Below the pieces are notes generated by a model. That model saw only the letters and a list, made by a program, of their open reading frames with translations, made no database searches and was not told the origin of the DNA. Positions 1-64,000 of a DNA stretch of 64,000 bases are shown one piece after another; positions within the stretch are counted from its first letter, which is position 1; each line of letters opens with the position of its first letter. The DNA is from Cherax quadricarinatus (taxonomy: Eukaryota; Arthropoda; Malacostraca; Decapoda; Parastacidae): NCBI RefSeq assembly GCF_038502225.1, contig NC_091357.1:5917500-5981499 (forward strand). Direction: 5' to 3'. Made by a program: the position numbers and the translations under genes.

Positions 1-914
1 GGTATGTTACAGTGGTAACATAATGAACGGTATGTTACAGTGGTAACATAATGAACGGTATGTTACAGTGGTAACATAATGAACGGTATGTTACAGTGGT
101 AACATAATGAACGGTATGTTACAGTGGTAACATAATGAACGGTATGTTACAGTGGTAACATAATGAACGGTATGTTACAGTGGTAACATAATGAACGGTA
201 TGTTAGAGTGGTAACATAATGAACGGTATGTTAGAGTGGTAACATAATGAACGGTATGTTACAGTGGTAACATAATGAACGGTATGTTACAGTGGTAACA
301 TAATGAACGGTATGTTACAGTGGTAACATAATGAACGGTATGTTACAGTGGTAACATAATGAACGGTATGTTACAGTGGTAACATAATGAACGGTATGTT
401 ACAGTGGTAACATAATGAACGGTATGTTACAGTGGTAACATAATGAACGGTATGTTACAGTGGTAACATAATGAACGGTATGTTACAGTGGTAACATAAT
501 GAACGGTATGTTACAGTGGTAACATAATGAACGGTATGTTACAGTGGTAACATAATGAACGGTATGTTACAGTGGTAACATAATGAACGGTATGTTACAG
601 TGGTAACATAATGAACGGTATGTTACAGTGGTAACATAATGAACGGTATGTTACAGTGGTAACATAATGAACGGTATGTTACAGTGGTAACATAATGAAC
701 AGTATGTTACAGTGGTAACATAATGAACAGTATGTTACAGTGGTAACATAATGAACAGTATGTTAGTGGTAACATAATGAACGGTATGTTACAGTGGTAA
801 CATAATGAACGGTATGTTACAGTGGTAACATAATGAACGGTATGTTACAGTGGTAACATAATGAACGGTATGTTACAGTGGTAACATAATGAACGGTATG
901 TTACAGTGGTAACA
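1..914. repeat. 28-bp satellite array, about 32 copies
   Basis: Head-to-tail copies of a 28-bp unit beginning GGTATGTTACAGTGGTAACA, almost identical from copy to copy. The array starts before the window. Each unit contains GTTAC and GTAAC separated by 4 nt, a small hairpin. Two adjacent units carry GTTAGAG instead of GTTACAG (about 204-240), three carry an AACAGTATG junction (about 700-760), and one unit lacks 3 nt near 757-765. No open frame spans it. Confidence 0.97.
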
Positions 915-1526
915 GTATGTTAACACTAAGAGGACGCTGTGTTACAAGGACAACATGCGTAAGTTCTTGGGAGGGAGAACGCCTTCACCGGATTAGTAGT
1001 AGCACTTAACAGTTTAAAGTCCACAGTCTTGTAAAAGTATACCACTCTAAGGCTCTACTCTGGGTCTCTTGCAGATACCTCGCTGCTGACTTCCACTTCC
1101 TCCCTGGGTTTCATGATCACTTAAAATGAATTTCACGTTCACACCCTAAGTAAAAATCGAAAGTGGTTGGGTTACTCATGTTTACTTCCCTTTCTCCCCA
1201 CCTCACTCACATTTCCTTCCTTTCTTCCTTCCTCCCCTGTCCTTCCTTCCCTGTCCTTCCTTCCTCCCCTGTCCTTCCTCCCTCCCCTGTCTTTCCTTCC
1301 TCCCCCTCCTTACCAGAGCTCTGGTCATACAGTTAACACTGGTGTCTTCTGCCACAGAGGCAGGAGACCTGTTTGTCTCCTGCTGCCATGGTCCCCACTG
1401 ATGTTTGTCCTCCTACATCCTCTCTTCATTCCACCTTCCTTTCTTCATGACCTCAAAGTAATGTGCATATATGGCATTCCACACTCCCTTCCCCGGCAAC
1501 AAATTTCATTACCTCTATTTCCTCAG
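915..1526. other. Unassigned DNA with pyrimidine-rich tract
   Basis: Unique-looking sequence after the satellite, containing a C/T-rich tract at about 1181-1312 built from TTCCTTCCTCCC-like steps. An open frame runs through the tract but its product is only Ser/Pro/Leu low complexity, so I do not call a gene here. Confidence 0.7.
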
Positions 1527-1673
1527 GTAGTGTATGACTCCCATCCCTATGGATTTAGAGCTTTACCCCATGAATATCGTAGCAATTCAAATTTTCCCCT
1601 TGAGTGCAGTCCGGTAGGTTATCACGTTGGCTTAGTGGGCGGAGGATCGAGCTTTCACCACTCCTTGCGCTAA
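1527..1673 (+). CDS. Candidate host terminal coding exon (49 codons including stop)
   Basis: A good 3' splice site (pyrimidine-rich CCTCTATTTCCTCAG, ending at 1526) is followed directly by an open frame to TAA at 1671-1673. The peptide starts VVYDSHPYGFRALPHEYR and ends GGGSSFHHSLR. Its mixed, protein-like composition (Tyr, His, Pro, Gly, Arg) differs sharply from the low-complexity translation upstream of the splice site. A possible donor, CCG followed by GTAGGT, lies at about 1613, so it could also be an internal exon. I do not recognise the family. No AATAAA follows closely. Frame and exon status are inference. Confidence 0.3.
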   Translation, partial: VVYDSHPYGFRALPHEYRSNSNFPLECSPVGYHVGLVGGGSSFHHSLR

Positions 1674-2119
1674 ATGGCTGACCTGACTCACTGACACTCT
1701 CATACTCTCCCTGTCTTTTTCTCCCTTTGTCTTTCCCCCTCTCTCCTCACTTTCTCCTTCTCTCCATTTCTCCCTTTTTTGTTTTTTTTCTCTCTGGTAT
1801 ATGTTGTGTTAAACTTTGTTGCAATCATTAGGTGTTGTGGTTGTGGCAGCACACTGACTCACTTCAGCTACGCCACAAGAATATTCCTAAAACTGTCCTC
1901 ACATTACTCTTGACTCGCTTCTTTACAGGTGAGCTTTCCTATTTCCGCATATTGCAAAATAATATTGTGGCAAAAATAGTGATATTAGTGGAGACAATGA
2001 CAGGCAGACAGACGGCGAAAAAGACGCAAATGCAAAGTTTCGCTCATTATTGGGCTTTATCAGGTATATAGTAGATATGAAGCAGAGCTCGTCTCTCCAC
2101 CTCAAAACTACGTTTTCGA
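1674..2119. other. Unassigned DNA, CT-rich first 130 bp
   Basis: About 1690-1800 is pyrimidine-rich. At 1905-1934 a pyrimidine tract ends in ACAG directly followed by GTGAGC, so that an acceptor abuts a donor. The rest shows nothing recognisable. Confidence 0.6.
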
Positions 2120-2265
2120 GGGTGATGGACTTACAGCGTCTTTACATCTCCATCGTTTCTGCTGCCTCCTTTGTATTCGGCTAAAGAAGCCTACTGTGCA
2201 GGCAAAACGTTTCGGAATAAAGATACCTAACTGTTGCACATTTGTCTTATCTACATAGGACATAC
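2120..2265 (+). mobile_element. Hammerhead-type fold-back element, copy 1 (partial)
   Basis: Single-arm copy. The core region at 2181-2211 reads CTAAAGA, then A, then a GCCTAC/GCAGGC hairpin with a short loop, then CAAAACGTTTCGG. It is followed by AATAAA at 2216-2221 and the family motif TGTTGCA. Relative to the family core, CTGAAGA has become CTAAAGA and GAAAC has become CAAAAC, so a ribozyme here would be dead. Confidence 0.6.
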
Positions 2266-2299
2266 AAGAGACAAAGGGTTAATAGTCCCCAGGAATGAT

Positions 2300-2500
2300 G
2301 TCGCATGTGGGCTGTCACACTCTTAGGTATGAATAAAGCTCGTCAGCCCCTCATCTGAGGGACTAATTATCTCATACTCCTCATCATCCTCTGTTATTTT
2401 CCGTATTGGACTGAAGAAGTCACTGGCTGGCGAAACGTTTAATCAGTAAAGATTCCCAAACGTTGCACAGATGTCTCATTCTTCAGTTTACCTTTGCTCG
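2300..2500 (+). mobile_element. Hammerhead-type fold-back element, copy 2 (single arm)
   Basis: Contains the family internal segment (GAGGGACTAATTATCTCATA at about 2358), the core CTGAAGA at 2411-2417, a stem II of GTCA/TGGC with a 5-nt loop, and GAAAC at 2432-2436. It continues with GTAAAGATTCCCAAACGTTG and a TCTCATTCTTC end. Core bases are intact, but the AATAAA position reads AGTAAA and the stem I partner region is poorly paired. Confidence 0.65.
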
Positions 2501-2689
2501 GTGAGAGACTAGTTATGACAGACAGGATCTTGAACCAGGAGTAGACTTCACATCTGATGAACTAGACACATGTCCAGCATAACAACATAAAGTGTTAAGT
2601 GCAATACTTGTGTAGTATTGCGTAAGTAATATTAAGAGATGCATTATTTAGTTTATAAGTATCATGGTTATTTACATTTCAGACGCTTA

Positions 2690-2784
2690 GAACTTTCCAT
2701 TTGTCTTTGTTAACCGCATCTGCCACTTCTCCGACCACTGCATCAGTCTATTCAGATCTTCCTGGAGTGCTCTAGTGTCCTCTG
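2690..2784 (-). pseudogene. CR1-type reverse transcriptase fragment, distal part
   Basis: The minus strand translates to a stretch like EDTRALQEDLNRLMQWSEKW, which is the region just after the catalytic FADD box in CR1 reverse transcriptases. It is separated from its upstream part (3086-3165) by an inserted SINE. It degenerates toward 2690. Confidence 0.6.
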
Positions 2785-3085
2785 GTGGCCCGGTGGCCTG
2801 GTGGCTAAAGCTCCCGCTTCACACACGGAGGGCCCGGGTTCGATTCCCGGCGGGTGGAAACATTCCGACACGTTTCCTTACACCTGTTGTCCTGTTCACC
2901 TAGCAGCAAATAGGTACCTGGGTGTTAGTCGACTGGTGTGGGTCGCATCCTGGGGGACAAGATTAAGGACCCCAATGGAAATAAGTTAGACAGTCCTCGA
3001 TGACGCACTGACTTTCTTGGGTTATCCTGAGTGGCTAACCCTCCGGGGATAAAAATCCGAACGAAATCTTATCTTATCTTATCTT
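2785..3085 (+). mobile_element. tRNA-derived SINE, family S1, copy 1
   Basis: The head is tRNA-like. A B box GGTTCGATTCC lies at 2837-2847, and an A-box-like TGGCTAAAGC at 2802-2811. The body (about 2860-3060) is shared base for base with 16832-17135. The 3' end is a (CTTAT)n tail at about 3066-3085. This is the organisation of a pol III-transcribed SINE mobilised by a LINE. It lies inside a minus-strand CR1 fragment. The 17-kb copy is nearly identical, suggesting recent activity. Confidence 0.85.
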
Positions 3086-3165
3086 ACCTCATCAGAGTGA
3101 ATTCGACGGTCTATTTTGGCGTCATCGGCAAACTTGCTTATTTCGCTATTTATACCTCTCATCTG
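3086..3165 (-). pseudogene. CR1-type reverse transcriptase fragment with FADD box
   Basis: The minus strand translates to EISKFADDAKIDRRIHSDE, the catalytic motif C (FADD) of a CR1-type reverse transcriptase. It continues across the inserted SINE into 2690-2784. It is only about 60 codons in total and is dead. Confidence 0.65.
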
Positions 3166-3189
3166 TGTATGTATCATCTAGGTAACTTG

Positions 3190-3330
3190 TAGACGTTTTC
3201 CGATCCAGTGGCTTTATTAAGACAATACATGCTTAATCTGAAGACTGTAGAAATATATACAGATGTGAAAAATGAGGTAATCAGTCTCTCAGCCTAGGCT
3301 GAGGGACTGATTACCACATTGCCCTTAAAC
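3190..3330 (-). mobile_element. Hammerhead-type fold-back element, copy 3 (remnant)
   Basis: The minus strand has a core-like AATAAAGCCACTGGATCGG followed by AAAACGTC, a degenerate form of the family core. The family internal segment GAGGTAATCAGTC (about 3273-3290) is followed at once by its inverted complement GGGACTGATTACC (about 3302-3315), a short fold-back. Confidence 0.5.
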
Positions 3331-3337
3331 AGGATAT

Positions 3338-3658
3338 ACCCAGCCGCCTCCTCGCTGAAGCATTTACAATTCCCTTCTTTGCCTCCAAGGATAATTTTTT
3401 TTTTTGTCTCTACAGATACCAGAACGCACCACTCACCTTTTTTCCTTCATCAGTTCTATGGTTAACCTCGTCCTTCATAAACCCATTCGCTGGCAAGCCA
3501 ACTCCCAAATATCTGAACACATTCACTTCTCCATACTTCCTTCCTCCAATGTTATATTCAATTTTTCTTTATCTAAATCGTTTGATACCCTCATCACCTT
3601 ACTCTTATCTATGTTCACTCTCTACTTTCTTACTTTACACACCCTTTATCTACATTAA
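3338..3658 (-). pseudogene. RTE-type LINE fragment (RT C-terminal side)
   Basis: This aligns by eye to the minus-strand RTE at about 53170-53510: CATTCCCTTCTTTGCCTCC near 3367 and TTTGATACCCTCATCACCTT near 3580 are shared. Part of the intervening sequence is deleted near 3396-3410. Frames are broken; it is a dead, truncated copy. Confidence 0.7.
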
Positions 3659-4291
3659 TCTGGTGTTGTGATTTCTGTGGAAGATTTCCTTTCAACAGTA
3701 GGGGGGGGGGGGGTCACTGCCCTACATAGGTTGGGCAGAACACCCTCTTCTCACGACAGAGATGATAGGTTCTAGGTGCCTATACACCAGCACTATTTAA
3801 ACTTTGTTCTGGAACTTTTTTTCTTGTCCTCAGATGAAATTCAACACCTGCGACAGATGTTGAAGTTGGTAGCGTCGTTGTGGTCCCAGTGATTTCCTCT
3901 GGAAGTAATTTGCATCAGCCTTTATCAGCTCTTTAAGTTGTCATGTTGGGTTCAACGTTCGCGTGTCTTGTGTTGTGGTTCTTTCTCTTGGCTTACGATC
4001 ACTTGCGCCTGTACTCACCTAGTTGAGGTTGCAGGGGTCGAGTCCTAGCCCTGGCCCCGAGTCCTAGCTCCTGGCCCTGTGTCCGTCTAGCACTGTTTTG
4101 CCATATTACATATTTCGTTTGCTTATTAGGCTTCAAGCCTGTCGACTACACAAGGGTCATAAAGACTGCGCGTTACTGTTTCACCACCAGACAAAAATAC
4201 TTTCAACCCTATAATGGGATTATGGTAAACTCTTAGTGTACGTATATACAGTGAGACATACACATCGCGGTGTATACATCTGCCTCGTATG
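3659..4291. other. Mostly unassigned; poly-G run and CR1 3'-end tag
   Basis: A run of 12 G lies at about 3702-3713. About 4013-4085 resembles the CR1-a 3' untranslated end in reverse orientation (TAGTTGAGGTTGCAGGGGTC, then CTCCTGGCCC). Nothing else is recognised. Confidence 0.55.
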
Positions 4292-4368
4292 TTATTAAAA
4301 TGCCTTATTCGGCAAGAAAAGCGTTGTTATTTAAGCCAAAATCGCAAGTTTTACCTGTTCGACACGAC
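4292..4368 (-). mobile_element. GTCGTGCCGAATA MITE, truncated copy
   Basis: The right end matches the terminus of the MITE at 52035-52410 in reverse orientation: AAATCGCAAGTTTTACCTGT, then CGACACGAC, flanked by a short TA run. Only about 77 bp of the roughly 376-bp element remain. Confidence 0.6.
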
Positions 4369-5254
4369 ATATATATAATTTCAGTTGCCAAATGTTTTTT
4401 TTCAGTAATAAAATATTTGTATGTGTATACTTTTGCACCTTCTCATTGTTTTAAATATTTAATATCTGTATTTCTGCCCCTTGTTTTACGTCATTTATTC
4501 AGCTTTAATTCGTTTATTTTGTGTGGAAGAATGATACACATTTAACAGTTATTAAGTAGTTCGACTGGGTGTTAGTATAGGTGAAAAGTATACAATTTAA
4601 CATTTACAAAAGCGGTAACAAGAAGATTTATACATCGTGAGACATATCTCTCAGTCACATCAGTGTACATATACTGAGAGTTGACTTTAATGGTTGTTAT
4701 AGGGAGGGACCTCGGTGAGGGGGAGGGGTAATGTTTAAAAGGGTCGTAATACCTTAAAGTTATTAATTGTTGCTGGTTATTTTAACATCGTGTGATAATA
4801 TTTATTTACGTCTAGTGTTTATATTCGTTACCTTGGTATTGATTGTTAATTTTATCCTTGTGTAATAATGTTGGTAGAATTACCGTTGTATCTCAAAAAT
4901 GTCACATTAATTGGACTCGTGTCCTTTTTACCTAACGTTGTGTGTTGTGTTTCTCTGTTACGTCTACGAGCGCCGGGTGACCCACGCACCAAGGTACTCC
5001 GTAGTCGTTGTATCTACCTACTTACCTACCTAGGCATTAATGACTGTTAGTGAATAGGTTATATGCAGCCTTAATGATTCTCGAGGGTCATTAAGGCCCC
5101 ATGTCACCTGTTCACCACCAGTCAAGACTAGTGTAATGCCTAATACGATAGGATTTAAACCACCATTAGCCAAACATCCAATAACAGTTGCCTTAACAAT
5201 TGTGCTTAATGGCAAAAAAAAAATATATATATAGGAAATAAAACTGGTAATTAT
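4369..5254. other. Unassigned AT-rich DNA
   Basis: No gene or known repeat is recognised. A/T-rich throughout. A possible weak dispersed repeat is shared between about 4130-4240 and 5040-5180 (GGGTCAT, then CACCACCAG). Confidence 0.5.
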
Positions 5255-5312
5255 TATTGGCCGGTATGGGCCAGTAGGCCTTCTACAGTGTTCCTCCATT
5301 CATATGTTCTTA
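5255..5312 (+). mobile_element. CR1-b 3' end fragment
   Basis: Shares GGGCCAGTAGGCCTTCTACAG and a terminal ATGTTCTTA with the 3' ends at 12870-13045 (+) and 19495-19560 (-). A severely 5'-truncated CR1-type insertion. Confidence 0.6.
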
Positions 5313-5546
5313 TTTAATAATAACGCAAATATACTTATTGCCTAATTAAATGATTTCATAAAACATATAGCGTAATTTCTTACAAACGTAGGTTAATGAG
5401 TGAGGATGTTTGGGTGAGTGAAACGTGAGGGGAAGGGGAAGTAGATGGAGAATAAAGAATGTAATGTGAATGTAATGTGAATGTTAACACAATGGGATTA
5501 ATGTTGTAACTGAATGTAGGTAAAGATTCTCCAGATCTGCAGGAAG
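5313..5546. other. Unassigned DNA
   Basis: No gene or repeat recognised. Confidence 0.5.
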
Positions 5547-5849
5547 AATGTTGAGGTTGTTAGGTAAGACACATATGTAACAGTTAGGTATCTTTATTTC
5601 CAAACGTTTCACCTACACAGTAGACTTCTTCAGTCGAGTACAGAAAAGTTGATAGAAGAGACGTGAAGACGATGTAATCAGCACATCATCGTCTTCACGT
5701 CTCTTCTGTCAACTTTTCTGTACTCGACTGAAGAAGTCTACTGTGTAGGCGAAACGTTTGGAAATAAAGATACCTAACTGTTACATATGTGTCTTACCTA
5801 ATAACCTGTCGGTATTTTATTCCATTTTAATATCCAATGTTGAGGTTGT
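5547..5849 (+). mobile_element. Hammerhead-type fold-back element, copy 4, with 14-bp target duplication
   Basis: The element at 5561-5835 is bounded by AATGTTGAGGTTGT at 5547-5560 and again at 5836-5849. It is a near-perfect inverted repeat with arms of about 110 bp. Each arm carries a core: left arm on the minus strand (TCTTCAG at 5627-5633, GTTTC at 5606-5610), right arm on the plus strand (CTGAAGA 5728-5734, stem II 5736-5741 with 5745-5750, GAAAC 5751-5755). AATAAA follows at 5763-5768. The 3' end has TGTCGGTATTTTATTCC, the family terminal hairpin with one mismatch. Confidence 0.85.
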
Positions 5850-6025
5850 GTGCGTGTGTGTGTGATTGATCAGTTTCTAGGGTACTTATCAGTAGACACT
5901 TGGCCTCTTTTGTATGTGTGGCGCTCTTTGTGTGGGAAAATGAGCTCTAGCTCTTGGATCTCGTCACTTAACTAATACCCGACTTATTGCATCAACTCCA
6001 GAACCGGTAGATAAATGGGTCAGAG
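5850..6025. other. Unassigned DNA
   Basis: No gene or repeat recognised apart from a short GT run near 5850. Confidence 0.5.
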
Positions 6026-6303
6026 AACCGACAAGTTGACGATTGAGATACTTGAGCAATACTTGAGGGTCTTGTGGAAACGTTTCGCCAACATGTGGCT
6101 TCATCAATCGGTACAGAGATTAATGTACTTTTATCAAGATTGATGGACTGAACACATCGGCTCAAGGCTGAGGGACTGATTACCTCAAACTACTCCTCAT
6201 CTTCCACCATTCATCTTTGTACGGAACTGAGGAAGTCGCTTGTTGGCGAAGCGTTTCCACAATAAAGGTCCCCAAGTGTTGTACAAGTATCTCAATCATC
6301 AAC
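6026..6303 (+). mobile_element. Hammerhead-type fold-back element, copy 5
   Basis: It opens with AACCGACAAGTTG, the reverse of the family 3' end. A left-arm core on the minus strand is TGATGA, hairpin, GAAACGTTTCC. The internal segment GAGGGACTGATTACCTCAAA is at about 6169. The right-arm core CTGAGGA, hairpin, GAAGCGTTTCC, is followed by ACAATAAAGG. One arm has lost C3 and the other has GAAG instead of GAAA. Ends are approximate and no clean target duplication was seen. Confidence 0.7.
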
Positions 6304-6859
6304 TCCATAACCTCATCTGCTTTGTCGTATTTAGTCTTGAAGCCATGTATGTAGTTCTTTATCCCGCGCTTCATCTGCGTTCCTCACACTTTCCTGTCCC
6401 CGGGAGCGGGTATGTACATATCTTAATTATAATTGTTCTGCTGCCTTTTACCTGACAAACCATCTCACACAGTGACTCACGAAATCGTTATAATACGATC
6501 GCAAACAAATCACGGAACGGGTAGGGATTCAGCCCATGTCGAGTGAGTTCTAAAGCTCCAGGCCAATGTTTAAGCTCACAAATACACTGGTTCCACTGCA
6601 TTTGCTCCAAACCTGGCTTTAATCTTCCCAATAGGTGTGGAGTTTCACACATTGCCTGTGCGTTTTTTCCTGGGATGTAACCTACAAAAGTCAACCAACA
6701 CCTACATACATATGTTTGCACAAGTTACAAACATTTTCAGATACTTTTATCTTTCTGGTAAATTGTTTATGTAGAATGGAAAGGGCTGTCACAGCGAATA
6801 CGGATGCTTGTGGGACCCCAGTTGTAACATTTCCCCACGAGGATGTTTTTTCCCTTTGT
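6304..6859. other. Unassigned DNA
   Basis: No gene or repeat recognised; short open frames on both strands look random. Confidence 0.5.
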
Positions 6860-7976
6860 CACCTGGAGGTTACCTGGATGTTATTCCGGGGATCAACGTC
6901 CCCGCGGCCCGGTCCACGACCAGGCCTCCCGATGGATCAGGGCCTGATCAACTAGGCTGTTACTGCTGGCCGCACGCAGTCCAACGTACGAGCCACAGCC
7001 CGGCTGATCCGGCACTGACTAGGCATCTGTCCAGCTCTCTCTTGAAGGCAGCCAGGGGTTTATTGGCAATTTCCCCTAATGCTTGATGGGAGGCTGTTGA
7101 ACAGTCTTGGGCCCCGGACACTTACGGTGTTTTCCCTTAGTGTACCAATGGCGCCCCTACTTTTAATTGGGGGCATTTTGCATCGCCTGCCCAGTCTTTT
7201 ACTTTCGTAGGGAGTGATTTCTGTGTGCAGATTTGGGACCATTCCTTCCAAGATTTTCCAAGTGTAGATTATGATATATCTCTCCCTCCTGCGTTCCAAC
7301 GAGTACAAGTCAAGTGCTTCCAAGCGTTCCCAGTAGTTAAGGTGCTTGACAGAACTTATACGTGCAGTAAAGGATCTCTGTACACTCTCTAGATCTGCGA
7401 TTTCACCTGCTTTGAATGGAGATGTTAATGTACAGCAGTATTCCAGCCTAGAGAGAACAAGTGATTTGAAAAGTATCATCATTGGCTTGGCATCTCTCGT
7501 TTTGAACGTTCTCATTATCCATCCTATCATTTTCTTTGCACGTGCGATCGTGGCACTGTTGTGATCCTTGAAAGTGAGATCCTCAGACATTACTACTCCC
7601 ATGTCCCTTACATTATTTTTCCGCTCTATTTTATGGCCGGAGTCAGTAGTATACTCTGTTCTAATTATTATCTCCTCCAGTTTTCCATAACGGAGTAGTT
7701 GGAATTTGTCCTCATTGAGCATCATATTGTTTACCGTTGCCCACTGGAAAACTTTGTTTATATCTTCTTGGAGGTTAACCGCGTCCTCAGCAGATGACAG
7801 CCTCATGCAGATCCTAGTATCATCCGCAAAGGATGATACGGTCCTGTGGTGTATATCTCTGTCTATGTCTGATATGAGGATGAGGAATAAGATGGGGACG
7901 AGTACTGTGCCTTGTGGAACAGAGCTCTTCACTATGGCAGCCTCCGATTTAACTCTGTTGACCACTACTCTTTGTG
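6860..7976 (-). pseudogene. LINE-D reverse transcriptase, 3' two-thirds
   Basis: Minus-strand reverse transcriptase of a CR1/L2-like (Jockey superfamily) non-LTR element. Visible motifs: RVVVNRVKSEAA, SVPQGTVLVPILFLILISDI (motif B region), SSFADDTRIC (catalytic motif C), LQEDINKVFQWA, RYGKLEE, and a C-terminal domain ending PRLFNSLPSSIRG. A single extra A near 7072-7078, relative to the copy at 39222-41060, shifts the frame before the expected C-terminus. The element is 5'-truncated and interrupted at 7977 by a fold-back insertion. The 3' untranslated end (GGCCGCGGGGACGTTGATCC on the minus strand) matches the other copies. Confidence 0.85.
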
Positions 7977-8679
7977 ATGAATGGTTTTGAAAACCGACAA
8001 GTTGAAGAATTGAGACACTTATGCAACACATGGGAATCTTTATTGAAGAAACGTTTCGCCACACAGTGGCTTCATCTGTCCTATACAAAGTAGAAATGGG
8101 TAAGGAGAGTAGAAGTATGAGGTAATCAGTCCCTCAACCTGGATTCGATGTGTTTAGCCCATCACTCTTGTAGTAAGTGCATCATAGGGCCAGAGAGGTG
8201 CCTCATATACTGCGGTGAGATGAGTTGAAGCAGGAGGAGGCGGGATCACAGTGGGACCTGCCACTAATGTAAGTAGGTCATCGTCCAAAGGTTTGGGCAA
8301 GCGTTGAAGTCTTTGTACCAAGATTCCATGATGTTGCAGTGTCTGACAGATGTGATGAATGGTTTTGAAAACCGACAAGTTGAAGAATTGAGACACTTAC
8401 ATTAGTGGCAGGTCCCATTAAGATCCCGCCTCCTCCTGCTTCAACTCATCTCACCGCAGTATATAAGCCACCTCTCTGGCCCTATGCTGCACTTACTACA
8501 AGAGTGATGGACTGAACACATCGAATCCAGGTTGAGGGACTGATTACCTCATACTTCTACTCTCCTTACCCATTTCTACTTTGTATTGGACTGATGAAGC
8601 CACTGTGTGGCGAAACGTTTCTTCAATAAAGATTCCCATGTGTTGCATAAGTGTCTCAATTCTTCAACTACTCTTTGTG
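7964..8679 (-). mobile_element. Hammerhead-type fold-back element, copy 6, 690 bp with 13-bp target duplication
   Basis: The element occupies 7977-8666 and is flanked by ACTACTCTTTGTG at 7964-7976 and 8667-8679. The uninterrupted LINE-D copy near 39955-39975 has this sequence once, proving the insertion and its ends. The 3' end in minus orientation contains GGTTTTCAAAACC (7983-7995). Inverted arms flank a centre with a TATATAA box at 8460-8466 (+). The right arm keeps a complete hammerhead-like core (8591-8619) and AATAAA (8625-8630). The left-arm core on the minus strand has CAGATGA, so U4 is lost. Confidence 0.9.
8583..8630 (+). ncRNA. Predicted hammerhead ribozyme (minimal type I), best-preserved core
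   Basis: CTGATGA at 8591-8597; an extra A at 8598; stem II GCCAC 8599-8603 with GTGGC 8607-8611 and loop TGT; GAA at 8612-8614; A15.1-C15.2 then G-U, giving a GUU cleavage triplet ending at 8619. Stem I would pair 8620-8622 with 8588-8590 and 8625-8628 with 8584-8587, leaving a 2-nt bulge. GAAACGTTTC is self-complementary, so stem III is minimal or forms by dimerisation. An extra A after A9 is, from memory, known in a viroid hammerhead. Self-cleavage is not shown by sequence alone. Confidence 0.55.
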
Positions 8680-8888
8680 TTCGATTTGTTAGGAAGTTGA
8701 AGATCCATCTCCCCACTTTCCCAGTTATTCCTTTAGCACGTATTTTGTGTGTTATTACGCTATGATGGCATTTGTCAAATGCTTTTGCAAAGTCTGTGTA
8801 TATTACAACTGCATTCTGATTTTCTTAGTGCATCCAAGGCCATATCATAGTGATCCAGTAGTTGTGAGAGGCAGGAGCGACCTGCCTA
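8672..8888 (-). pseudogene. LINE-D reverse transcriptase, 5' part of the interrupted copy
   Basis: Continuation of the same LINE upstream of the fold-back insertion: NFLTNR, GKVGRWIFN, KAFDKCHH-like and VIYTDFAK residues (motif A region) on the minus strand. It ends near the GRSCLSQLLDHYD motif, so the copy is 5'-truncated inside the RT domain. It joins 6860-7976 once the insertion is removed. Confidence 0.8.
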
Positions 8889-9084
8889 CCTAGCGACCTA
8901 CACTACATATTTATATAGCACTTATAACCAGGCATATTCGGCATTTCCTCCAATAGCTTCTCCAGTTTCCTCGTGAATATTTTTACATTTACTCCAGTAA
9001 GACTTCTGCCAGTAGAAAGTTGGACCACCAGTGTTGACACACGGATTTATAAATTCTTTTGTGGAGCACCTGATTTACAGTGGG
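8889..9084. other. Unassigned DNA
   Basis: No gene or repeat recognised. Confidence 0.5.
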
Positions 9085-9400
9085 TTTAATGCATGGTGGA
9101 AAACTAAATACACAAATGTAGTATAATGCGATCCTTCGTTGACTACGTTTCGCCCACACAGTGGATTTTATCAAGTGACAAACGGATCTAAATGGGTAAA
9201 CATGTATACGTTCAGGTAGGTTTGTGAGGACGGGTTCTGGTCTGGGTCTTCTCTATGTGGTGACCTGGCAGTGGCTCCTGAAGGAGTGTCAGAGTTGGTA
9301 CAAGTAGTCTACCGTTTACAGCCCTGTGGCAAAGGCACGGTCAACTGGGTAAAGAGTACGGGATTATATATAGGGCAGAGTCAGGTGGAGAAGGTTGGGT
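9085..9400 (-). mobile_element. Hammerhead-type fold-back element, copy 7, GTAGTC subfamily
   Basis: The minus-strand core TTGATAA, A, TCCAC/GTGGG stem with TGT loop, GAAACGTAGTC lies at about 9138-9175. A TATATATAA box at about 9365-9375 on the same strand lies upstream. It is closely related to the plus-strand copy at 18290-18400. C3 and G8 are replaced, so activity is unlikely. Ends approximate. Confidence 0.55.
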
Positions 9401-9789
9401 AGGTTGGATTTGAGACGAACCTGCCCGGGAGGGGCGAGTGTGCATGTTATGCAGTTTGGGTCTCTTGCTATATATTTGTCACTGTCCAACTTTAGCTTAT
9501 ATATTTTCGGGATATTACAATTCATTTAATCGGAAATTGCTTCTGTCTTTCTCCTCCCCCCCTCCCCCTGGTACAAACATTTAATCCACTGGACGATTTT
9601 CGTTGTTTCTGTTAATTCTTGGTATCTTGTTTTTCGCATTATCTTCAAACTTCAGTAGAATATATTGTTTGTTCTTTTTAGTGTTAACGTTTGTTTTAAA
9701 TTATCAATTTCCTTCTCTAATATATTGTCATATTCACAGGGTGTATATCTAGTTTCTATGTTTTCTCAGTGCAATACTCTCAAGATTTA
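9401..9789. other. Unassigned DNA
   Basis: No gene or repeat recognised. Confidence 0.5.
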
Positions 9790-9870
9790 TTTATCTTGCA
9801 ACACACGGGTATTTTTATGGGCGAAACGTTTCGGCAATAAACCTGCTCAAGTATTTGCACATATTTTTTA
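9790..9870 (+). mobile_element. Hammerhead-type fold-back element, copy 8 (fragment)
   Basis: Contains GGGCGAAACGTTTCGGCAAT followed by AAACC, with the AATAAA overlap and downstream TGCTCAAGT typical of the family. The CTGANGA half is absent. Confidence 0.45.
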
Positions 9871-9974
9871 AATTTGTGGGTATTGTATGCCATCAATATG
9901 ATACATATTCGGTGCTTCATTTGGGTTGAAGTTCTGACATGATATCTGATTACATTGTCGTGTGTTGCAGAAAT

Positions 9975-10101
9975 CTTCTTGTATTTGAAGATTGAGACAC
10001 TTATGCAACATATGGGAATCAATAAAGATTCCCATATGTTGCATTAGTGTCTCAATCTTCAACTTGTCGGTTTTCAAAACCATTCTTCACTTCTTGTATT
10101 T
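9975..10101 (+). mobile_element. Minimal 103-bp palindromic member of the fold-back family, with 12-bp target duplication
   Basis: The element at 9987-10089 is flanked by CTTCTTGTATTT at 9975-9986 and 10090-10101. It consists of a stem of about 35 bp (TTGAGACACTTATGCAACAT and its inverse) around AATAAA, followed by the family 3' end CTTGTCGGTTTTCAAAACC (hairpin 10069-10081). The hammerhead core is absent, showing that it is not needed in cis for the final insertion. Confidence 0.85.
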
Positions 10102-10632
10102 TGTTTATATCTGTTCCTCGCAGTAATTTGTCCCCATTTAGTACCTTCATGTTCTTGTTTATAATCTTTGTTTTTATTTGTTTGTCTTTGTACGTTGTCC
10201 TCAGTCCATGATCGCGTTTTCTAAGTGGGTCTCGGTACTATGTATTGAGGATTTCCGCTTGTGTTTTTTTTTTTTTTTAGTGTCGACGGTGTGCTGCTGC
10301 CTTCTCTGTCCAGCTGCTGCCTTATATATATATATATATATATATATAATGAATCAGTTTTTTCATTCTACTCTAAGTCCTGCCTCTCGCCTTTGTTGCT
10401 AAACGCTGGGTTGTATACATAGAAAATTAAGAGTTTTTCGTCTTTTTTTCTTTTGCGTTTATATCAATAAAGTTTTATGTTTTTGTTTCAGATTTAAATT
10501 TTTCTAAGTCGTAATGTTTCTGTTGCTAATATTGACATTAAATCATCTCTCTCAGGTCTGTTCCTTCTCATTACGTAGTTCCATCAGGCGCTTCTTCCTC
10601 ATGTGACGTGTATTTCTCTGTTTTGGTTTCAG
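10102..10632. other. Unassigned DNA with poly-T and TA run
   Basis: A T run lies at about 10266-10279 and (TA)n at about 10324-10349. Otherwise no gene or repeat recognised. Confidence 0.55.
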
Positions 10633-10681
10633 TTACGCACTGTTTTGGGAGCCGAGACTCAATCCTTGCAGCTAGAAATAG
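10633..10681 (+). CDS. Candidate 49-nt host microexon
   Basis: An acceptor (TTTCTCTGTTTTGGTTTCAG, ending 10632) and a consensus donor (AATAG followed by GTAAGT at 10682-10687) bound 49 nt. One frame is fully open, reading LRTVLGAETQSLQLEI plus one base. No other place in the window shows such a well-formed acceptor-donor pair. The exon would be 16 codons plus 1 nt. I do not recognise the protein. It is supported only by splice-site pattern and an open frame. Confidence 0.3.
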
Positions 10682-10687
10682 GTAAGT

Positions 10688-11365
10688 ACGGTGCATGGTT
10701 CCTCTTTCGTTTATAAGACCTCTTGAACTCTGAAGGAGTTGACCTTAGAATGGTGGGGAAGGGGGTAAAAAGTAGGTGGTGTGTTGAGATATCTGTATAA
10801 AGATTATTTATAGAAGCATTATGGGAAATATAGCAGTGTGTATCATACCAACACTGCGAGGCATCCGCCTTAAACGTTTGGGGTGTGATTCTTATGCAGA
10901 ATATTGACGGTAGAAATTAGAAGACGGTGCGGGGGTTGTCGATGCGCCTGAAACCTGTTTTGCAAAACAATGCCTGCTTTTTCACAGCGGTCATCGGGAT
11001 CTGATCGTACTGGGACGAAGCAGTACTAGTCTGCCAAGTCCATATACTAGATGAGCCCTGTGATCTTCCCCGTGATCAGCCGCAGAACACTGGTAACCAG
11101 TAATAAATGGGATGTGCTGTAGGTGTCCACCAGGGTAGATGTAAGTGGAGCTCCAAACCAGAAGTCTGCCTTCCTTTCAAGGTTATGATGTGTTCCATCA
11201 GGGTGGGTGGTGGACGTATCAAGGGTTGCTGTGTAGTAATGATGGAGGTTCTCTGGGCTGGGCACAGTGCTGGAGCACTGATCTCGTTGACTTCATTATG
11301 TCTGATACACCATCCTCTGGAAATTAAACTGTTTACATTTGGCAGACCATATTGGTCAGCTACCA
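10688..11365. other. Unassigned DNA
   Basis: No gene or repeat recognised; overlapping short open frames on both strands at 11050-11400 lack any recognisable domain. Confidence 0.5.
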
Positions 11366-11390
11366 TATAATATATATATATATATATATT
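11366..11390. repeat. (TA)n microsatellite at RTE-derivative 3' end
   Basis: A pure TA run adjoining the 3' end of the minus-strand element at 11391-11858. Confidence 0.9.
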
Positions 11391-11857
11391 TTTTTTCAAC
11401 AAGTCGGCCGTCTCCCACCGAGGCAGGGTGACCCAAAAAAGAAAGAAAACAATTTTCTTCTTATTATTTTTAGTAATCTTTACAGGAAAAGGTGTTACTA
11501 GCCCATTGTTCCCGGCATTTTAGTTGACTTTTACAACACGCATGGCTTACGGAGGAAAGATTCTTATTCCACTTCCCCATGGATATAAAAGGAAAAGTAA
11601 TAAGACCAAGAACTATTAAGATAAAATCAAAGAAAACTCAGATGAGTGTGTATAAATAAATGTGTACATATATGTGTAGTGTGACCTAAGTGTAAGTAGA
11701 AGTAGCAAGACATGCCTGTAATCTTGTATATTTATGAGACAGACAAAAGACATCAGCAATCCTACCATCATGTAAAACAATTACAGGCTTTCGTTTTACA
11801 CTCACTTGGCAGGACGGTAGTACCTCCCTGGGTGGTTGCTGTCTACCAACCTACTAC

Positions 11858-11858
<1 letters not shown>
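11391..11858 (-). mobile_element. Internally deleted RTE derivative (5' end joined to 3' end)
   Basis: On the minus strand the 5' part (GTAGGTTGGTAGACAGCAAC onward) matches the plus-strand copy at 58498, and 11480-11690 matches the RTE 5' untranslated region at 55690-55890. Only about 60 bp of the RTE 3' end follow (CTGCCTCGGTGGGAGACGGC, as at 52500-52520). All coding sequence is missing. This is a non-autonomous element carrying both RTE termini, embedded between two TA arrays. Confidence 0.8.

Positions 11859-11950
<92 letters not shown>
11859..11950. repeat. (TA)n microsatellite
   Basis: About 90 bp of uninterrupted TA at the 5' end of the RTE derivative. Confidence 0.95.
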
Positions 11951-11953
<3 letters not shown>

Positions 11954-12092
11954 CGGGTGACAGCAGCATAACCACCACCACTAGTGACAACAACATTTTC
12001 GCCAACAGCACCATTACTTGTATGTAGACCAGCCTTTGTTCTCGTAGACAAAACTATACTGTGGTGGTCACTCAGGTGTGGTCTCTTTATTT
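11951..12092. other. Unassigned DNA between TA array and 33-bp array
   Basis: Contains a short ACCACCACCACTAGTG stretch; no feature recognised. Confidence 0.5.
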
Positions 12093-12845
12093 CACCCCTG
12101 CCCACTACCCTATCACTACTACCCACACCCCTGCCCACTACCCTATCACTACTACCCACACCCCTGCCCACTACCTTATCTCTACTACCTACACCCCTGC
12201 CCACTACCTTATCACTACTACCCACACCCCTGCCCACTACCCTATCACTACTACCCACACCCCTGCCCACTACCCTATCACTACTACCCACACCCCTGCC
12301 CACTACCCTATCACTACTACCCACACCCCTGCCCACTACCCTATCACTACTACCCACACCCCTGCCCACTACCCTATCACTACTACCCACACCCCTGCCC
12401 ACTACCCTATCACTACTACCCACACCCCTGCCCACTACCCTATCACTACTACCCACACCCCTGCCCACTACCCTATCACTACTACCCACACCCCTGCCCA
12501 CTACCCTATCACTACTACCCACACCCCTGCCCACTACCCTATCACTACTACCCACACCCCTGCCCACTACCCTATCACTACTACCCACACCCCTGCCCAC
12601 TACCCTATCACTACTACCCACACCCCTGCCCACTACCTTATCTCTACTACCTACACCTCTGCCCACTACCTTATCTCTACTACCTACACCCCTACCCACT
12701 ACCCTATCACTACTACCCACACCTCTGCCCACTACCTTATCTCTACTACCTACACCTCTGCCCACCACCTTACCTCTACTACCCATACCCCTGCCCACTA
12801 CCCTATCTCTACTACCTACACCCCTGCCCACTACCCTATCTACTA
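12093..12845. repeat. 33-bp minisatellite, about 22 copies
   Basis: The unit begins CCCCTGCCCACTACCCTATC and is C-rich on the plus strand. The unit length is a multiple of three, so several frames stay open across the array. These are artefactual and share no domain. Copies at the edges carry variants (CTTATCTCTACTACC), while the central dozen are nearly identical. Confidence 0.95.
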
Positions 12846-12869
12846 TAAATTGAGTGGGTATGGGTGGGT

Positions 12870-13045
12870 GTGAGTTGGACCTGGCTAGCTTGTTGTACTA
12901 GGTTAGATGCCGTGATCCTTCCCTAAGGGAATGTAACCTGACCTGACTAGGTTAGGGCGTTGGTTTAAGCCGGTAGGAGAATTGGACCTGCCTCTCATGG
13001 GCCAATAAGCATGCTGCAGTGTTCCTTCTGTTCTTACTACTTACA
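12870..13045 (+). mobile_element. CR1-b 3' end fragment
   Basis: Matches in plus orientation the 3' end of the minus-strand CR1 at 19495-19680: GAGTTGGACCTGGCTAGCTT, TAAGCCGGTAGGAGAATTGG, and a GTGTTCCTTCTGTTCTTA end. Coding sequence is absent. Confidence 0.7.
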
Positions 13046-13402
13046 CCCCTTCTACCACCCGTCTGTTGTACCTCCATCCCTCCACCACCCACCTCTACCT
13101 CCTAAGTATTTGTATGTGTGGGTATATATGTGTACACGTGTGCGGGTGTGTATGGATATTTGTACATATGGGTGTTTGTGTATACTCTGAGAAAAATTAA
13201 TATTCAGTAATGCGGCTGAGTTCAGCCCAGGTTATCTTGGGTCAGTCTATATTCAGTGTTTATTTAATACAAGTGGAGCAGAGTTTGTTACTCGGTACAA
13301 GTTAATTAGTTAACTGAGACTGGTCGTCACCAGGCTAGTGCAAGTATGTGTTCTTATATATATAATAACTCTACGTACTTATATATTAATATATGTATTT
13401 AG
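13046..13402. other. Unassigned DNA
   Basis: GT-rich first 120 bp (13105-13180), then no recognised feature; short TA runs near 13350-13395. Confidence 0.5.
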
Positions 13403-13933
13403 ATGTATGAAGCCGTGCAAGAAAGGTATAAAATACCGACAATATGAAAGTTAAGACACATGTGCAACATCTGGATATCTTTATTGTAGTAGACGTTTCG
13501 CCATCCAGTGGCTTTATCAATACAGATTCTAGGACATAATAGGAAGACAGTAGAACTATATACAAAAGATGAGGTAATCAGTCCCTCGGCCTTGGAGTTA
13601 GTGTTCACAGCATCGTGGTGGAGGAGAATCTGGAGCAAAGACAAGAAGACTGGCGGTTTATATAGGCGTCAGTGGATAGGGACGGGCAGCAGACGAGGGC
13701 AAAGTCACTGGTAGGCGGGATTCCCCAGTGGAAGTAGTAGGTCCTTGTAGATGTTCCCAAAATGAGCAGTGGGCCACTGGATAGTTGCAGCAGCCGTGAA
13801 GGTCTTGTAGATGTCCTCTGAACCAAGATTCCATGATGTTGCAGTGTCTGATAAAGCCACTGGATGGCGAAACGTCTACTACAATAAAGATATCCAGATG
13901 TTGCCATGTGTCTTAACTTTCATGTATGAAGCC
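13403..13933 (-). mobile_element. Hammerhead-type fold-back element, copy 9, 507 bp with 12-bp target duplication
   Basis: The element at 13415-13921 is flanked by ATGTATGAAGCC (13403-13414 and 13922-13933). In minus orientation it has a TATATAAA box (13658-13665), the internal GAGGGACTGATTACCTCATC segment, a core ATTGATAAAGCCA/TGGCGAAACGTCTACTAC, AATAAA, and a 3' end with GGTAT-TTT-ATACC (13425-13437). The right arm repeats a core with CTGATAA at 13850-13876. G8 of the hammerhead core reads A in both arms, but the cleavage triplet would be GUC. Confidence 0.85.
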
Positions 13934-13970
13934 CTCAAAATTTCTTTCCTTACTCCCCTACCCTACTTGT

Positions 13971-14424
13971 ATATAATTTTCATTCAGGAAACGTTTCGCC
14001 ACACAGTGGCTTCATCCGTCCAATACAAAGAGGAAGGCGTAAGGAGAGGAGGAGTATGAGGTAATCAGTCCCTCAGCCTGGAGTCGATGTGTTCAGTCCA
14101 TCAATCTTGTAGAATGTGGAGAGGAGGAGTATGAGGTAATCAGTCCCTCAGCCTGGAGTCGATGTGTTCAGTCCATCAATCTTGTAGAATGTGGAGAGGA
14201 GTATGAGGTAATCAGTCCCAAGATTGATGGACTGAACACATCGACTCCAGGCTGAGGGACTGATTACCTCATACTCCTCCTCTCCTTACGCCTTCCTCTT
14301 TGTATTGGACGGATGAAGCCACTGTGTGGCGAAACGTTTCCTGAATAAAGATTCCCATATGCTGCATAAGTGTCTCAATCTTCAACTTGTCGGTTTTTCA
14401 AACCATTCATCACATATAATTTTC
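13971..14424 (+). mobile_element. Hammerhead-type fold-back element, copy 10, 432 bp with 11-bp target duplication
   Basis: The element at 13982-14413 is flanked by ATATAATTTTC (13971-13981 and 14414-14424). The left arm starts abruptly at the AATAAA/core region, as in a 5'-truncated retroelement. A segment of about 75 bp (GAGGAGTATGAGGTAATCAG onward) is tandemly repeated at 14045-14215. The right arm carries CGGATGA, hairpin GCCAC/GTGGC, GAAACGTTTC, AATAAA, and the 3' hairpin GGTTTTTCAAACC (14392-14404). Confidence 0.85.
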
Positions 14425-14593
14425 GTTACAACTCTGTGATGATGGAGATATCTTCATAAAAGTTACATTTGTGGTGTGCTGAGAGATGGTAATTGTCAAG
14501 TGATAGTAACTGTAGCTCTGCTGGAAGGTTACCTTTGATGCTGTCGTAGCTGATGACCCTTTAATGGTATACTTGAGCATATCCTCATTGTCC
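14425..14593. other. Unassigned DNA
   Basis: No gene or repeat recognised. Confidence 0.5.
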
Positions 14594-16470
14594 TACTGAA
14601 GTCTGCCACCTCTGTCTGACACTACTGAAGTCTGCCACGTCTGTCTGACACTACTGAAGTCTGCCACCTCTGTCTGACACTACTGAAGTCTGCCACCTCT
14701 GTCTGACACTACTGAAGTCTGCCAACTCTGTCTGACACTACTGAAGTCTGCCACCTCTGTCTGACACTACTGAAGTCTGCCACCTCTGTCTGACACTACT
14801 GAAGTCTGCCCCCTCTGTCTGACACTACTGAAGTCTGCCACCTCTGTCTGACACTACTGAAGTCTGCCCCCTCTGACACTACTGAAGTCTGCCACCTCTG
14901 TCTGACACTACTGAAGTCTGCCCCCTCTGTCTGACACTACTGAAGTCTGCCACCTCTGTCTGACACTACTGAAGTCTGCCCCCTCTGTCTGACACTACTG
15001 AAGTCTGCCACCTCTGTCTGACACTACTGAAGTCTGCCACCTCTGTCTGACACTACTGAAGTCTGCCCCCTCTGTCTGACACTACTGAAGTCTGCCACCT
15101 GTCTGACACTACTGAAGTCTGCCACCTCTGTCTGACACTACTGAAGTCTGCCACCTGTGACACTACTGAAGTCTGCCACCTCTGTCTGACACTACTGAAG
15201 TCTGCCACCTCTGTCTGACACTACTGAAGTCTGCCCCCTCTGACACTACTGAAGTCTGCCCCCTCTGACACTACTGAAGTCTGCCACCTCTGTCTGACAC
15301 TACTGAAGTCTGCCCCCTCTGTCTGACATTTCTGAAGTCTGCCACCTGTCTGACACTACTGAAGTCTGCCCCCTCTGTCTGACACTACTGAAGTCTGCCC
15401 CCTCTGTCTGACACTACTGAAGTCTGCCCCCTCTGTCTGACACTACTGAAGTCTGCCACCTCTGTCTGACACTACTGAAGTCTGCCACCTCTGTCTGACA
15501 CTACTGAAGTCTGCCACCTCTGTCTGACACTACTGAAGTCTGCCCCCTCTGTCTGACACTACTGAAGTCTGCCACCTCTGTCTGACACTACTGAAGTCTG
15601 CCACCTCTGTCTGACACTACTGAAGTCTGCCCCCTCTGTCTGACACTACTGAAGTCTGCCACCTGTCTGACACTACTGAAGTCTGCCACCTCTGTCTGAC
15701 ACTACTGAAGTCTGCCACCTCTGTCTGACACTACTGAAGTCTGCCACCTCTGTCTGACACTACTGAAGTCTGCCACCTCTGTCTGACACTACTGAAGTCT
15801 GCCACCGCTGTCTGACACTACTGAAGTCTGCCACCTCTGTCTGACACTACTGAATTCTGCCACCTCTGTCTGACACTACTGAAGTCTGCCACCTGTCTGA
15901 CACTACTGAAGTCTGCCACCTCTGTCTGACACTACTGAAGTCTGCCATCTCTGCCTGACACTACTGAAGTCTGCCATCTCTGCCTGACACTACTGAAGTC
16001 TGCCACCTCTGCCTGACACTACTGAAGTCTGCCACCTCTGCCTGACACTACTGAAGTCTGCCACCTCTGTCTGACACTACTGAAGTCTGCCACCTCTGAC
16101 ACTACTGAAGTCTGCCCCCTCTGTCTGACACTACTGAAGTCTGCCACCTCTGACACTACTGAAGTCTGCCCCCTCTGTCTGACACTACTGAAGTCTGCCA
16201 CCTCTGACACTACTGAAGTCTGCCCCCTCTGTCTGACACTACTGAAGTCTGCCCCCTCTGTCTGACACTACTGAAGTCTGCCACCTCTGTCTGACACTAC
16301 TGAAGTCTGCCACCTCTGTCTGACACTACTGAAGTCTGCCACCTCTGTCTGACACTACTGAAGTCTGCCACCTCTGTCTGACACTACTGAAGTCTGCCCC
16401 CTCTGACACTACTGAAGTCTGCCACCTCTGACACTACTGAAGTCTGCCAACTCAGGCTGATACTGCTGAA
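14594..16470. repeat. 29-bp minisatellite, about 65 copies, with 24-bp variants
   Basis: The unit begins CTGAAGTCTGCCACCTCTGT and ends CTGACACTA. A 5-nt deletion (loss of GTCTG) gives recurring 24-bp units, and CCACC/CCCCC variants alternate. The last units (16440-16470) decay into single-copy sequence. Reading frames through it are repeat artefacts. Confidence 0.97.
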
Positions 16471-16831
16471 GTCTGCTAAAGAAATATATATCTTTGGAAA
16501 ACAGTGCGGTAGGTCGAATGCCGGTACTGGCCTTGTCTTTACGATACGCCAGATTTCATAGCGTCAGATTTTACCCTATTTTATTTTAACCATATTAGAT
16601 ACAGACTCAGGGTTTAACAACCCTTGTACTATATTACAATTACATAGTGGGAAAATCGGCTGTACGCGGCTACCATATTCTGTATGATACAGTGGCAGTG
16701 TTCTGCGACACTATTCTGTATGAGTTGCATTGTGTGAGCACCCACAGTTTACTGCTACATTGTTGTATATGATAGTTACGTTGTGGAACACCCACAATTT
16801 ATTGCTCCCTTATTCTGTATGATGGTTAGGT
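16471..16831. other. Unassigned DNA
   Basis: A weak degenerate repeat of ATTCTGTATGATACAG-like blocks occurs about every 55 bp at 16675-16830; nothing else recognised. Confidence 0.5.
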
Positions 16832-17135
16832 TGTGTGGCCCGGTGGTCTGGTGGCTAAAGCTCCCGCTTCACACACGGAGGGCCCGGGTTCGATTCCCGG
16901 CGGGTGGAAATTCCGACACGTTTCCTTACACCTATTGTCCTGTTCACCTAGCAGCAAATAGGTACCTGGGTGTTAGTCGACTGGTGTGGGTCGCATCCTG
17001 GGGGACAAGATTAAGGACCCCAATGGAAATAAGTTAGACAGTCCTCGATGACGCACTGACTTTCTTGGGTTATCCTGGGTGGCTAACCCTCCGGGGTTAA
17101 AAATCCGAACGAAATCTTATCTTATCTTATCTTAA
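16832..17135 (+). mobile_element. tRNA-derived SINE, family S1, copy 2
   Basis: Nearly identical to 2785-3085. B box GGTTCGATTCC at 16887-16897, A-box-like TGGCTAAAGC upstream, a shared body with GTGTTAGTCGACTGGTGTGG, and a (CTTAT)n tail at 17116-17135. Only a few substitutions separate the two copies. Confidence 0.88.
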
Positions 17136-17289
17136 CACTCACAGCGTCCAGAGGCGATATTTTATAATATTTACGTAGTGGCAACTGAAGCTCCCAGCCT
17201 GAGCTGGGGGACTGCAGTAATACTAAGATAATATCGAGAGTTTCACTATGGGGCAGCGCCCCCTTGCTACACCATGTATATTGAAGAAT
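17136..17289. other. Unassigned DNA
   Basis: No clear feature; GCAGCGCCCCC at about 17254 recurs at about 17807, possibly arms of the fold-back element that starts at 17290. Confidence 0.4.
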
Positions 17290-17443
17290 TACACATATAC
17301 ATCTTTATATCTACTTTCTTTGACGTTCGCCATCCAGTGGATTTATCAATACAAGGACATAATGTGAAGACTGTAGAAGTATGTAGAAAAGATGAGGTAA
17401 TCAGTCCCTCAGCTTAGAAGTGAAGAGTACTGTGGTCTTGAAG
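17290..17443 (-). mobile_element. Hammerhead-type fold-back element, copy 11, first part
   Basis: The minus-strand core remnant ATTGATAAATCCACTGGATGG followed by CGAACGTC lies at 17325-17360. The family segment GAGGTAATCAGTCCCTCAGC is at about 17393-17412. It is interrupted by a 295-bp insertion at 17444 and continues at 17750. Confidence 0.6.
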
Positions 17444-17749
17444 CATCGATACCATGCCTAACCCTTCTAGGGTAGGGTAGGTGCCTGAGCCCGAGCCTTT
17501 AGCTCATAAGACTGTCATTCCCATTTGCCCCCTTGGGGCGGGGATGGCAGACCAGAGAGGCCTAGCTTGTGGCTAGGCCTGGGGACAGTTGGTCCCAAAG
17601 ATGAGGAGGTACTTGTGCCTCCTCCCATGGGAGACTTAGGTCTCAGACACTCCCTAAAGAGGGAGCCAAGGCCGGACCACCACTTGGAAAAGGCCCGGGC
17701 CGGGAGAATACCGGCTAATCTTTAACTAACTAACTAACTGGTCTTGAAG
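17433..17749 (+). mobile_element. TAAC-tailed retroposon, 295 bp, with 11-bp target duplication
   Basis: TGGTCTTGAAG occurs at 17433-17443 and 17739-17749 on either side of a GC-rich 295-bp insert (17444-17738) that ends in AACTAACTAACTAAC. The tail and 11-bp duplication indicate target-primed reverse transcription. No A or B box and no recognised coding motif were seen, so this may be the 3' end of an unrecognised LINE. It lies inside a fold-back element. Confidence 0.75.
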
Positions 17750-18028
17750 AATCTGTAGCAGAAGCCTGTGCTTTATACACTGTGTATTTAATGTGGACTG
17801 ACGGGGGCAGCGCCCCCCTCGCTACACTGTTAGTGTCTTGGAGCGTCAGGGTCAACGCTCCCTTCCTACGATTTTCACGCATTAGTGTACAACAGTGTGA
17901 TCACCAAGTTTCAAGACATCGTGATCACCGTGAACGAGGATGTCTGTGTGTTAGTGGTGGATGTCTGGAAACGCTACAAGCGTTAATATACGCAGTGTAC
18001 CTGTTAAGGCAGATGTGACACATATTGG
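17750..18028 (-). mobile_element. Hammerhead-type fold-back element, copy 11, second part (tentative)
   Basis: Resumes after the inserted retroposon; a TATA-like TTTATACA lies near 17774. The outer end is uncertain and no second core was found. Confidence 0.35.
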
Positions 18029-18289
18029 CTAGGTCTTATTCGACTTTGACACTATACATGTAGTGCAACGGGCAAACTTGTGTATGTGAGACTTCATGGA
18101 AGGGACATACCTCTTCAGAATACACCGTGGTAGGGGTTGCTGAACCCATTGCCAGGAAACTTCTTCATCGTTATCCCACATAACGTAAACACTCGCACGT
18201 CCCGTGCAGGTCCGTCTCAGATCCTGCCTACCCAACATTCTCCACCTGACTCTCCACCCTGTATATACTCGTGTACTCTACCCAGGCAG
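18029..18289. other. Unassigned DNA
   Basis: May include the upstream part of the next fold-back copy (TATATAC near 18262); no gene recognised. Confidence 0.4.
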
Positions 18290-18400
18290 ATCTGTTTGTA
18301 ACATGATAAAGTCCACTGTGTGGGCGAAACGTAGTCAATAAAGGATCGCGTTATACTGCATTTGTGTCTATTCTTCCGTCAGTCTTCAACCTGACCACAT
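18290..18400 (+). mobile_element. Hammerhead-type fold-back element, copy 12, GTAGTC subfamily
   Basis: Core ATGATAA, A, GTCCAC/GTGGGC hairpin with TGT loop, GAAACGTAGTC (about 18303-18342), then AATAAAGGATCGCG. Related to 9085-9400. C3 and G8 are changed. Confidence 0.6.
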
Positions 18401-18554
18401 AATATTCATAAACGACAGTTATAAGTAGCTGGCCTTTGTCTTGCGTGTATTCTTATCAGTTATTAGAGTATTGGTACAGGTTGCCAAGTCTTGTTACGAG
18501 ATTTATCAACATGTGCTCATCACCTGCTTCTAGGCTGATAGACTGATTACCTCA

Positions 18555-18640
18555 GAGAACAAAAAGGCACAATACCGTAACTGGAACAGAATACAAATGG
18601 TCCGTCTTGGACCATTTACAAAGTCGTGAACTCCTCTCAC
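18555..18640 (+). repeat. Dispersed fold-back repeat F2, copy 1
   Basis: ACAATACCGTAACTGGAACA is shared with about 60510. A hairpin AATGGTCC/GGACCATT lies at 18595-18615, and GTGCGGGTTATTTGT is also shared with the 60.5-kb copy. Nature unknown. Confidence 0.5.
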
Positions 18641-18924
18641 TTATGTGCGGGTTATTTGTATAAGTAAATTATAAGATAAAGTATCTAAGAAAAAAAAGTA
18701 AGAAATAGAGCTTTTATAAGAAATTAATAAGGATTCGAACTGGACGATATCACGACCTGCCGACGGAACCATTAATAATGAACTAAAAAAAAGTAAAATA
18801 GAGAAACCAACTATTGTAAACTTAAGAGAGTTGTCAGAGGTCATCAACTGCCATCCTTTTAACAAGGTCGCAGTTGATGGCTTCCGATAACTTTCCCAGA
18901 GCCAAGACGCGTCTGATCATTTAT
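18641..18924. other. Unassigned AT-rich DNA
   Basis: No gene or repeat recognised. Confidence 0.5.
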
Positions 18925-19015
18925 CACTGAAGCCGTCATGGCCAGCTGGATTGCCTGGTTGGCTCATTATATATTTCTCCTGTTCGAATCCCCATAAAAT
19001 TCTTAGAAATAGTTC
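18925..19015 (+). mobile_element. Degenerate tRNA-like SINE head (tentative)
   Basis: ATGGCCAGCTGGATTGCCTG followed about 35 bp later by CTGTTCGAATCCCC resembles an A-box and B-box pair of a tRNA-derived SINE, similar in layout to 19320-19402. The cloverleaf cannot be completed. Confidence 0.3.
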
Positions 19016-19084
19016 TTTATTTTGCAGCGGTAAAATAATCATAAGTGGTTCCTTGATATTTCAGCAATTTTTTAAGCTAATCTA

Positions 19085-19230
19085 TCTGCATAGGTTATTT
19101 AGGTTAGATTAGGTTAGGCAAGGCTAAGTTAGGATGGTTTACGTTAGGTTAGGTTAGATTACGGTTAGGTTTGGTTACGTTAGCTTGGATTAGGTTTGGT
19201 TTGATTAGGTTACGTTACGCTAGCTGGAGA
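19085..19230. repeat. TTAGG-rich degenerate tract
   Basis: Dense but irregular GGTTAGG/GGTTACG/GATTAGG pentamers and hexamers, resembling the arthropod telomere motif TTAGG. Too degenerate to be a functional telomere block. Confidence 0.6.
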
Positions 19231-19319
19231 TTCGTCTGTAAAAACTTGCATTTGTGGTCACAGTGGTGCCTGTGCTAACCTTCCTATGGTGTAGAAATAT
19301 ACCTATTTGGATGAATCTT

Positions 19320-19402
19320 ATTGTGGCTAGCTGGTCCAGTGGCTAACGCGACGGTCTGGAGTTTTGAGACTCTCTGATCGCGGGTTCTATCCCCGCCCGT
19401 GG
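19320..19402 (+). mobile_element. tRNA-derived SINE head
   Basis: CTGGTCCAGTGGCTAACGCG (D-arm-like), a GTCT/AGAC anticodon-arm-like stem, and a T arm with stem GCGGG/CCCGC and 7-nt loop TTCTATC, in which the conserved A of TTCRA is T. The D and T arms are positioned as in a tRNA, but the acceptor stem is not complete. A SINE head or tRNA pseudogene. Confidence 0.5.
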
Positions 19403-19494
19403 TATGGTTTGTTTGCAATAGTGTCATTACGATTTCGTGAGTCAAGTTAGGTTACGTTACGTTAGCTTGGGTTTGGTTAGAACATAAGATCATA

Positions 19495-20205
19495 AAGAAG
19501 GAACACTGCAACAGGCCTACTGGCCTATGCGAGACACGTCCAATTCTCCCACCGGCTTAAGCCAGTGCCTTGACCTAGTGAGGTCAGACACGTCACTTAG
19601 GGAGGAGCACTGCATCCGACCTAGTAGCACAAGCTAGTCATTTCCAACTCGCACCCACCCACACCCACTCAAGTATTTATCCAACCTATTTTTAAAACTT
19701 CACGTCTTAGCGTCTACGACGGTACTCGGGAGTTTGTTCCACTCATCCACAACTCGATTACCAAACCAGTGCTTTCCTATATCCATCCTGAATCTGAATT
19801 TTTACAATTTAAAGTCATTGCTGCGAGTCCTGTCCATGTTAGATATTTTTAGCACGCTATTTACACCCTCTTTATTAATTCCTGTTTTCCATTTATACAC
19901 CTCAATCACATCCCCCCTAATTCTACGCCTTTCTAGAGAGTGCAGATTCAAGGCCTTCAGTCTATCTTCATAGGGAAGATTTCTGATGCATGGGTTCAAC
20001 TTTGTCATCCTCCTTTGTACGTTTTCCAGTGGATTTATATCCATTCTGTAATACGGTGACCAAAACTGTGCAGCATAATTTAAATGAGGCCTAACCAAGG
20101 ATATATAGTGTTGAACAACCTGAGGACTTCTATTATTTATACTTCTTGTTATGAAGCTAGGGATTCAGTTAACTTTATTGCGAACACTAATGCACTGTTG
20201 TCTTG
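19495..20205 (-). pseudogene. CR1-b LINE, RT C-terminus and 3' untranslated region
   Basis: The minus-strand frame contains MVRPHLNYAAQFWSPYYRMD and LERRRIRGDVIEVYKW, the C-terminal region of CR1-type reverse transcriptases downstream of the catalytic domain. The frame ends DRTRSNDFKL near 19802, after which the 3' untranslated region runs to a TTAGAACATAAG-type end near 19495. The copy is 5'-truncated at about 20205. Its 3' end is the same as the fragments at 5255 and 12870. Confidence 0.8.
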
Positions 20206-20476
20206 GTTTTAGGCAAGGTTACGTTAGCTTGGGTTAGGCTAGGTTACGTTAGCTTGGGTTAGGTTACGTTAGCTTGGGTTAGGCTAGGTTACATTAGCTT
20301 GGGTTAGGTTAGGTTACATTAGCTTGGGTTAGGCTAGGTTACATTAGCTTGGGTTAGGTTAGGTTACATTAGCTTGGGTTAGGCTAGGTTACATTAGCTT
20401 GGGTTAGGTTAGGTTACATTAGCTTGGGTTAGGTTAGGTTACATTAGCTTGGGTTAGGTTACATTAGCTTGTAACC
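20206..20476. repeat. 25-bp TTAGG-containing minisatellite
   Basis: About ten copies of GTTAGG(C/T)TAGGTTACATTA followed by GCTTGG, each containing one or two TTAGG or CTAGG pentamers. A higher-order derivative of telomere-like sequence. Confidence 0.8.
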
Positions 20477-21240
20477 TAACTTAATGAACGCGTATTAAGG
20501 TTAAGTCAGACGATAATCTCATCACCCTGGGGAGCTGTTGATTACTAACGTAACAATAGAGGAGAAAAAAATTACATTGTTGATGTTACAAGACTATTGA
20601 TGATTGTATTAAGCAAAAAATCAATTATAATTTGGCTGATTATTCGTGTATGATAAAAATCATTGTTGTATAATTAAGAGATGACGGAGAAGTCAAGGTA
20701 ACAAGAACAAGATAAAGGAGAGAACAGTGGGCGGAAGAATAGGTGAGCCAGCGAGAGGACGGGAAGAAGGCAGAGCGGGCGGGAAGACAGATTGGCGGGC
20801 GGGCGGGCGGGCGGGCGGGCGGACTGGCAGGGTGGACGACCTGTTGTGAGTGCAATTGAATGCTTTAAAAGAAGAATAATGGTCCTTTCAGAACCTTCTT
20901 TATTTGATGCTTTATCTCGTTCTCCTTTATTACACTGCCGCCTCCTTCTTCCTCTTCTTTCTGCCTCTTGCTCGTCTTCATTTTCTTCTTCTTATTAATC
21001 GTTCTTATTCTTTTTCTTCTTTCTGTTGTTCTTTTTGTTAGTTTTTATTATTTTCAAGTCTTCCAACTGCACGTGGGTCATTAAGGCTGAAATTAAGGTG
21101 GAAACCTCAGATAATTAAGCTTTAGTGACTTGAATAGAAGTAAAACTGGGAATATATACAGATACACACATCTCGGTGTATATATACAGAAATACACACG
21201 TCTCATGTGTTATATACACTGAAATACACGAACGATTAAT
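20477..21240. other. Unassigned DNA with (GGGC)n run
   Basis: A (GCGG)n microsatellite lies at about 20795-20822; a TCTTC-rich stretch at 20940-21010. No gene recognised. Confidence 0.6.
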
Positions 21241-21251
21241 TGCATATATAT

Positions 21252-21285
<34 letters not shown>

Positions 21286-21306
21286 CAGTATATATATATA
21301 TATAAT
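21241..21306. repeat. (TA)n microsatellite, interrupted
   Basis: Three TA runs directly left of the MITE at 21307. Confidence 0.85.
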
Positions 21307-21692
21307 GTCGTGCCGAATATGTAAAACTGGTCAATTAGCAAGAACTCATTTAAAATTAAGTCCTTTCCAAAATTTTCTCTTATACGTTTAAAGATATATT
21401 TTTTTCATTAATGTTAATGTAAAAAAATTTAATTTTGCACCAAAAGAAACTTAGAAAACTTACCTAACCTTGTTATAACAAGAGCAATTTATTTTAGCCT
21501 AACCCAAATAAATATATTTTAAATTTGTTTACAATAATTTAATACTAAACAAACACAGTGAAATATATTTTTTTCGTTAGGTTCAGAATGATTTTGGCGA
21601 ATTTATTGCATACACAAATTTTCGCTTGTCCTATATGGCAAGATGAACGTTACTATTTAAGCCAAGATCGCAAGTTCTACCTATTCGGCACG

Positions 21693-21694
<2 letters not shown>
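21307..21694 (-). mobile_element. GTCGTGCCGAATA MITE, full-length, reverse orientation
   Basis: Ends are GTCGTGCCGAATATGTAAAA (21307) and AGTTCTACCTATTCGGCACG plus AC (21694), an inverted pair of about 22 bp flanked by TA. The interior matches 52035-52410 in reverse. Length about 388 bp. TA flanks and short terminal repeats fit a Tc1/mariner-type non-autonomous element. No coding sequence. Confidence 0.75.

Positions 21695-21789
<95 letters not shown>
21695..21789. repeat. (TA)n microsatellite
   Basis: About 90 bp of TA between two MITE copies. Confidence 0.95.
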
Positions 21790-21791
<2 letters not shown>

Positions 21792-22028
21792 CGTGCCGAA
21801 TAGGTAAAACTTGCTATTTTTGAATTAAATAGCAACGCACTTCTTGCCGAATAAGACAAGCAGAAATTTGTGTATGCAATAAATTCGCCAAAATCATTCA
21901 GAACCTAACGAAAAAAATATATTTCATTGTGTTTATTTATCGCTAAATTATTGTAAACTTATCCAAAATATATTTAGTTGGATTAAGCTAAATTAAATTG
22001 CGCTTATTATAGTAAGGTTAAGTATATA
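21790..22028 (+). mobile_element. GTCGTGCCGAATA MITE, 3'-truncated copy
   Basis: Starts GTCGTGCCGAATAGGTAAAA and follows the 52035 copy for about 240 bp to AGTAAGGTTAAG, then diverges. Confidence 0.7.
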
Positions 22029-22055
22029 CGTCTCAGAGGTACGCTGTAATAATGA

Positions 22056-22086
<31 letters not shown>

Positions 22087-22454
22087 TTTGTAAAAATAAT
22101 GAACTTTTTCCGTCCACCCCAAAAAATTCTGATGTCTATTTGACAAGACTTGATTGATAATGTCTGTTTCAATTTTGTGTTCAAATGTGAACACTGACAG
22201 TGGTGATGGGAGGGAAAATTGTGACAATGGTGTCAGTAAAAAAAATGCAATTATTATTATTATTATTGTTTTTATTATAAGTCCAGAAATACAACTAGGA
22301 ATTTCTGCTGTTATATTAATAGCGAAATGAAGAAGGAGAGAGAGAGAGAGAGAGAGAGAGAGCTTTTATTGCCTAGTTTCTTGTAACCAAGAAGATGACA
22401 GCGGGTGTTAACAAGAAGATACCTAACTCCTTAACAATGGAAATTCTAGCTGAC
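22029..22454. other. Unassigned AT-rich DNA with microsatellites
   Basis: (ATT)n at about 22055-22087 and 22245-22268; (AG)n at about 22335-22362. No gene recognised. Confidence 0.6.
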
Positions 22455-23055
22455 TATATAAATGCTTCAAGACGGTGAGTGGGAGGGAACAAAGGAGGAA
22501 AGGAAGCAGGAGGAGGAGGAGGAGGAGGAAGAGGGTAGAGAGGGAGATAAGGCTGGAGGGTTAAGGAGGAAGAATAGGGAAGGTGAGGAGGCATTCAAGG
22601 AAGAAGGGAGAGAAGATGGTGATAACAAGGAAGGTAATGAGGAGAGAGAGAGAGGGAGGGGAAGGTATAAGATGTAAATAATAAGGAAGGGAAGAGAGAG
22701 AGAGATGGGATGGTATAAGATGGAGGTAATAAGGAAGAGAGTAGAGATGGGAAAGTATACGATGGATGGAGGTAAGCAGAAGATGAAAGGAAACGATGGA
22801 GAGGGAGAGAGGGTGGAAAAGAGGCATAACAAGGGAGAGAAGCAGGTACATAAGCAGAGAAGGAATAATGAGGAGGGAAGGAGGCAGAGGAGTAATAATA
22901 GGAAGAGGAGGAGGCTGAGGAAGAATAATAAAGAAGAAAGGAGATAGAAGAGTAACAATGGGAAGAAAGTAGGCAAAAAAGGAATAATATAGAGGAGAGA
23001 CGGTGAAGAGGCAGGAAAGTAAGGAAACGGAAGATAGAAAAGCAGAAAGACAAAA
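22455..23055. repeat. 600-bp polypurine (GA/GGA-rich) tract
   Basis: Plus strand almost entirely purine, with (GGA)n at about 22505-22535 and many GGAAG/GAGAG steps. Long open frames on both strands are low complexity (Lys/Glu/Arg or Ser/Leu/Pro) and not genes. Confidence 0.85.
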
Positions 23056-23954
23056 TAAAGCACACATTTAACTGAGGTAAGAAAGAAAAGGAGATACGTA
23101 ATAAGAAATAGATCATGCATGAACAAGTAGACAGCACCTTGGGTCACCTAGCACTCACCTGGGGTCACCTGCGACACGCCTGGTAGTCACCTGGGGTCAC
23201 CTTGGACACTCCTAGTGGTCACCTCGCCGGCTATATACCTCGTACCTGAAACGTTGCACTGAAAAGTAGGAATTTTAGAGATTTTTCACTCACATTGAGA
23301 ACTAATTAAGTATTTTATAAAGGCCCATTGGGGGTGAAACGTCGTGAAACAGAGCTAAAAGTGCCTTTCAAATAGCCACTTACTGTCTACCTTTGGACTG
23401 TCTCTGGTGTACTGACAGACACTTAAGAAGTGGTGTGTGTTTGTGGTTTCTTTGAATGTGTGTGTGTGTGTGTTTGCACATATATGTGCTTCTTTGTGAG
23501 TGTTTTTTGTACGTTTGTGTACATATCTTTGCTCAGTCCTTCACTTCCTCACCTGAACCGTCATCACGCTACGGTTCTACAATCTCTGTCAGGAAAAACA
23601 ATACAAAACAATCATCTCAGACAACTGCTAGTTTGTGTCATGTCTATTGTCTAGATAGACCGCTTCATGCCCTAATTCTCAAACATTCACATCTTTCATA
23701 AGTAAGACCATAAACACACAAAGGAAACATTGTGGCAATAGTCCAGAAGGGACCGGTCCAGGACCTACTGGTCCAGGACCCACCGGAATGTCGTTTGAAG
23801 ATTTATGGATAACCTGAGGATGATTTGTGAATTGTTAGTCACGGTATTGTGGCTCTTCTCACGGCAATACAATGTTAAAAAAAATGAGGGGAATAATGCT
23901 TTGTAACGAAAATAATAATGATAGTCATTGTTTTAATAACGTAATGAAAGTGAT
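23056..23954. other. Unassigned DNA
   Basis: Short repeats of CACCTGGGGTCACCT at 23145-23230 and a GT run at about 23456-23472; nothing else recognised. Confidence 0.5.
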
Positions 23955-24222
23955 TTTCAAAAGTGACAAGTTGAAGACTGAGATACTTGTATAACATTTG
24001 CAAATCTTTATTCAGGAAACGTTTCGCCACACGGTGCCTTCTTCAGTCCAATATATTTCTCAAGATTGACGGACTGAACACATCGACTCCAGGCCGAGGG
24101 ACTGATTACCTCAAACTCCCATCTTCCACTGTTATTCTCTGTGTTGGAATGAAGAAGCCGCTGGCTGGCGAAACATTTCCTCGGTAAAAGATTCCCAAAT
24201 GTTGCACAAATGCCTTGTTCTT
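23955..24222 (+). mobile_element. Hammerhead-type fold-back element, copy 13
   Basis: It opens with TTCAAAAGTGACAAGTTGAA (reverse of the family 3' end). The left-arm core on the minus strand (CTGAAGA at 24040-24046, GAAAC at 24021-24025) keeps all core bases. The central GGACTGAACACATCGACTCC is followed by GAGGGACTGATTACCTCA. The right arm has ATGAAGA, hairpin, GAAACATTTCC, with C3 lost. No clear target duplication. Confidence 0.75.
24003..24060 (-). ncRNA. Predicted hammerhead ribozyme core in copy 13, left arm
   Basis: Minus strand: CTGAAGA, A, GGCAC/GTGGC stem II with one G-G mismatch and loop CGT, GAAACGTTTCC, then TGAATAAAG. Stem I pairs TCC with GGA next to the core and AATA with TATT further out, with a 2-nt bulge between, the same layout as at 8583-8630. 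Confidence 0.45.
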
Positions 24223-24447
24223 CAATAGTAATAATAAATTTTTAAAATTTTCACTAAGTTTTCGTCGTATTTTTTTAAGCATTTGTTTACGTTTGTAGTG
24301 AGATAAAAAAAAAGAATCAAGTAATTTTGATAGAATTTATTAATTTCTCTTCATTTTGACAGGTTCATTATGCAGTGTAAATAATGTGGTATGAATAATA
24401 GTTATGTATTTTGAAAATAATTGTTAGATATTCCAGGTAGGATTTGA
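24223..24447. other. Unassigned AT-rich DNA
   Basis: No gene or repeat recognised. Confidence 0.5.
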
Positions 24448-24556
24448 CGTGCTGTTGGAGTGTGAGCGAGGTAGTGTTTATGAAGGGATTCAGGGAAACC
24501 GGTTAGTCGGACTTGAGTCCTGGAGTTGGGAAGTACAGTGACTACACTGGAGGAGG
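24448..24556 (+). mobile_element. RTE 3' untranslated region fragment
   Basis: CTGTTGGAGTGTGAGCGAGG and AAGGGATTCAGGGAAACCGG match, in plus orientation, the RTE 3' region at about 52725-52820. Confidence 0.65.
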
Positions 24557-25600
24557 CATGAGGCATAGCAGGTACAAAAGCATCCACAACAGAGGCAGCA
24601 GCAACGACCACTTCAGAAGCAGCAGCCACCACAGCAACAGCCTTAGCGGCAACAGCACCATTATAACAGAAGCAGCAGGTACAAAAACATCCGCAGCAGT
24701 TGCAACGACCACAACAGAAGCAGCAACAGCCTTAGCGGCAGCAGCACCACCACAACAGGAGCAACATAAACAAAAGCAGCAGATGCAACAGCAGTAGCAG
24801 CAGTCACCACTGGAGGGTCAGTAGAAGCCTGAGAAAGCCAGGGGCTTTGGTACTGGCGCCTGGGAAAGACAGCCTGTTAGTGCTGACTGGACGCTCCTGA
24901 CAGCTGGTCAGGGAGTACGCCTGTTGACACTGACAGCAGAGCCATAACCAGCAGAGAAGGAACGCTGGACTGAAGATAAGAATAAGCTGAGAAAATAAAT
25001 AAGTGGGAAGGAACAGAGAAAGAACCACGAGGAAAAGGAGTGAGAGGTAGGACAGAAGGGAGGAGGGGAGAGTCAGAGAGAGAGAGAGAGAGAGAAGGGA
25101 GGAGGGCAGACGTAAAAGTCAGTGTGTTGAACGAATCTCCCAGATAAAAAGAGAACGAGATGAAGCTGAGAAATAGAATATTGGCTGAGAATTGAGATGG
25201 ACAGCGAGAGAGAATGGTGAAAAAAAGGCAGCCAGAACGATCGTGCAGCAGCCCGTGCAGCAGCAGCTAATACAACAGCAGCAGCCACTGTGACAACAAT
25301 ACCAGCTGCAGTAACCACAAGACCAACAGAAGTAACAGCCACTATGACAGCAGCAGCCTCTACAACAATAACAACAGCTTCAGGAACCACAAGAGCAGCA
25401 GCATCCTAACAGCAGCAGCAGTACCCACAACAGCAGAAGACATAACAAAAACCGCAGAAATAATAGAAATTGCAGAAGCCATACCAGCAGCATCTACAAC
25501 TAAACACAAACAGCTGTCACATCAGCAGCAGTAGCTGTCACAGCAACTATTACAACAGCCAAAACAATCGCAGCAACAGTTACAACAGCTAGACACAGAA
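24557..25600. repeat. CAG/CAA-rich low-complexity tracts
   Basis: Two irregular CAGCAGCAR-rich stretches (24585-24800 and 25235-25600) separated by a purine-rich segment with (GA)n at about 25076-25094. Open frames encode Ala/Thr/Gln-rich low complexity only. Confidence 0.75.
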
Positions 25601-26115
25601 AAGGCTTACAGGAATATGTCTAGATATATATCCACAATTCACTTATCTCTTGCAAGCAAATTTAAGAAATTCTCAGAGATCATGAATCTCATAAAAGCCA
25701 TCTTAATATCAAAGGTTACTTTTGTTTCCCCATAAATCTAAGCCCCCATCTTTTGATCTGTCTGTGTAACCCTGCTATTATTATACCAATAGCTATCTAT
25801 TCTTCCCTACTATCTATTACTCTATCAATAGCTATCTTTATCCAGCAGCCAGCGATGAACAAACACTCTCAAAGCAAATCCATATTCATGACTCGGCTGA
25901 CAGAAAAATAAGATTGAATGTCTTGTCTTTGTCGACCTCGGGAACAAACACGGGGCCAACCTGACAACTTGACGTTTTTTTTTATTGCTGTATGATTTAA
26001 AAAATAACATTTGACAAAAACACCGTGTTTGTGGTGGATCACTGACTTACTGATTTGAGGAATTCCTTGGAAGAAGGAAGCAATTCGGAATTATTCATCT
26101 CTGTCTCTTTCCCTC

Positions 26116-26119
<4 letters not shown>
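25601..26119. other. Unassigned DNA
   Basis: No gene or repeat recognised. Confidence 0.5.

Positions 26120-26160
<41 letters not shown>
26120..26160. repeat. (TC)n microsatellite
   Basis: About 40 bp of TC. Confidence 0.95.
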
Positions 26161-26162
<2 letters not shown>

Positions 26163-26528
26163 GCAGATCTGTGATAACATGAGCATAAACAAACACATTT
26201 AAGGAGCAACTTGCAATGTCAACAGACTGACAGATGTTGCAGCCAGGGCCAGCCTGGGTTCTAAGTTCATCTGGCAGTCCAACATATACACAGACGATGA
26301 TCACACTACAAAGTATGTAACCATGGCAAAGATACCCAGGTGCTGTACATGTGTATTATTTATCAACGTGTTGATGCTGTATTGTATTAATGAAATATGT
26401 AGCCAGAAGAATGGTCACTTTTTTTAACAGTATTTGATTGTCCACTTATTAAGGAATTTAAGTGATACAACGCGCTAACCTACATGATTCTTAACAATAT
26501 ATCAATGTGATGTAATGAACGCTTGTCA
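26161..26528. other. Unassigned DNA
   Basis: No gene or repeat recognised. Confidence 0.5.
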
Positions 26529-26690
26529 GTGCTCACTAATAACCCACATGGAGAGAGAAACTCGGCAGATTAACTGATCTGAATATTTCGATTCCCTTCT
26601 CGGATCATCTTCCCCCAGAAAGGGCGTCGAAATACACAGATCAGTGTATCTCTTAAGTTTGTGTCTCCGTGTGGGTTATTACTGAACATG
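26529..26690. mobile_element. Fold-back element, imperfect palindrome of about 160 bp
   Basis: Arms of about 73 bp pair at roughly three positions in four. The left arm includes CTAATAACCCACATGGAGAG and TATTTCGATTCCCTTCT; the right arm is its inverse with AGAAAGGGCGTCGAAATACA and CGTGTGGGTTATT. No target duplication was recognised. Possibly a short MITE. Confidence 0.65.
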
Positions 26691-26883
26691 TATCAATGTA
26701 TTAGTATTTTAAATTCTGACGATACATGGAGTATTTTACAAGCAGAATTTTCTTTTATTATACCCACATGTTCTTGTGTGAAATCTCAAGAGTGCAAGTT
26801 CCTAGGCCTTTTATCCTTATGCTTCTGCACTGTACAATAAATCCATCCGCTACTGTACCTACGATGTATACAAAGTGCAAAAT

Positions 26884-26885
<2 letters not shown>
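26691..26885. other. Unassigned DNA
   Basis: No gene or repeat recognised. Confidence 0.5.

Positions 26886-26942
<57 letters not shown>
26886..26942. repeat. (CT)n microsatellite
   Basis: About 56 bp of CT. Confidence 0.95.
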
Positions 26943-26945
<3 letters not shown>

Positions 26946-27054
26946 TGAAGAGGCGGGGCCAGAAGCTATAACTCGACATCTGAAACCACAATTAGGGGAG
27001 TACATACACACGTCGCGGAACAAGCGAAATTAGTTATTTTTTATATATTTTTTA

Positions 27055-27210
27055 ATTAGCACATCGGCCGCTTCCCACCGAGGCAGGATGACCGGGAAAA
27101 GAAGAAACACATTCATCATCATTCACTCCATTTATCTCAGGCCAGAGGAGGCTCGAACCCACTCGCCGCAAGACAGAGCACGCAGTACTAGCCACACCAA
27201 GCCATTAAAT
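27055..27210 (-). mobile_element. Chimeric SINE: tRNA-like head with RTE 3' tail
   Basis: On the minus strand a tRNA-like head (GGCTTGGTGTGGCTAGTACT, then B box GGGTTCGAGCC near 27146-27156) is followed by a short body. It ends with CCTGCCTCGGTGGGAAGCGG, the same 3' end as the RTE at 52490-52520. An AT-rich run adjoins the tail. This is the layout of a SINE mobilised by RTE machinery through a shared 3' end. Confidence 0.65.
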
Positions 27211-27300
27211 GGTGCACAGCCAATTACACGTTCACTACAGAGCCTGTCTCACCAGGCTGGTGATGAGTGTTGTAACTCCTGGCCTGCCTGCCTCTACTGA

Positions 27301-27556
27301 CCTCATTCCTGCCTTCATGAACCTCATTTCTACCTTCCTGAACCTCATTACTGTCTACATAAACCTCATTCATGCCCTCATGACATTCATTCTTACCTAT
27401 ATGAACCTCATTAATGCCCTCATGAACCTCATTCAAGCCCTCATGACCCTCATTCTTACCTATATAAACCTCATTCCTGCCCTCATGAACCTAATTCCTG
27501 CCTTCATGAACCTCATTCTTACCTATATGAACCTCATTCTTGCCAGTATGAACTGA
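27301..27556. repeat. 21-bp minisatellite, 12 degenerate copies
   Basis: Units resemble CCTCATTCCTGCCTTCATGA plus one base. Because 21 bp is seven codons, the plus frame gives a heptad series (LIPALMN, LILTYMN and similar). The frame begins upstream without a recognised domain, so coding is doubtful. Confidence 0.85.
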
Positions 27557-27974
27557 AGCAAATCACACGTTTTGAACAATGTGGCCGGAGTGAAGGGTGA
27601 GGAGAGAGCCCTTCGCTCTTTTATCCTGAGCTTACCTATGCAGAGGTGATGCAGGTGTTCAGCAGGCAGCCTTTACCTACACTAGACGTGGCAAACCACG
27701 ACTGGCGAGCCGCATGCGGTTCGTTTGTTCAGTGAGTGCCGCTCTCCCGGCACTGTCCAAGTTTGCTCCCTGTACCGGACTCTCACTGGGCCGCATGGAA
27801 TACACAAATGAGTCGGCAGAGGATTTGACAGCCACGGGGTCTCTTTTTTTTTCACCACAGGGTTTGACAGGGTTTGGTTAAGGATCCCTAGCTTTATTGA
27901 CAAGCTATTTACAGGTTAAGGATTCCTAACTTTATTGACAAGCTGAGAACTGTTACCTACATCAGCTCATTTGA
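27557..27974. other. Unassigned DNA with a short tandem duplication
   Basis: GGTTAAGGATCCCTAGCTTT and GGTTAAGGATTCCTAACTTT are adjacent near-copies at 27876-27940. They may belong to the 3' untranslated end of the neighbouring LINE. Confidence 0.45.
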
Positions 27975-28830
27975 AAGCATTTTTGTTATGAGACATACAA
28001 GTAGGGAACAGGATGAAGTTGGAGCCATCTGTGGGCCAGCATTTTCATTTGATCAACTGATTTTATCTCGTTGACATTATAATGCTGTACGAATGTGTTC
28101 CATACTTGAGTCATCCTGGGGATATATGATCTTAGATGAAGTGATATTCTGGAGAAGGTTACACCCAGAGTGAAGTTGCTGCTTTCTGCCCGCCTTGTGG
28201 TATAGAAGCTTGCTTCTCGCTGTCCTCGAAGTGGATCCAAGTTTGGTACTTTGACAATATTGGCCTTGTACATAACAGTAAGGCCACCCACATCCCTCCT
28301 GTGTTGAAGGCTCTGCTGAAATAACAGATCTATCCAGGATTGGTCCAGGCGAGAGATGAGACGTCTTGCTCTGTTCTCTACTGTCAAGCAGTCGCAGATG
28401 AGAGGGGGATGGCAGGCAAACCAAGAAAGTGGAGCATATTCAAGGTGTAAGCGTACTTGTGCCTCGTACAGAATCTTGCAACCCATACTGTCAAGCAGAT
28501 GCGAGATACGGCGAAGTGCTGTAAACTTCCTGGCTGCCTTGTTTGCAAGATTTACAACGTGGATGTTCATGGTCAGTTTGGAGTCAAATATCACCCCAAG
28601 GATATCAACTTCTTCCCCAGGTGCCAACACCACCCCATTCATCCCTACTACTGAACCGGCATTACCGTCATGGTGCCTAGAGACCATCATCATTTGTGTT
28701 TTCTCAGGTGCAAATGTTACTTGCCATCTATTTCCCCAAGCTGATATAGCTCTTAGCTGGTGATTGATGTAGCTTAGAGCAGCTGGGATTTCTCTCTCCC
28801 TCTCTCTCTCTCGTGTATTGGGCACTGCCT
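27975..28830 (-). pseudogene. Jockey-type LINE, RT thumb and C-terminal region
   Basis: A minus-strand open frame of about 280 codons carrying AISAWGNRWQVTFAPEKTQM, VDILGVIFDSKLTMNIHV, KFTALRRISHLLDSMGCK and LHLEYAPLSWFACHPP, the region after motif C of Jockey-like reverse transcriptases. The frame is open to a stop near 27986, but the catalytic FADD part is missing, so it is a 5'-truncated insertion. Its first residues come from a (CT)n run at 28790-28812 and are not native. A fold-back element begins just beyond its 5' edge. Confidence 0.8.
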
Positions 28831-28844
28831 TGTTCATGTGAATA

Positions 28845-28985
28845 ATCGGTTTAGAAAACCTGCAGTTTGATGAATGAGACACTTATGCAACAGTATCTTC
28901 ACTCTGGACTGAAGAAGATACTGCCTGGCGAAACGTTTCCAGAATAAAGATACCTAAATGTTGCACAAGTGCTTCATTAATCCAG
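28845..28985 (+). mobile_element. Hammerhead-type fold-back element, copy 14
   Basis: Left part TTGATGAATGAGACACTTAT and GCAACAG, then a plus-strand core with CTGAAGA at 28909-28915, a poorly paired stem II, and GAAAC at 28930-28934, followed by GTTTCCAGAATAAAGATACC and TGTTGCACAAGTG. A short member. The core bases are intact but stem II is broken. Confidence 0.65.
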
Positions 28986-29342
28986 TTGTCTGCGTCATTC
29001 ATCGGTTTAATAATTCATGTAGTCTTAATTCACTGTTTGTGTTTCCCAAATAACACTGGCAACATATGTAGGTAAAACTGTATAAACAACACTTGTGTAA
29101 GAAAGTGAGGTTCATTATCATGTGTCATAGTATATTTGGGTATTGTAATTGTCATTATTTCGGCTGATATTCTTATTAATAACATAGAATAGCAGCAGTA
29201 GTAGTAGTAATAGTAGTAGCAATAATAGTAGTAATGGTAATTTTAAAGTTTCTTGACTTTGATCTTGAAGTTAAATTCCTTCAACTCTTTTATTTACAAT
29301 CTTGGAGACTAATATAGACTGATCTATTATTTATTTATTTTT
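28986..29342. other. Unassigned AT-rich DNA
   Basis: (TAG)n-like stretch at about 29195-29230; no gene recognised. Confidence 0.5.
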
Positions 29343-29430
29343 TGGTGTGTGTGTGTGTGTGTGTGTGTGTGTCCTCGCCTAGTTGTGGTTTTAGGGGTCG
29401 AGTCATAACTCCTGGCTTCTGTGTGTGTGT
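29343..29430 (-). mobile_element. (GT)n run and a second, older CR1-a 3' tail
   Basis: (GT)n at 29345-29372 is followed by CTCGCCTAGTTGTGGTTTTA, a diverged duplicate of the CR1-a 3' terminus that also begins the next element at 29431. Confidence 0.65.
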
Positions 29431-32052
29431 ACTCACCTAGTTGAGGTTGCGGGGGTCGAGTCCGAGCTCCTGGCCCCGCCTCTTCACTGATCGCTACTAG
29501 GTCACTCTCCCTGAGCCGTGAGCTTTATCATACCTCTGCTTAAAGCTATGTATGGATCCTGCCTCCACTACATCGCTTCCCAAACTATTCCACTTACTGA
29601 CTACTCTGTGGCTGAAGAAATACTTCCTAACATCCCTGTGATTCATCTGTGTCTTCAACTTCCAACTGTGTCCCCTTGTTACTGTGTCCAATCTCTGGAA
29701 CATCCTGTCTTTGTCCACCTTGTCAATTCATCTCAGTATTTTGTATGTCGTTATCATGTCCCCCCTATCTCTCCTGTCCTCCAGTGTCGTCAGGTTGATT
29801 TCCCTTAACCTCTCCTCGTAGGACATACCTCTTAGCTCTGGGACTAGTCTAGTTGCAAACCTTTGCACTTTCTCTAGTTTCTTTACGTGCTTGGCTAGGT
29901 GTGGGTTCCAAACTGGTGCCGCATACTCCAATATGGGCCTAACGTACACGGTGTACAGGGTCCTGAATGATTCCTTATTAAGATGTCGGAATGCTGTTCT
30001 GAGGTTTGCTAGGCGCCCATATGCTGCAGCAGTTATTTGGTTGATGTGCGCTTCAGGAGATGTGCCTGGTGTTATACTCACCCCAAGGTCTTTTTCCTTG
30101 AGTGAGGTTTGTAGTCTCTGGCCCCCTAGACTGTACTCCGTCTGCGGCCTTCTTTGCCCTTCCCCAATCTTCATGACTTTGCACTTGGTGGGATTGAACT
30201 CCAGGAGCCAATTGCTGGACCAGGTCTGCAGCCTGTCCAGATCCCTTTGTAGTTCTGCCTGGTCTTCGATCGAGTGAATTCTTCTCATCAACTTCACGTC
30301 ATCTGCAAACAGGGACACCTCAGAGTCTATTCCTTCCGTCATGTCGTTCACAAATACCAGAAACAGCACTGGTCCTAGGACTGACCCCTGTGGGACCCCG
30401 CTGGTCACAGGTGCCCACTCTGACACCTCGCCACGTACCATGACTCGCTGCTGTCTTCCTGACAAGTATTCCCTGATCCATTGCAGTGCCTTCCCTGTTA
30501 TCCCTGCTTGGTCCTCCAGTTTTTGCACCAATCTCTTGTGTGGAACTGTGTCAAACGCCTTCTTGCAGTCCAAGAAAATGCAATCCATCCACCCCTCTCT
30601 CTCTTGTCATACTGCTGTCACCATGTCATAGAACACCAGTAGGTTTGTGACACAGGATTTCCCGTCCCTGAAACCATGTTGGCTGCTGTTGATGAGATCG
30701 TTCCTTTCTAGGTGTTCCACCACTCTTCTCCTGATAATCTTCTCCATGATTTTGCATACTATACATGTCAGTGACACTGGTCTGTAGTTTAATGCTTCAT
30801 GTCTGTCTCCTTTTTTAAAGATTGGGACTACATTTGCTGTCTTCCATGCCTCAGGCAATCTCCCTGTTTCGATAGATGTATTGAATATTGTTGTTAGGGG
30901 TACACATAGTGCCTCTGCTCCCTCTCTCAATACCCATGGGGAGATGTTATCTGGCCCCATTGCCTTTGAGGTATCAAGCTCACTCAGAAGCCTCTTCACT
31001 TCTTCCTCGGTTGTGTGTACTGTGTCCAGCACATGGTGGTGTACCCCACCTCTCCGTCTTTCTGGAGCCCCTTCTGTCTCCTCTGTGAACACTTCTTTGA
31101 ATCTCTTGTTGAGTTCCTCACATACTTCACGGTCATTTCTTGTTGTCTCTCCTCCTTCCTTCCTTAGCCTGATAACCTGGTCCTTGACTGTTGTTTTCCT
31201 CCTGATGTGGCTGTACAACAGTTTCGGGTCAGATTTGGCTTTTGCTGCTATGTCGTTTTCATATTGTCTTTGGGCCTCCCTTCTTATCTGTGCATATTCG
31301 TTTCTGGCTCTACGACTGTTCTCCTTATTCTCCTGGGTCCTTTGCCTTCTATATTTCTTCCATTCCCTAGCACACTTGGTTTTTGCCTCCCTGCACCTTT
31401 GGGTAAACCATGGGCTCATCCTGGCTTTTTCATTATTCCTGTTACCCTTGGGTACAAACCTCTCCTCAGCCTCCTTGCATTTTGTTGCTACATATTCCAT
31501 CATCTCATTAACTGGCTTCCCTGCCAGTTCTCTGTCCCACTGAACCCCGTTCAGGAAGTTCCTCATTCCTGTGTAGTCCCCTTTCTTGTAGTTTGGCTTC
31601 ATTCGTCCTGGCCTTCCTGCTTCTCCCTCCACTTGTAGCTCTACTGTGTATTCGAAGCTTAAAACCACATGGTCACTGGCCCCAAGGGGTCTTTCATATG
31701 TGATGTCCTCAGTATCTGCACTACTCAAGGTGAATACTAAGTCCAGCCTTGCTGGTTCATCCTTTCCTCTCTCTCTTGTAGTGTCCCTTACGTGTTGGCA
31801 CATGAAGTTTTCCAGTACCACCTCCATCATCTTAGCCCTCCATGTATCTTGCCCCCATGTGGGTCCAAGTTCTCCCAATCGATCTCCTTGTGGTTAAAGT
31901 CACCCATGATCAGGAGCTTTGCCCTGCATGCATGAGCTCTTCTGGCCACTCTAGCCAGTGTGTCAACCATCGCTCTATTGCTCTCGTCGTACTCTTGCCT
32001 TGACCTCCTGCTGTTCTGTGGTGGGTTATACATCACTGCTATTACCACCGTT
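29431..32052 (-). pseudogene. CR1-a LINE, best-preserved copy (endonuclease end, RT, 3' UTR)
   Basis: The minus strand encodes, in order, the end of the endonuclease (AVMYNPPQNSRR, IMGDFNHKEIDW, SDHVVLSF), a basic linker with WFTQRCREAK, and a full RT: KAMGPDNISPWVL, NYRPVSLTCIVCKIME, SSQHGFRDGKSC, IFLDCKKAFDTVPH, GVPQGSVLGPVLFLVFVNDM and SLFADDVKL, ending VVSKWNSLGSDVV. Defects are few: a 1-nt frameshift near 31850-31878, an in-frame TGA at about 30607, and another TGA at about 29728. The catalytic FADD is intact. The endonuclease N-terminus is missing. A 3' untranslated region with GGGGCCAGGAGCTCGGACTC ends CTAGGTGAGTACACAC. Confidence 0.92.
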
Positions 32053-32499
32053 TGTGTGTGTGTGTGGCGGAAGACACGCCAACGCAGCATAAGACGAAAT
32101 CTTTCATGTATCTTTACTGGCTTCCGGTGTGAGCCGCTGCTAAGTTTCAGTCCAGTGACCAAAACAAAAAAGTTGTCCACTGAGGCGACCACGACTATGA
32201 CCCACACGGATGGTGAAGTACTTGACAGGCTGTGTGCCCAAGCGTTCGTCTATTAAATCTTTGTGTCTACTCCTTAGACCTTCTTTAATCGATTTTAGCC
32301 ATTTTTGTGCATGGATGTGTCTGGGTGTTGTTTCCTTAGTGGTGGATTATAGTTTAATTCAACTGTTGGTTGTACGTTTGTTGGTGTATAGGAGGAGTGA
32401 AGATTGCAGGTGTCTTAACCCAGATGCGTCTAGCAGGGAGGTTGTGTGTCAAGTTTGGCCGTATGTTAGAGCAAACAGGTCGAAGTCAGCAGCCAGATC
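32053..32499. other. Unassigned DNA
   Basis: No gene or repeat recognised. Confidence 0.5.
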
Positions 32500-33110
32500 C
32501 TGCTTACCAACAGGTGCACTTTACCAACAGTTCAACCTGTTGAACTGTTACCAACAGATCGTGCTTACCAACAGATCCTGCTTACTAACAGGTCAACAGG
32601 TCCTGCTTACTGACAAGTCATCAGGTCTAGTTTGCCAACAGATCAACATGTCCTGCTTGTCAACAGGTCCTTCTTACCAACAGGTGCACTTTACCAACAG
32701 TTCAACAGGGCCTGCTTACCAACATGTGCACTTTACCAACAGTTCAACAGGGCCTGCTTACCAACAGATGCACTTTACCAACAGTTCAACAGGGCCTGCT
32801 TACCAACAGGTGCACTTTACCAACAGTTCAACAGGGCCTGCTTACCAACAGGTGCACTTTACCAACAGTTCAACAGGGCCTGCTTACCAACAAATGCACT
32901 TTACCAACAGTTCAACAGGGCCTGCTTACCAACAGGTGCACTTTACCAACAGTTCAACAGGGCCTGCTTACCAACAGGTGCACTTTACCAACAGTTCAAC
33001 AGGGCCTGCTTACCAACAGATGCACTTTACCAACAGTTCAACAGGGCCTGCTTACCAACAGATGCACTTTACCAACAGTTCAACAGGGCCTGCTTACCAA
33101 CAGGCCACTG
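32500..33110. repeat. 42-bp minisatellite, about 10 regular copies plus degenerate leader
   Basis: The unit begins CTTACCAACAGGTGCACTTT and contains ACCAACAGTTCAACAGGGCC. Regular from about 32676, irregular before. 42 bp is 14 codons, so three plus frames stay open; these are repeat artefacts. Confidence 0.93.
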
Positions 33111-33375
33111 CATCAACACATCACTGCATCTCGTCAAAATTCCAACACGTCACTACTAAGCCTGGCACTACTCTACGGTACCGCATTGTCTTTTTTTTTT
33201 TTTTTTGGTACCTGTCAAAAATACCGTCCCGTAATTTCGCACCGTACCATCATTTTTTTTTCTGTACGGTACGGTAAAAATATCATAACTGTAATTCCGT
33301 ACATTTATAGAAATGTATTTACAAAACTGTGTCAACAATATAATTCCACCGGTATTAGGATTTAACTTTAATATT
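33111..33375. other. Unassigned DNA with poly-T
   Basis: A run of about 18 T at 33189-33206 with several GGTAC/GTACC short inverted motifs around it; no feature recognised. Confidence 0.5.
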
Positions 33376-33530
33376 TAAAGTGGTGGAAGGGTAAGCCAGG
33401 GAAAGGCCGCGGTCAGATGACCAAAATCTCCAGTGGCGAGCCATCACATGATTTGAGACCAGCGTCAGGAAACACTTGTCCTGTTTCCTGACCAGTCATA
33501 GCCAACCTAATCCTTTGGCTTTTGTAAACA
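33376..33530 (+). repeat. Dispersed repeat R3, copy 1
   Basis: GGAAGGGTAAGCCAGGGAAA, GTCAGATGACCAAAATCTCC and GGAAACACTTGTCCTGT are shared with 42455-42605 (+) and 61105-61258 (-). About 150 bp; no tRNA boxes or coding motif. Nature unknown. Confidence 0.65.
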
Positions 33531-33598
33531 GCTGAGCACTAGACAATGCAAGTCTTCTGCTTAATGGGCTGGTAATTCAAACAGCTGATTTATTCAAG

Positions 33599-33601
<3 letters not shown>
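33531..33601. other. Unassigned DNA
   Basis: No feature. Confidence 0.4.
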
Positions 33602-33659
<58 letters not shown>

Positions 33660-33682
33660 CCTCTCCCTCTCTCTCTCTCTGA
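33602..33682. repeat. (CT)n microsatellite
   Basis: About 80 bp of CT with a CCCC interruption near 33656. Confidence 0.95.
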
Positions 33683-33975
33683 TAGTCATCTTGTATTTAG
33701 TTCATAACTTCATCACAATCAGTGAATATTTCTTTTGGATATAATTTATAACAACTTTCCAGCATAATGACTATAAAATTCGACTGAAGCCGGTGAGGGG
33801 ATCTTGATACAAGGAATTTGACCTAGAATCGAACCTGAATGCTGCTCATTTGCCAGGCGCTGCATGACCCCTGCGGGTTCAGAGCTCCCCTCTTAAATAT
33901 AATAACAATACTAATAATTAGTAATATAAAATTTGAAAGTTGTATATTTTTGCTTTTGTGAGAAAGTTGCAAAGC
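33683..33975. other. Unassigned DNA
   Basis: No gene or repeat recognised. Confidence 0.5.
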
Positions 33976-35560
33976 ATTTGTTGTGTAAATGATGCAACAC
34001 AGTTACCAAGTGTTGTGTAAATGATGCAACACAGTTACCAAGTGTTGTGTAAATGATGCAACACAGTTACCAAGTGTTGTGTAAATGATGCAACACAGTT
34101 ACCCAGTGTTGTGTAAATGATGCAACACAGTTACCAAGTGTTGTGTAAATGATGCAACACAGTTACCCAGTGTTGTGTAAATGATGCAACACAGTTACCC
34201 AGTGTTGTGTAAATGATGCAACACAGTTACCCAGTGTTGTGTAAATGATGCCACACAGTTACCCAGTGTTGTGTAAATGATGCAACACAGTTACCCAGTG
34301 TTGTGTAAATGATGCAACACAGTTACCCAGTGTTGTGTAAATGATGCAACACAGTTACCCAGTGTTGTGTAAATGATGCAACACAGTTACCCAGTGTTGT
34401 ATAAATGATGCAACACAGTTACCCAGTGTTGTATAAATGATGCAACACAGTTACCCAGTGTTGTGTAAATGATGCAACACAGTTACCCAGTGTTGTATAA
34501 ATGATGCAACACAGTTACCCAGTGTTGTGTAAATGATGCAACACAGTTACCCAGTGTTGTGTAAATGATGCAACACAGTTACCCAGTGTTGTGTAAATGA
34601 TGCAACACAGTTACCCAGTGTTGTGTAAATGATGCAACACAGTTACCCAGTGTTGTGTAAATGATGCAACACAGTTACCCAGTGTTGTGTAAATGATGCA
34701 ACACAGTTACCAAGTGTTGTGTAAATGATGCAACACAGTTACCAAGTGTTGTGTAAATGATGCAACACAGTTACCAAGTGTTGTGTAAATGATGCAACAC
34801 AGTTACCAAGTGTTGTGTAAATGATGCAACACAGTTACCCAGTGTTGTGTAAATGATGCAACACAGTTACCAAGTGTTGTGTAAATGATGCAACACAGTT
34901 ACCCAGTGTTGTGTAAATGATGCAACACAGTTACCAAGTGTTGTGTAAATGATGCAACACAGTTACCAAGTGTTTGTAAATGATGCAACACAGTTACCAA
35001 GTGTTTGTAAATGATGCAACACAGTTACCAAGTGTTTGTAAATGATGCAACACAGTTACCAAGTGTTGTGTAAATGATGCAACACAGTTACCAAGTGTTG
35101 TGTAAATGATGCAACACAGTTACCCAGTGTTGTGTAAATGATGCAACACAGTTACCAAGTGTTTGTAAATGATGCAACACAGTTACCAAGTGTTTGTAAA
35201 TGATGCAACACAGTTACCAAGTGTTTGTAAATGATGCAACACAGTTACCAAGTGTTTGTAAATGATGCAACACAGTTACCAAGTGTTGTGTAAATGATGC
35301 AACACAGTTACCCAGTGTTGTGTAAATGATGCAACACAGTTACCAAGTGTTGTGTAAATGATGCAACACAGTTACCAAGTGTTTGTAAATGATGCAACAC
35401 AGTTACCAAGTGTTTGTAAATGATGCAACACAGTTACCAAGTGTTTGTAAATGATGCAACACAGTTACCAAGTGTTTGTAAATGATGCAACACAGTTACC
35501 AAGTGTTGTGTAAATGATGCAACACAGTTACCAAGTGTTTGTAAATGATCCTTACCCAGT
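33976..35560. repeat. 32-bp minisatellite, about 49 copies, with shortened variants
   Basis: The unit starts TGTTGTGTAAATGATGCAAC and ends ACAGTTACC(A/C)AG. TGTTG and CAACA form a short inverted repeat in every unit. The right half (from about 34970) increasingly uses a shorter TGTTTGTAAATG form. The A/C choice before AG also runs in blocks. Confidence 0.97.
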
Positions 35561-35639
35561 GTTGTGGATAATTTTGAAGAATTAAATTGGTATAAACCTT
35601 GGTAATAAATGTCGACAAGTTGATTTAGAAAGACACGTA
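35561..35639. other. Unassigned DNA
   Basis: No feature. Confidence 0.4.
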
Positions 35640-35760
35640 AGCAAACACTAAGACACATTTATTAGAAAACGTTTCGGTCCTGGGACCTTGACCTAGGTCC
35701 CAGGACCGAAGCGTTTTCTAATAAATAAGTCAGTGTTTGCTTACGTGTCTTTCTAAAGCA
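35640..35760. mobile_element. Fold-back element with GGTCC hairpin, related to the GAAACG family
   Basis: GAAAACGTTTCGGTCCTGGG ACC is mirrored by AGGTCCCAGGACCGAAGCGT, with outer arms carrying TTTATTAG/CTAATAAA and AGACACGTAAGCAAAC-type sequence. A near-perfect palindrome centred near 35694. The order GAAACG then TAATAAA parallels the hammerhead-type family. Confidence 0.65.
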
Positions 35761-35772
35761 AGAATTAAATTA
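35761..35772. other. Spacer between elements
   Basis: AT-rich spacer, no feature. Confidence 0.4.
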
Positions 35773-36096
35773 TACAGCCGCCCCCCCTCCCCCCGCATTA
35801 CAGTGTTTCGCTTTACAGCGTTCCGCTAATGCAGCGGTTTCCAATTATACACATTCTTCATTTATTCAAACTTCCTATAATCACCACTTACTATCAGCTA
35901 AGGATGAAAATATTTTAAGGCAATGTGTGTTCTGTATATGCATTTTTTTAAGCCTAGTTATATTGCTCAATATATGATGCTGTAAACATATTCTCAGGCT
36001 TTTGTTTATACATTTGAAAGTGAAAAATAAGGCTGTGTTTCGGTTTACAGCAGTAGCCTGGAACCCTACCCGCCGTATAAGCGGGGCCCGCCTGTA
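35773..36096 (+). mobile_element. pogo/Tigger-like MITE, 320 bp with TA target duplication
   Basis: Bounded by TA at 35773-35774 and 36095-36096, starting CAGCCGCC (35775) and ending GGCCCGCCTG (36094), the CAG...CTG termini usual in pogo/Tigger elements. The interior contains AATATTTTAAGGCAATGTG. TGTTTCG(C/G)TTTACAGC occurs as a direct repeat near both ends. No transposase. Confidence 0.55.
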
Positions 36097-36310
36097 CACT
36101 GAAATCCAGAAACCTGACATGGGTTAAGAGGGATAAAAAACATTAAAAAGTTACCTTTGATATAGATCAACCTCTTCGTATATTAATTTATACTGAAAAA
36201 AGGCACAGTGTTCTGTAATTATTTAATTTAAACACATATTCCAAAATATATAACTGGACATTATTGCAACTATTTTTTGGAAATTTGATGAGTAAAAATT
36301 CAAACTGCAG
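36097..36310. other. Unassigned AT-rich DNA
   Basis: No gene or repeat recognised. Confidence 0.5.
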
Positions 36311-36685
36311 GAACATGTCAGTGTGTTGCGTCTTAGAAGCATGTCAGTGTGTTGCGTCTTAGAAGCATGTCAGTGTGTTGCGTCTTAAAAGCATGTCAGT
36401 GTGTTGCGTCTTAGAAGCATTTCAGTGTGTTGCGTCTTAGAAGCATTTCAGTGTGTTGCGTCTTAGAAGCATTTCAGTGTGTTGCGTCTTAGAAGCATGT
36501 TAGTGTGTTGTGTCTTAGAAGCATATCAGTGTGTTGCGTCTTAGAAGCATGTCAGTGTGTTGCGTCTTAGAAGCACGTCAGTGTGTGTTGCGTCTTAGAA
36601 GCACGTCAGTGTGTGTTGCGTCTTAGAAGCACGTCAGTGTGTGTTGCGTCTTAGAAGCATGCCAGTGTGTTGCATCTTAGAAACA
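36311..36685. repeat. 26-bp minisatellite, about 14 copies
   Basis: The unit is AGAAGCATGTCAGTGTGTTG plus CGTCTT. Three adjacent units near 36575-36650 have a 2-bp GT expansion together with GCACGTC, and three near 36415-36475 share GCATTTC. Variants cluster, indicating local duplication. Confidence 0.93.
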
Positions 36686-36967
36686 TAACTGCATCAATGA
36701 CAGGATCTTTGGACGTGAACTGATCAGGTCTCAGCTGACATACAAGGTACGCCACAGCAACACACCACGCAGAACATAACCAAGTGTTTACACTTGCTTT
36801 TAGAGTAATGTGAGAGGGTCATTACCTTCCTGTCAGGTTTAACCTGACAGGAAGGTAATTAAAATATGCTGAAATTTCATGCCCCTGAAGTTTCATTATT
36901 GAAATCTGGTGACGAATTTTGCTATATAGTTAAGGCTGGCCCTACACAAATGTATATTTTTGTCGTC
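36686..36967. other. Unassigned DNA containing a 39-bp palindrome
   Basis: ATTACCTTCCTGTCAGGTT at 36821-36839 is followed after one T by its perfect inverse at 36841-36859. CAAGTGTTTACACTTG at 36781-36796 is a second small palindrome. Confidence 0.75.
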
Positions 36968-38570
36968 CTGAAAAGTGTCGTTGTTTCGTACATCAAGGAC
37001 AGTGTCGTTGTTTCGTACATCAAGGACAGTGTCGTTGTTTCGTACATCAAGGAAAGTGCAGTTGTTTCGTACATCAAGGACAGTGTCGTTGTTTCGTACA
37101 TCAAGGACAGTGTCGTTGTTTCGTACATCAAGGAAAGTGTCGTTGTACCGTACATCAAGGACAATGTCGTTGTACCGTACATCAAGAACAGTGTCGTTGT
37201 ACCGTACATCAAGGACAGTGTCGTTGTTTCGTACATCAAGGACAGTGTCGTTTCGTACATCAAGGACAGTGTCGTTGTTTCGTACATCAAGGACAGTGTC
37301 GTTGTTTCGTACATCAAGGAAAGTCTCGTTGTTTCGTACATCAAGGACAGTGTCGTTGTTTCGTACATCAAGGACAGTGTCGTTGTTTCGTACATCAAGG
37401 AAAGTGTCGTTGTTTCGTACATCAAGGACAGTGTCGTTGTTTCGTACATCAAGGAAAGTGTCGTTGTTTCGTACATCAAGGACAGTGTCGTTGTTTCGTA
37501 CATCAAGGACAGTGTCGTTGTACCGTACATCAAGGACAGTGTCGTTGTTTCGTACATCAAGGACAGTGTCGTTGTTTCGTACATCAAGGACACTGTCGTT
37601 GTACCGTACATCAAGGAAAGCGTCGTTGTTTCGTACATCAAGGACAGTGTCGTTGTTTCGTACATCAAGGACAGTGTCGTTGTTTCGTACATCAAGGACA
37701 GTGTCGTTGTTTCGTACATCAAGGACAGTGTAGTTGTACCGTACATCAAGGACAGCGTCGTTGTACCGTACATCAAGGACAGTGTCGTTGTACCGTACAT
37801 CAGGGACAGTGTCGTTGTACCGTACATCAGGGACAGAGTCGTTGTACCGTACATCAAGGAAAGTGTCGTTGTTTCGTACATCAAGGACAGTGTCGTTGTT
37901 TCGTACATCAAGGACAGTGTCGTTGTACCGTACATCAAGGACAGTGTCGTTGTACCGTACATCAAGGACAGTGTCGTTGTACCGTACATCAAGGACAGTG
38001 TCGTTGTACCGTACATCAAGGACAGTGTCGTTGTACCGTACATCAAGGACAGTGTCGTTGTACCGTACATCAAGGACAGTGTCGTTGTACCGTACATCAA
38101 GGACAGTGTCGTTGTACCGTACATCAAGGACAGTGTCGTACCGTACATCAAGGACAGTGTCGTTGTACCGTACATCAAGGACAGTGTCGTTGTACCGTAA
38201 ATCAAGGGCAGTGTCGTTGTACCGTAAATCAAGGGCAGTGTCGTTGTACCGTAAATCAAGGGCAGTGTCGTTGTACCTTACATCAAGGACAGTGTCGTTG
38301 TACCGTACATCAAGGACAGTGTCGTTGTACCGTACATCAAGGACAGTGTTGTACCGTACATCAAGGACAGTGTCGTTGTACCGTACATCAAGGACAGTGT
38401 CGTTGTACCTTACATCAAGGACAGTGTCGTTGTACCGTACATCAAGGACAGTGTCGTTGTACCTTACATCAAGGACAGTGTCGTTGTACCTTACATCAAG
38501 GACAGTGTCGTTGTACCGTACATCAAGGACAGTGTCGTTGTACCGTACATCAAGGACAGTGTTGTGCTGT
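36968..38570. repeat. 27-bp minisatellite, about 59 copies, two segregated variants
   Basis: Unit GTCGTTGT(TT/AC)CGTACATCAA plus GGACAGT. The TTTCG type dominates 36980-37700 and the TACCG type dominates 37730-38570, with GTACCTTAC sub-variants at the far right. A few units lack 3-6 nt. 27 bp is nine codons, which keeps two plus frames and one minus frame open for over 400 codons; I regard these as artefacts. Confidence 0.97.
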
Positions 38571-38624
38571 AACTTCGTGAGTAATTTTTACAAAAAGAAC
38601 AAATAAACTGTATTGTACCGTTAT
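38571..38624. other. Spacer between arrays
   Basis: Unique AT-rich spacer. Confidence 0.5.
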
Positions 38625-39030
38625 GCCAACCTTGGTCACTACAACCTTGGTCACTACAACCTTGGTCACTACAACCTTGGTCACTACAACCTTGGTCACT
38701 ACAACCTTGGTCACTACAACCTTGGTCACTACAACCTTGGTCACTACAACCTTGGTCACTACAACCTTGGTCACTACAACCTTGGTCACTACAACCTTGG
38801 TCACTACAACCTTGGTCACTACAACCTTGGTCACTACAACCTTGGTCACTACAACCTTGGCCACTACAACCTTGGCCACTACAACCTTGGCCACTACAAC
38901 CTTGGCCACTACAACCTTGGCCACTACAACCTTGGTCACTACAACCTTGGTCACTACAACCTTGGTCACTACAACCTTGGTCACTACAACCTTGGTCACT
39001 ACAACCTTGGTCACTACAACCTTGGTCACT
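38625..39030. repeat. 15-bp minisatellite, 27 copies
   Basis: Unit ACCTTGGTCACTACA. Five consecutive units at about 38857-38932 read CTTGGCCACTAC, a homogeneous block inside otherwise identical copies. Open frames are artefacts of the 5-codon unit. Confidence 0.97.
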
Positions 39031-39221
39031 ACACCTCACCAACACAAGTCACTACACCTCACCAACACACCAACACAAGTCACTACACCTCACCAACACA
39101 CCAACACAAGTCACTACACATCACCAACACACCAACACAATTCACAACACCTCACCAACACAAGTCACTATACCTCACCAACACAATTCACTATACCTCA
39201 CTAACACAAGTCACTTTACCT
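39031..39221. repeat. 23/31-bp minisatellite, left part of the array split by LINE-D
   Basis: ACCTCACCAACACAAGTCAC units with optional ACACCAAC 8-bp additions. The same repeat resumes at 41061. Confidence 0.9.
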
Positions 39222-41060
39222 TACTCAGACAGGATGGGACTTACACAGATGACAACAAGGAAATGAGTGAAATATTGAAATCCCAGTACGACTCTGTGTT
39301 TAGTGAACCACTAATCGGTCTGAGGATCGACGACTCAAATGATTTCTTCATGAATGAGCCTCAAAACTCCATAGATGTATGCCAGATTTCCGACATTACC
39401 CTAACTCCGATAGATTTCGAAAAAGCCATTGATAACATGCCTATGCACTCAGCCCGGGGCCCAGACTCGTGGAACTCAGTTTTCATTAAGAACTGCAAGA
39501 AACCCCTCTCGCGTGCCCTAAGTACACTATGGAGGAGGAGCTTGGACATGGGTGAAATTCCACAATCACTTAAAACAACGGATATAGCCCCACTCCATAA
39601 AGGTGGCAGCAAAGCATTAGCTAAGAACTATAGACCAATAGCTCTGACGTCCCACATCATAAAAATCTTTGAAAGAGTGCTAAGAAGCAGGATTGCAAAT
39701 CACCTGGATTCCCAAAATCTGCACAATCCAGGGCAACATGGGTTCAGGGCAGGTCGCTCCTGCCTCTCACAACTACTGGATCACTATGACATGGCCTTGG
39801 ATGCACTGGAAGAAAATCAGAATGCAGATGTAATATACACAGACTTTGCAAAAGCATTTGACAAATGCGATCATGGCGTAATAGCCCATAAAATACGTGC
39901 TAAAGGAATAACTGGGAAAGTGGGGAGATGGATCTTCAACTTCCTAACAAATCGAACACAAAGAGTAGTGGTCAACAGAGTTAAATCGGAGGCTGCCATA
40001 GTGAAGAGCTCTGTTCCACAAGGCACAGTACTCGCCCCCATCTTATTCCTTATCCTCATATCAGACATAGAGATATACACCACAGCACCGTATCATCCTT
40101 TGCGGATGATACTAGGATCTGCATGAGGCTGTCATCTGCTGAGGACGCGGTTAACCTCCAAGAAGATATAAACAAAGTTTTCCAATGGGCAACGGTAAAC
40201 AATACGATGCTCAATGAGGACAAATTCCAACTACTCCGTTATGGAAAACTGGAGGAGATAATAACTAGAACAGAGTATACTACTGACTCCGGCCATACAA
40301 TAGAGCGGAAAAATAATGTAAGGGACCTGGGAGTAGTAATGTCTGAGGATCTCACTTTCAAGGATCACAACAGTGCCACGATCGCACGTGCAAAGAAAAT
40401 GATAGGATGGATAATGAGAACTTTCAAAACGAGAGATGCCAAGCCCATGATGATCCTTTTCAAATCACTTGTTCTCTCTAGGCTAGAATACTGCTGTACA
40501 TTAACATCTCCATTCAAAGCAGGTGAAATCTCAGATCTAGAGAGTGTACAGAGATCCTTTACTGCACGTATAAGTTCTGTCAAGCACCTTAACTACTGGG
40601 AACGCTTGGAAGCACTTGACTTGTACTCGTTGGAACGCAGGAGGGAGAGATATATCATAATCTACACTTGGAAAATCTTGGAAGGAATGGTCCCAAATCT
40701 GCACACACAAATCACTCCCTACAAAAGTAAAAGACTGGGCAGGGGATGCAAAATGCCCCCAATAAAAAGTAGGGGCGCCATTGGTACACTAAGGGAAAAC
40801 ACCATAAGTGTTCGGGGCCCAAAACTGTTCAACAGCCTCCCATCAAGCATTAGGGGAATTGCCAATAAGCCCCTGGCTGCCTTCAAGAGAGAGCTGGACA
40901 GAAACCTTAAGTCAGTGCCGGATCAGCCGGGCTGTGGCTCGTACGTTGGACTGCGTGCGGCCAGCAGTAACATCCTAGTTGACCAGGCCGTGATCCATCG
41001 GGAGGCCTGGTCATGGACCGGGCCGCGGGGGCGTTGATCCCTGGAATAACCTCCAGGTAA
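39222..41060 (+). pseudogene. LINE-D reverse transcriptase, longest copy in the window
   Basis: The plus strand encodes a CR1/L2-like RT from its N-terminal region to the C-terminus. Motifs in order: MHSARGPDSWNSVFIKNC, KNYRPIALTSHIIKIFERVL, NPGQHGFRAGRSCLSQLLDH, VIYTDFAKAFDKCDHGVIAH, SVPQGTVLAPILFLILISDI, then FADDTRIC and MRLSSAEDAVNLQED, ending PKLFNSLPSSIRGIANKPLA and a 3' end rich in CCGGGCCGCGG. A 4-nt deletion relative to 6860-8888, just after ISDI (about 40067-40071), shifts the frame before FADD. 5'-truncated: no endonuclease. It sits inside the 23/31-bp array. Confidence 0.92.
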
Positions 41061-42405
41061 CCAACACAAGTCACAACACCTCGCCAACACAAGTCACTTT
41101 ACCTCACCAACACAAGTCACTATACCTCACCAACACAAGTCACAAAACCTCACCAACACAAGTCACAAAACCTCACCAACACAAGTCACAAAACCTCACC
41201 AACACAAGTCACAAAACCTCACCAACACAAGTCACAAAACCTCACCAACACAAGTCACAAAACCTCACCAACACAAGTCACAAAACCTCACCAACACAAG
41301 TCACAAAACCTCACCAACACAAGTCACAAAACCTCACCAACACAAGTCACAAAACCTCACCAACACAAGTCACAAAACCTCACCAACACAAGTCACAAAA
41401 CCTCACCAACACAAGTCACTACACCTCACCAACACAAGTCACTACACCTCACCAACACAAGTCACTACACCTCACCAACACACGAACAAGTCACTACACC
41501 TCACCAACACACGAACAAATCACTACACCTCACCAACACACGAACAAGTCACTACACCTCACCAACACACGAACAAGTCACTACACCTCACCAACACACC
41601 AACACAAGTCACTACACCTCACCAACACAAGTCACTACACCTCACCAACACACCACAGGTCACTACACCTCACCAACACACCAACACAAGTCACTACACC
41701 TCACCAACACACCAACACAAGTCACTACACCTCACCAACACACCAACACGAGTCACTACACCTCACCAACACAAGTCACTACACCTCACCAACACACCAA
41801 CACGAGTCACTACACCTCACCAACACAAGTCACTACACCTCACCAACACACCAACACAAGTCACTACACCTCACCAACATACCAACACAAGTCACTACAC
41901 CTCACCAACACACCAACACAAGTCACTACACCTCACCAACACACCAACACAAGTCACTACACCTCACCAACACACCAACACAAGTCACTACACCTCACCA
42001 ACACATCAACACAAGTCACTACACCTCACCAACATACCAACACAAGTCACTACACCTCACCAACATACCAACACAAGTCACTACACCTCACCAACACAAG
42101 TCACTACACCTCACCAACATACCAACACAAGTCACTACACCTCACCAACACACCAACACGAGTCACTACACCTCACCAACACAAGTCACTACACTTCAAC
42201 ATACCAACACGAGTCACTACACCTCACCAACACACCAACACAAGTCACTACACCTCACCAACATACCAACACAAGTCACTACACCTCACCAACACACCAA
42301 CACGAGTCACTACACCTCACCAACACAAGTCACTACACTTCACCAACATACCAACACGAGTCACTACACCTCACCAACACAAGTCACTACACCTCACCAA
42401 CATCA
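41061..42405. repeat. 23/31-bp minisatellite, main part
   Basis: Begins with about 13 identical CACAAAACCTCACCAACACA units (41140-41410). It then becomes a mosaic of CACTACACCTCACC units with and without an extra ACACCAAC or ACACGAAC. TACCAAC and CACGAGTCAC variants recur at intervals, suggesting higher-order duplication. Confidence 0.95.
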
Positions 42406-42454
42406 CAGTGCTCCATATGATAGAAAATACTCCGCTAATGGGTTATAACTATGA
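42406..42454. other. Spacer
   Basis: Unique spacer, no feature. Confidence 0.4.
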
Positions 42455-42605
42455 CCATAATTTTTAAAGGGGGTGGAGGGGTAAGCCAGTGGAAGGTCTC
42501 AGTCAGATGACCAAAAGCTCCAGCTGCTGGTCGTCATATGACTAAGACCTGCATCAGGATACACTTGTTCTGTCTTATGACGAACCTTGCGTAACCTAAC
42601 CATGT
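42455..42605 (+). repeat. Dispersed repeat R3, copy 2
   Basis: GGAGGGGTAAGCCAGTGGAA, GTCAGATGACCAAAAGCTCC and ACACTTGTTCTGTCTTATGA match the other two copies. Confidence 0.65.
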
Positions 42606-42639
42606 ACTAGAATTACAAAACAGATTTTCGTCTGCGAGG

Positions 42640-43094
42640 GTGGTATGGCAGGGTGGGTGGGTGGTGCTAGGTGGGCGGGTGGGTGGTGCAGGATGGGTGG
42701 GTGGGTGGTGCTGGGTGGGTGGGTGGTGCAAGGTGGGTGGGGGGTGGTGCAGGGTGGGTGGGTGGTGCTGGGTGGGTGGGTGATGCAAGGTGGGTGGGTG
42801 GTGCAGGATGGGTGGGTGGGTGGTGCAAGGTGGGTGGGCGGGTGGTGCAGGGTGGGTGGATGGGTGGTGCAAGGTGGGTGGGTGGTGCAGGGTGGGTGGG
42901 GTGGAGAGGGAGAGTTCTCAGTGTGGAAAAGAGTGGGTGGGCGGTGGCGGCGAGGGTGGGTGGAGATGTAAGGTGAGGAGTGGATGATGAGGGTGGGTGA
43001 GGGTGGAGGGGATGGGTGGATGATGGTAGGTGGGTGATGGTGGACGGGGTGGGAGGGCGTATTTGACCTTGCTCAGCGGGGTGTGACGTCACCA
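42640..43094. repeat. GGGTGG-rich degenerate array
   Basis: Irregular GGTGGGTGGGTGGTGCAGGR units of about 20-40 bp, grading into less regular GGGTGG sequence. Strongly G-rich on the plus strand, with runs suitable for G-quadruplexes. Reading frames are artefacts. Confidence 0.85.
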
Positions 43095-45660
43095 CACTGT
43101 TTAGATTTGCGGGAGTGGGAGGAGGGGGGCGGGTGGTGGTTGATGGAGTAGGGGCACAGAGAGGTGAGTGGGGGAGGGGGCGGTGGAGAAAGGAGTAGTA
43201 GGGACACAGAAAGGTGAGTGGGGGAAGGGGGAGGAAGGAGTAAGGGGGACACAGGAGGTGAGGTGAGGGGGAGGGGGTAAGGAGTAGGTGGCACAGGAAG
43301 GTGAGTGGGGGGAGGGGGAAGGAGTAAGTGGCACAGGAAGGTGAGTGGGGGGAGGGGGAAGGAAGAGGTGGCATAGGAAGGTGAGTGGGGGAAGGAGTAA
43401 GTGGCACAGGAAGGTGAGTGGGGGGAGGGGGAAGGAAGAGATGGCACAGGAAGGTGAGTATGGGGAGGGGGAAGGAGTAAGTGGCACAGGAAGGTGAGTG
43501 GGGGAGGGGGGAAGGAAGAGGTGGCACATGAAGGTGAGTGGGGGGCGGGGGGAAGGAAGAGGTGGCACAGGAAGGTGAGTGGGGGTAGGGGAAGGAGTAA
43601 GTGGCACAGGAAGGTGAGTGGGGGGAGGGGGAAGGAGTAAGTGGCACAGGAAGGTGAGTGGGAGGGAGGGGGAAGGAGTAAGTGGCACAGGAAGGTGAGT
43701 GGGGGTAGGGGAAGGAGTAAGTGGCACAGGAAGGTGAGTGGGGGGAGGGGGAAGGAGTAAGTGGCACAGGAAGGTGAGTGGGGGGAGGGGGAAGGAGTAA
43801 GTGGCACAGGAAGGTGAGTGGGGGGGGGGGAAGGAGTAAGTGGCACAGGAAGGTGAGTGGGGGAGGGGGAAGGAGTAAGTGGCACAGGAATGTGAGTGGG
43901 GGAGGGGGAGAGGAGTAAGTGGCACAGGAAGGTGAGTGGGGGGAGGGGGAAAGAGTAAGTGGCACAGGAAGGTGAGTGGGGGGGAGGGGGAAGGAGTAAG
44001 TGGCACAGGAAGGTGAGTGGGGGGAGGGGGGAGGAGTAAGTGGCACAGGAAGGTGAGTGGGGGGGGAGGGGGAAGGAGTAAGTGGCACAGGAATGTGAGT
44101 GGGGGAGGGGGAGAGGAGTAAGTGGCACAGGAAGGTGAGTGGGGGGAGGGGGAAAGAGTAAGTGGCACAGGAAGGTGAGTGGGGGGGAGGGGGAAGGAGT
44201 AAGTGGCACAGGAAGGTGAGTGGGGGGGAGGGGGGAAGGAGTAAGTGGCACAGGAATGTGAGTGGGGGAGGGGGAGAGGAGTAAGTGGCACAGGAAGGTG
44301 AGTGGGGGGGAGGGGGAAAGAGTAAGTGGCACAGGAAGGTGAGTGGGGGGGAGGGGGAAGGAGTAAGTGGCACAGGAAGGTGAGTGGGGGGAGGGGGGAG
44401 GAGTAAGTGGCACAGGAAGGTGAGTGGGGGGAGGGGGGAGGAGTAAGTGGCACAGGAAGGTGAGTGGGGGGAGGGGGGAGGAGTAAGTGGCACAGGAAGG
44501 TGAGTGGGGGGAGGGGGGAGGAGTAAGTGGCACAGGAAGGTGAGTGGGGGGGAGGGGGAAGGAATAAGTGGCACAGGAAGGTGAGTGGGGGGAGGGGGAA
44601 GGAGTAAGTGGCACAGGAAGGTGAGTGGGGGGAGGGGGAAGGAGTAAGTGGCACAGGAAGGTGAGTGGGGGGAGGGGGAAGGAGTAAGTGGCACAGGAAG
44701 GTGAGTGGGGGGAGGGGGAAGGAGTAAGTGGCACAGGAAGGTGAGTGGGGGGGAGGGGGAAGGAGTAAGTGGCACAGGAAGGTGAGTGGGGGGAGGGGGG
44801 AGGAGTAAGTGGCACAGGAATGTGAGTGGGGGAGGGGGGAGAGGAGTAAGTGGCACAGGAAGGTGAGTGGGGGGGGAGGGGGAAAGAGTAAGTGGCACAG
44901 GAAGGGGAGTGGGGGGGAGGGGGAAGGAGTAAGTGGCACAGGAAGGTGAGTGGGGGGAGGGGGGAGGAGTAAGTGGCACAGGAAGGTGAGTGGGGGGAGG
45001 GGGGAGGAGTAAGTGGCACAGGAAGGTGAGTGGGGGGAGGGGGGAGGAGTAAGTGGCACAGGAAGGTGAGTGGGGGGAGGGGGGAGGAGTAAGTGGCACA
45101 GGAAGGTGAGTGGGGGGGAGGGGGAAGGAATAAGTGGCACAGGAAGGTGAGTGGGGGGAGGGGGGAGGGGGAAGGAGTAAGTGGCACAGGAAGGTGAGTG
45201 GGGGGAGGGGGGAGGAGTAAGTGGCACAGGAAGGTGAGTGGGGGGAGGGGGAAGGAGTAAGTGGCACAGGAAGGTGAGTGGGGGGAGGGGGCAGGAGTAA
45301 GTGGCACAGGAAGGTGAGTGGGGGGAGGGGGAAGGAGTAAGTGGCACAGGAAGGTGAGTGGGGGGGAGGGGGAAGGAGTAAGTGGCACAGGAAGGTGAGT
45401 GGGGGGAGGGGGAAGGAGTAAGTGGCCCAGGAAGGTGAGTGGGGGGAGGGGGAGAGGAGTAAGTGGCACAGGAAGGTGAGTGGGGGGAGGGGGAAGGAGT
45501 AAGTGGCACAGGAAGGTGAGTGGGGGGAGGGGGAAGGAGTAAGTGGCACAGGAAGGTGAGTGGGGGGGAGGGGGAGAGGAGTAAGTGGCACAGGAAGGTG
45601 AGTGGGGGGGAGGGGGAGAGGAGTAAGTGGCACAGGAAGGTGAGTGGGGGAGAGGGGGTA
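43095..45660. repeat. 40-bp G-rich minisatellite, about 60 copies
   Basis: The unit contains AGGAAGGTGAGTGGGGGGAG followed by GGGGAAGGAGTAAGTGGCAC. Length varies mainly in the two G runs. Each plus-strand unit carries a consensus-like 5' splice site (AAG followed by GTGAGT) and a second AGTAAGT. Because the unit is near 40 bp, all three minus frames stay open for 800-1000 codons (Pro/Ser/Leu/His-rich), an artefact. Confidence 0.97.
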
Positions 45661-46247
45661 AATATAGTAATATAAAAGGGTTAACAAATGAAGTAAAACA
45701 TCAGAGAAAGACTAAAAAACAACATAAAATCCCCACAATAAACATTATAAAAACTTGAAAAACGCTAGAAAATACGAACTGGGAAGACAATAATATTAAT
45801 AAAAACGGTGATGGTAGTAAGTCAATATTTCACTGTTACAAAGACAGTCACCTGCGACTGTCATCACAAACTTTAACATTGAACTTTTTCTTGTGTGTTA
45901 CCAGATATATTATGAAAATATATGTATAATTGATTATTTTTTAACCAGTTATGTGCTAGGTAATAATGTAAAAATTTTGGTCAATTAAATCGAGAAATTT
46001 GTTTAAACGGTAAGATAAGTACTTAAGCTTCAGGAGAATTGGTTAATTAGGACGATTAGTGGGCGAATGATCGAGCCTGAACAGCTACTTTCTCTTAATA
46101 ATAATAATAATAATAATAATAATTAATAATTATTATTATTATTATTGTGGACTTTGCAAAAGATATGGGAAGTAAAATTATATTTATTTTCAAAATATTT
46201 CATTAAGTCCAGTAAATGTTACAGATCTGTATGAATGTTACAAGTGT
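45661..46247. other. Unassigned AT-rich DNA with AAT/ATT palindromic microsatellite
   Basis: (AAT)n turns into (ATT)n at about 46097-46146, a potential hairpin. No gene recognised. Confidence 0.6.
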
Positions 46248-47855
46248 ACCTACCTGGAGTCTACCTGCAGGGTATTACGCCCCCGCGGCCTGCTCAATGA
46301 CCAGGCCTCCCGGTGGATCAGGGCTTGATCAACGAGGTTGTTACTGCTGGCCGCACGTAGTCCAACGTACGAACCACAGCCAGGCTGATTAAGTACTGAC
46401 TTCAGGTATCTGTCCATTTCCTTCTTGAAAACAACCATGGGTCTATTGGTAATGCCCCTTATGGCTGTGGGAGGCTGTTGAACAGTCTTGGGCCCCGGAT
46501 ACTTATTGTGTTTTCTCTTAGTGTACCAGTGACGCCCCAACTTTTCACTGGGGGTATGTTGCATCGCCTGCCAAGTCTTTTGCTTTCGTAGGTCGTGATT
46601 TCTGTGTGCAGATTAGGAACCAGTCTCTCCAGAATCTTCCAGGTGTAGATTATGATAAATCTCTCTCTCGCCTGAGCTCTAGTGAGTACAGGTCAAGTGC
46701 TTCCAGGCGCTCCCAATATTTAAGGTGTTTGATGGAACATACGTGCAGTAAAGGTTCTCTGTACATTTTCTAGCTCTGCAATTTCACCTGCCTTGAATGG
46801 AGATGTTAATGTACAGCAGTATTCCAGCCTAGAGAGGACAAATGATTTAAAAAAGGATCATCATTGGCTTACCATGTCTTGTCTTGAATGTTCTCATTAT
46901 TCATCCTATCAATTTCCTAGCAGATGTGATAGTGGCATTGTTGTGGTCCTTGAAGGTGAGGTCCTTCACATTACTTTTCTGTTATTTCCTCGAGTTTTCC
47001 ATAACGGAGTTGGAGTAGTCTTCAGTGAACATCACATTGTTCTCCGTTGCTCATTGGAAAATTTGGTATATATCTTCTTGGAGATTTGCCGTGTCCTCAA
47101 TGGATGACACTCTCATGTGGATCGTCTGCAAAGGATGAAACAGTGCTGTGGTTTACATCTCTGTCTGTGTCTGATATGAGGATGAGGAACAGGATGGGGG
47201 CGAGTACTGTGCCTTGTGGAACAGAGCTCTTCACTATGGCAGCTTCCGATTTAACTCTGTTTACCACTACTCTTTGTGTTCGATTGGTTAGAAAGTTGAA
47301 GATCCATCTGCCTACTTTGCCAGTTATACCTTTAGCACGCATTTTGTGTGCTATTACACTATGATCACACATGTCAAAGCTTTTGCAAAATCTGTGTATA
47401 CTACATCTGCATTCTGTTTGTTTGCCAGTGCATCTAAGACCATATCATAGTCCAGTAGTTGCGAGAGGCAGGAGTGACCTGTTCTGAAACCATGTTGCCC
47501 TGGATTGTGCAATTTTTTGGACTCCAAGTGGTTTGCTATCCTGCTTTTTTTTAGTATGTGGGACGTTAAAGCTATTGGTCTACAGTTCTTAGTTACGGTT
47601 TTGCTGTCACCTTTATGGAGTGGGGGTATATCCGTTATTTTTAGTGACTGTGGAATCTCACCTGTGTCTGTGCGCCTTCTCCATAGCATACTTAGGGCCC
47701 GTGACGGGTATCTTGCAGTTCTTTATGAACACAGAGGTCCATGACTCTGGGCCTGGTGCTGAGTGCATGGGCATATCGCTAATGGCTCTCGCAAAGTCTA
47801 GTGGAGTAAGGGTTATGTCAGAAATTTGGCATACATTGGCTGGGTTTTGAGGCTC
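46248..47855 (-). pseudogene. LINE-D reverse transcriptase, degenerate copy
   Basis: Minus-strand copy of the LINE-D RT. Recognisable pieces include LWRRRTDTGEIPQSLKITDI, NPGQHGFRTGHSCLSQLLDY, VIAHKMRAKGITGKVGRWIF, SVPQGTVLAPILFLILISDT and GCGSYVGLRAASSN, scattered over at least three frames. Several frameshifts and deletions, including loss around FADD. The 3' end differs (GGTATTACGCCCCCGCGGCC in plus orientation), marking an older subfamily. It ends 5' at nearly the same point as the 39-kb copy. Confidence 0.85.
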
Positions 47856-48172
47856 TATATGACTGTTACAGGTCTGTATGACTGTTACAGGTCTGTATGT
47901 ATGTATGCCAGGTAATCGATATTACAGGTCCATCATGACGGTTAGCTCGATAATACAGGTCGCTAATGACGTTGATAATATTACAGGTCCCTGATGACGC
48001 TGTAAAAAAGTTACAGGTCTTTGATGACGCCATAAAAATTTACAGGTTCGTGATGACGCTATAAAAAATTTACATGTCCTTGATGACGCTATAAAAATTT
48101 ACAGGTTCGTGATGACGCTGTAAAAAATGAAAAGAATTTACAGGTCCGTGATGACGCTGTAAGAATCGACAG
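47856..48172. repeat. Degenerate repeat of about 29 bp
   Basis: TTACAGGTCTGTATGAC duplicates at the left, then TTACAGGT(C/T)NNTGATGACGCT blocks about every 29-32 bp, roughly eight copies with substantial divergence. Confidence 0.75.
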
Positions 48173-48540
48173 TGGTGAGGCGGAGTCACCGTGCCAGAGG
48201 GGCTGTTGATGGCATGACCTTTGAGGAGGGTAATCGTGCTCTTAAAGTGTGCTTCTCGACCATAAAACCTCGCAGGGACATCACGTTCTTAACTTCCCCC
48301 CCCCCACTCCCTCCAACCCAGGGCAGATTATTTACATCCCGGGCCAGATTTTGTTGCCATGGAAACAGCGGGTGGTGGTATGTGTGGCTCGCTTATGTGT
48401 GTGTGTGTGTGTGTGTGTGCGCGTGCGCGTGTGCGTGTTTTGGTTGTCAAAGGCACTTGTCGATAGACACTTGGCCTGTGGATGTGTTTTTAAGTGTAGG
48501 TGTAGGAATGTGTGAGAGTTACTAGTTGTGTGGGTGTGTG
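48173..48540. other. Unassigned DNA with (GT)n
   Basis: A poly-C run at about 48297-48305 and (GT)n with GC steps at about 48397-48440. No gene recognised. Confidence 0.55.
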
Positions 48541-48611
48541 TACTCGCCTATTTGGGGTTGCAGGGGTCGATTCACAGCTCCTGGCCCCGGCTTTTCGTTA
48601 GTCGCCACTAA
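48541..48611 (-). mobile_element. CR1-a LINE, second copy, 3' end segment
   Basis: ACTCGCCTATTTGGGGTTGC and AGCTCCTGGCCCCGGCTTTT match the 3' end at 29431-29500. The copy is interrupted at 48612 and continues at 49593. Confidence 0.7.
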
Positions 48612-49592
48612 CCCTTTCGCTGACTGTGCCGTAGTACTGCACCATGACCTCAGCTCAATCAGATAAGATGTGAGCGGTAAATTTGGGCCTAGATCTGAAA
48701 AAATAGGTCTATGTGATAAGTTTCCACCATAAAGAAAAAATCCTGCAGCACGCAGTGCATAATGGGGAAAAAACTGCGACAGTGTTTTTGGTTTAAATCA
48801 GCGACTTTGTGGCGTATTTTCGTGTGGTTTTTATGATTTTATTCTCAATTTCGTGGTGTCATTTGATAGAATTGAAGATATATTACAGAAATAGAGATAA
48901 TTTGATAGGTTTTAGGACGGAAATTAGCTTGAAATTGAGCCCTAAGTCGCGGAAATGTTCGATTTTCCTCGATGTTCAAAATTAAACGAATCACGTCACG
49001 CGCCAAAAATACGCCAACTGGTGGGTCAGTGATGCGTTCACGAATGCGTTGATATTATTTATACAATTATTACAATATTGAATAACAGTAAATCTTATAG
49101 TTTTGTGTGTGAATAAAAAATCAAAATGGAATTCATGTGTGAAGCCTGGAAACATAACTAATGAACAGAGAAAATGTTATTTTAGTGCCACGAATGTCTG
49201 CATTATGCTAAACCCGTTTTGAAATTGGAATATCTTGAAATTTGTGTAAAATTGGTCAAATAACCAATTTCTGATGCAGTTGATTGGGCAGTTTCTTGTG
49301 CTCAGTCGATGAAGTGGAAGACATACTAGCGAAATAGCTAAGAATTTGGTCGAATGGAACACTGTAATTGTCCTAAAATAGGACTCAAAGTGGGGAAAAT
49401 CGTTGATGCGTAAATATCGCTGACGCAGCAAAATTCGCGTAAGCGTAATTTCGTCAATTTTCCATTAATTTTATTACGTTTTGTGTTATTCCCTTCAGAA
49501 AAAGATTACCATTTCATAAGAAAAAAATATTTTTAATTCTTGAACATTGTGGACTAGTTTCAGATCGGGGCTCTGGACAGTGAAAGGGCTAA
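48608..49592. mobile_element. piggyBac-like MITE, 977 bp, CTAA duplication
   Basis: Starts CCCTTTCGCTG (48612) and ends CAGTGAAAGGG (49588), 11-bp inverted termini, flanked by CTAA at 48608-48611 and 49589-49592. CCC...GGG ends are usual for piggyBac-type elements, whose target is normally TTAA. It sits exactly between two halves of a CR1 that is continuous at 29490-29520. The AT-rich interior has no transposase frame. Confidence 0.65.
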
Positions 49593-51290
49593 GTCCACAC
49601 TTACCCTGCTCCAACAGCTTTATTATACCTCTTCTTAAAGCTATGTATGGATCCTGCCTCCACTACATCACTCTCCATATTCCACTTCCTGACAACTCTG
49701 TTACTGAAGGAATACTTCCTAACATCCCTGTGACTCATCTGAGTTTTCAGCTTTCAGCTGTGACCCCTTGTTGCTGTGTCCCATCGCTGAAACATTTGTC
49801 CCTGTCCACCTTGTCAAATATCCTCAGTATTTTATATGTCGTTATCATGTCCCCCCTATCCCTCCTGCCCTCCAGTGACGTCAGGTTGATTTCCCTTAAC
49901 CTCTCCTCGTAGGACATATGCCTTAACTCCGGAATTAGTCTTGTTGTAAACCTTTGCACGTTCTCTAATTTCTTGACGTGCTTGACTGTGTGTGGTACTG
50001 TATCAAAAGCTTATTTACAGTCCAAGAAGATGCAGTCTACCCATCTCTCTCTCCCTGTCTTTTGTTACCTTATCGTACAACTCCAGTAGGTTTGTGATGC
50101 TGGATTTTCCTTGCCTGAAGCCATGCTGGTTGTCATTTATGAGCCCGTTCCTTTCTAGGTGCTCCACCACTTTTCCTGATAATCTTCTCTATAACTTTAT
50201 ATACTCTACATATCAGCGAGAATGGTCTGTAGTTTAGTGCTGCCTGTCTGTCTCCTTAAAAAGTGGAAATACGTTTGCTGTCTTCTACACCTCAGACAGT
50301 TGCCTTGTTTCAATAGATTTATTGAAGATTATTGAAAGTGGCACACAGTGCATCTGCTCTCTCTCAGGACCCCACCGCCTTCTAGGTATCTAGTTCCCCT
50401 AGCAGTTTCTTCACCTCTTCCTCCTCTGTTGTGTGCAGTGTGCCCTGCCCTTGCTGGTGCACCCTCCTCCCTCGGTTAGCTGGAAGCCTCTCTGTCTCCA
50501 CCGTGAATACCTTCCTGAATCTTGAGCTGAGCTCCTAGCATACTTCCTGGTCTGCGTGCGGCTAGCAGTAACAGCCTGGTTGGCCAGGCCCTGATCCACC
50601 GGGAGGCCTGGTCATGGACCGGGCCGCAGGGGCGTTGATCCCCGGAATAACCTCCAGGTAACCAGGTAGGTCACTCCCTGTGAGCTTCCCTCCGTCCTCA
50701 CCCTGATCATCTGGTCCTTGACTGTTGCTTTCCTCCTTATGTGGCTGTATAACAACTTTGGGTCAGATTTGGCTTTTGATGCTATGTTATTCTCGTATTG
50801 TTGCTGGGCCTCTCTCCTTATCCATGCATATTCATTTCTGGCTCTTCAGTTCAACTCCCTATTTTCCCGAGTCCTTTGTCTTCTATACTTTTTCCATGCT
50901 CTAACACACTTGGCTTTGGCCTCTTCATACCTCTTGGTAAACCATGGACTCACTGTAGTCTTCCCATTGTTTGTTTCCCTTTGTCATGAACTCTGCCTCC
51001 CTGCACTTTGTGCTCACGTGTTCCATCATTTCGTTTACTGTCTTCTCTAGCTCTCTTACCCACAGCACCTCATACAGGAATTGCCTGACGCATGTGTAAT
51101 TCCTTTTTTTGAAGTTTGGTTTTTCCCATCCTTCTCGTGCTGCTTCACTCTTTATTATCTCTACTGTGTAGAGATAATAAAGACTGAGGGGCGTTTCGTG
51201 TGTGATTTTCCCTATGTCTGAACTGTTCAAGGTGAATACGAGGTCCAGCCGTGGCGGTTCAATGTCTCCTCTCTCTGGTTTTGTGTGTGT
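49593..51290 (-). pseudogene. CR1-a LINE, second copy, degenerate coding part
   Basis: Minus-strand remnants parallel to 29497-31650: MQRFTTRLIPELRHMSYEER and LEGRRDRGDMITTYKILRIF near the C-terminus (49747-49959), HGFRQGKS-like residues near 50120, and a linker piece with PRLDLVFTLNSSDIGKITHE (50925-51359). Many frameshifts and deletions; the FADD region is lost. Interrupted by a LINE-D 3' fragment at 50554-50668. Older than the 29-kb copy. Confidence 0.8.
50554..50668 (+). mobile_element. LINE-D 3' end inserted in CR1
   Basis: CTGCGTGCGGCTAGCAGTAA, GGAGGCCTGGTCATGGACCG and GATCCCCGGAATAACCTCCA match the last 115 bp of the LINE-D copy at 40945-41060. An extreme 5' truncation interrupting the CR1 RT linker; GGTC borders both sides. 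Confidence 0.8.
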
Positions 51291-51956
51291 GTACTTCCTG
51301 TATGTGTGGTTGCAGGGGTCGATGCAGAGCTCCTGGTCCCGCCTCTTCACTGGTCTCAATTAGGTCCACTCCCGGAATCAAGAGAGTTGTCGTACCTCTT
51401 CTTAAAAGTGTGTGTATCCCATTTTAGTATTTTGTATGTCGTTATGATGGCGGATTTAAAGTTCAGTTACCACATGTGTGTTCATGTCTGCAGTGGTGTG
51501 TGCGTATACTCGCCTACTCTCTTGTTTGAAGTTGCAGGGGTCGAGTCGCAACTTTGTGTGTGTAAGCATACAGTGAAACAGAATTGCATGCCCTCTGGTG
51601 GGTTAATGATGTATACCATGAACAGCAAGGGTCCAAGTACTGAACAATTGGGAGTACTCCACTCCTAACCCTAACTCCTGTAGTCCCACTTGAGGAATTC
51701 ACTGTTCGTCCTGCCTGCTCCTGCAGTTTGTGTGTTCTCACGGGGGTGTCAGCATGCTGATATTCTTGAGAAGCATCGATCTTCCTTCCTGGGACGAGGC
51801 ACCTGCCAGATGCTCACCCCTGAGCAGCGGCACACTGGGACTTTACCGGAGACGCTCTTATACTTGTATATGCTATGAGTACTCACCTGTATGTGGTTGC
51901 AGGGGTCGAGTCACAGCTCCGGTGTGTACTCGCGTATTTGTGGTTGCATGGGTCGA

Positions 51957-51958
<2 letters not shown>
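51291..51958 (-). mobile_element. Cluster of CR1-a fragments
   Basis: At least three 3' tails (GGTTGCAGGGGTCGAT or GAGT near 51308, 51533 and 51896, the last followed by a further partial copy near 51930). At about 51570-51640 there is an RT piece whose minus translation includes CSVLGPLLFMVYIIN (motif B region of CR1). Separate truncated insertions or tandem rearrangement; boundaries uncertain. Confidence 0.6.

Positions 51959-52034
<76 letters not shown>
51959..52034. repeat. (GT)n microsatellite
   Basis: About 76 bp of GT, directly left of the MITE. Confidence 0.95.
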
Positions 52035-52037
<3 letters not shown>

Positions 52038-52407
52038 GTGCCGAATAGGTAAAACTTGCGATTTTGGCTTCAATAGCAACACTCTTCTTGCCGGATAAGG
52101 CAAGCGAAAATTTGTCTATGCCATAATTTCACAAAAATCATTTTGATTGTAGCGAAAAAAATATATTTCATTGATTATTATTAAATTGCTGTAAACTTAT
52201 CTAAAATATATTTAGTTGGATTAAGCTAAAATAAATTGTGCTTGTTATTATAAGGTTAGGTAAGTTTTCTAAGGTTCTTTTGGTACAAAATTTTAAATTT
52301 TTACATTAACATAGATGAAAAAATATATCTTTGAACGTATAAGAAAAAAATTCAGAAAGGACTTAATTTTAAATGAGTTCTTCCTAATTGACCAGTTTTA
52401 CTTATTC

Positions 52408-52410
<3 letters not shown>
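52035..52410 (+). mobile_element. GTCGTGCCGAATA MITE, full-length, forward
   Basis: Begins GTCGTGCCGAATAGGTAAAA and ends GACCAGTTTTACTTATTCGA plus C; the ends are imperfect inverted repeats. About 376 bp, AT-rich, no coding frame. It lies between a GT array and a TA array. Same family as 21307-21694. Confidence 0.75.

Positions 52411-52488
<78 letters not shown>
52411..52488. repeat. (TA)n microsatellite, also the RTE 3' tail
   Basis: About 78 bp of TA joining the MITE to the RTE 3' end. Confidence 0.95.
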
Positions 52489-52493
<5 letters not shown>

Positions 52494-55400
52494 CAAGTCG
52501 GCCGTCTCCCACCGAGGCAGGGTGACCCAAAAAGAAAGAAAATCCCCCAAAAAGAAAATACTTTAATCATTCAACACTTTCACCTCACTCACACATAATC
52601 ATTGTTTTTGCAGAGGTGCTCAGAATACAACAGTCTAGAAACATGTACGTGTAAAGATACACAACATATCCCTCCAAACTACCAATATCCCAAACCCCTC
52701 CTTTAGAGTGCAGGCATTGTACTTCCCATTTCCAGGACTCAAGTCCGGCTATGTAAAAATAACCGGTTTTCCTGAATCCCTTCACTAAATATTACCCTGC
52801 TCACACTCCAACAGCTCGTCAGGTCCCAAATACCATTTGTCTCCATTCACTCCTATCTAACACGCTCACGCACGCACGCTTGCTGGAAGTCCAAGCCCCT
52901 CGCCCACAAAACCTCCATTACCCCCTCCCTCCAACCTTTTCGAGGACGACCCCTACCCCGCCTTCCTTCCCCTACAGATTTATACGCTCTCCATGTCATT
53001 CTACTCTTCCATAATCTCTAAATGACCAAACCACCTCAACAACCCCTCTTCAGCCCTCAGACTAATACTTTTATTAACTCCACACCTCCTAATTTCCACA
53101 CTGCGAATTTTCTGCGTAATATTTACACCACACATTGCTCTTAGACAGGACATCTCCACTGTCTCCAACCGTCTCCTCGCTGCAGCATTTACAACCCAAG
53201 CTTCACATCCATATAAGAGTGTTGGTACTACTATACTTTCATACATTCCCTTCTTTGCCTCCATGGATAACATTTTTGCCTCCACATATACCTCAATGCA
53301 CCCCTCACCTTTTTTCCTTCATCAGTTCTATGATTAACCTCATCCTTCATAAATCCATAGGCTGACACTTCAACTCCCAAATATCTGAAAACATTCACTT
53401 CTTCCATACTCCTCACCAATTTGATAACCAATTTTTCTTTATCTAAATCATTTGATACCCTCATCACCTTACTCTTTTCTATGTTCACTTTCAACTTTCT
53501 GCCTTTACACACACACACCCAAATTCGTCCACTAACCTTTGCAATTTTTCTTTAGAATCTCCCATAAGCACAGTATCATCAGCAAAAAGTAACTGTGTCA
53601 ATTCCCATTTTGTATTTAATTCCCCATAATTTAATCCCACCCCTCTCCCGAACACCCTAGCATTTACTTCTTTTACAACCCCATCTATAAATATGTTAAA
53701 CAACCATGGTGACATTACACATCCCTGTCTAAGACCTACTTTTACTGGGAAGTAGTCTCCCTCTCTTCTACACACCCTAACCTGAGTCTCACTATACTCT
53801 TAAAAACTCTTTACAGCATTTAGTAACTTACCACCTATTCCATATACTTGCAACATCTGCCACATTGCTCCCCTATCCACTCTATCATATGCCATTCTAA
53901 GTCATAAATGCAATAAAAACTTCCCTACCTTTATCTAAATACTGTTCACATATATGCTTCAATGTAAACACTTGATCTACACATCCCCTACCCACTCTAA
54001 AACCTCCTTGCTCATCCGCAATCCTATATTCTGTCTTACCTCTAATTCTTTCAATAATAACACTACCGTACACTTTTCCTGGTATACTCAGTAAACTCAT
54101 TCCTCTATAATTTTTACAATCTGTTTTGTCCCCCTCCCTTTATATTAAGGGGCTATACACGCTCTCTGCCAATCCCTAGGTTCTTTCCCCTCTTTCATAC
54201 ATTTATTAAACAAGAATACCAACCACTCCAACACTATATCCCCCCCTGCTTTTAACATTTCTGTCATGATCCCGTCAGTTCCAGCTGCTTTACCCCCTTT
54301 CATTCTACGTAATGCCTCACGCACCTCCCCCACACTCACATCCTGTTCTTCTTCACTCCTAAAAGATGATATACCTCCCTGGCCAGTGCATGAAATTACC
54401 GCCTCTCTTTCTTCGTCGACATTTAAAAGTTCCTCAAAATATTCTCGCCATCTACCCAAAACCTCCATCTCCCCATCTACTAACTCCCCTACTCTGTTTT
54501 TAACTGACAAATCCATTAGTTCTTATTTTCATTAAAATTTCTTGACAGTGCCTCTCCCACTCTATCATCTGCTCTCCTTTTGCACTCTCTCACCACTCTC
54601 TTTACCTTTCTTTTACTCTCCATATACTCTGCTCTTCTTATAACACTTCTGCTTTGTAAAAACCTCTCGTAAGCTACCTTTTTCTCTTTTATCACACCCT
54701 TTACCTCATCATTCCACCAATCACTCCTCTTTCCTCCTGCACCCACCCTTCTATAGCCACAAACTTCTGCCCCACATTCTAATACTGCATTTTTAAAACT
54801 ATTCCAACCCTCTTCAAACCCCTACCCCCCCCCCCACAACTCATACTTGCACCAGCCCACCTTTCTGCCAATAGTTGCTTATATCTCACCCGAACTTCCT
54901 CCTCCCTTAGTTTATACACTTTCACCTCCCTCTTGTTACCATTTTCCTCTTGTCCCATCTACCTCTTACTCTAACTGTAGCTACAACTAGATAATGATCC
55001 GATATATCAGTTGCCCCTCTATAAACATGTACATCCTGGAGCCTACCCATCAACCTTTTATCCACCAATACATAATCTAACAAACTACTTTCATTACGTG
55101 CTATATCATACCTTGTATATTTATTTATTCTCTTTTTCATAAAATATGTATTACTTATTACTAAACCTCTTTCTACACGTAGCTCCATTAAATTTACCTA
55201 CTACTCCCTCCATAACATTTTTACTCACTTTAGCACTGAAATCCCCAACCACAGGTACTCTCACACTTGGTTCAAAACTCCCCACGCATTCATTCAACAT
55301 TTCCCAAAAATCTCTCTCACTCTCTCTCTCCTCTACACTTGTCTCTTCCCCAGGTGCATATACGCTTACTATAACCCACTTCTCACATCCAACCTTTATT

Positions 55401-55893
55401 TTACTCCACATAATCCTAGAATTAATACATTTATAGTCCCTCTTTTCTTGCCATAGCTGATCCTTCAACATTATTGCTACTCCTTCTTTAGCTCTAACTC
55501 TATTAGAAACCCCTGACGTAATCCCATTTATTCCTCTCCACTGAAACTCTCCCACCCCCTTCAACTTTGTTTCACTTAAAGCCAGGACATCCAGCCTCTT
55601 CTCATTCATAACATCCACAATCATCTCTTTCTTATTCGCACAACATCCACGCACATTCAGACTTCCCACTTTGACAGTTTTCTTCTTATTCTTTTTAGCA
55701 ATTATTACAGGAAAAGGGGTTACTAGCACATTGTTCCCGGCATTTTAGTTGACTTTTTCAACACACATGGCTTACGGAGGAAAGATTCTTATTCCACTTC
55801 CACATGGATATAAAAGGAAAAGTAATAAGAACAAGAACTATTAAGATAAAATCAAAGAAAACTCAGATGAGTGTGTATAAATAAACGTGTACA
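52489..55893 (-). mobile_element. RTE-type LINE, nearly full length
   Basis: About 3.4 kb on the minus strand: part of the 5' untranslated region (55735-55893), endonuclease, RT, 3' untranslated region, and a 3' terminus CTGCCTCGGTGGGAGACGGC adjoining (TA)n. Comparison with 58498-58730 suggests about 250-300 bp of 5' untranslated sequence are missing. It provides the ends shared by the elements at 11391, 27055 and 58498. Confidence 0.88.
53001..55729 (-). pseudogene. RTE ORF: AP endonuclease and reverse transcriptase, inactivated
   Basis: Endonuclease (55151-55729): VKVGSLNVRGC, LALSETKLKG, VYAPGEE and VVGDFSAKVS, where the usual N after GDF is S; continuing at 54922-55188 with LLDYVLVDKRL and DISDHYLVV. 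RT: MKGGKAAGTDGIMTEMLKAG (54145-54516), DEQGGFRVGRGCVDQ (53897-54100), GLRQGCVMSPWLFNIFIDG and LLFADDTVLMG (53491-53775), VFRYLGVEVS (53231-53518), and YGCEAWVVNAAARRRLETVE (53001-53285). At least six frame changes or stops separate these blocks. The FADD box is intact. Spacing and motifs fit RTE rather than CR1. Confidence 0.88.
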
Positions 55894-56660
55894 TGTATGT
55901 ACACGTTTTCATCATGAGGTCTGTAATACAGTGCTCCTGCCTGGAGAACATAAAATCACTTCATCAGAGGGTGTCCAGCAAGGGCAGCCTATCGCCCCAT
56001 TTCACTGTCAGGCTGACCAGTGAGGTAAACATCTGGTTCCTGGATAATGGCACACTAGCAGGCACAAAGGAGTCCCTTCTAGATCTTGACCAGATGACAC
56101 AGGGACAGGAAATGGGACTCATCCTTAATCCATCCAAATATGAAATTATGTCAGTCAACAAGTGATCGACGCAGTGAGACTACCAGGTGCATCAATCATT
56201 GCCCCCCACAAATTGCATCTTGCTTGGAGCACCTCTATGAACTGACGCCATTGATTCAATTGTTAGAAAGAAACTGGACGAGTTGAAGATGGAACAACGA
56301 ATAGGCAGTCTTGACATCCACGATGCCTTGCATCTTTTCACAAAGTGCTTGAGTCTGCTCAGGTTAACATATTTACTAAGATGTGCACCCTCGTATGATA
56401 ACCCTATACTGCATGAATACGACGGTATCCTGAGGAACATTTTTTTTTTCACAAAACTACACAACGTTACTCAGGAAGACGGGTGGTGGAACCAAGCTAC
56501 ACTTCCAGTCAGACTAGGAGGTACTGGTGTCCGTAATTCATTACAGATTGCACTACCTGCTTTCCTGTCCTCATGTGTGGCATCCAGTGAACCTGTAGCA
56601 GCGATTCTCCCTGAACATCTTAGGAACAATGTTGAAGTAAATCCATGACCAAAAGTTCAT
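55894..56660 (+). pseudogene. Reverse transcriptase fragment of another family, middle part
   Basis: Plus strand: QQGQP-like residues near 55977 (motif B region) and NIWFLDNGTLAG near 56030, where catalytic xDD has become LDN. Then LILNPSKYEIMSVN and, after a frame change, MEQRIGSLDIHDALHLFTKC, LLRCAPSYDNPILHEYDGIL and WWNQATLPVRLGGTGVRNSL (56283-56648). The clade is unlike the CR1 or RTE copies here and I cannot place it. Frameshifted and without a start; dead. Confidence 0.7.
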
Positions 56661-57004
56661 TGATGGAGCCAGGCTCTGGAATAATCTAACGGGCTCTGAA
56701 ACCAGATCTGCAACCCCCTCCCTCCCCAACAACTACAGTCACACTGAGATGGCCCAATAGTGGAGAATATAGCCTCAAAAATGTTTCAGAGTGTGTCGAG
56801 GAAGGATAGCGTCCCCCCCTCCTAGCAGTGAAAGATCTTTATGCAGGGAATTTCTTGTTGGCTGTCTCCAGTTCCTCTCATGGCACATGTCTCGACCCAC
56901 AGACCATCCGCATTGGTGTTTTCCTTCGCCTTGTCGCCTCTGTTCTCGCCGGACACAGGTATATTTGGTGGTACCATGGTCTTGTTTGCAAGGCATGAAG
57001 AAGT
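56661..57004 (+). pseudogene. Linker part of the same RT, strongly degenerate
   Basis: Continues the same element by position, but frames are scrambled; only scattered resemblance is expected. Confidence 0.35.
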
Positions 57005-57592
57005 TAACATTTAGAGAAGCCTCGCAACAGCCGGATGCCCAGCAATAAGGAAGCCACCTCATCTATGCAGATCAGATTCCAACCGAAAGTGTCCAGATAG
57101 AATCAGCTTTCAAGCCTGGACAGACGGCAAACAGTGTGGGACTACACATGTGCACCCACACTAGCTGAAACCTATCTTCAGTACACCAGGGAGGAAGGGG
57201 CAGCTGCAAACTTCAGGGAGTCCCGGAAGTTTAGAAAATACGGTGAACTTGCCTATCATTATATGTTTGTTCCCATAGGTTCAGAGACCCTTGGCCCATG
57301 GGAAAAAGAGTGCATCTAAGTTGCTTAAGGAGTTAGGGAAAAGACTCATCAGGGTAACTAGGGATCCCAGGGCGGCTAGTTTTCTATTCCAGCGACTCAC
57401 CACTGCAGTTCGAAGGGATAATGCCTGCTGCCTGTATCCTGGGCACGCGCCCCAGCTCTGAGGAGCTGGATTAGATTTTCGCATTGAAATTTTTGACAAG
57501 CACCTACTAATGTGTATTTGAAATGTATCCGTCAAACCTCATGTACTGTCTATGCCATTCTTGTACCAGCAATGTATCTTTTGAGGCTTGTG

Positions 57593-57595
<3 letters not shown>
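57005..57595 (+). pseudogene. RT-associated C-terminal domain, copy A
   Basis: Translation pieces DYTCAPTLAETYLQYTREEG and YMFVPIGSETLGPWEKE, a frame change, then residues like ASFLFQRLTTAVRRDNAC. Parallel to copy B at 57690-58174 but more degraded. Followed directly by a TA array. Confidence 0.7.

Positions 57596-57668
<73 letters not shown>
57596..57668. repeat. (TA)n microsatellite
   Basis: About 70 bp of TA between the two C-terminal-domain copies. Confidence 0.95.
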
Positions 57669-57671
<3 letters not shown>

Positions 57672-57689
57672 CAATAATAAAGAGAATAA

Positions 57690-58255
57690 AGAGAATAAAG
57701 AGAAGCCTCGCCACAGCCCGTTGCCCAGCTCAACGGGAACCCCAAGTACAGAGGTCTGATGGAAGTCAAAAGCGTCCTGATGGAGCCACTATGCTACCCT
57801 GGAAGGATGGAAAGCAGATTGCCTGGGACTACACCTGTGCTGCCACATTGGCAGACACCTACTTGCCATACTCTGTAGTGGAAGGGGGTGGAGCTGCCAG
57901 CCACAGGGAGACCCAGAAGATCCGAAAATATGAAGACCTTCCCCCTTGCTATAACTTCATTCCAATAGGGTCGGAGACCCTTGGAGCATGGGGCAAATGT
58001 GCTCTAAAGTTCCTCAAAGAGCTGGGTGAAAAGCTCATCATAGAAACCAAGGACCACAGGGCGACCAGCTTCCTCTTTCAGAGACTCAGTGTTGCGATCC
58101 AGAGAGGAAATGCCTGCAGCATTCTGGGCACGCGGCCCACCGCAGGGGAGCTGGACGAAGTATTCGAGATGTAGCTGAGTTACCTATGTTGTTTTACTTT
58201 GTATCATATTTTTGTGAATGTTTCGTCAATGTATTTTGTCTTTAAATAAAATATA
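57690..58255 (+). pseudogene. RT-associated C-terminal domain, copy B with 3' end
   Basis: Open for 127 codons (57791-58174): WDYTCAATLADTYLPYSVVE, NFIPIGSETLGAWGKCALKF, KDHRATSFLFQRLSVAIQRG and NACSILGTRP, then TAG. A 3' untranslated region with AATAAA at 58245-58250 follows. Shares GAGAAGCCTCGC(A/C)ACAGCC with copy A, so the pair is a duplication or two insertions of the same element. Confidence 0.75.
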
Positions 58256-58399
58256 TATACATAATATAGGGGGTGGTAGGAGAAAATTCTCAAACAGCTT
58301 CAGGGAGAATCTTGAGTTTTCCCTGAAGCAAGTTTATTTTTTTTTCTCTGAGGATGAGGGTCCCCATGACAGTTCTAGAGGTGGTACCTCCCTATATTT
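58256..58399. other. Unassigned spacer with imperfect inverted repeat
   Basis: AGCTTCAGGGAGAATCTTGA is partly mirrored by TTTTCCCTGAAGCAAGT; nothing else recognised. Confidence 0.45.
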
Positions 58400-58405
58400 T
58401 TATTA

Positions 58406-58497
<92 letters not shown>
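58400..58497. repeat. (TA)n microsatellite
   Basis: About 95 bp of TA immediately 5' of the RTE derivative. Confidence 0.95.
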
Positions 58498-58499
<2 letters not shown>

Positions 58500-58940
58500 T
58501 AGGTTGGTAGACAGCAACCGCCCAGGGAGGTACTATCGTCCTGCCAAGTAAGTGTAAAACGAAAGCCTGTAATTGTTTTACATGATGGTAGGATTGCTGG
58601 TGTCTTTTTTCTGTCTCATCAACATGCAAGATTTCAGGTACGTCTTGCTACTTCTACTTACACTTAGGTCACACTACACATACATGTACAAGCATATATA
58701 TACACACCCCTCTGGGTTTTCTTCTATTTTCTTTCTAGTTCTTGTTTATTTCCTCTTATCTCCATGGGGAAGTGGAATAGAATTCTTCCTCCGTAAACCA
58801 TGCGTGTTGTAAGAGGCGACTAAAATGCCGGGAGCAAGGGGCTAGTAACCCCTTATCCTGTATATATTACTAAATGTAAAAGAAACTTTCGTTTTTTCTT
58901 TTGGGCCACCCTGCCTCGGTGGGATACGGCTGGTGCGTTG
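58498..58940 (+). mobile_element. Internally deleted RTE derivative, forward copy
   Basis: Starts GTAGGTTGGTAGACAGCAAC, carries the RTE 5' untranslated region (CGTAAACCATGCGTGTTGTA and TAAAATGCCGGGAGCAAGGG), and jumps to the RTE 3' end (CCACCCTGCCTCGGTGGGAT) followed by (TA)n. Same architecture as 11391-11858 but diverged. No coding sequence. Confidence 0.8.
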
Positions 58941-58941
58941 A

Positions 58942-59034
<93 letters not shown>

Positions 59035-59037
59035 ATA
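58941..59037. repeat. (TA)n microsatellite, RTE-derivative tail
   Basis: About 90 bp of TA continuing from the 3' end of the derivative. Confidence 0.95.
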
Positions 59038-59835
59038 TATCATTATGACAGTGTTTCAAGAAAGTTTAGTTTTATCATCAGGTCTCTAATACAGGAGAGA
59101 TATATAAGTGCAAAGCTTACAAACTAAAAATTAAAAGAAAGTTAAAAACTGAAGAGTGTAATAAAAATGAAAACGCGACATTACTGCATTTATAAAAGTA
59201 CAGAAGTGGTCAGGTCTTTCATGTGATGATACTCAGCATGAGGTTTTTTATAGACTGGCTTTATTATCTTGTTTAGTAGTTTTAATTGTCGAGTTTAGTG
59301 TGCTTTTATTGAATGGGCACTTTTTATCGTAAGGAGTGCCGAATGACCTTTCAATCCCAACGCTCTGCAAATACCCCGGCCCTTTTCCTTGGAGAGGTAT
59401 TCCAAAGGCCATGACCCCGGCCATCTCAGGTGGGATCCTCAGTGCAAAGCGTGGGTGTTCCTTGGAGACCTTGGAGCTCCTCAATCGGGTTGAGGTCCTG
59501 GACGTGGTATGTGCTGACCCCTGTGGCAAGAGTCTCCTCCCCAGCCTCGCCTGGAGGCCACCCTCTAGGGTACCGTTCTTTGAAGGACGTGTATCTCTTG
59601 GATGCTTCTTGCCAGACGGATGCTTAAGGGCCATCCTCTCTTCTCCTTTCCGATTTTGTTCTTGTCGGTGCGTCCTTGCGTTTACTTCATTCCCTCCTGG
59701 TGTGCTCGTCATACGAGGGGCAGAGATAAAAAGTGGCAGTGCGGCATCTCTAATTCATCTGGAAGTAAAGTTACAACTATCTGGGCGAGCTTGTGGATGG
59801 ACTTCGACTGTCCCCTCCCCCTTACACTTACCTCC
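59038..59835. other. Unassigned, GC-richer DNA with overlapping open frames
   Basis: 59250-59710 is open on the minus strand (154 codons) and 59336-59875 on the plus strand (179 codons). Neither product shows a domain I recognise. Composition is richer in G+C than the flanks. Could be a transposon coding remnant or chance. Confidence 0.4.
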
Positions 59836-60469
59836 AGATTGGGTCCCTGACTACTCTGGTCTCGAAGAACTCTAGCCCCAGCCTCATTTACCTTCTTATA
59901 GACTTCATTGCCCACCATCCTTCACGGGATAGGGGTTTCTCTGTACCGGATATAAAAGTTCTTCTTTTGGAGTTCTTGTTGACCTTACTGGATGATGAAT
60001 GAGTCTGCAACATGCCACATGAGTGCTTTGACGGGCGAAGACATCGGTTTCAGTTCCTTGTATCTGGATTTCAGGTGGTTGTCCAGAATTTGTATGGCAG
60101 CGAATGTTTGCCCACCTGTCAGAAACTGTTTTTTTCCTCTGCGTGAAAACTTGAAGCAGTGGACTACTGCCCTCTTGTGCCCCGAGTACGTGTCACTCGT
60201 GACCTCGGAGATTTCCACTATATACAAAGTGCTTATGATTATTTAGTGGAAGTCGCCCTGGGGACTGTAGGGGCTGATATGCCTCACTCACACAGCTTGT
60301 AGTCTCTTCCGTCAGTACCCTGCTGCAACAAAAGCTGTAAGCACCATTGACGAATCGCCTGATAAGCCTGTCGCCGCCTGTGACAAACCTGTTCACCGTA
60401 CGACCTGGATCCATTACGTGGAAGGAGAAAGTCTTCACCCACCCTTAACCTGAAGTGAATTTTGAACAA
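59836..60469 (-). pseudogene. Unrecognised minus-strand coding-like region with a splice-donor-like end
   Basis: Minus frames of 81 codons (from 60438; FSFHVMDPGRTVNRFVTGGD) and 80 codons (from 60227; HCFKFSRRGKKQFLTGGQTF, then SRYKELKPMSSPVKALMWHV) follow one another with a frame change near 60195-60230. Composition is protein-like, not repeat-like. CTGGAG followed by GTAAGT on the minus strand at about 59830-59836 looks like a donor. A faint resemblance to nucleotidyltransferase-fold or Mab-21-type C-termini is too weak to name. Confidence 0.3.
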
Positions 60470-60504
60470 AATTAAAAACGTCCAAAAATAAAGAATAGAA
60501 AGTC

Positions 60505-60605
60505 ACAATACCGTGACTGGAACAATACACAAATAACCCGCACATTGGAGAAAGAAACTTAGGACGACGTTTCGGTCCGACTTGGTCCACGTCGGACCGA
60601 ACTAT
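60505..60605 (+). repeat. Dispersed fold-back repeat F2, copy 2
   Basis: ACAATACCGTGACTGGAACA, ATAACCCGCACATTGGAGAA, and a perfect 11-bp hairpin TTCGGTCCGAC (60571-60581) with GTCGGACCGAA (60591-60601). On the minus strand the hairpin runs into CGAAACGTC, again a GAAACGTC junction. Confidence 0.55.
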
Positions 60606-60799
60606 CATTCAAGGTTGTGAACTGCCATACAAGGTTGTCTATCATACAAGGCTAACTACCATACAATGTTTACCATGTAAGGTGAACTACCATGCAAAGT
60701 TGTGAACCACTAACACCTTTGAGCTGGCTCGCCTGGTGTATTCAGGCCTAGCTAACATCAATGACATATAGAAAGCCGCTCATTATGTAGAGTATTTCG
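60606..60799. other. Unassigned DNA
   Basis: Short repeats of ACCATACAAGG-like blocks at 60600-60710; no gene recognised. Confidence 0.5.
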
Positions 60800-60990
60800 G
60801 GCAAATTAGGTCAGTTTTGTCCCAGGATGCGACCCATGCCAGTCGACTAACACCCAGATACCCATTTTACTGATGGGTGAACATGGACAACCAGTGTAAG
60901 GAAACACGCCCAGTGTTTCTTCCCTCGCTGGGAATCAAACCTTGACCCTCAGCGCGTGAAGCACTCTCCAGAGTGCAGTTCTGTTGGTTG
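60800..60990 (-). mobile_element. tRNA-derived SINE, family S1, diverged copy 3
   Basis: Reverse orientation: TGTCCCAGGATGCGACCCAT, GTCGACTAACACCCAGATAC and GAATCAAACCTTGACCCTCA (degraded B-box region). About 75-80 percent like the other two by eye and lacking the pentamer tail, so older. Confidence 0.7.
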
Positions 60991-61104
60991 CCGTCATCTA
61001 CAGATTCTCTCTCCTTTTTTTTCTCTTTTCGCTCTCTTTTCTCTTTCTCTCCGCCTGATCGTTTGTATCTAAGAGGGAGCCACTAGCCGTTGCATTCCCT
61101 AGCG
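60991..61104. other. CT-rich spacer
   Basis: TCTCTTTTCTCTTTC-type tract at 61010-61050. Confidence 0.6.
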
Positions 61105-61258
61105 ATATCTATCCTCCAGTAAGATTTGTCAGGAAACAGGACAAGTGTTTCCTGAAGCCGGTCTTAGTCATATACTGACCCGCTACTGGAGCTTTTGGTC
61201 ATCTGACCGAAGCCTTCCACTGGCTTACCCTTTCACTCCTTTAAAAATTATGGTTATA
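61105..61258 (-). repeat. Dispersed repeat R3, copy 3
   Basis: Reverse complement of the 33376 and 42455 copies: GGAAACAGGACAAGTGTTTC, GGAGCTTTTGGTCATCTGAC and CCACTGGCTTACCCTTTC. Confidence 0.65.
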
Positions 61259-61564
61259 ACCATTTTTTATCTGTATGGCATTCGGGGCTGCGGCACTGCC
61301 TGTTTGAGCGCTTCTTGCATGCAAAAGATTTTCCCCGGAGGTGGTCCCGCAGGGCAGTGTCTTGAGCAGTTAGTGTTTTATTATGGTCGTTGTTGTCCCT
61401 GATAAGTCGGTTTTAAGACTTCCACATTTCGTTACTTTGTATAAGAAACTCATTCTGCGTAATGGAATGCGACAGAGAAGCATAGCTAGCCTTCTTTTGC
61501 TATTATTGTGTATCATTCAGAATAGAGTAACAGTACACTGCGGGTGTTTTCCAGTATTATTTAG
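61259..61564. other. Unassigned DNA
   Basis: No gene or repeat recognised. Confidence 0.5.
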
Positions 61565-61790
61565 TAAGAGTTGATGAGTAAGACACGTGCAACAATTGGG
61601 TATCTTTATTATTGAAATGTTACCCCTGCACAGTAGGCTTCTTCAGTCAGATAGAGGCAGAAGGTGTGGTAGTGAAAAGATGATGTAATCCGTTCATCAA
61701 CCTTGGTGAAATAGTATCTGAGGTGGTCAGACCAACTGTTGCACATGTCTTATCAACTTGTCGGTATTTTATACAATTTTCAACATTTAA
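61565..61790 (+). mobile_element. Hammerhead-type fold-back element, copy 15
   Basis: The left arm on the minus strand has a core-like CTGAAGA, A, GCCTAC/GCAGGG and GTAACATTTC (61617-61655), with GAAAC degraded. It ends CAACTTGTCGGTATTTTATACA, a 3' hairpin GGTAT-TTT-ATACa. ATTTAGTAAG and ATTTAATAAA flank it and could be a decayed target duplication. Confidence 0.6.
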
Positions 61791-62204
61791 TAAAGTGGCC
61801 TCGTAGTCGACGTGCCGGTGAACTGCTCGACGCAGACGCCCGAGGTGGAGTGGGCGTCTGCTGTCAACTACAGGCAGGCAGCTTGGCAGAAAATCAGTAA
61901 TATAAGGTGGTAGGAAGGTTAAAAGCAGGCAGACTGGAAGTCTGGCTGGCAAGCAAGCAGGCCGCAAGCAGGATGCAAGTAGTAAGTAGACTGGTACGCT
62001 AGATGGAAGGCAGGCAGGTTAGTAAGTAGATAAGCTGGAAAAAACAGACCAGGAAGTAGGCAGGCAGACAGATACACAGACACAGGCAGAGGCAGGAAGG
62101 CAGCACTCTAAGTGTTTATTATCATAAAACATGCATAAATTGCCCACACTAGTGAAGTCATAAGTCAGAAATAACCTGGAGAGAGGTGGGCACGGTCGAC
62201 GCCT
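61791..62204. other. Unassigned DNA with GGCAGGCAG-type repeats
   Basis: Irregular GCAGGCAG(A/G)C blocks at 61865-62100; no gene recognised. Confidence 0.5.
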
Positions 62205-63118
62205 GAGCTCGTTGACGGAGGCCATATCATACCTGTTCTTAAAGATGTGTATGAAGTTTACCTTCACTTCTTCATTCCCGTCTTGCCACTTTTGCTCATT
62301 TGCATCTTTAATTTCCAATCTGTGTCACAATGTTCCCTCTGCATGCCTTTGGGATTGCTTGCTCTTGTTCGACCTGTCAGTTACCCGTAACAGTCTTGCA
62401 TGTCGTTATCATATTTCTTCTGGCTCGTCTGTCTGCCGTTTTCAGGTTGCATTAAGTATTTCATCATAGGTTATTTCCCTTATCTGTGTACCTCTGCACT
62501 TTCTCTTATTTCTGTGCGTGTTTGATCAGATGTGGGCTACCAGCTGCTGATGCTGCACACTGTGAGGAGCATATGACTTTTAAATATTTATTGTTGACTC
62601 TTTGTTAAGGTCCCTGAATTCTTAGGTGCGTTATTAGCATGTATGGTGCAGAAGTTACTCAGTTACTGTGGGCTTATGGTTGGTGACACCCTCGCGTCCT
62701 TCTTGAGAGAAGTGTGCAACCTCTGTTTAATGTGTACTATGACCTCCATTCTCGATAGTCATAACCTTGTATTTACTGGATGTTAAATTCCAGTAGGCGC
62801 TTGCTTAGCCATCCTTGAAGGTTACCCTGATCATATTGTAACTCTTCCCTGTCATCGCTAATTTTTATTCTCTTCTTGTCAATATATGCACAGGAATGTA
62901 ATGTATATATACATCAGGAAGAGTAGAGGTTCCAGCACTGATGTTTGTGGGACACCATTCGTCAAACACTGTCACTCTCATACTCTCACCTGGACCATCA
63001 CACACACTGTATTTTTGCTCGTAGAAATGCTTTACAAGATTCCAGTGCCTTTCCCATCATCTCTGCTTGCTATTCTAACTTATGGATCAGACTGGGATGT
63101 ACGCTGTCAAACGCTGTG
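62205..63118 (-). pseudogene. CR1-type LINE, degenerate copy
   Basis: The minus strand retains EELQYDQGNLQGWLSKRLLE near 62770-62840 (the LQxDL...W block after motif C) and a 3' side resembling the CR1-a end near 62215-62290. Frames are broken throughout. Confidence 0.65.
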
Positions 63119-64000
63119 TATGTGTATACTCGCCTAGTTTTGGTTGCAGAGGTCGTTTCACAGCTCCTGGTCCCGCTTCGAAGGACACTACTGGCTGCGT
63201 GAGCCACATCATACTCTGAAAGCTATGTATGAATCCGGACCTCTCTAAGGATAAATAAGTATTGCCTAACATCCTTGTGACTCGTCAGTATGTTTAACTG
63301 ATTGTGCCTGATTCCTATCTCGTGAACAAAATTGACTGTCCATCCTGTCATTTCCTCTTGGTATTTTATACGTCATAATCATGTCACCCAGGTCCCTTTA
63401 TCCTCTGATATTATCAAGTTTAGTTCCTTTAGCTTCTCATCATAGTTTATATCCCTCGGCTCCGAGACTAGTCTAGTTGCAAACCTTTGCACTTTTCCAG
63501 CTTTACATGGTTCACCAGATGCAGATTCCATACTATAATTACATACTACAAGTCAGGATTGACTTCTCCCATATATAATATCATGAATGTCTCCTTGTTC
63601 AGGTATTCAGCTGATGTGTCTCAGGCAATAGCTCAGAACTGTGCTCACCCCTAGGTCCTTCCCTTTCAGGTAGTTTTGCAGCCTTTGTCCCCGGAGCCAG
63701 TGCTCGGTCTCCGGTCATCTTTGCCCTCTCGCGATTTTCCGAACTTTGCATTTGCTGAGGTTAAATTCTAATAGCCACTTGTCAAACTAATTTTTGCAGC
63801 TTTTTCAGATCCGTTTGTAATTTTTCTAGGTCTTCTGCTCTTTGTATTTTCCTCACTAGTTTCGCGTCATCTGCGAACAAGGACGCCTCAGACTTTGTTT
63901 CTTGTCATGTCATTTACGTATACAAGAAACAGCACTGGTTCAAGTACTGACCTTGTGGAACCCCCACTCACACTCGCTCATCCAGACACCACCTCTCGTT
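63119..64000 (-). pseudogene. CR1-a LINE, degenerate copy running off the window
   Basis: The 3' end at 63128-63190 (ACTCGCCTAGTTTTGGTTGC, CAGCTCCTGGTCCCGCTTCG) is followed by coding remnants parallel to 29500-30420, including the region of LVATRL at about 63475, the stretch equivalent to LNPTKCKVMKIGEGQ near 63740, and FADD-side sequence near 63860-63890. Heavily degraded; continues beyond 64000. Confidence 0.75.

What the first reader, a model, noticed from the sequence alone, without database searches (positions are those of the whole stretch)
2120..61790. Dispersed fold-back family carrying hammerhead-ribozyme-like cores
About sixteen copies (for example 5561-5835, 7977-8666, 13415-13921, 13982-14413, 23955-24222) share CTGANGA, one extra A, a 4-6 bp hairpin, then GAAACGT(T/C)TC. 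The hairpin covaries between copies: GCCAC/GTGGC, GTCTAC/GTAGGC, GTCA/TGGC, GCCTAC/GCAGGC. This is the hammerhead core with a minimal, self-complementary stem III. Established knowledge: minimal type I hammerheads occur in Penelope-like elements and in their non-autonomous relatives, animal retrozymes. That these copies belong there is inference. Most copies have lost one core base; 8591-8619 has none lost.
Basis: partly seen in the sequence, partly recalled or inferred. Interest (0 to 1): 0.92.

Follow-up and report, generated by a model that had tools for sequence, protein, structure and literature searches.

The report
Penelope-borne hammerhead variant with extra base
The repeats are pieces of Penelope-type retrotransposons carrying a hammerhead-ribozyme-like RNA whose core occurs over 100,000 times in this probably crustacean genome, and nearly all copies examined have one extra base where textbook hammerheads have none.

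Summary
Six of eight window elements examined have 11-16 bp target-site duplications, and the exact core occurs 126,094 times in the genome against 49 for a reversed control. The elements are non-autonomous Penelope-like (PLE) terminal repeats: head-to-head arms, a one-sided 31-34-nt tail, and, elsewhere in the genome, tandem 378-bp monomers like animal retrozymes. A complete PLE (RT + GIY-YIG) in the same genome carries the same module. The RNA has hammerhead architecture: in 115 copies found with positions 3, 7, 8, 9a, 17 and the stems left free, 3-8 are C-G (63) or U-A (46), and stem I pairs 1-3 form in 110-112. H17 is G in 0 of 115 (1 of 127 in a second set). It departs from the textbook: one extra nucleotide between A9 and stem II (A in 114 of 115), stem III possible only between two copies, and no Rfam match. 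A mussel-symbiont contig and a MAG contig with PLE-like RT matches show the same extra position. Catalysis is untested, insertion 5' ends show no cleavage footprint, and no ORF was found with the repeats of the window's main families. The two likeliest prior papers could not be read; novelty is uncertain.

The parts
5561..5835 (.). fold-back element, 14-bp target-site duplication; cores 5601-5633 (-) and 5728-5760 (+)
6006..6296 (.). older fold-back element, 16-bp duplication with 1 mismatch; cores 6077-6107 (-) and 6227-6257 (+)
7977..8666 (.). fold-back element, 13-bp duplication: full 378-nt monomer (-) aligned at 7980-8357, joined to an inverted arm aligned at 8395-8669 (+); cores 8048-8078 (-) and 8591-8621 (+)
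8591..8621 (+). intact hammerhead-variant core CTGATGA-A-GCCAC/GTGGC-GAAACGTT, predicted cut after 8619
   Evidence: cut position read from the sequence
9987..10089 (.). minimal 103-bp head-to-head element with 12-bp duplication, truncated 3' of the core, so without ribozyme
13415..13921 (.). fold-back element of family D, 12-bp duplication; cores 13490-13520 (-), U3-A8, and 13848-13878 (+), C3-A8 mismatched
13982..14413 (.). fold-back element, 11-bp duplication; cores 13988-14018 (-) and 14310-14340 (+), both with U4 changed to G
23951..24230 (.). decayed fold-back, cores 24016-24046 (-) and 24149-24179 (+); no duplication found
28854..29000 (.). decayed element, core 28909-28939 (+), weak 9-bp duplication
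2097..2485 (+). two decayed copies, best matching families B and A, cores 2181-2213 and 2411-2441
61567..61780 (.). decayed remnants of the family
18139..18377 (+). terminal-repeat relic of PLE family C, with a 45-nt piece that covers the end of its ORF; core at 18303
9097..9196 (-). terminal-repeat relic of PLE family C, core at 9144

Best explanation
The elements are non-autonomous derivatives of Penelope-like retrotransposons: terminal-repeat monomers with a TATA-like box (seen by eye), a hammerhead-variant RNA, and a tail stem-loop about 48 nt downstream of the predicted cut. PLE reverse transcriptase-endonucleases encoded elsewhere in the genome move them in trans (inferred). The enzyme starts copying at one of two sites flanking the tail and works from both ends of the target cut; the two copies join head-to-head, which gives the fold-back with the tail on one side (inferred from end positions and from published work on an anole PLE). 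The hammerhead-variant pairs stems I and II in cis and can pair stem III only between two copies, as in tandem monomers or dimers. It is expected to cut after U16.1-H17 and trim oligomeric transcripts into monomers, possibly circles, with help from the PLE protein (inferred; I put actual cutting at about 0.6).
For: Complete PLE in L049: 793-aa ORF with RVT_1 2.5e-10 and GIY-YIG 6.9e-8, direct terminal repeats 98.8% identical, and an inverted head-to-head copy. A core lies within 700 nt downstream of 34 of 42 GIY-YIG ORF ends, 32 of them at 165-286 nt, mostly one family. 3' ends are two-peaked: family C (59 hits) 18 at 303-304 and 19 at 334-336; family B (71 hits) 10 at 315-317 and 17 at 349-351. 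Duplications in 6 of 8 window elements. Tandem monomers 99.2-100% identical within three arrays. Covariation: 115 copies, 3-8 C-G 63 and U-A 46, stem I pairs 1-3 in 112, 111 and 110, H17 T 95, C 11, A 9, G 0; a second set of 127 without the AATAAA requirement gave C-G 71, U-A 50, other 6, H17 G 1; a 31-row alignment is 89.1% paired against 69.5% shuffled and 23-52% slid; on a tree built without the core the U-A label needs 4 changes, 3 of them forced by well-supported branches.
Against: No catalysis or RNA data. The extra nucleotide breaks the consensus in which stem II directly follows A9. Rfam finds no hammerhead even at E<=10. 5' ends of insertions are not enriched at the predicted cut: 1 within one base of it among 225 hits, edge-cut ones not counted. 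On the two measures that relatedness inflates least, one search is weak: pairs with a change on both sides 6 against 4.4 (27 of 500 shuffles as high), further pair types 13 against 11.1 (74 of 500). The distal part of stem I beats shuffles clearly only in family C (9 of 300); A 68, B 195, C2 81, D 248, E 184, F 64 of 300. Unconstrained dimers of A and C prefer a fold other than the double hammerhead. No ORF with the repeat of families A, B or D was found. A near-identical small fold-back recurs at different sites, so head-to-head joining is not always a fresh event.
Confidence: 0.8

Rival explanations
1. The RNA is only a binding or start signal for the PLE reverse transcriptase. Its two stems are under selection but it does not cut.
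For: In an anole PLE, ribozyme mutants inserted normally in vitro and no reads began or ended at the cut site (PMC11167929). No cleavage footprint in insertion ends here. The extra base should disturb the core.
Against: A binding hairpin does not explain the switching of positions 3-8 between C-G and U-A, the near absence of G at 17, the invariant U16.1, or the 15.2-16.2 letters AU in the mussel-symbiont contig where this genome has CG.
Confidence: 0.15
2. The ribozyme was active in ancestors and is dead in this genome; copies hitchhike.
For: Most window copies have lost core or stem bases. The extra base is fixed.
Against: Exact cores of two types stand at 126,094 and 70,333 places, and paired changes separate several families.
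Confidence: 0.13
3. Fold-back or MITE-like DNA transposons with terminal inverted repeats.
For: Inverted arms at the ends of the elements.
Against: Duplication length varies from 11 to 16 bp, one arm has an extra tail, head-to-tail tandem monomers occur, and the same module flanks RT/GIY-YIG ORFs.
Confidence: 0.02

Closest known systems
Hammerhead ribozymes of Penelope-like elements (Cervera and de la Pena 2014; Lunse et al. 2017; neither read, known through citing papers and recall)
   Same: Minimal hammerhead in PLE terminal repeats, little or no stem III, dimers invoked (passages of PMC6155905, PMC6466107)
   Different: One extra nucleotide between A9 and stem II in the copies examined here; whether those papers show it I could not check
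Animal retrozymes (Cervera and de la Pena 2020, PMC7229834; abstract and passages)
   Same: Non-autonomous tandem repeats (reported at ~170-400 nt) with type I hammerheads; crustaceans are named among hosts
   Different: Here the monomer carries a PLE-type tail, occurs in head-to-head fold-backs, and has the 9a variant core; circular RNA not tested
Poseidon PLE of Anolis, PAc (PMC11167929, parts 1-2 of 4 read)
   Same: Terminal repeats with hammerhead, two RT start sites separated by a tail, both DNA strands cut and extended
   Different: [quoted passage not shown] in L049 the first in-frame ATG lies about 100 nt after the predicted cut, beyond the tail (counted by hand)
Penelope elements of Adineta vaga (PMC3846280, passages)
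   Same: Head-to-head inverted terminal repeats, 31-bp tail on one side, short duplications, TATA box
   Different: Duplications of 8-10 bp in the passages seen, against 11-16 here; the word hammerhead does not occur in that text

Membership tests
Penelope-like element terminal repeats | RT plus GIY-YIG ORF flanked by the same cis module in this genome | tested here: met
   Met for family C (L049) and, with a GIY-YIG ORF end only, family E (L011); no ORF with the repeat of families A, B or D was found
Penelope-like element terminal repeats | head-to-head inverted repeats with one-sided ~30-40-nt tail | tested here: met
Penelope-like element terminal repeats | short target-site duplications | tested here: met
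   6 of 8 window elements, 11-16 bp
Animal retrozyme | head-to-tail tandem monomers of a few hundred nt with a type I hammerhead | tested here: met
   378-bp monomers in L013, L022, L031; 421-bp spacing at C1:4624655-4626783; none in tandem in the window apart from a partial unit next to the monomer at 7980-8357
Animal retrozyme | small circular RNAs | not testable with these tools
   no RNA data
Hammerhead ribozyme (textbook consensus) | core C3 U4 G5 A6 N7 G8 A9 ... G12 A13 A14 A15.1, U16.1 H17, with 3-8 paired | tested here: met
   109 of 115 paired at 3-8, counting U3-A8 as the alternative reported in nature (PMC3088659); U4, G5, A6, A9 and GAAA were required by the search, so their conservation is not tested by it
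Hammerhead ribozyme (textbook consensus) | pair 10.1-11.1 directly after A9 | tested here: not met
   strict scan: 0 with no extra nucleotide, 75 with one, 0 with two
Hammerhead ribozyme (textbook consensus) | three stems in one molecule | tested here: not met
   no room for stem III in cis (read from the sequence; folds); palindromes ACGU or AAUU only
Hammerhead ribozyme (Rfam models) | match to an Rfam hammerhead family | tested here: not met
   window, a piece of L049, and L177; no positive control was run, L176 not searched
Hammerhead ribozyme | self-cleavage | not testable with these tools
   no assay or RNA data

The most novel reading that the evidence does not exclude
PLE hammerheads form a distinct, ancient hammerhead class with a fixed extra nucleotide (9a) between A9 and stem II and a stem III that exists only in dimers. 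The extra base keeps the free RNA inactive, and the PLE protein switches it on, so that cutting is coupled to loading of the template.
Probability: 0.3. Interest if true: 0.75.

Novelty: new variant of a known kind. Interest (0 to 1): 0.55.

Why it matters
What hammerheads do for Penelope elements is open: in the one purified system that I could read about, the ribozyme cut only when the protein was present and was not needed for insertion in vitro (PMC11167929). A family with over 100,000 exact cores, several covarying subfamilies and tandem arrays gives a testable system. The fixed extra base, which the Rfam models did not recognise here and which one published survey's filter would reject (PMC3088659), may explain why such RNAs go unannotated and why they may depend on a protein or on dimers.

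Tried and rejected
Rfam searches on the window, on short stretches and on L177: no hammerhead. Footprint of cleavage in insertion 5' ends: not seen, 1 within a base of the cut among 225 hits. PLE relatives in viral contigs: none of 43 candidates. N-terminal stretches of the 69 relatives of 740 aa or more, out of the 120 listed of 709: no trace of the core, since nearly all the predictions start at Met. The genome-wide counts of C3-G8, C3-A8 and U3-G8 cores in the same pattern frame as U3-A8, which would have been the cleanest test of the 3-8 pair, did not complete. Random-region density: one fold-back pair of PLE family C in L173, an end piece in L172, and short weak matches in L050 and L173, over six 10-kb regions of one contig, with no match in shuffled copies; too few for an estimate. 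A TATA-like box and the tail hairpin were seen by eye only.
Full report
What is there. The window holds 16 well-scoring copies (15 of them used to build the profile) and several fragments of one repeat module. Several are arranged as head-to-head pairs, bounded by target-site duplications of 14, 13, 12, 12 and 11 bp, plus one of 16 bp with one mismatch. That is 6 of 8 elements tested; the other two gave 9 bp and none. The window lies in a 3.95-Gb genome in which the exact pattern occurs 126,094 times, against 49 for the pattern read backwards. The sister pattern TTGANAAAN{9,16}GAAACGTY occurs 70,333 times against 164. It is looser than the first, so the two counts are not directly comparable; the matching count for CTGANGAA did not complete.

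Host. Among the 120 listed relatives of a PLE protein from this genome, those with names are from Cherax quadricarinatus (54% over 56% of the query), Oratosquilla, Penaeus and Portunus, so a decapod or near relative is likely (inference). Penelope elements are already reported at a mean of 2.3% in Astacidea (PMC10454600, passages).

The element. One complete PLE, L049, has a 793-aa ORF with RVT_1 and GIY-YIG, two direct terminal repeats at 98.8% identity, and an inverted copy joined head-to-head. A core of the same design lies within 700 nt after 34 of 42 GIY-YIG ORF ends examined, at 165-286 nt in 32 of them; most of these ends belong to one PLE family. Insertion 3' ends fall into two peaks 31-34 nt apart in families C (18 and 19 of 59 hits) and B (10 and 17 of 71). 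Family A (95 hits) ends at 346 (8), 355-358 (13) or at the end of the query unit (33); some of these hits are cross-family local matches. This matches the optional 'tail' and two RT start sites described for the anole PLE (PMC11167929, parts 1-2 of 4 read) and the one-sided 31-bp tail in Adineta (PMC3846280, passages). The tail motif TGTCGGTNTT, one mismatch allowed, lies 45-51 nt after the predicted cut in 60 of 127 copies. Many of the rest presumably end before it (inference).

Monomers. In L013 two full and one partial 378-nt unit stand head to tail and are 100% identical. Units within the L022 and L031 arrays are 99.2-100% identical, one L022 unit with a 16-nt deletion. Units from different places are 85.7-98.3% alike, apart from one pair at 100%. 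This suggests that one array stems from repeated copying of one template (inference; later homogenisation is not excluded). The window element 7977-8666 contains one such monomer. No ORF carrying the repeat of families A, B or D was found in the stretches read, so movement in trans by other PLEs is inferred, not shown.

The RNA. I searched 333 kb of this genome (fetched loci and window, with overlaps; identical contexts counted once), requiring only TGA..A, GAAACG(T/C) and AATAAA close behind; positions 3, 7, 8, 9a and 17 and all stems were left free. This gave 115 distinct copies. Positions 3-8 are C-G in 63, U-A in 46 and other in 6. The base after A9 is A in 114. Position 17 is T 95, C 11, A 9, G 0. 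Stem I pairs 1-3 form in 112, 111 and 110 copies; pair 4 in 78. A second set of 127, without the AATAAA requirement but with stem II of 4 or more pairs, gave C-G 71, U-A 50, other 6; base after A9 A 125, T 2; position 17 T 108, C 9, A 9, G 1. Many loci were fetched through the CTGANGA pattern or through PLE proteins, which biases the mix of families.

Covariation. Across 40 distinct strings (11 copies with under 3 stem II pairs dropped first), 0 of 1000 shuffles reach the pairing of stem I pairs 1-3, of 3-8, or of stem II pairs 3-5. Stem I pair 4 is weak (66 of 1000), and stem II pairs 1, 2 and 6 say nothing. On 31 of these strings aligned by MAFFT, 8 countable pairs are 89.1% formed against 69.5% in shuffles (0 of 500) and 23-52% when slid; the two measures least inflated by relatedness are only mildly raised (27 and 74 of 500 shuffles as high). 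On a tree of the flanks without the core, the U-A label needs 4 changes, 3 of them forced by well-supported branches; the tree has few columns, long branches and an unsettled bootstrap.

Folds. Up to three folds per family were printed. Families B and C (and C2) give stems I and II around an open core in one or two of them, and F in one. Family A forms both stems but with four added core pairs; D and E fold otherwise. The distal part of stem I is better than shuffles only in C (9 of 300; the others 64-248 of 300).

The departures. A strict scan that demands the hammerhead pairs finds 0, 75 and 0 copies with 0, 1 and 2 extra nucleotides after A9 in the same 333 kb, and none in 1.08 Mb of viral control DNA. 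The same scan finds one place (listed twice, at two stem lengths) in L176, a Bathymodiolus symbiont assembly contig that encodes a PLE (RVT_1 and GIY-YIG), probably from the host (inference). It has U3-A8, extra A, and a stem III palindrome AAUU where this genome has ACGU. It also finds one in L177, a MAG contig with a weak PLE RT match (25% identity; no Pfam hit): C3-G8, extra C. Shuffles gave any hit in 1 of 1000 and 0 of 1000. I first noticed the L177 core and the L176 core by eye, before writing the scan. So the extra nucleotide is probably old in PLE hammerheads (inference from two contigs). A published survey describes core insertions elsewhere and rejected hits with mispairing next to the core (PMC3088659, section 8 and passages); those passages mention no insertion at this place. 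I recall similar vertebrate repeats with the extra A, but no call supports that.

How it may work. Stem III can form only between two copies, by a 4-nt palindrome. Forcing it gives a plausible double hammerhead for family C, but the unconstrained dimer prefers another fold (-49.7 against -42.9 kcal/mol; A -36.9 against -31.5; B equal). Tandem monomers would supply two copies in one RNA. In the anole PLE the ribozyme cut only when the protein was present, and its mutants inserted normally (PMC11167929). I therefore think cutting is dimer- and protein-assisted and serves RNA processing rather than the insertion step itself (inference). Against it: insertion 5' ends are not enriched at the cut. 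A further use is suggested by AATAAA, which begins 3-6 nt after the predicted cut in 116 of 127 copies (expected 0.007 per copy). In the folds that form stem I it falls in or beside the internal loop, so the site may switch between polyadenylation and ribozyme folding (speculation).

Known or new. PLE hammerheads with little or no stem III, and retrozymes in crustaceans, are in print (PMC6155905 passages; PMC6466107 passages; PMC7229834 abstract and passages). The listings of searches (titles and starts of abstracts, open-access library) showed no decapod hammerhead report and nothing on an extra base at 9a; the library lacks the two most relevant papers. I therefore file the elements as PLE terminal repeats with retrozyme-like tandem forms, and the RNA as something that is built like, and probably works like, a hammerhead but fails the textbook definition at two tested features and the Rfam models.

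Noticed in passing
L178, L179, L180 (G000:C1 near 5523, 4617924, 4910545); also C1:7411791: A near-identical small fold-back of family E, with the palindromic centre AAGCTT between two cores 2 nt apart, sits at different sites; short duplications of about 11-12 bp are read by eye in three. The fold-back itself seems to multiply.
   Followed up: partly
L022 1620-2930: A three-monomer tandem plus inverted arm inserted as one unit into a PLE GIY-YIG gene, with a 12-bp duplication read by eye (printout).
   Followed up: partly
127 copies in window and genome loci: AATAAA begins 3-6 nt after the predicted ribozyme cut in 116 of 127 copies, across families that share little else.
   Followed up: partly
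L176 and L177: Both contigs repeat their ends (by eye), as if taken from tandem or circular PLE copies, in assemblies labelled as bacterial.
   Followed up: no
L017 (- strand): One core with G3 and C8 (GTGATCA), the pair type that partly rescued cleavage in the anole PLE (PMC11167929); a single copy.
   Followed up: no
window 7060-8133 (-): The fold-back at 7977-8666 lies at the edge of a LINE-type reverse transcriptase frame that reads open into it (by eye).
   Followed up: no
window 1-914, 14593-16476, 33979-35549, 36974-38562, 43205-45658: Long minisatellite arrays of 28, 29, 32, 27 and 40-bp units.
   Followed up: no
window 29728-31893 (-), 38585-41037 (+), 47097-47722 (-): Frames resembling LINE reverse transcriptases, by eye.
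   Followed up: no
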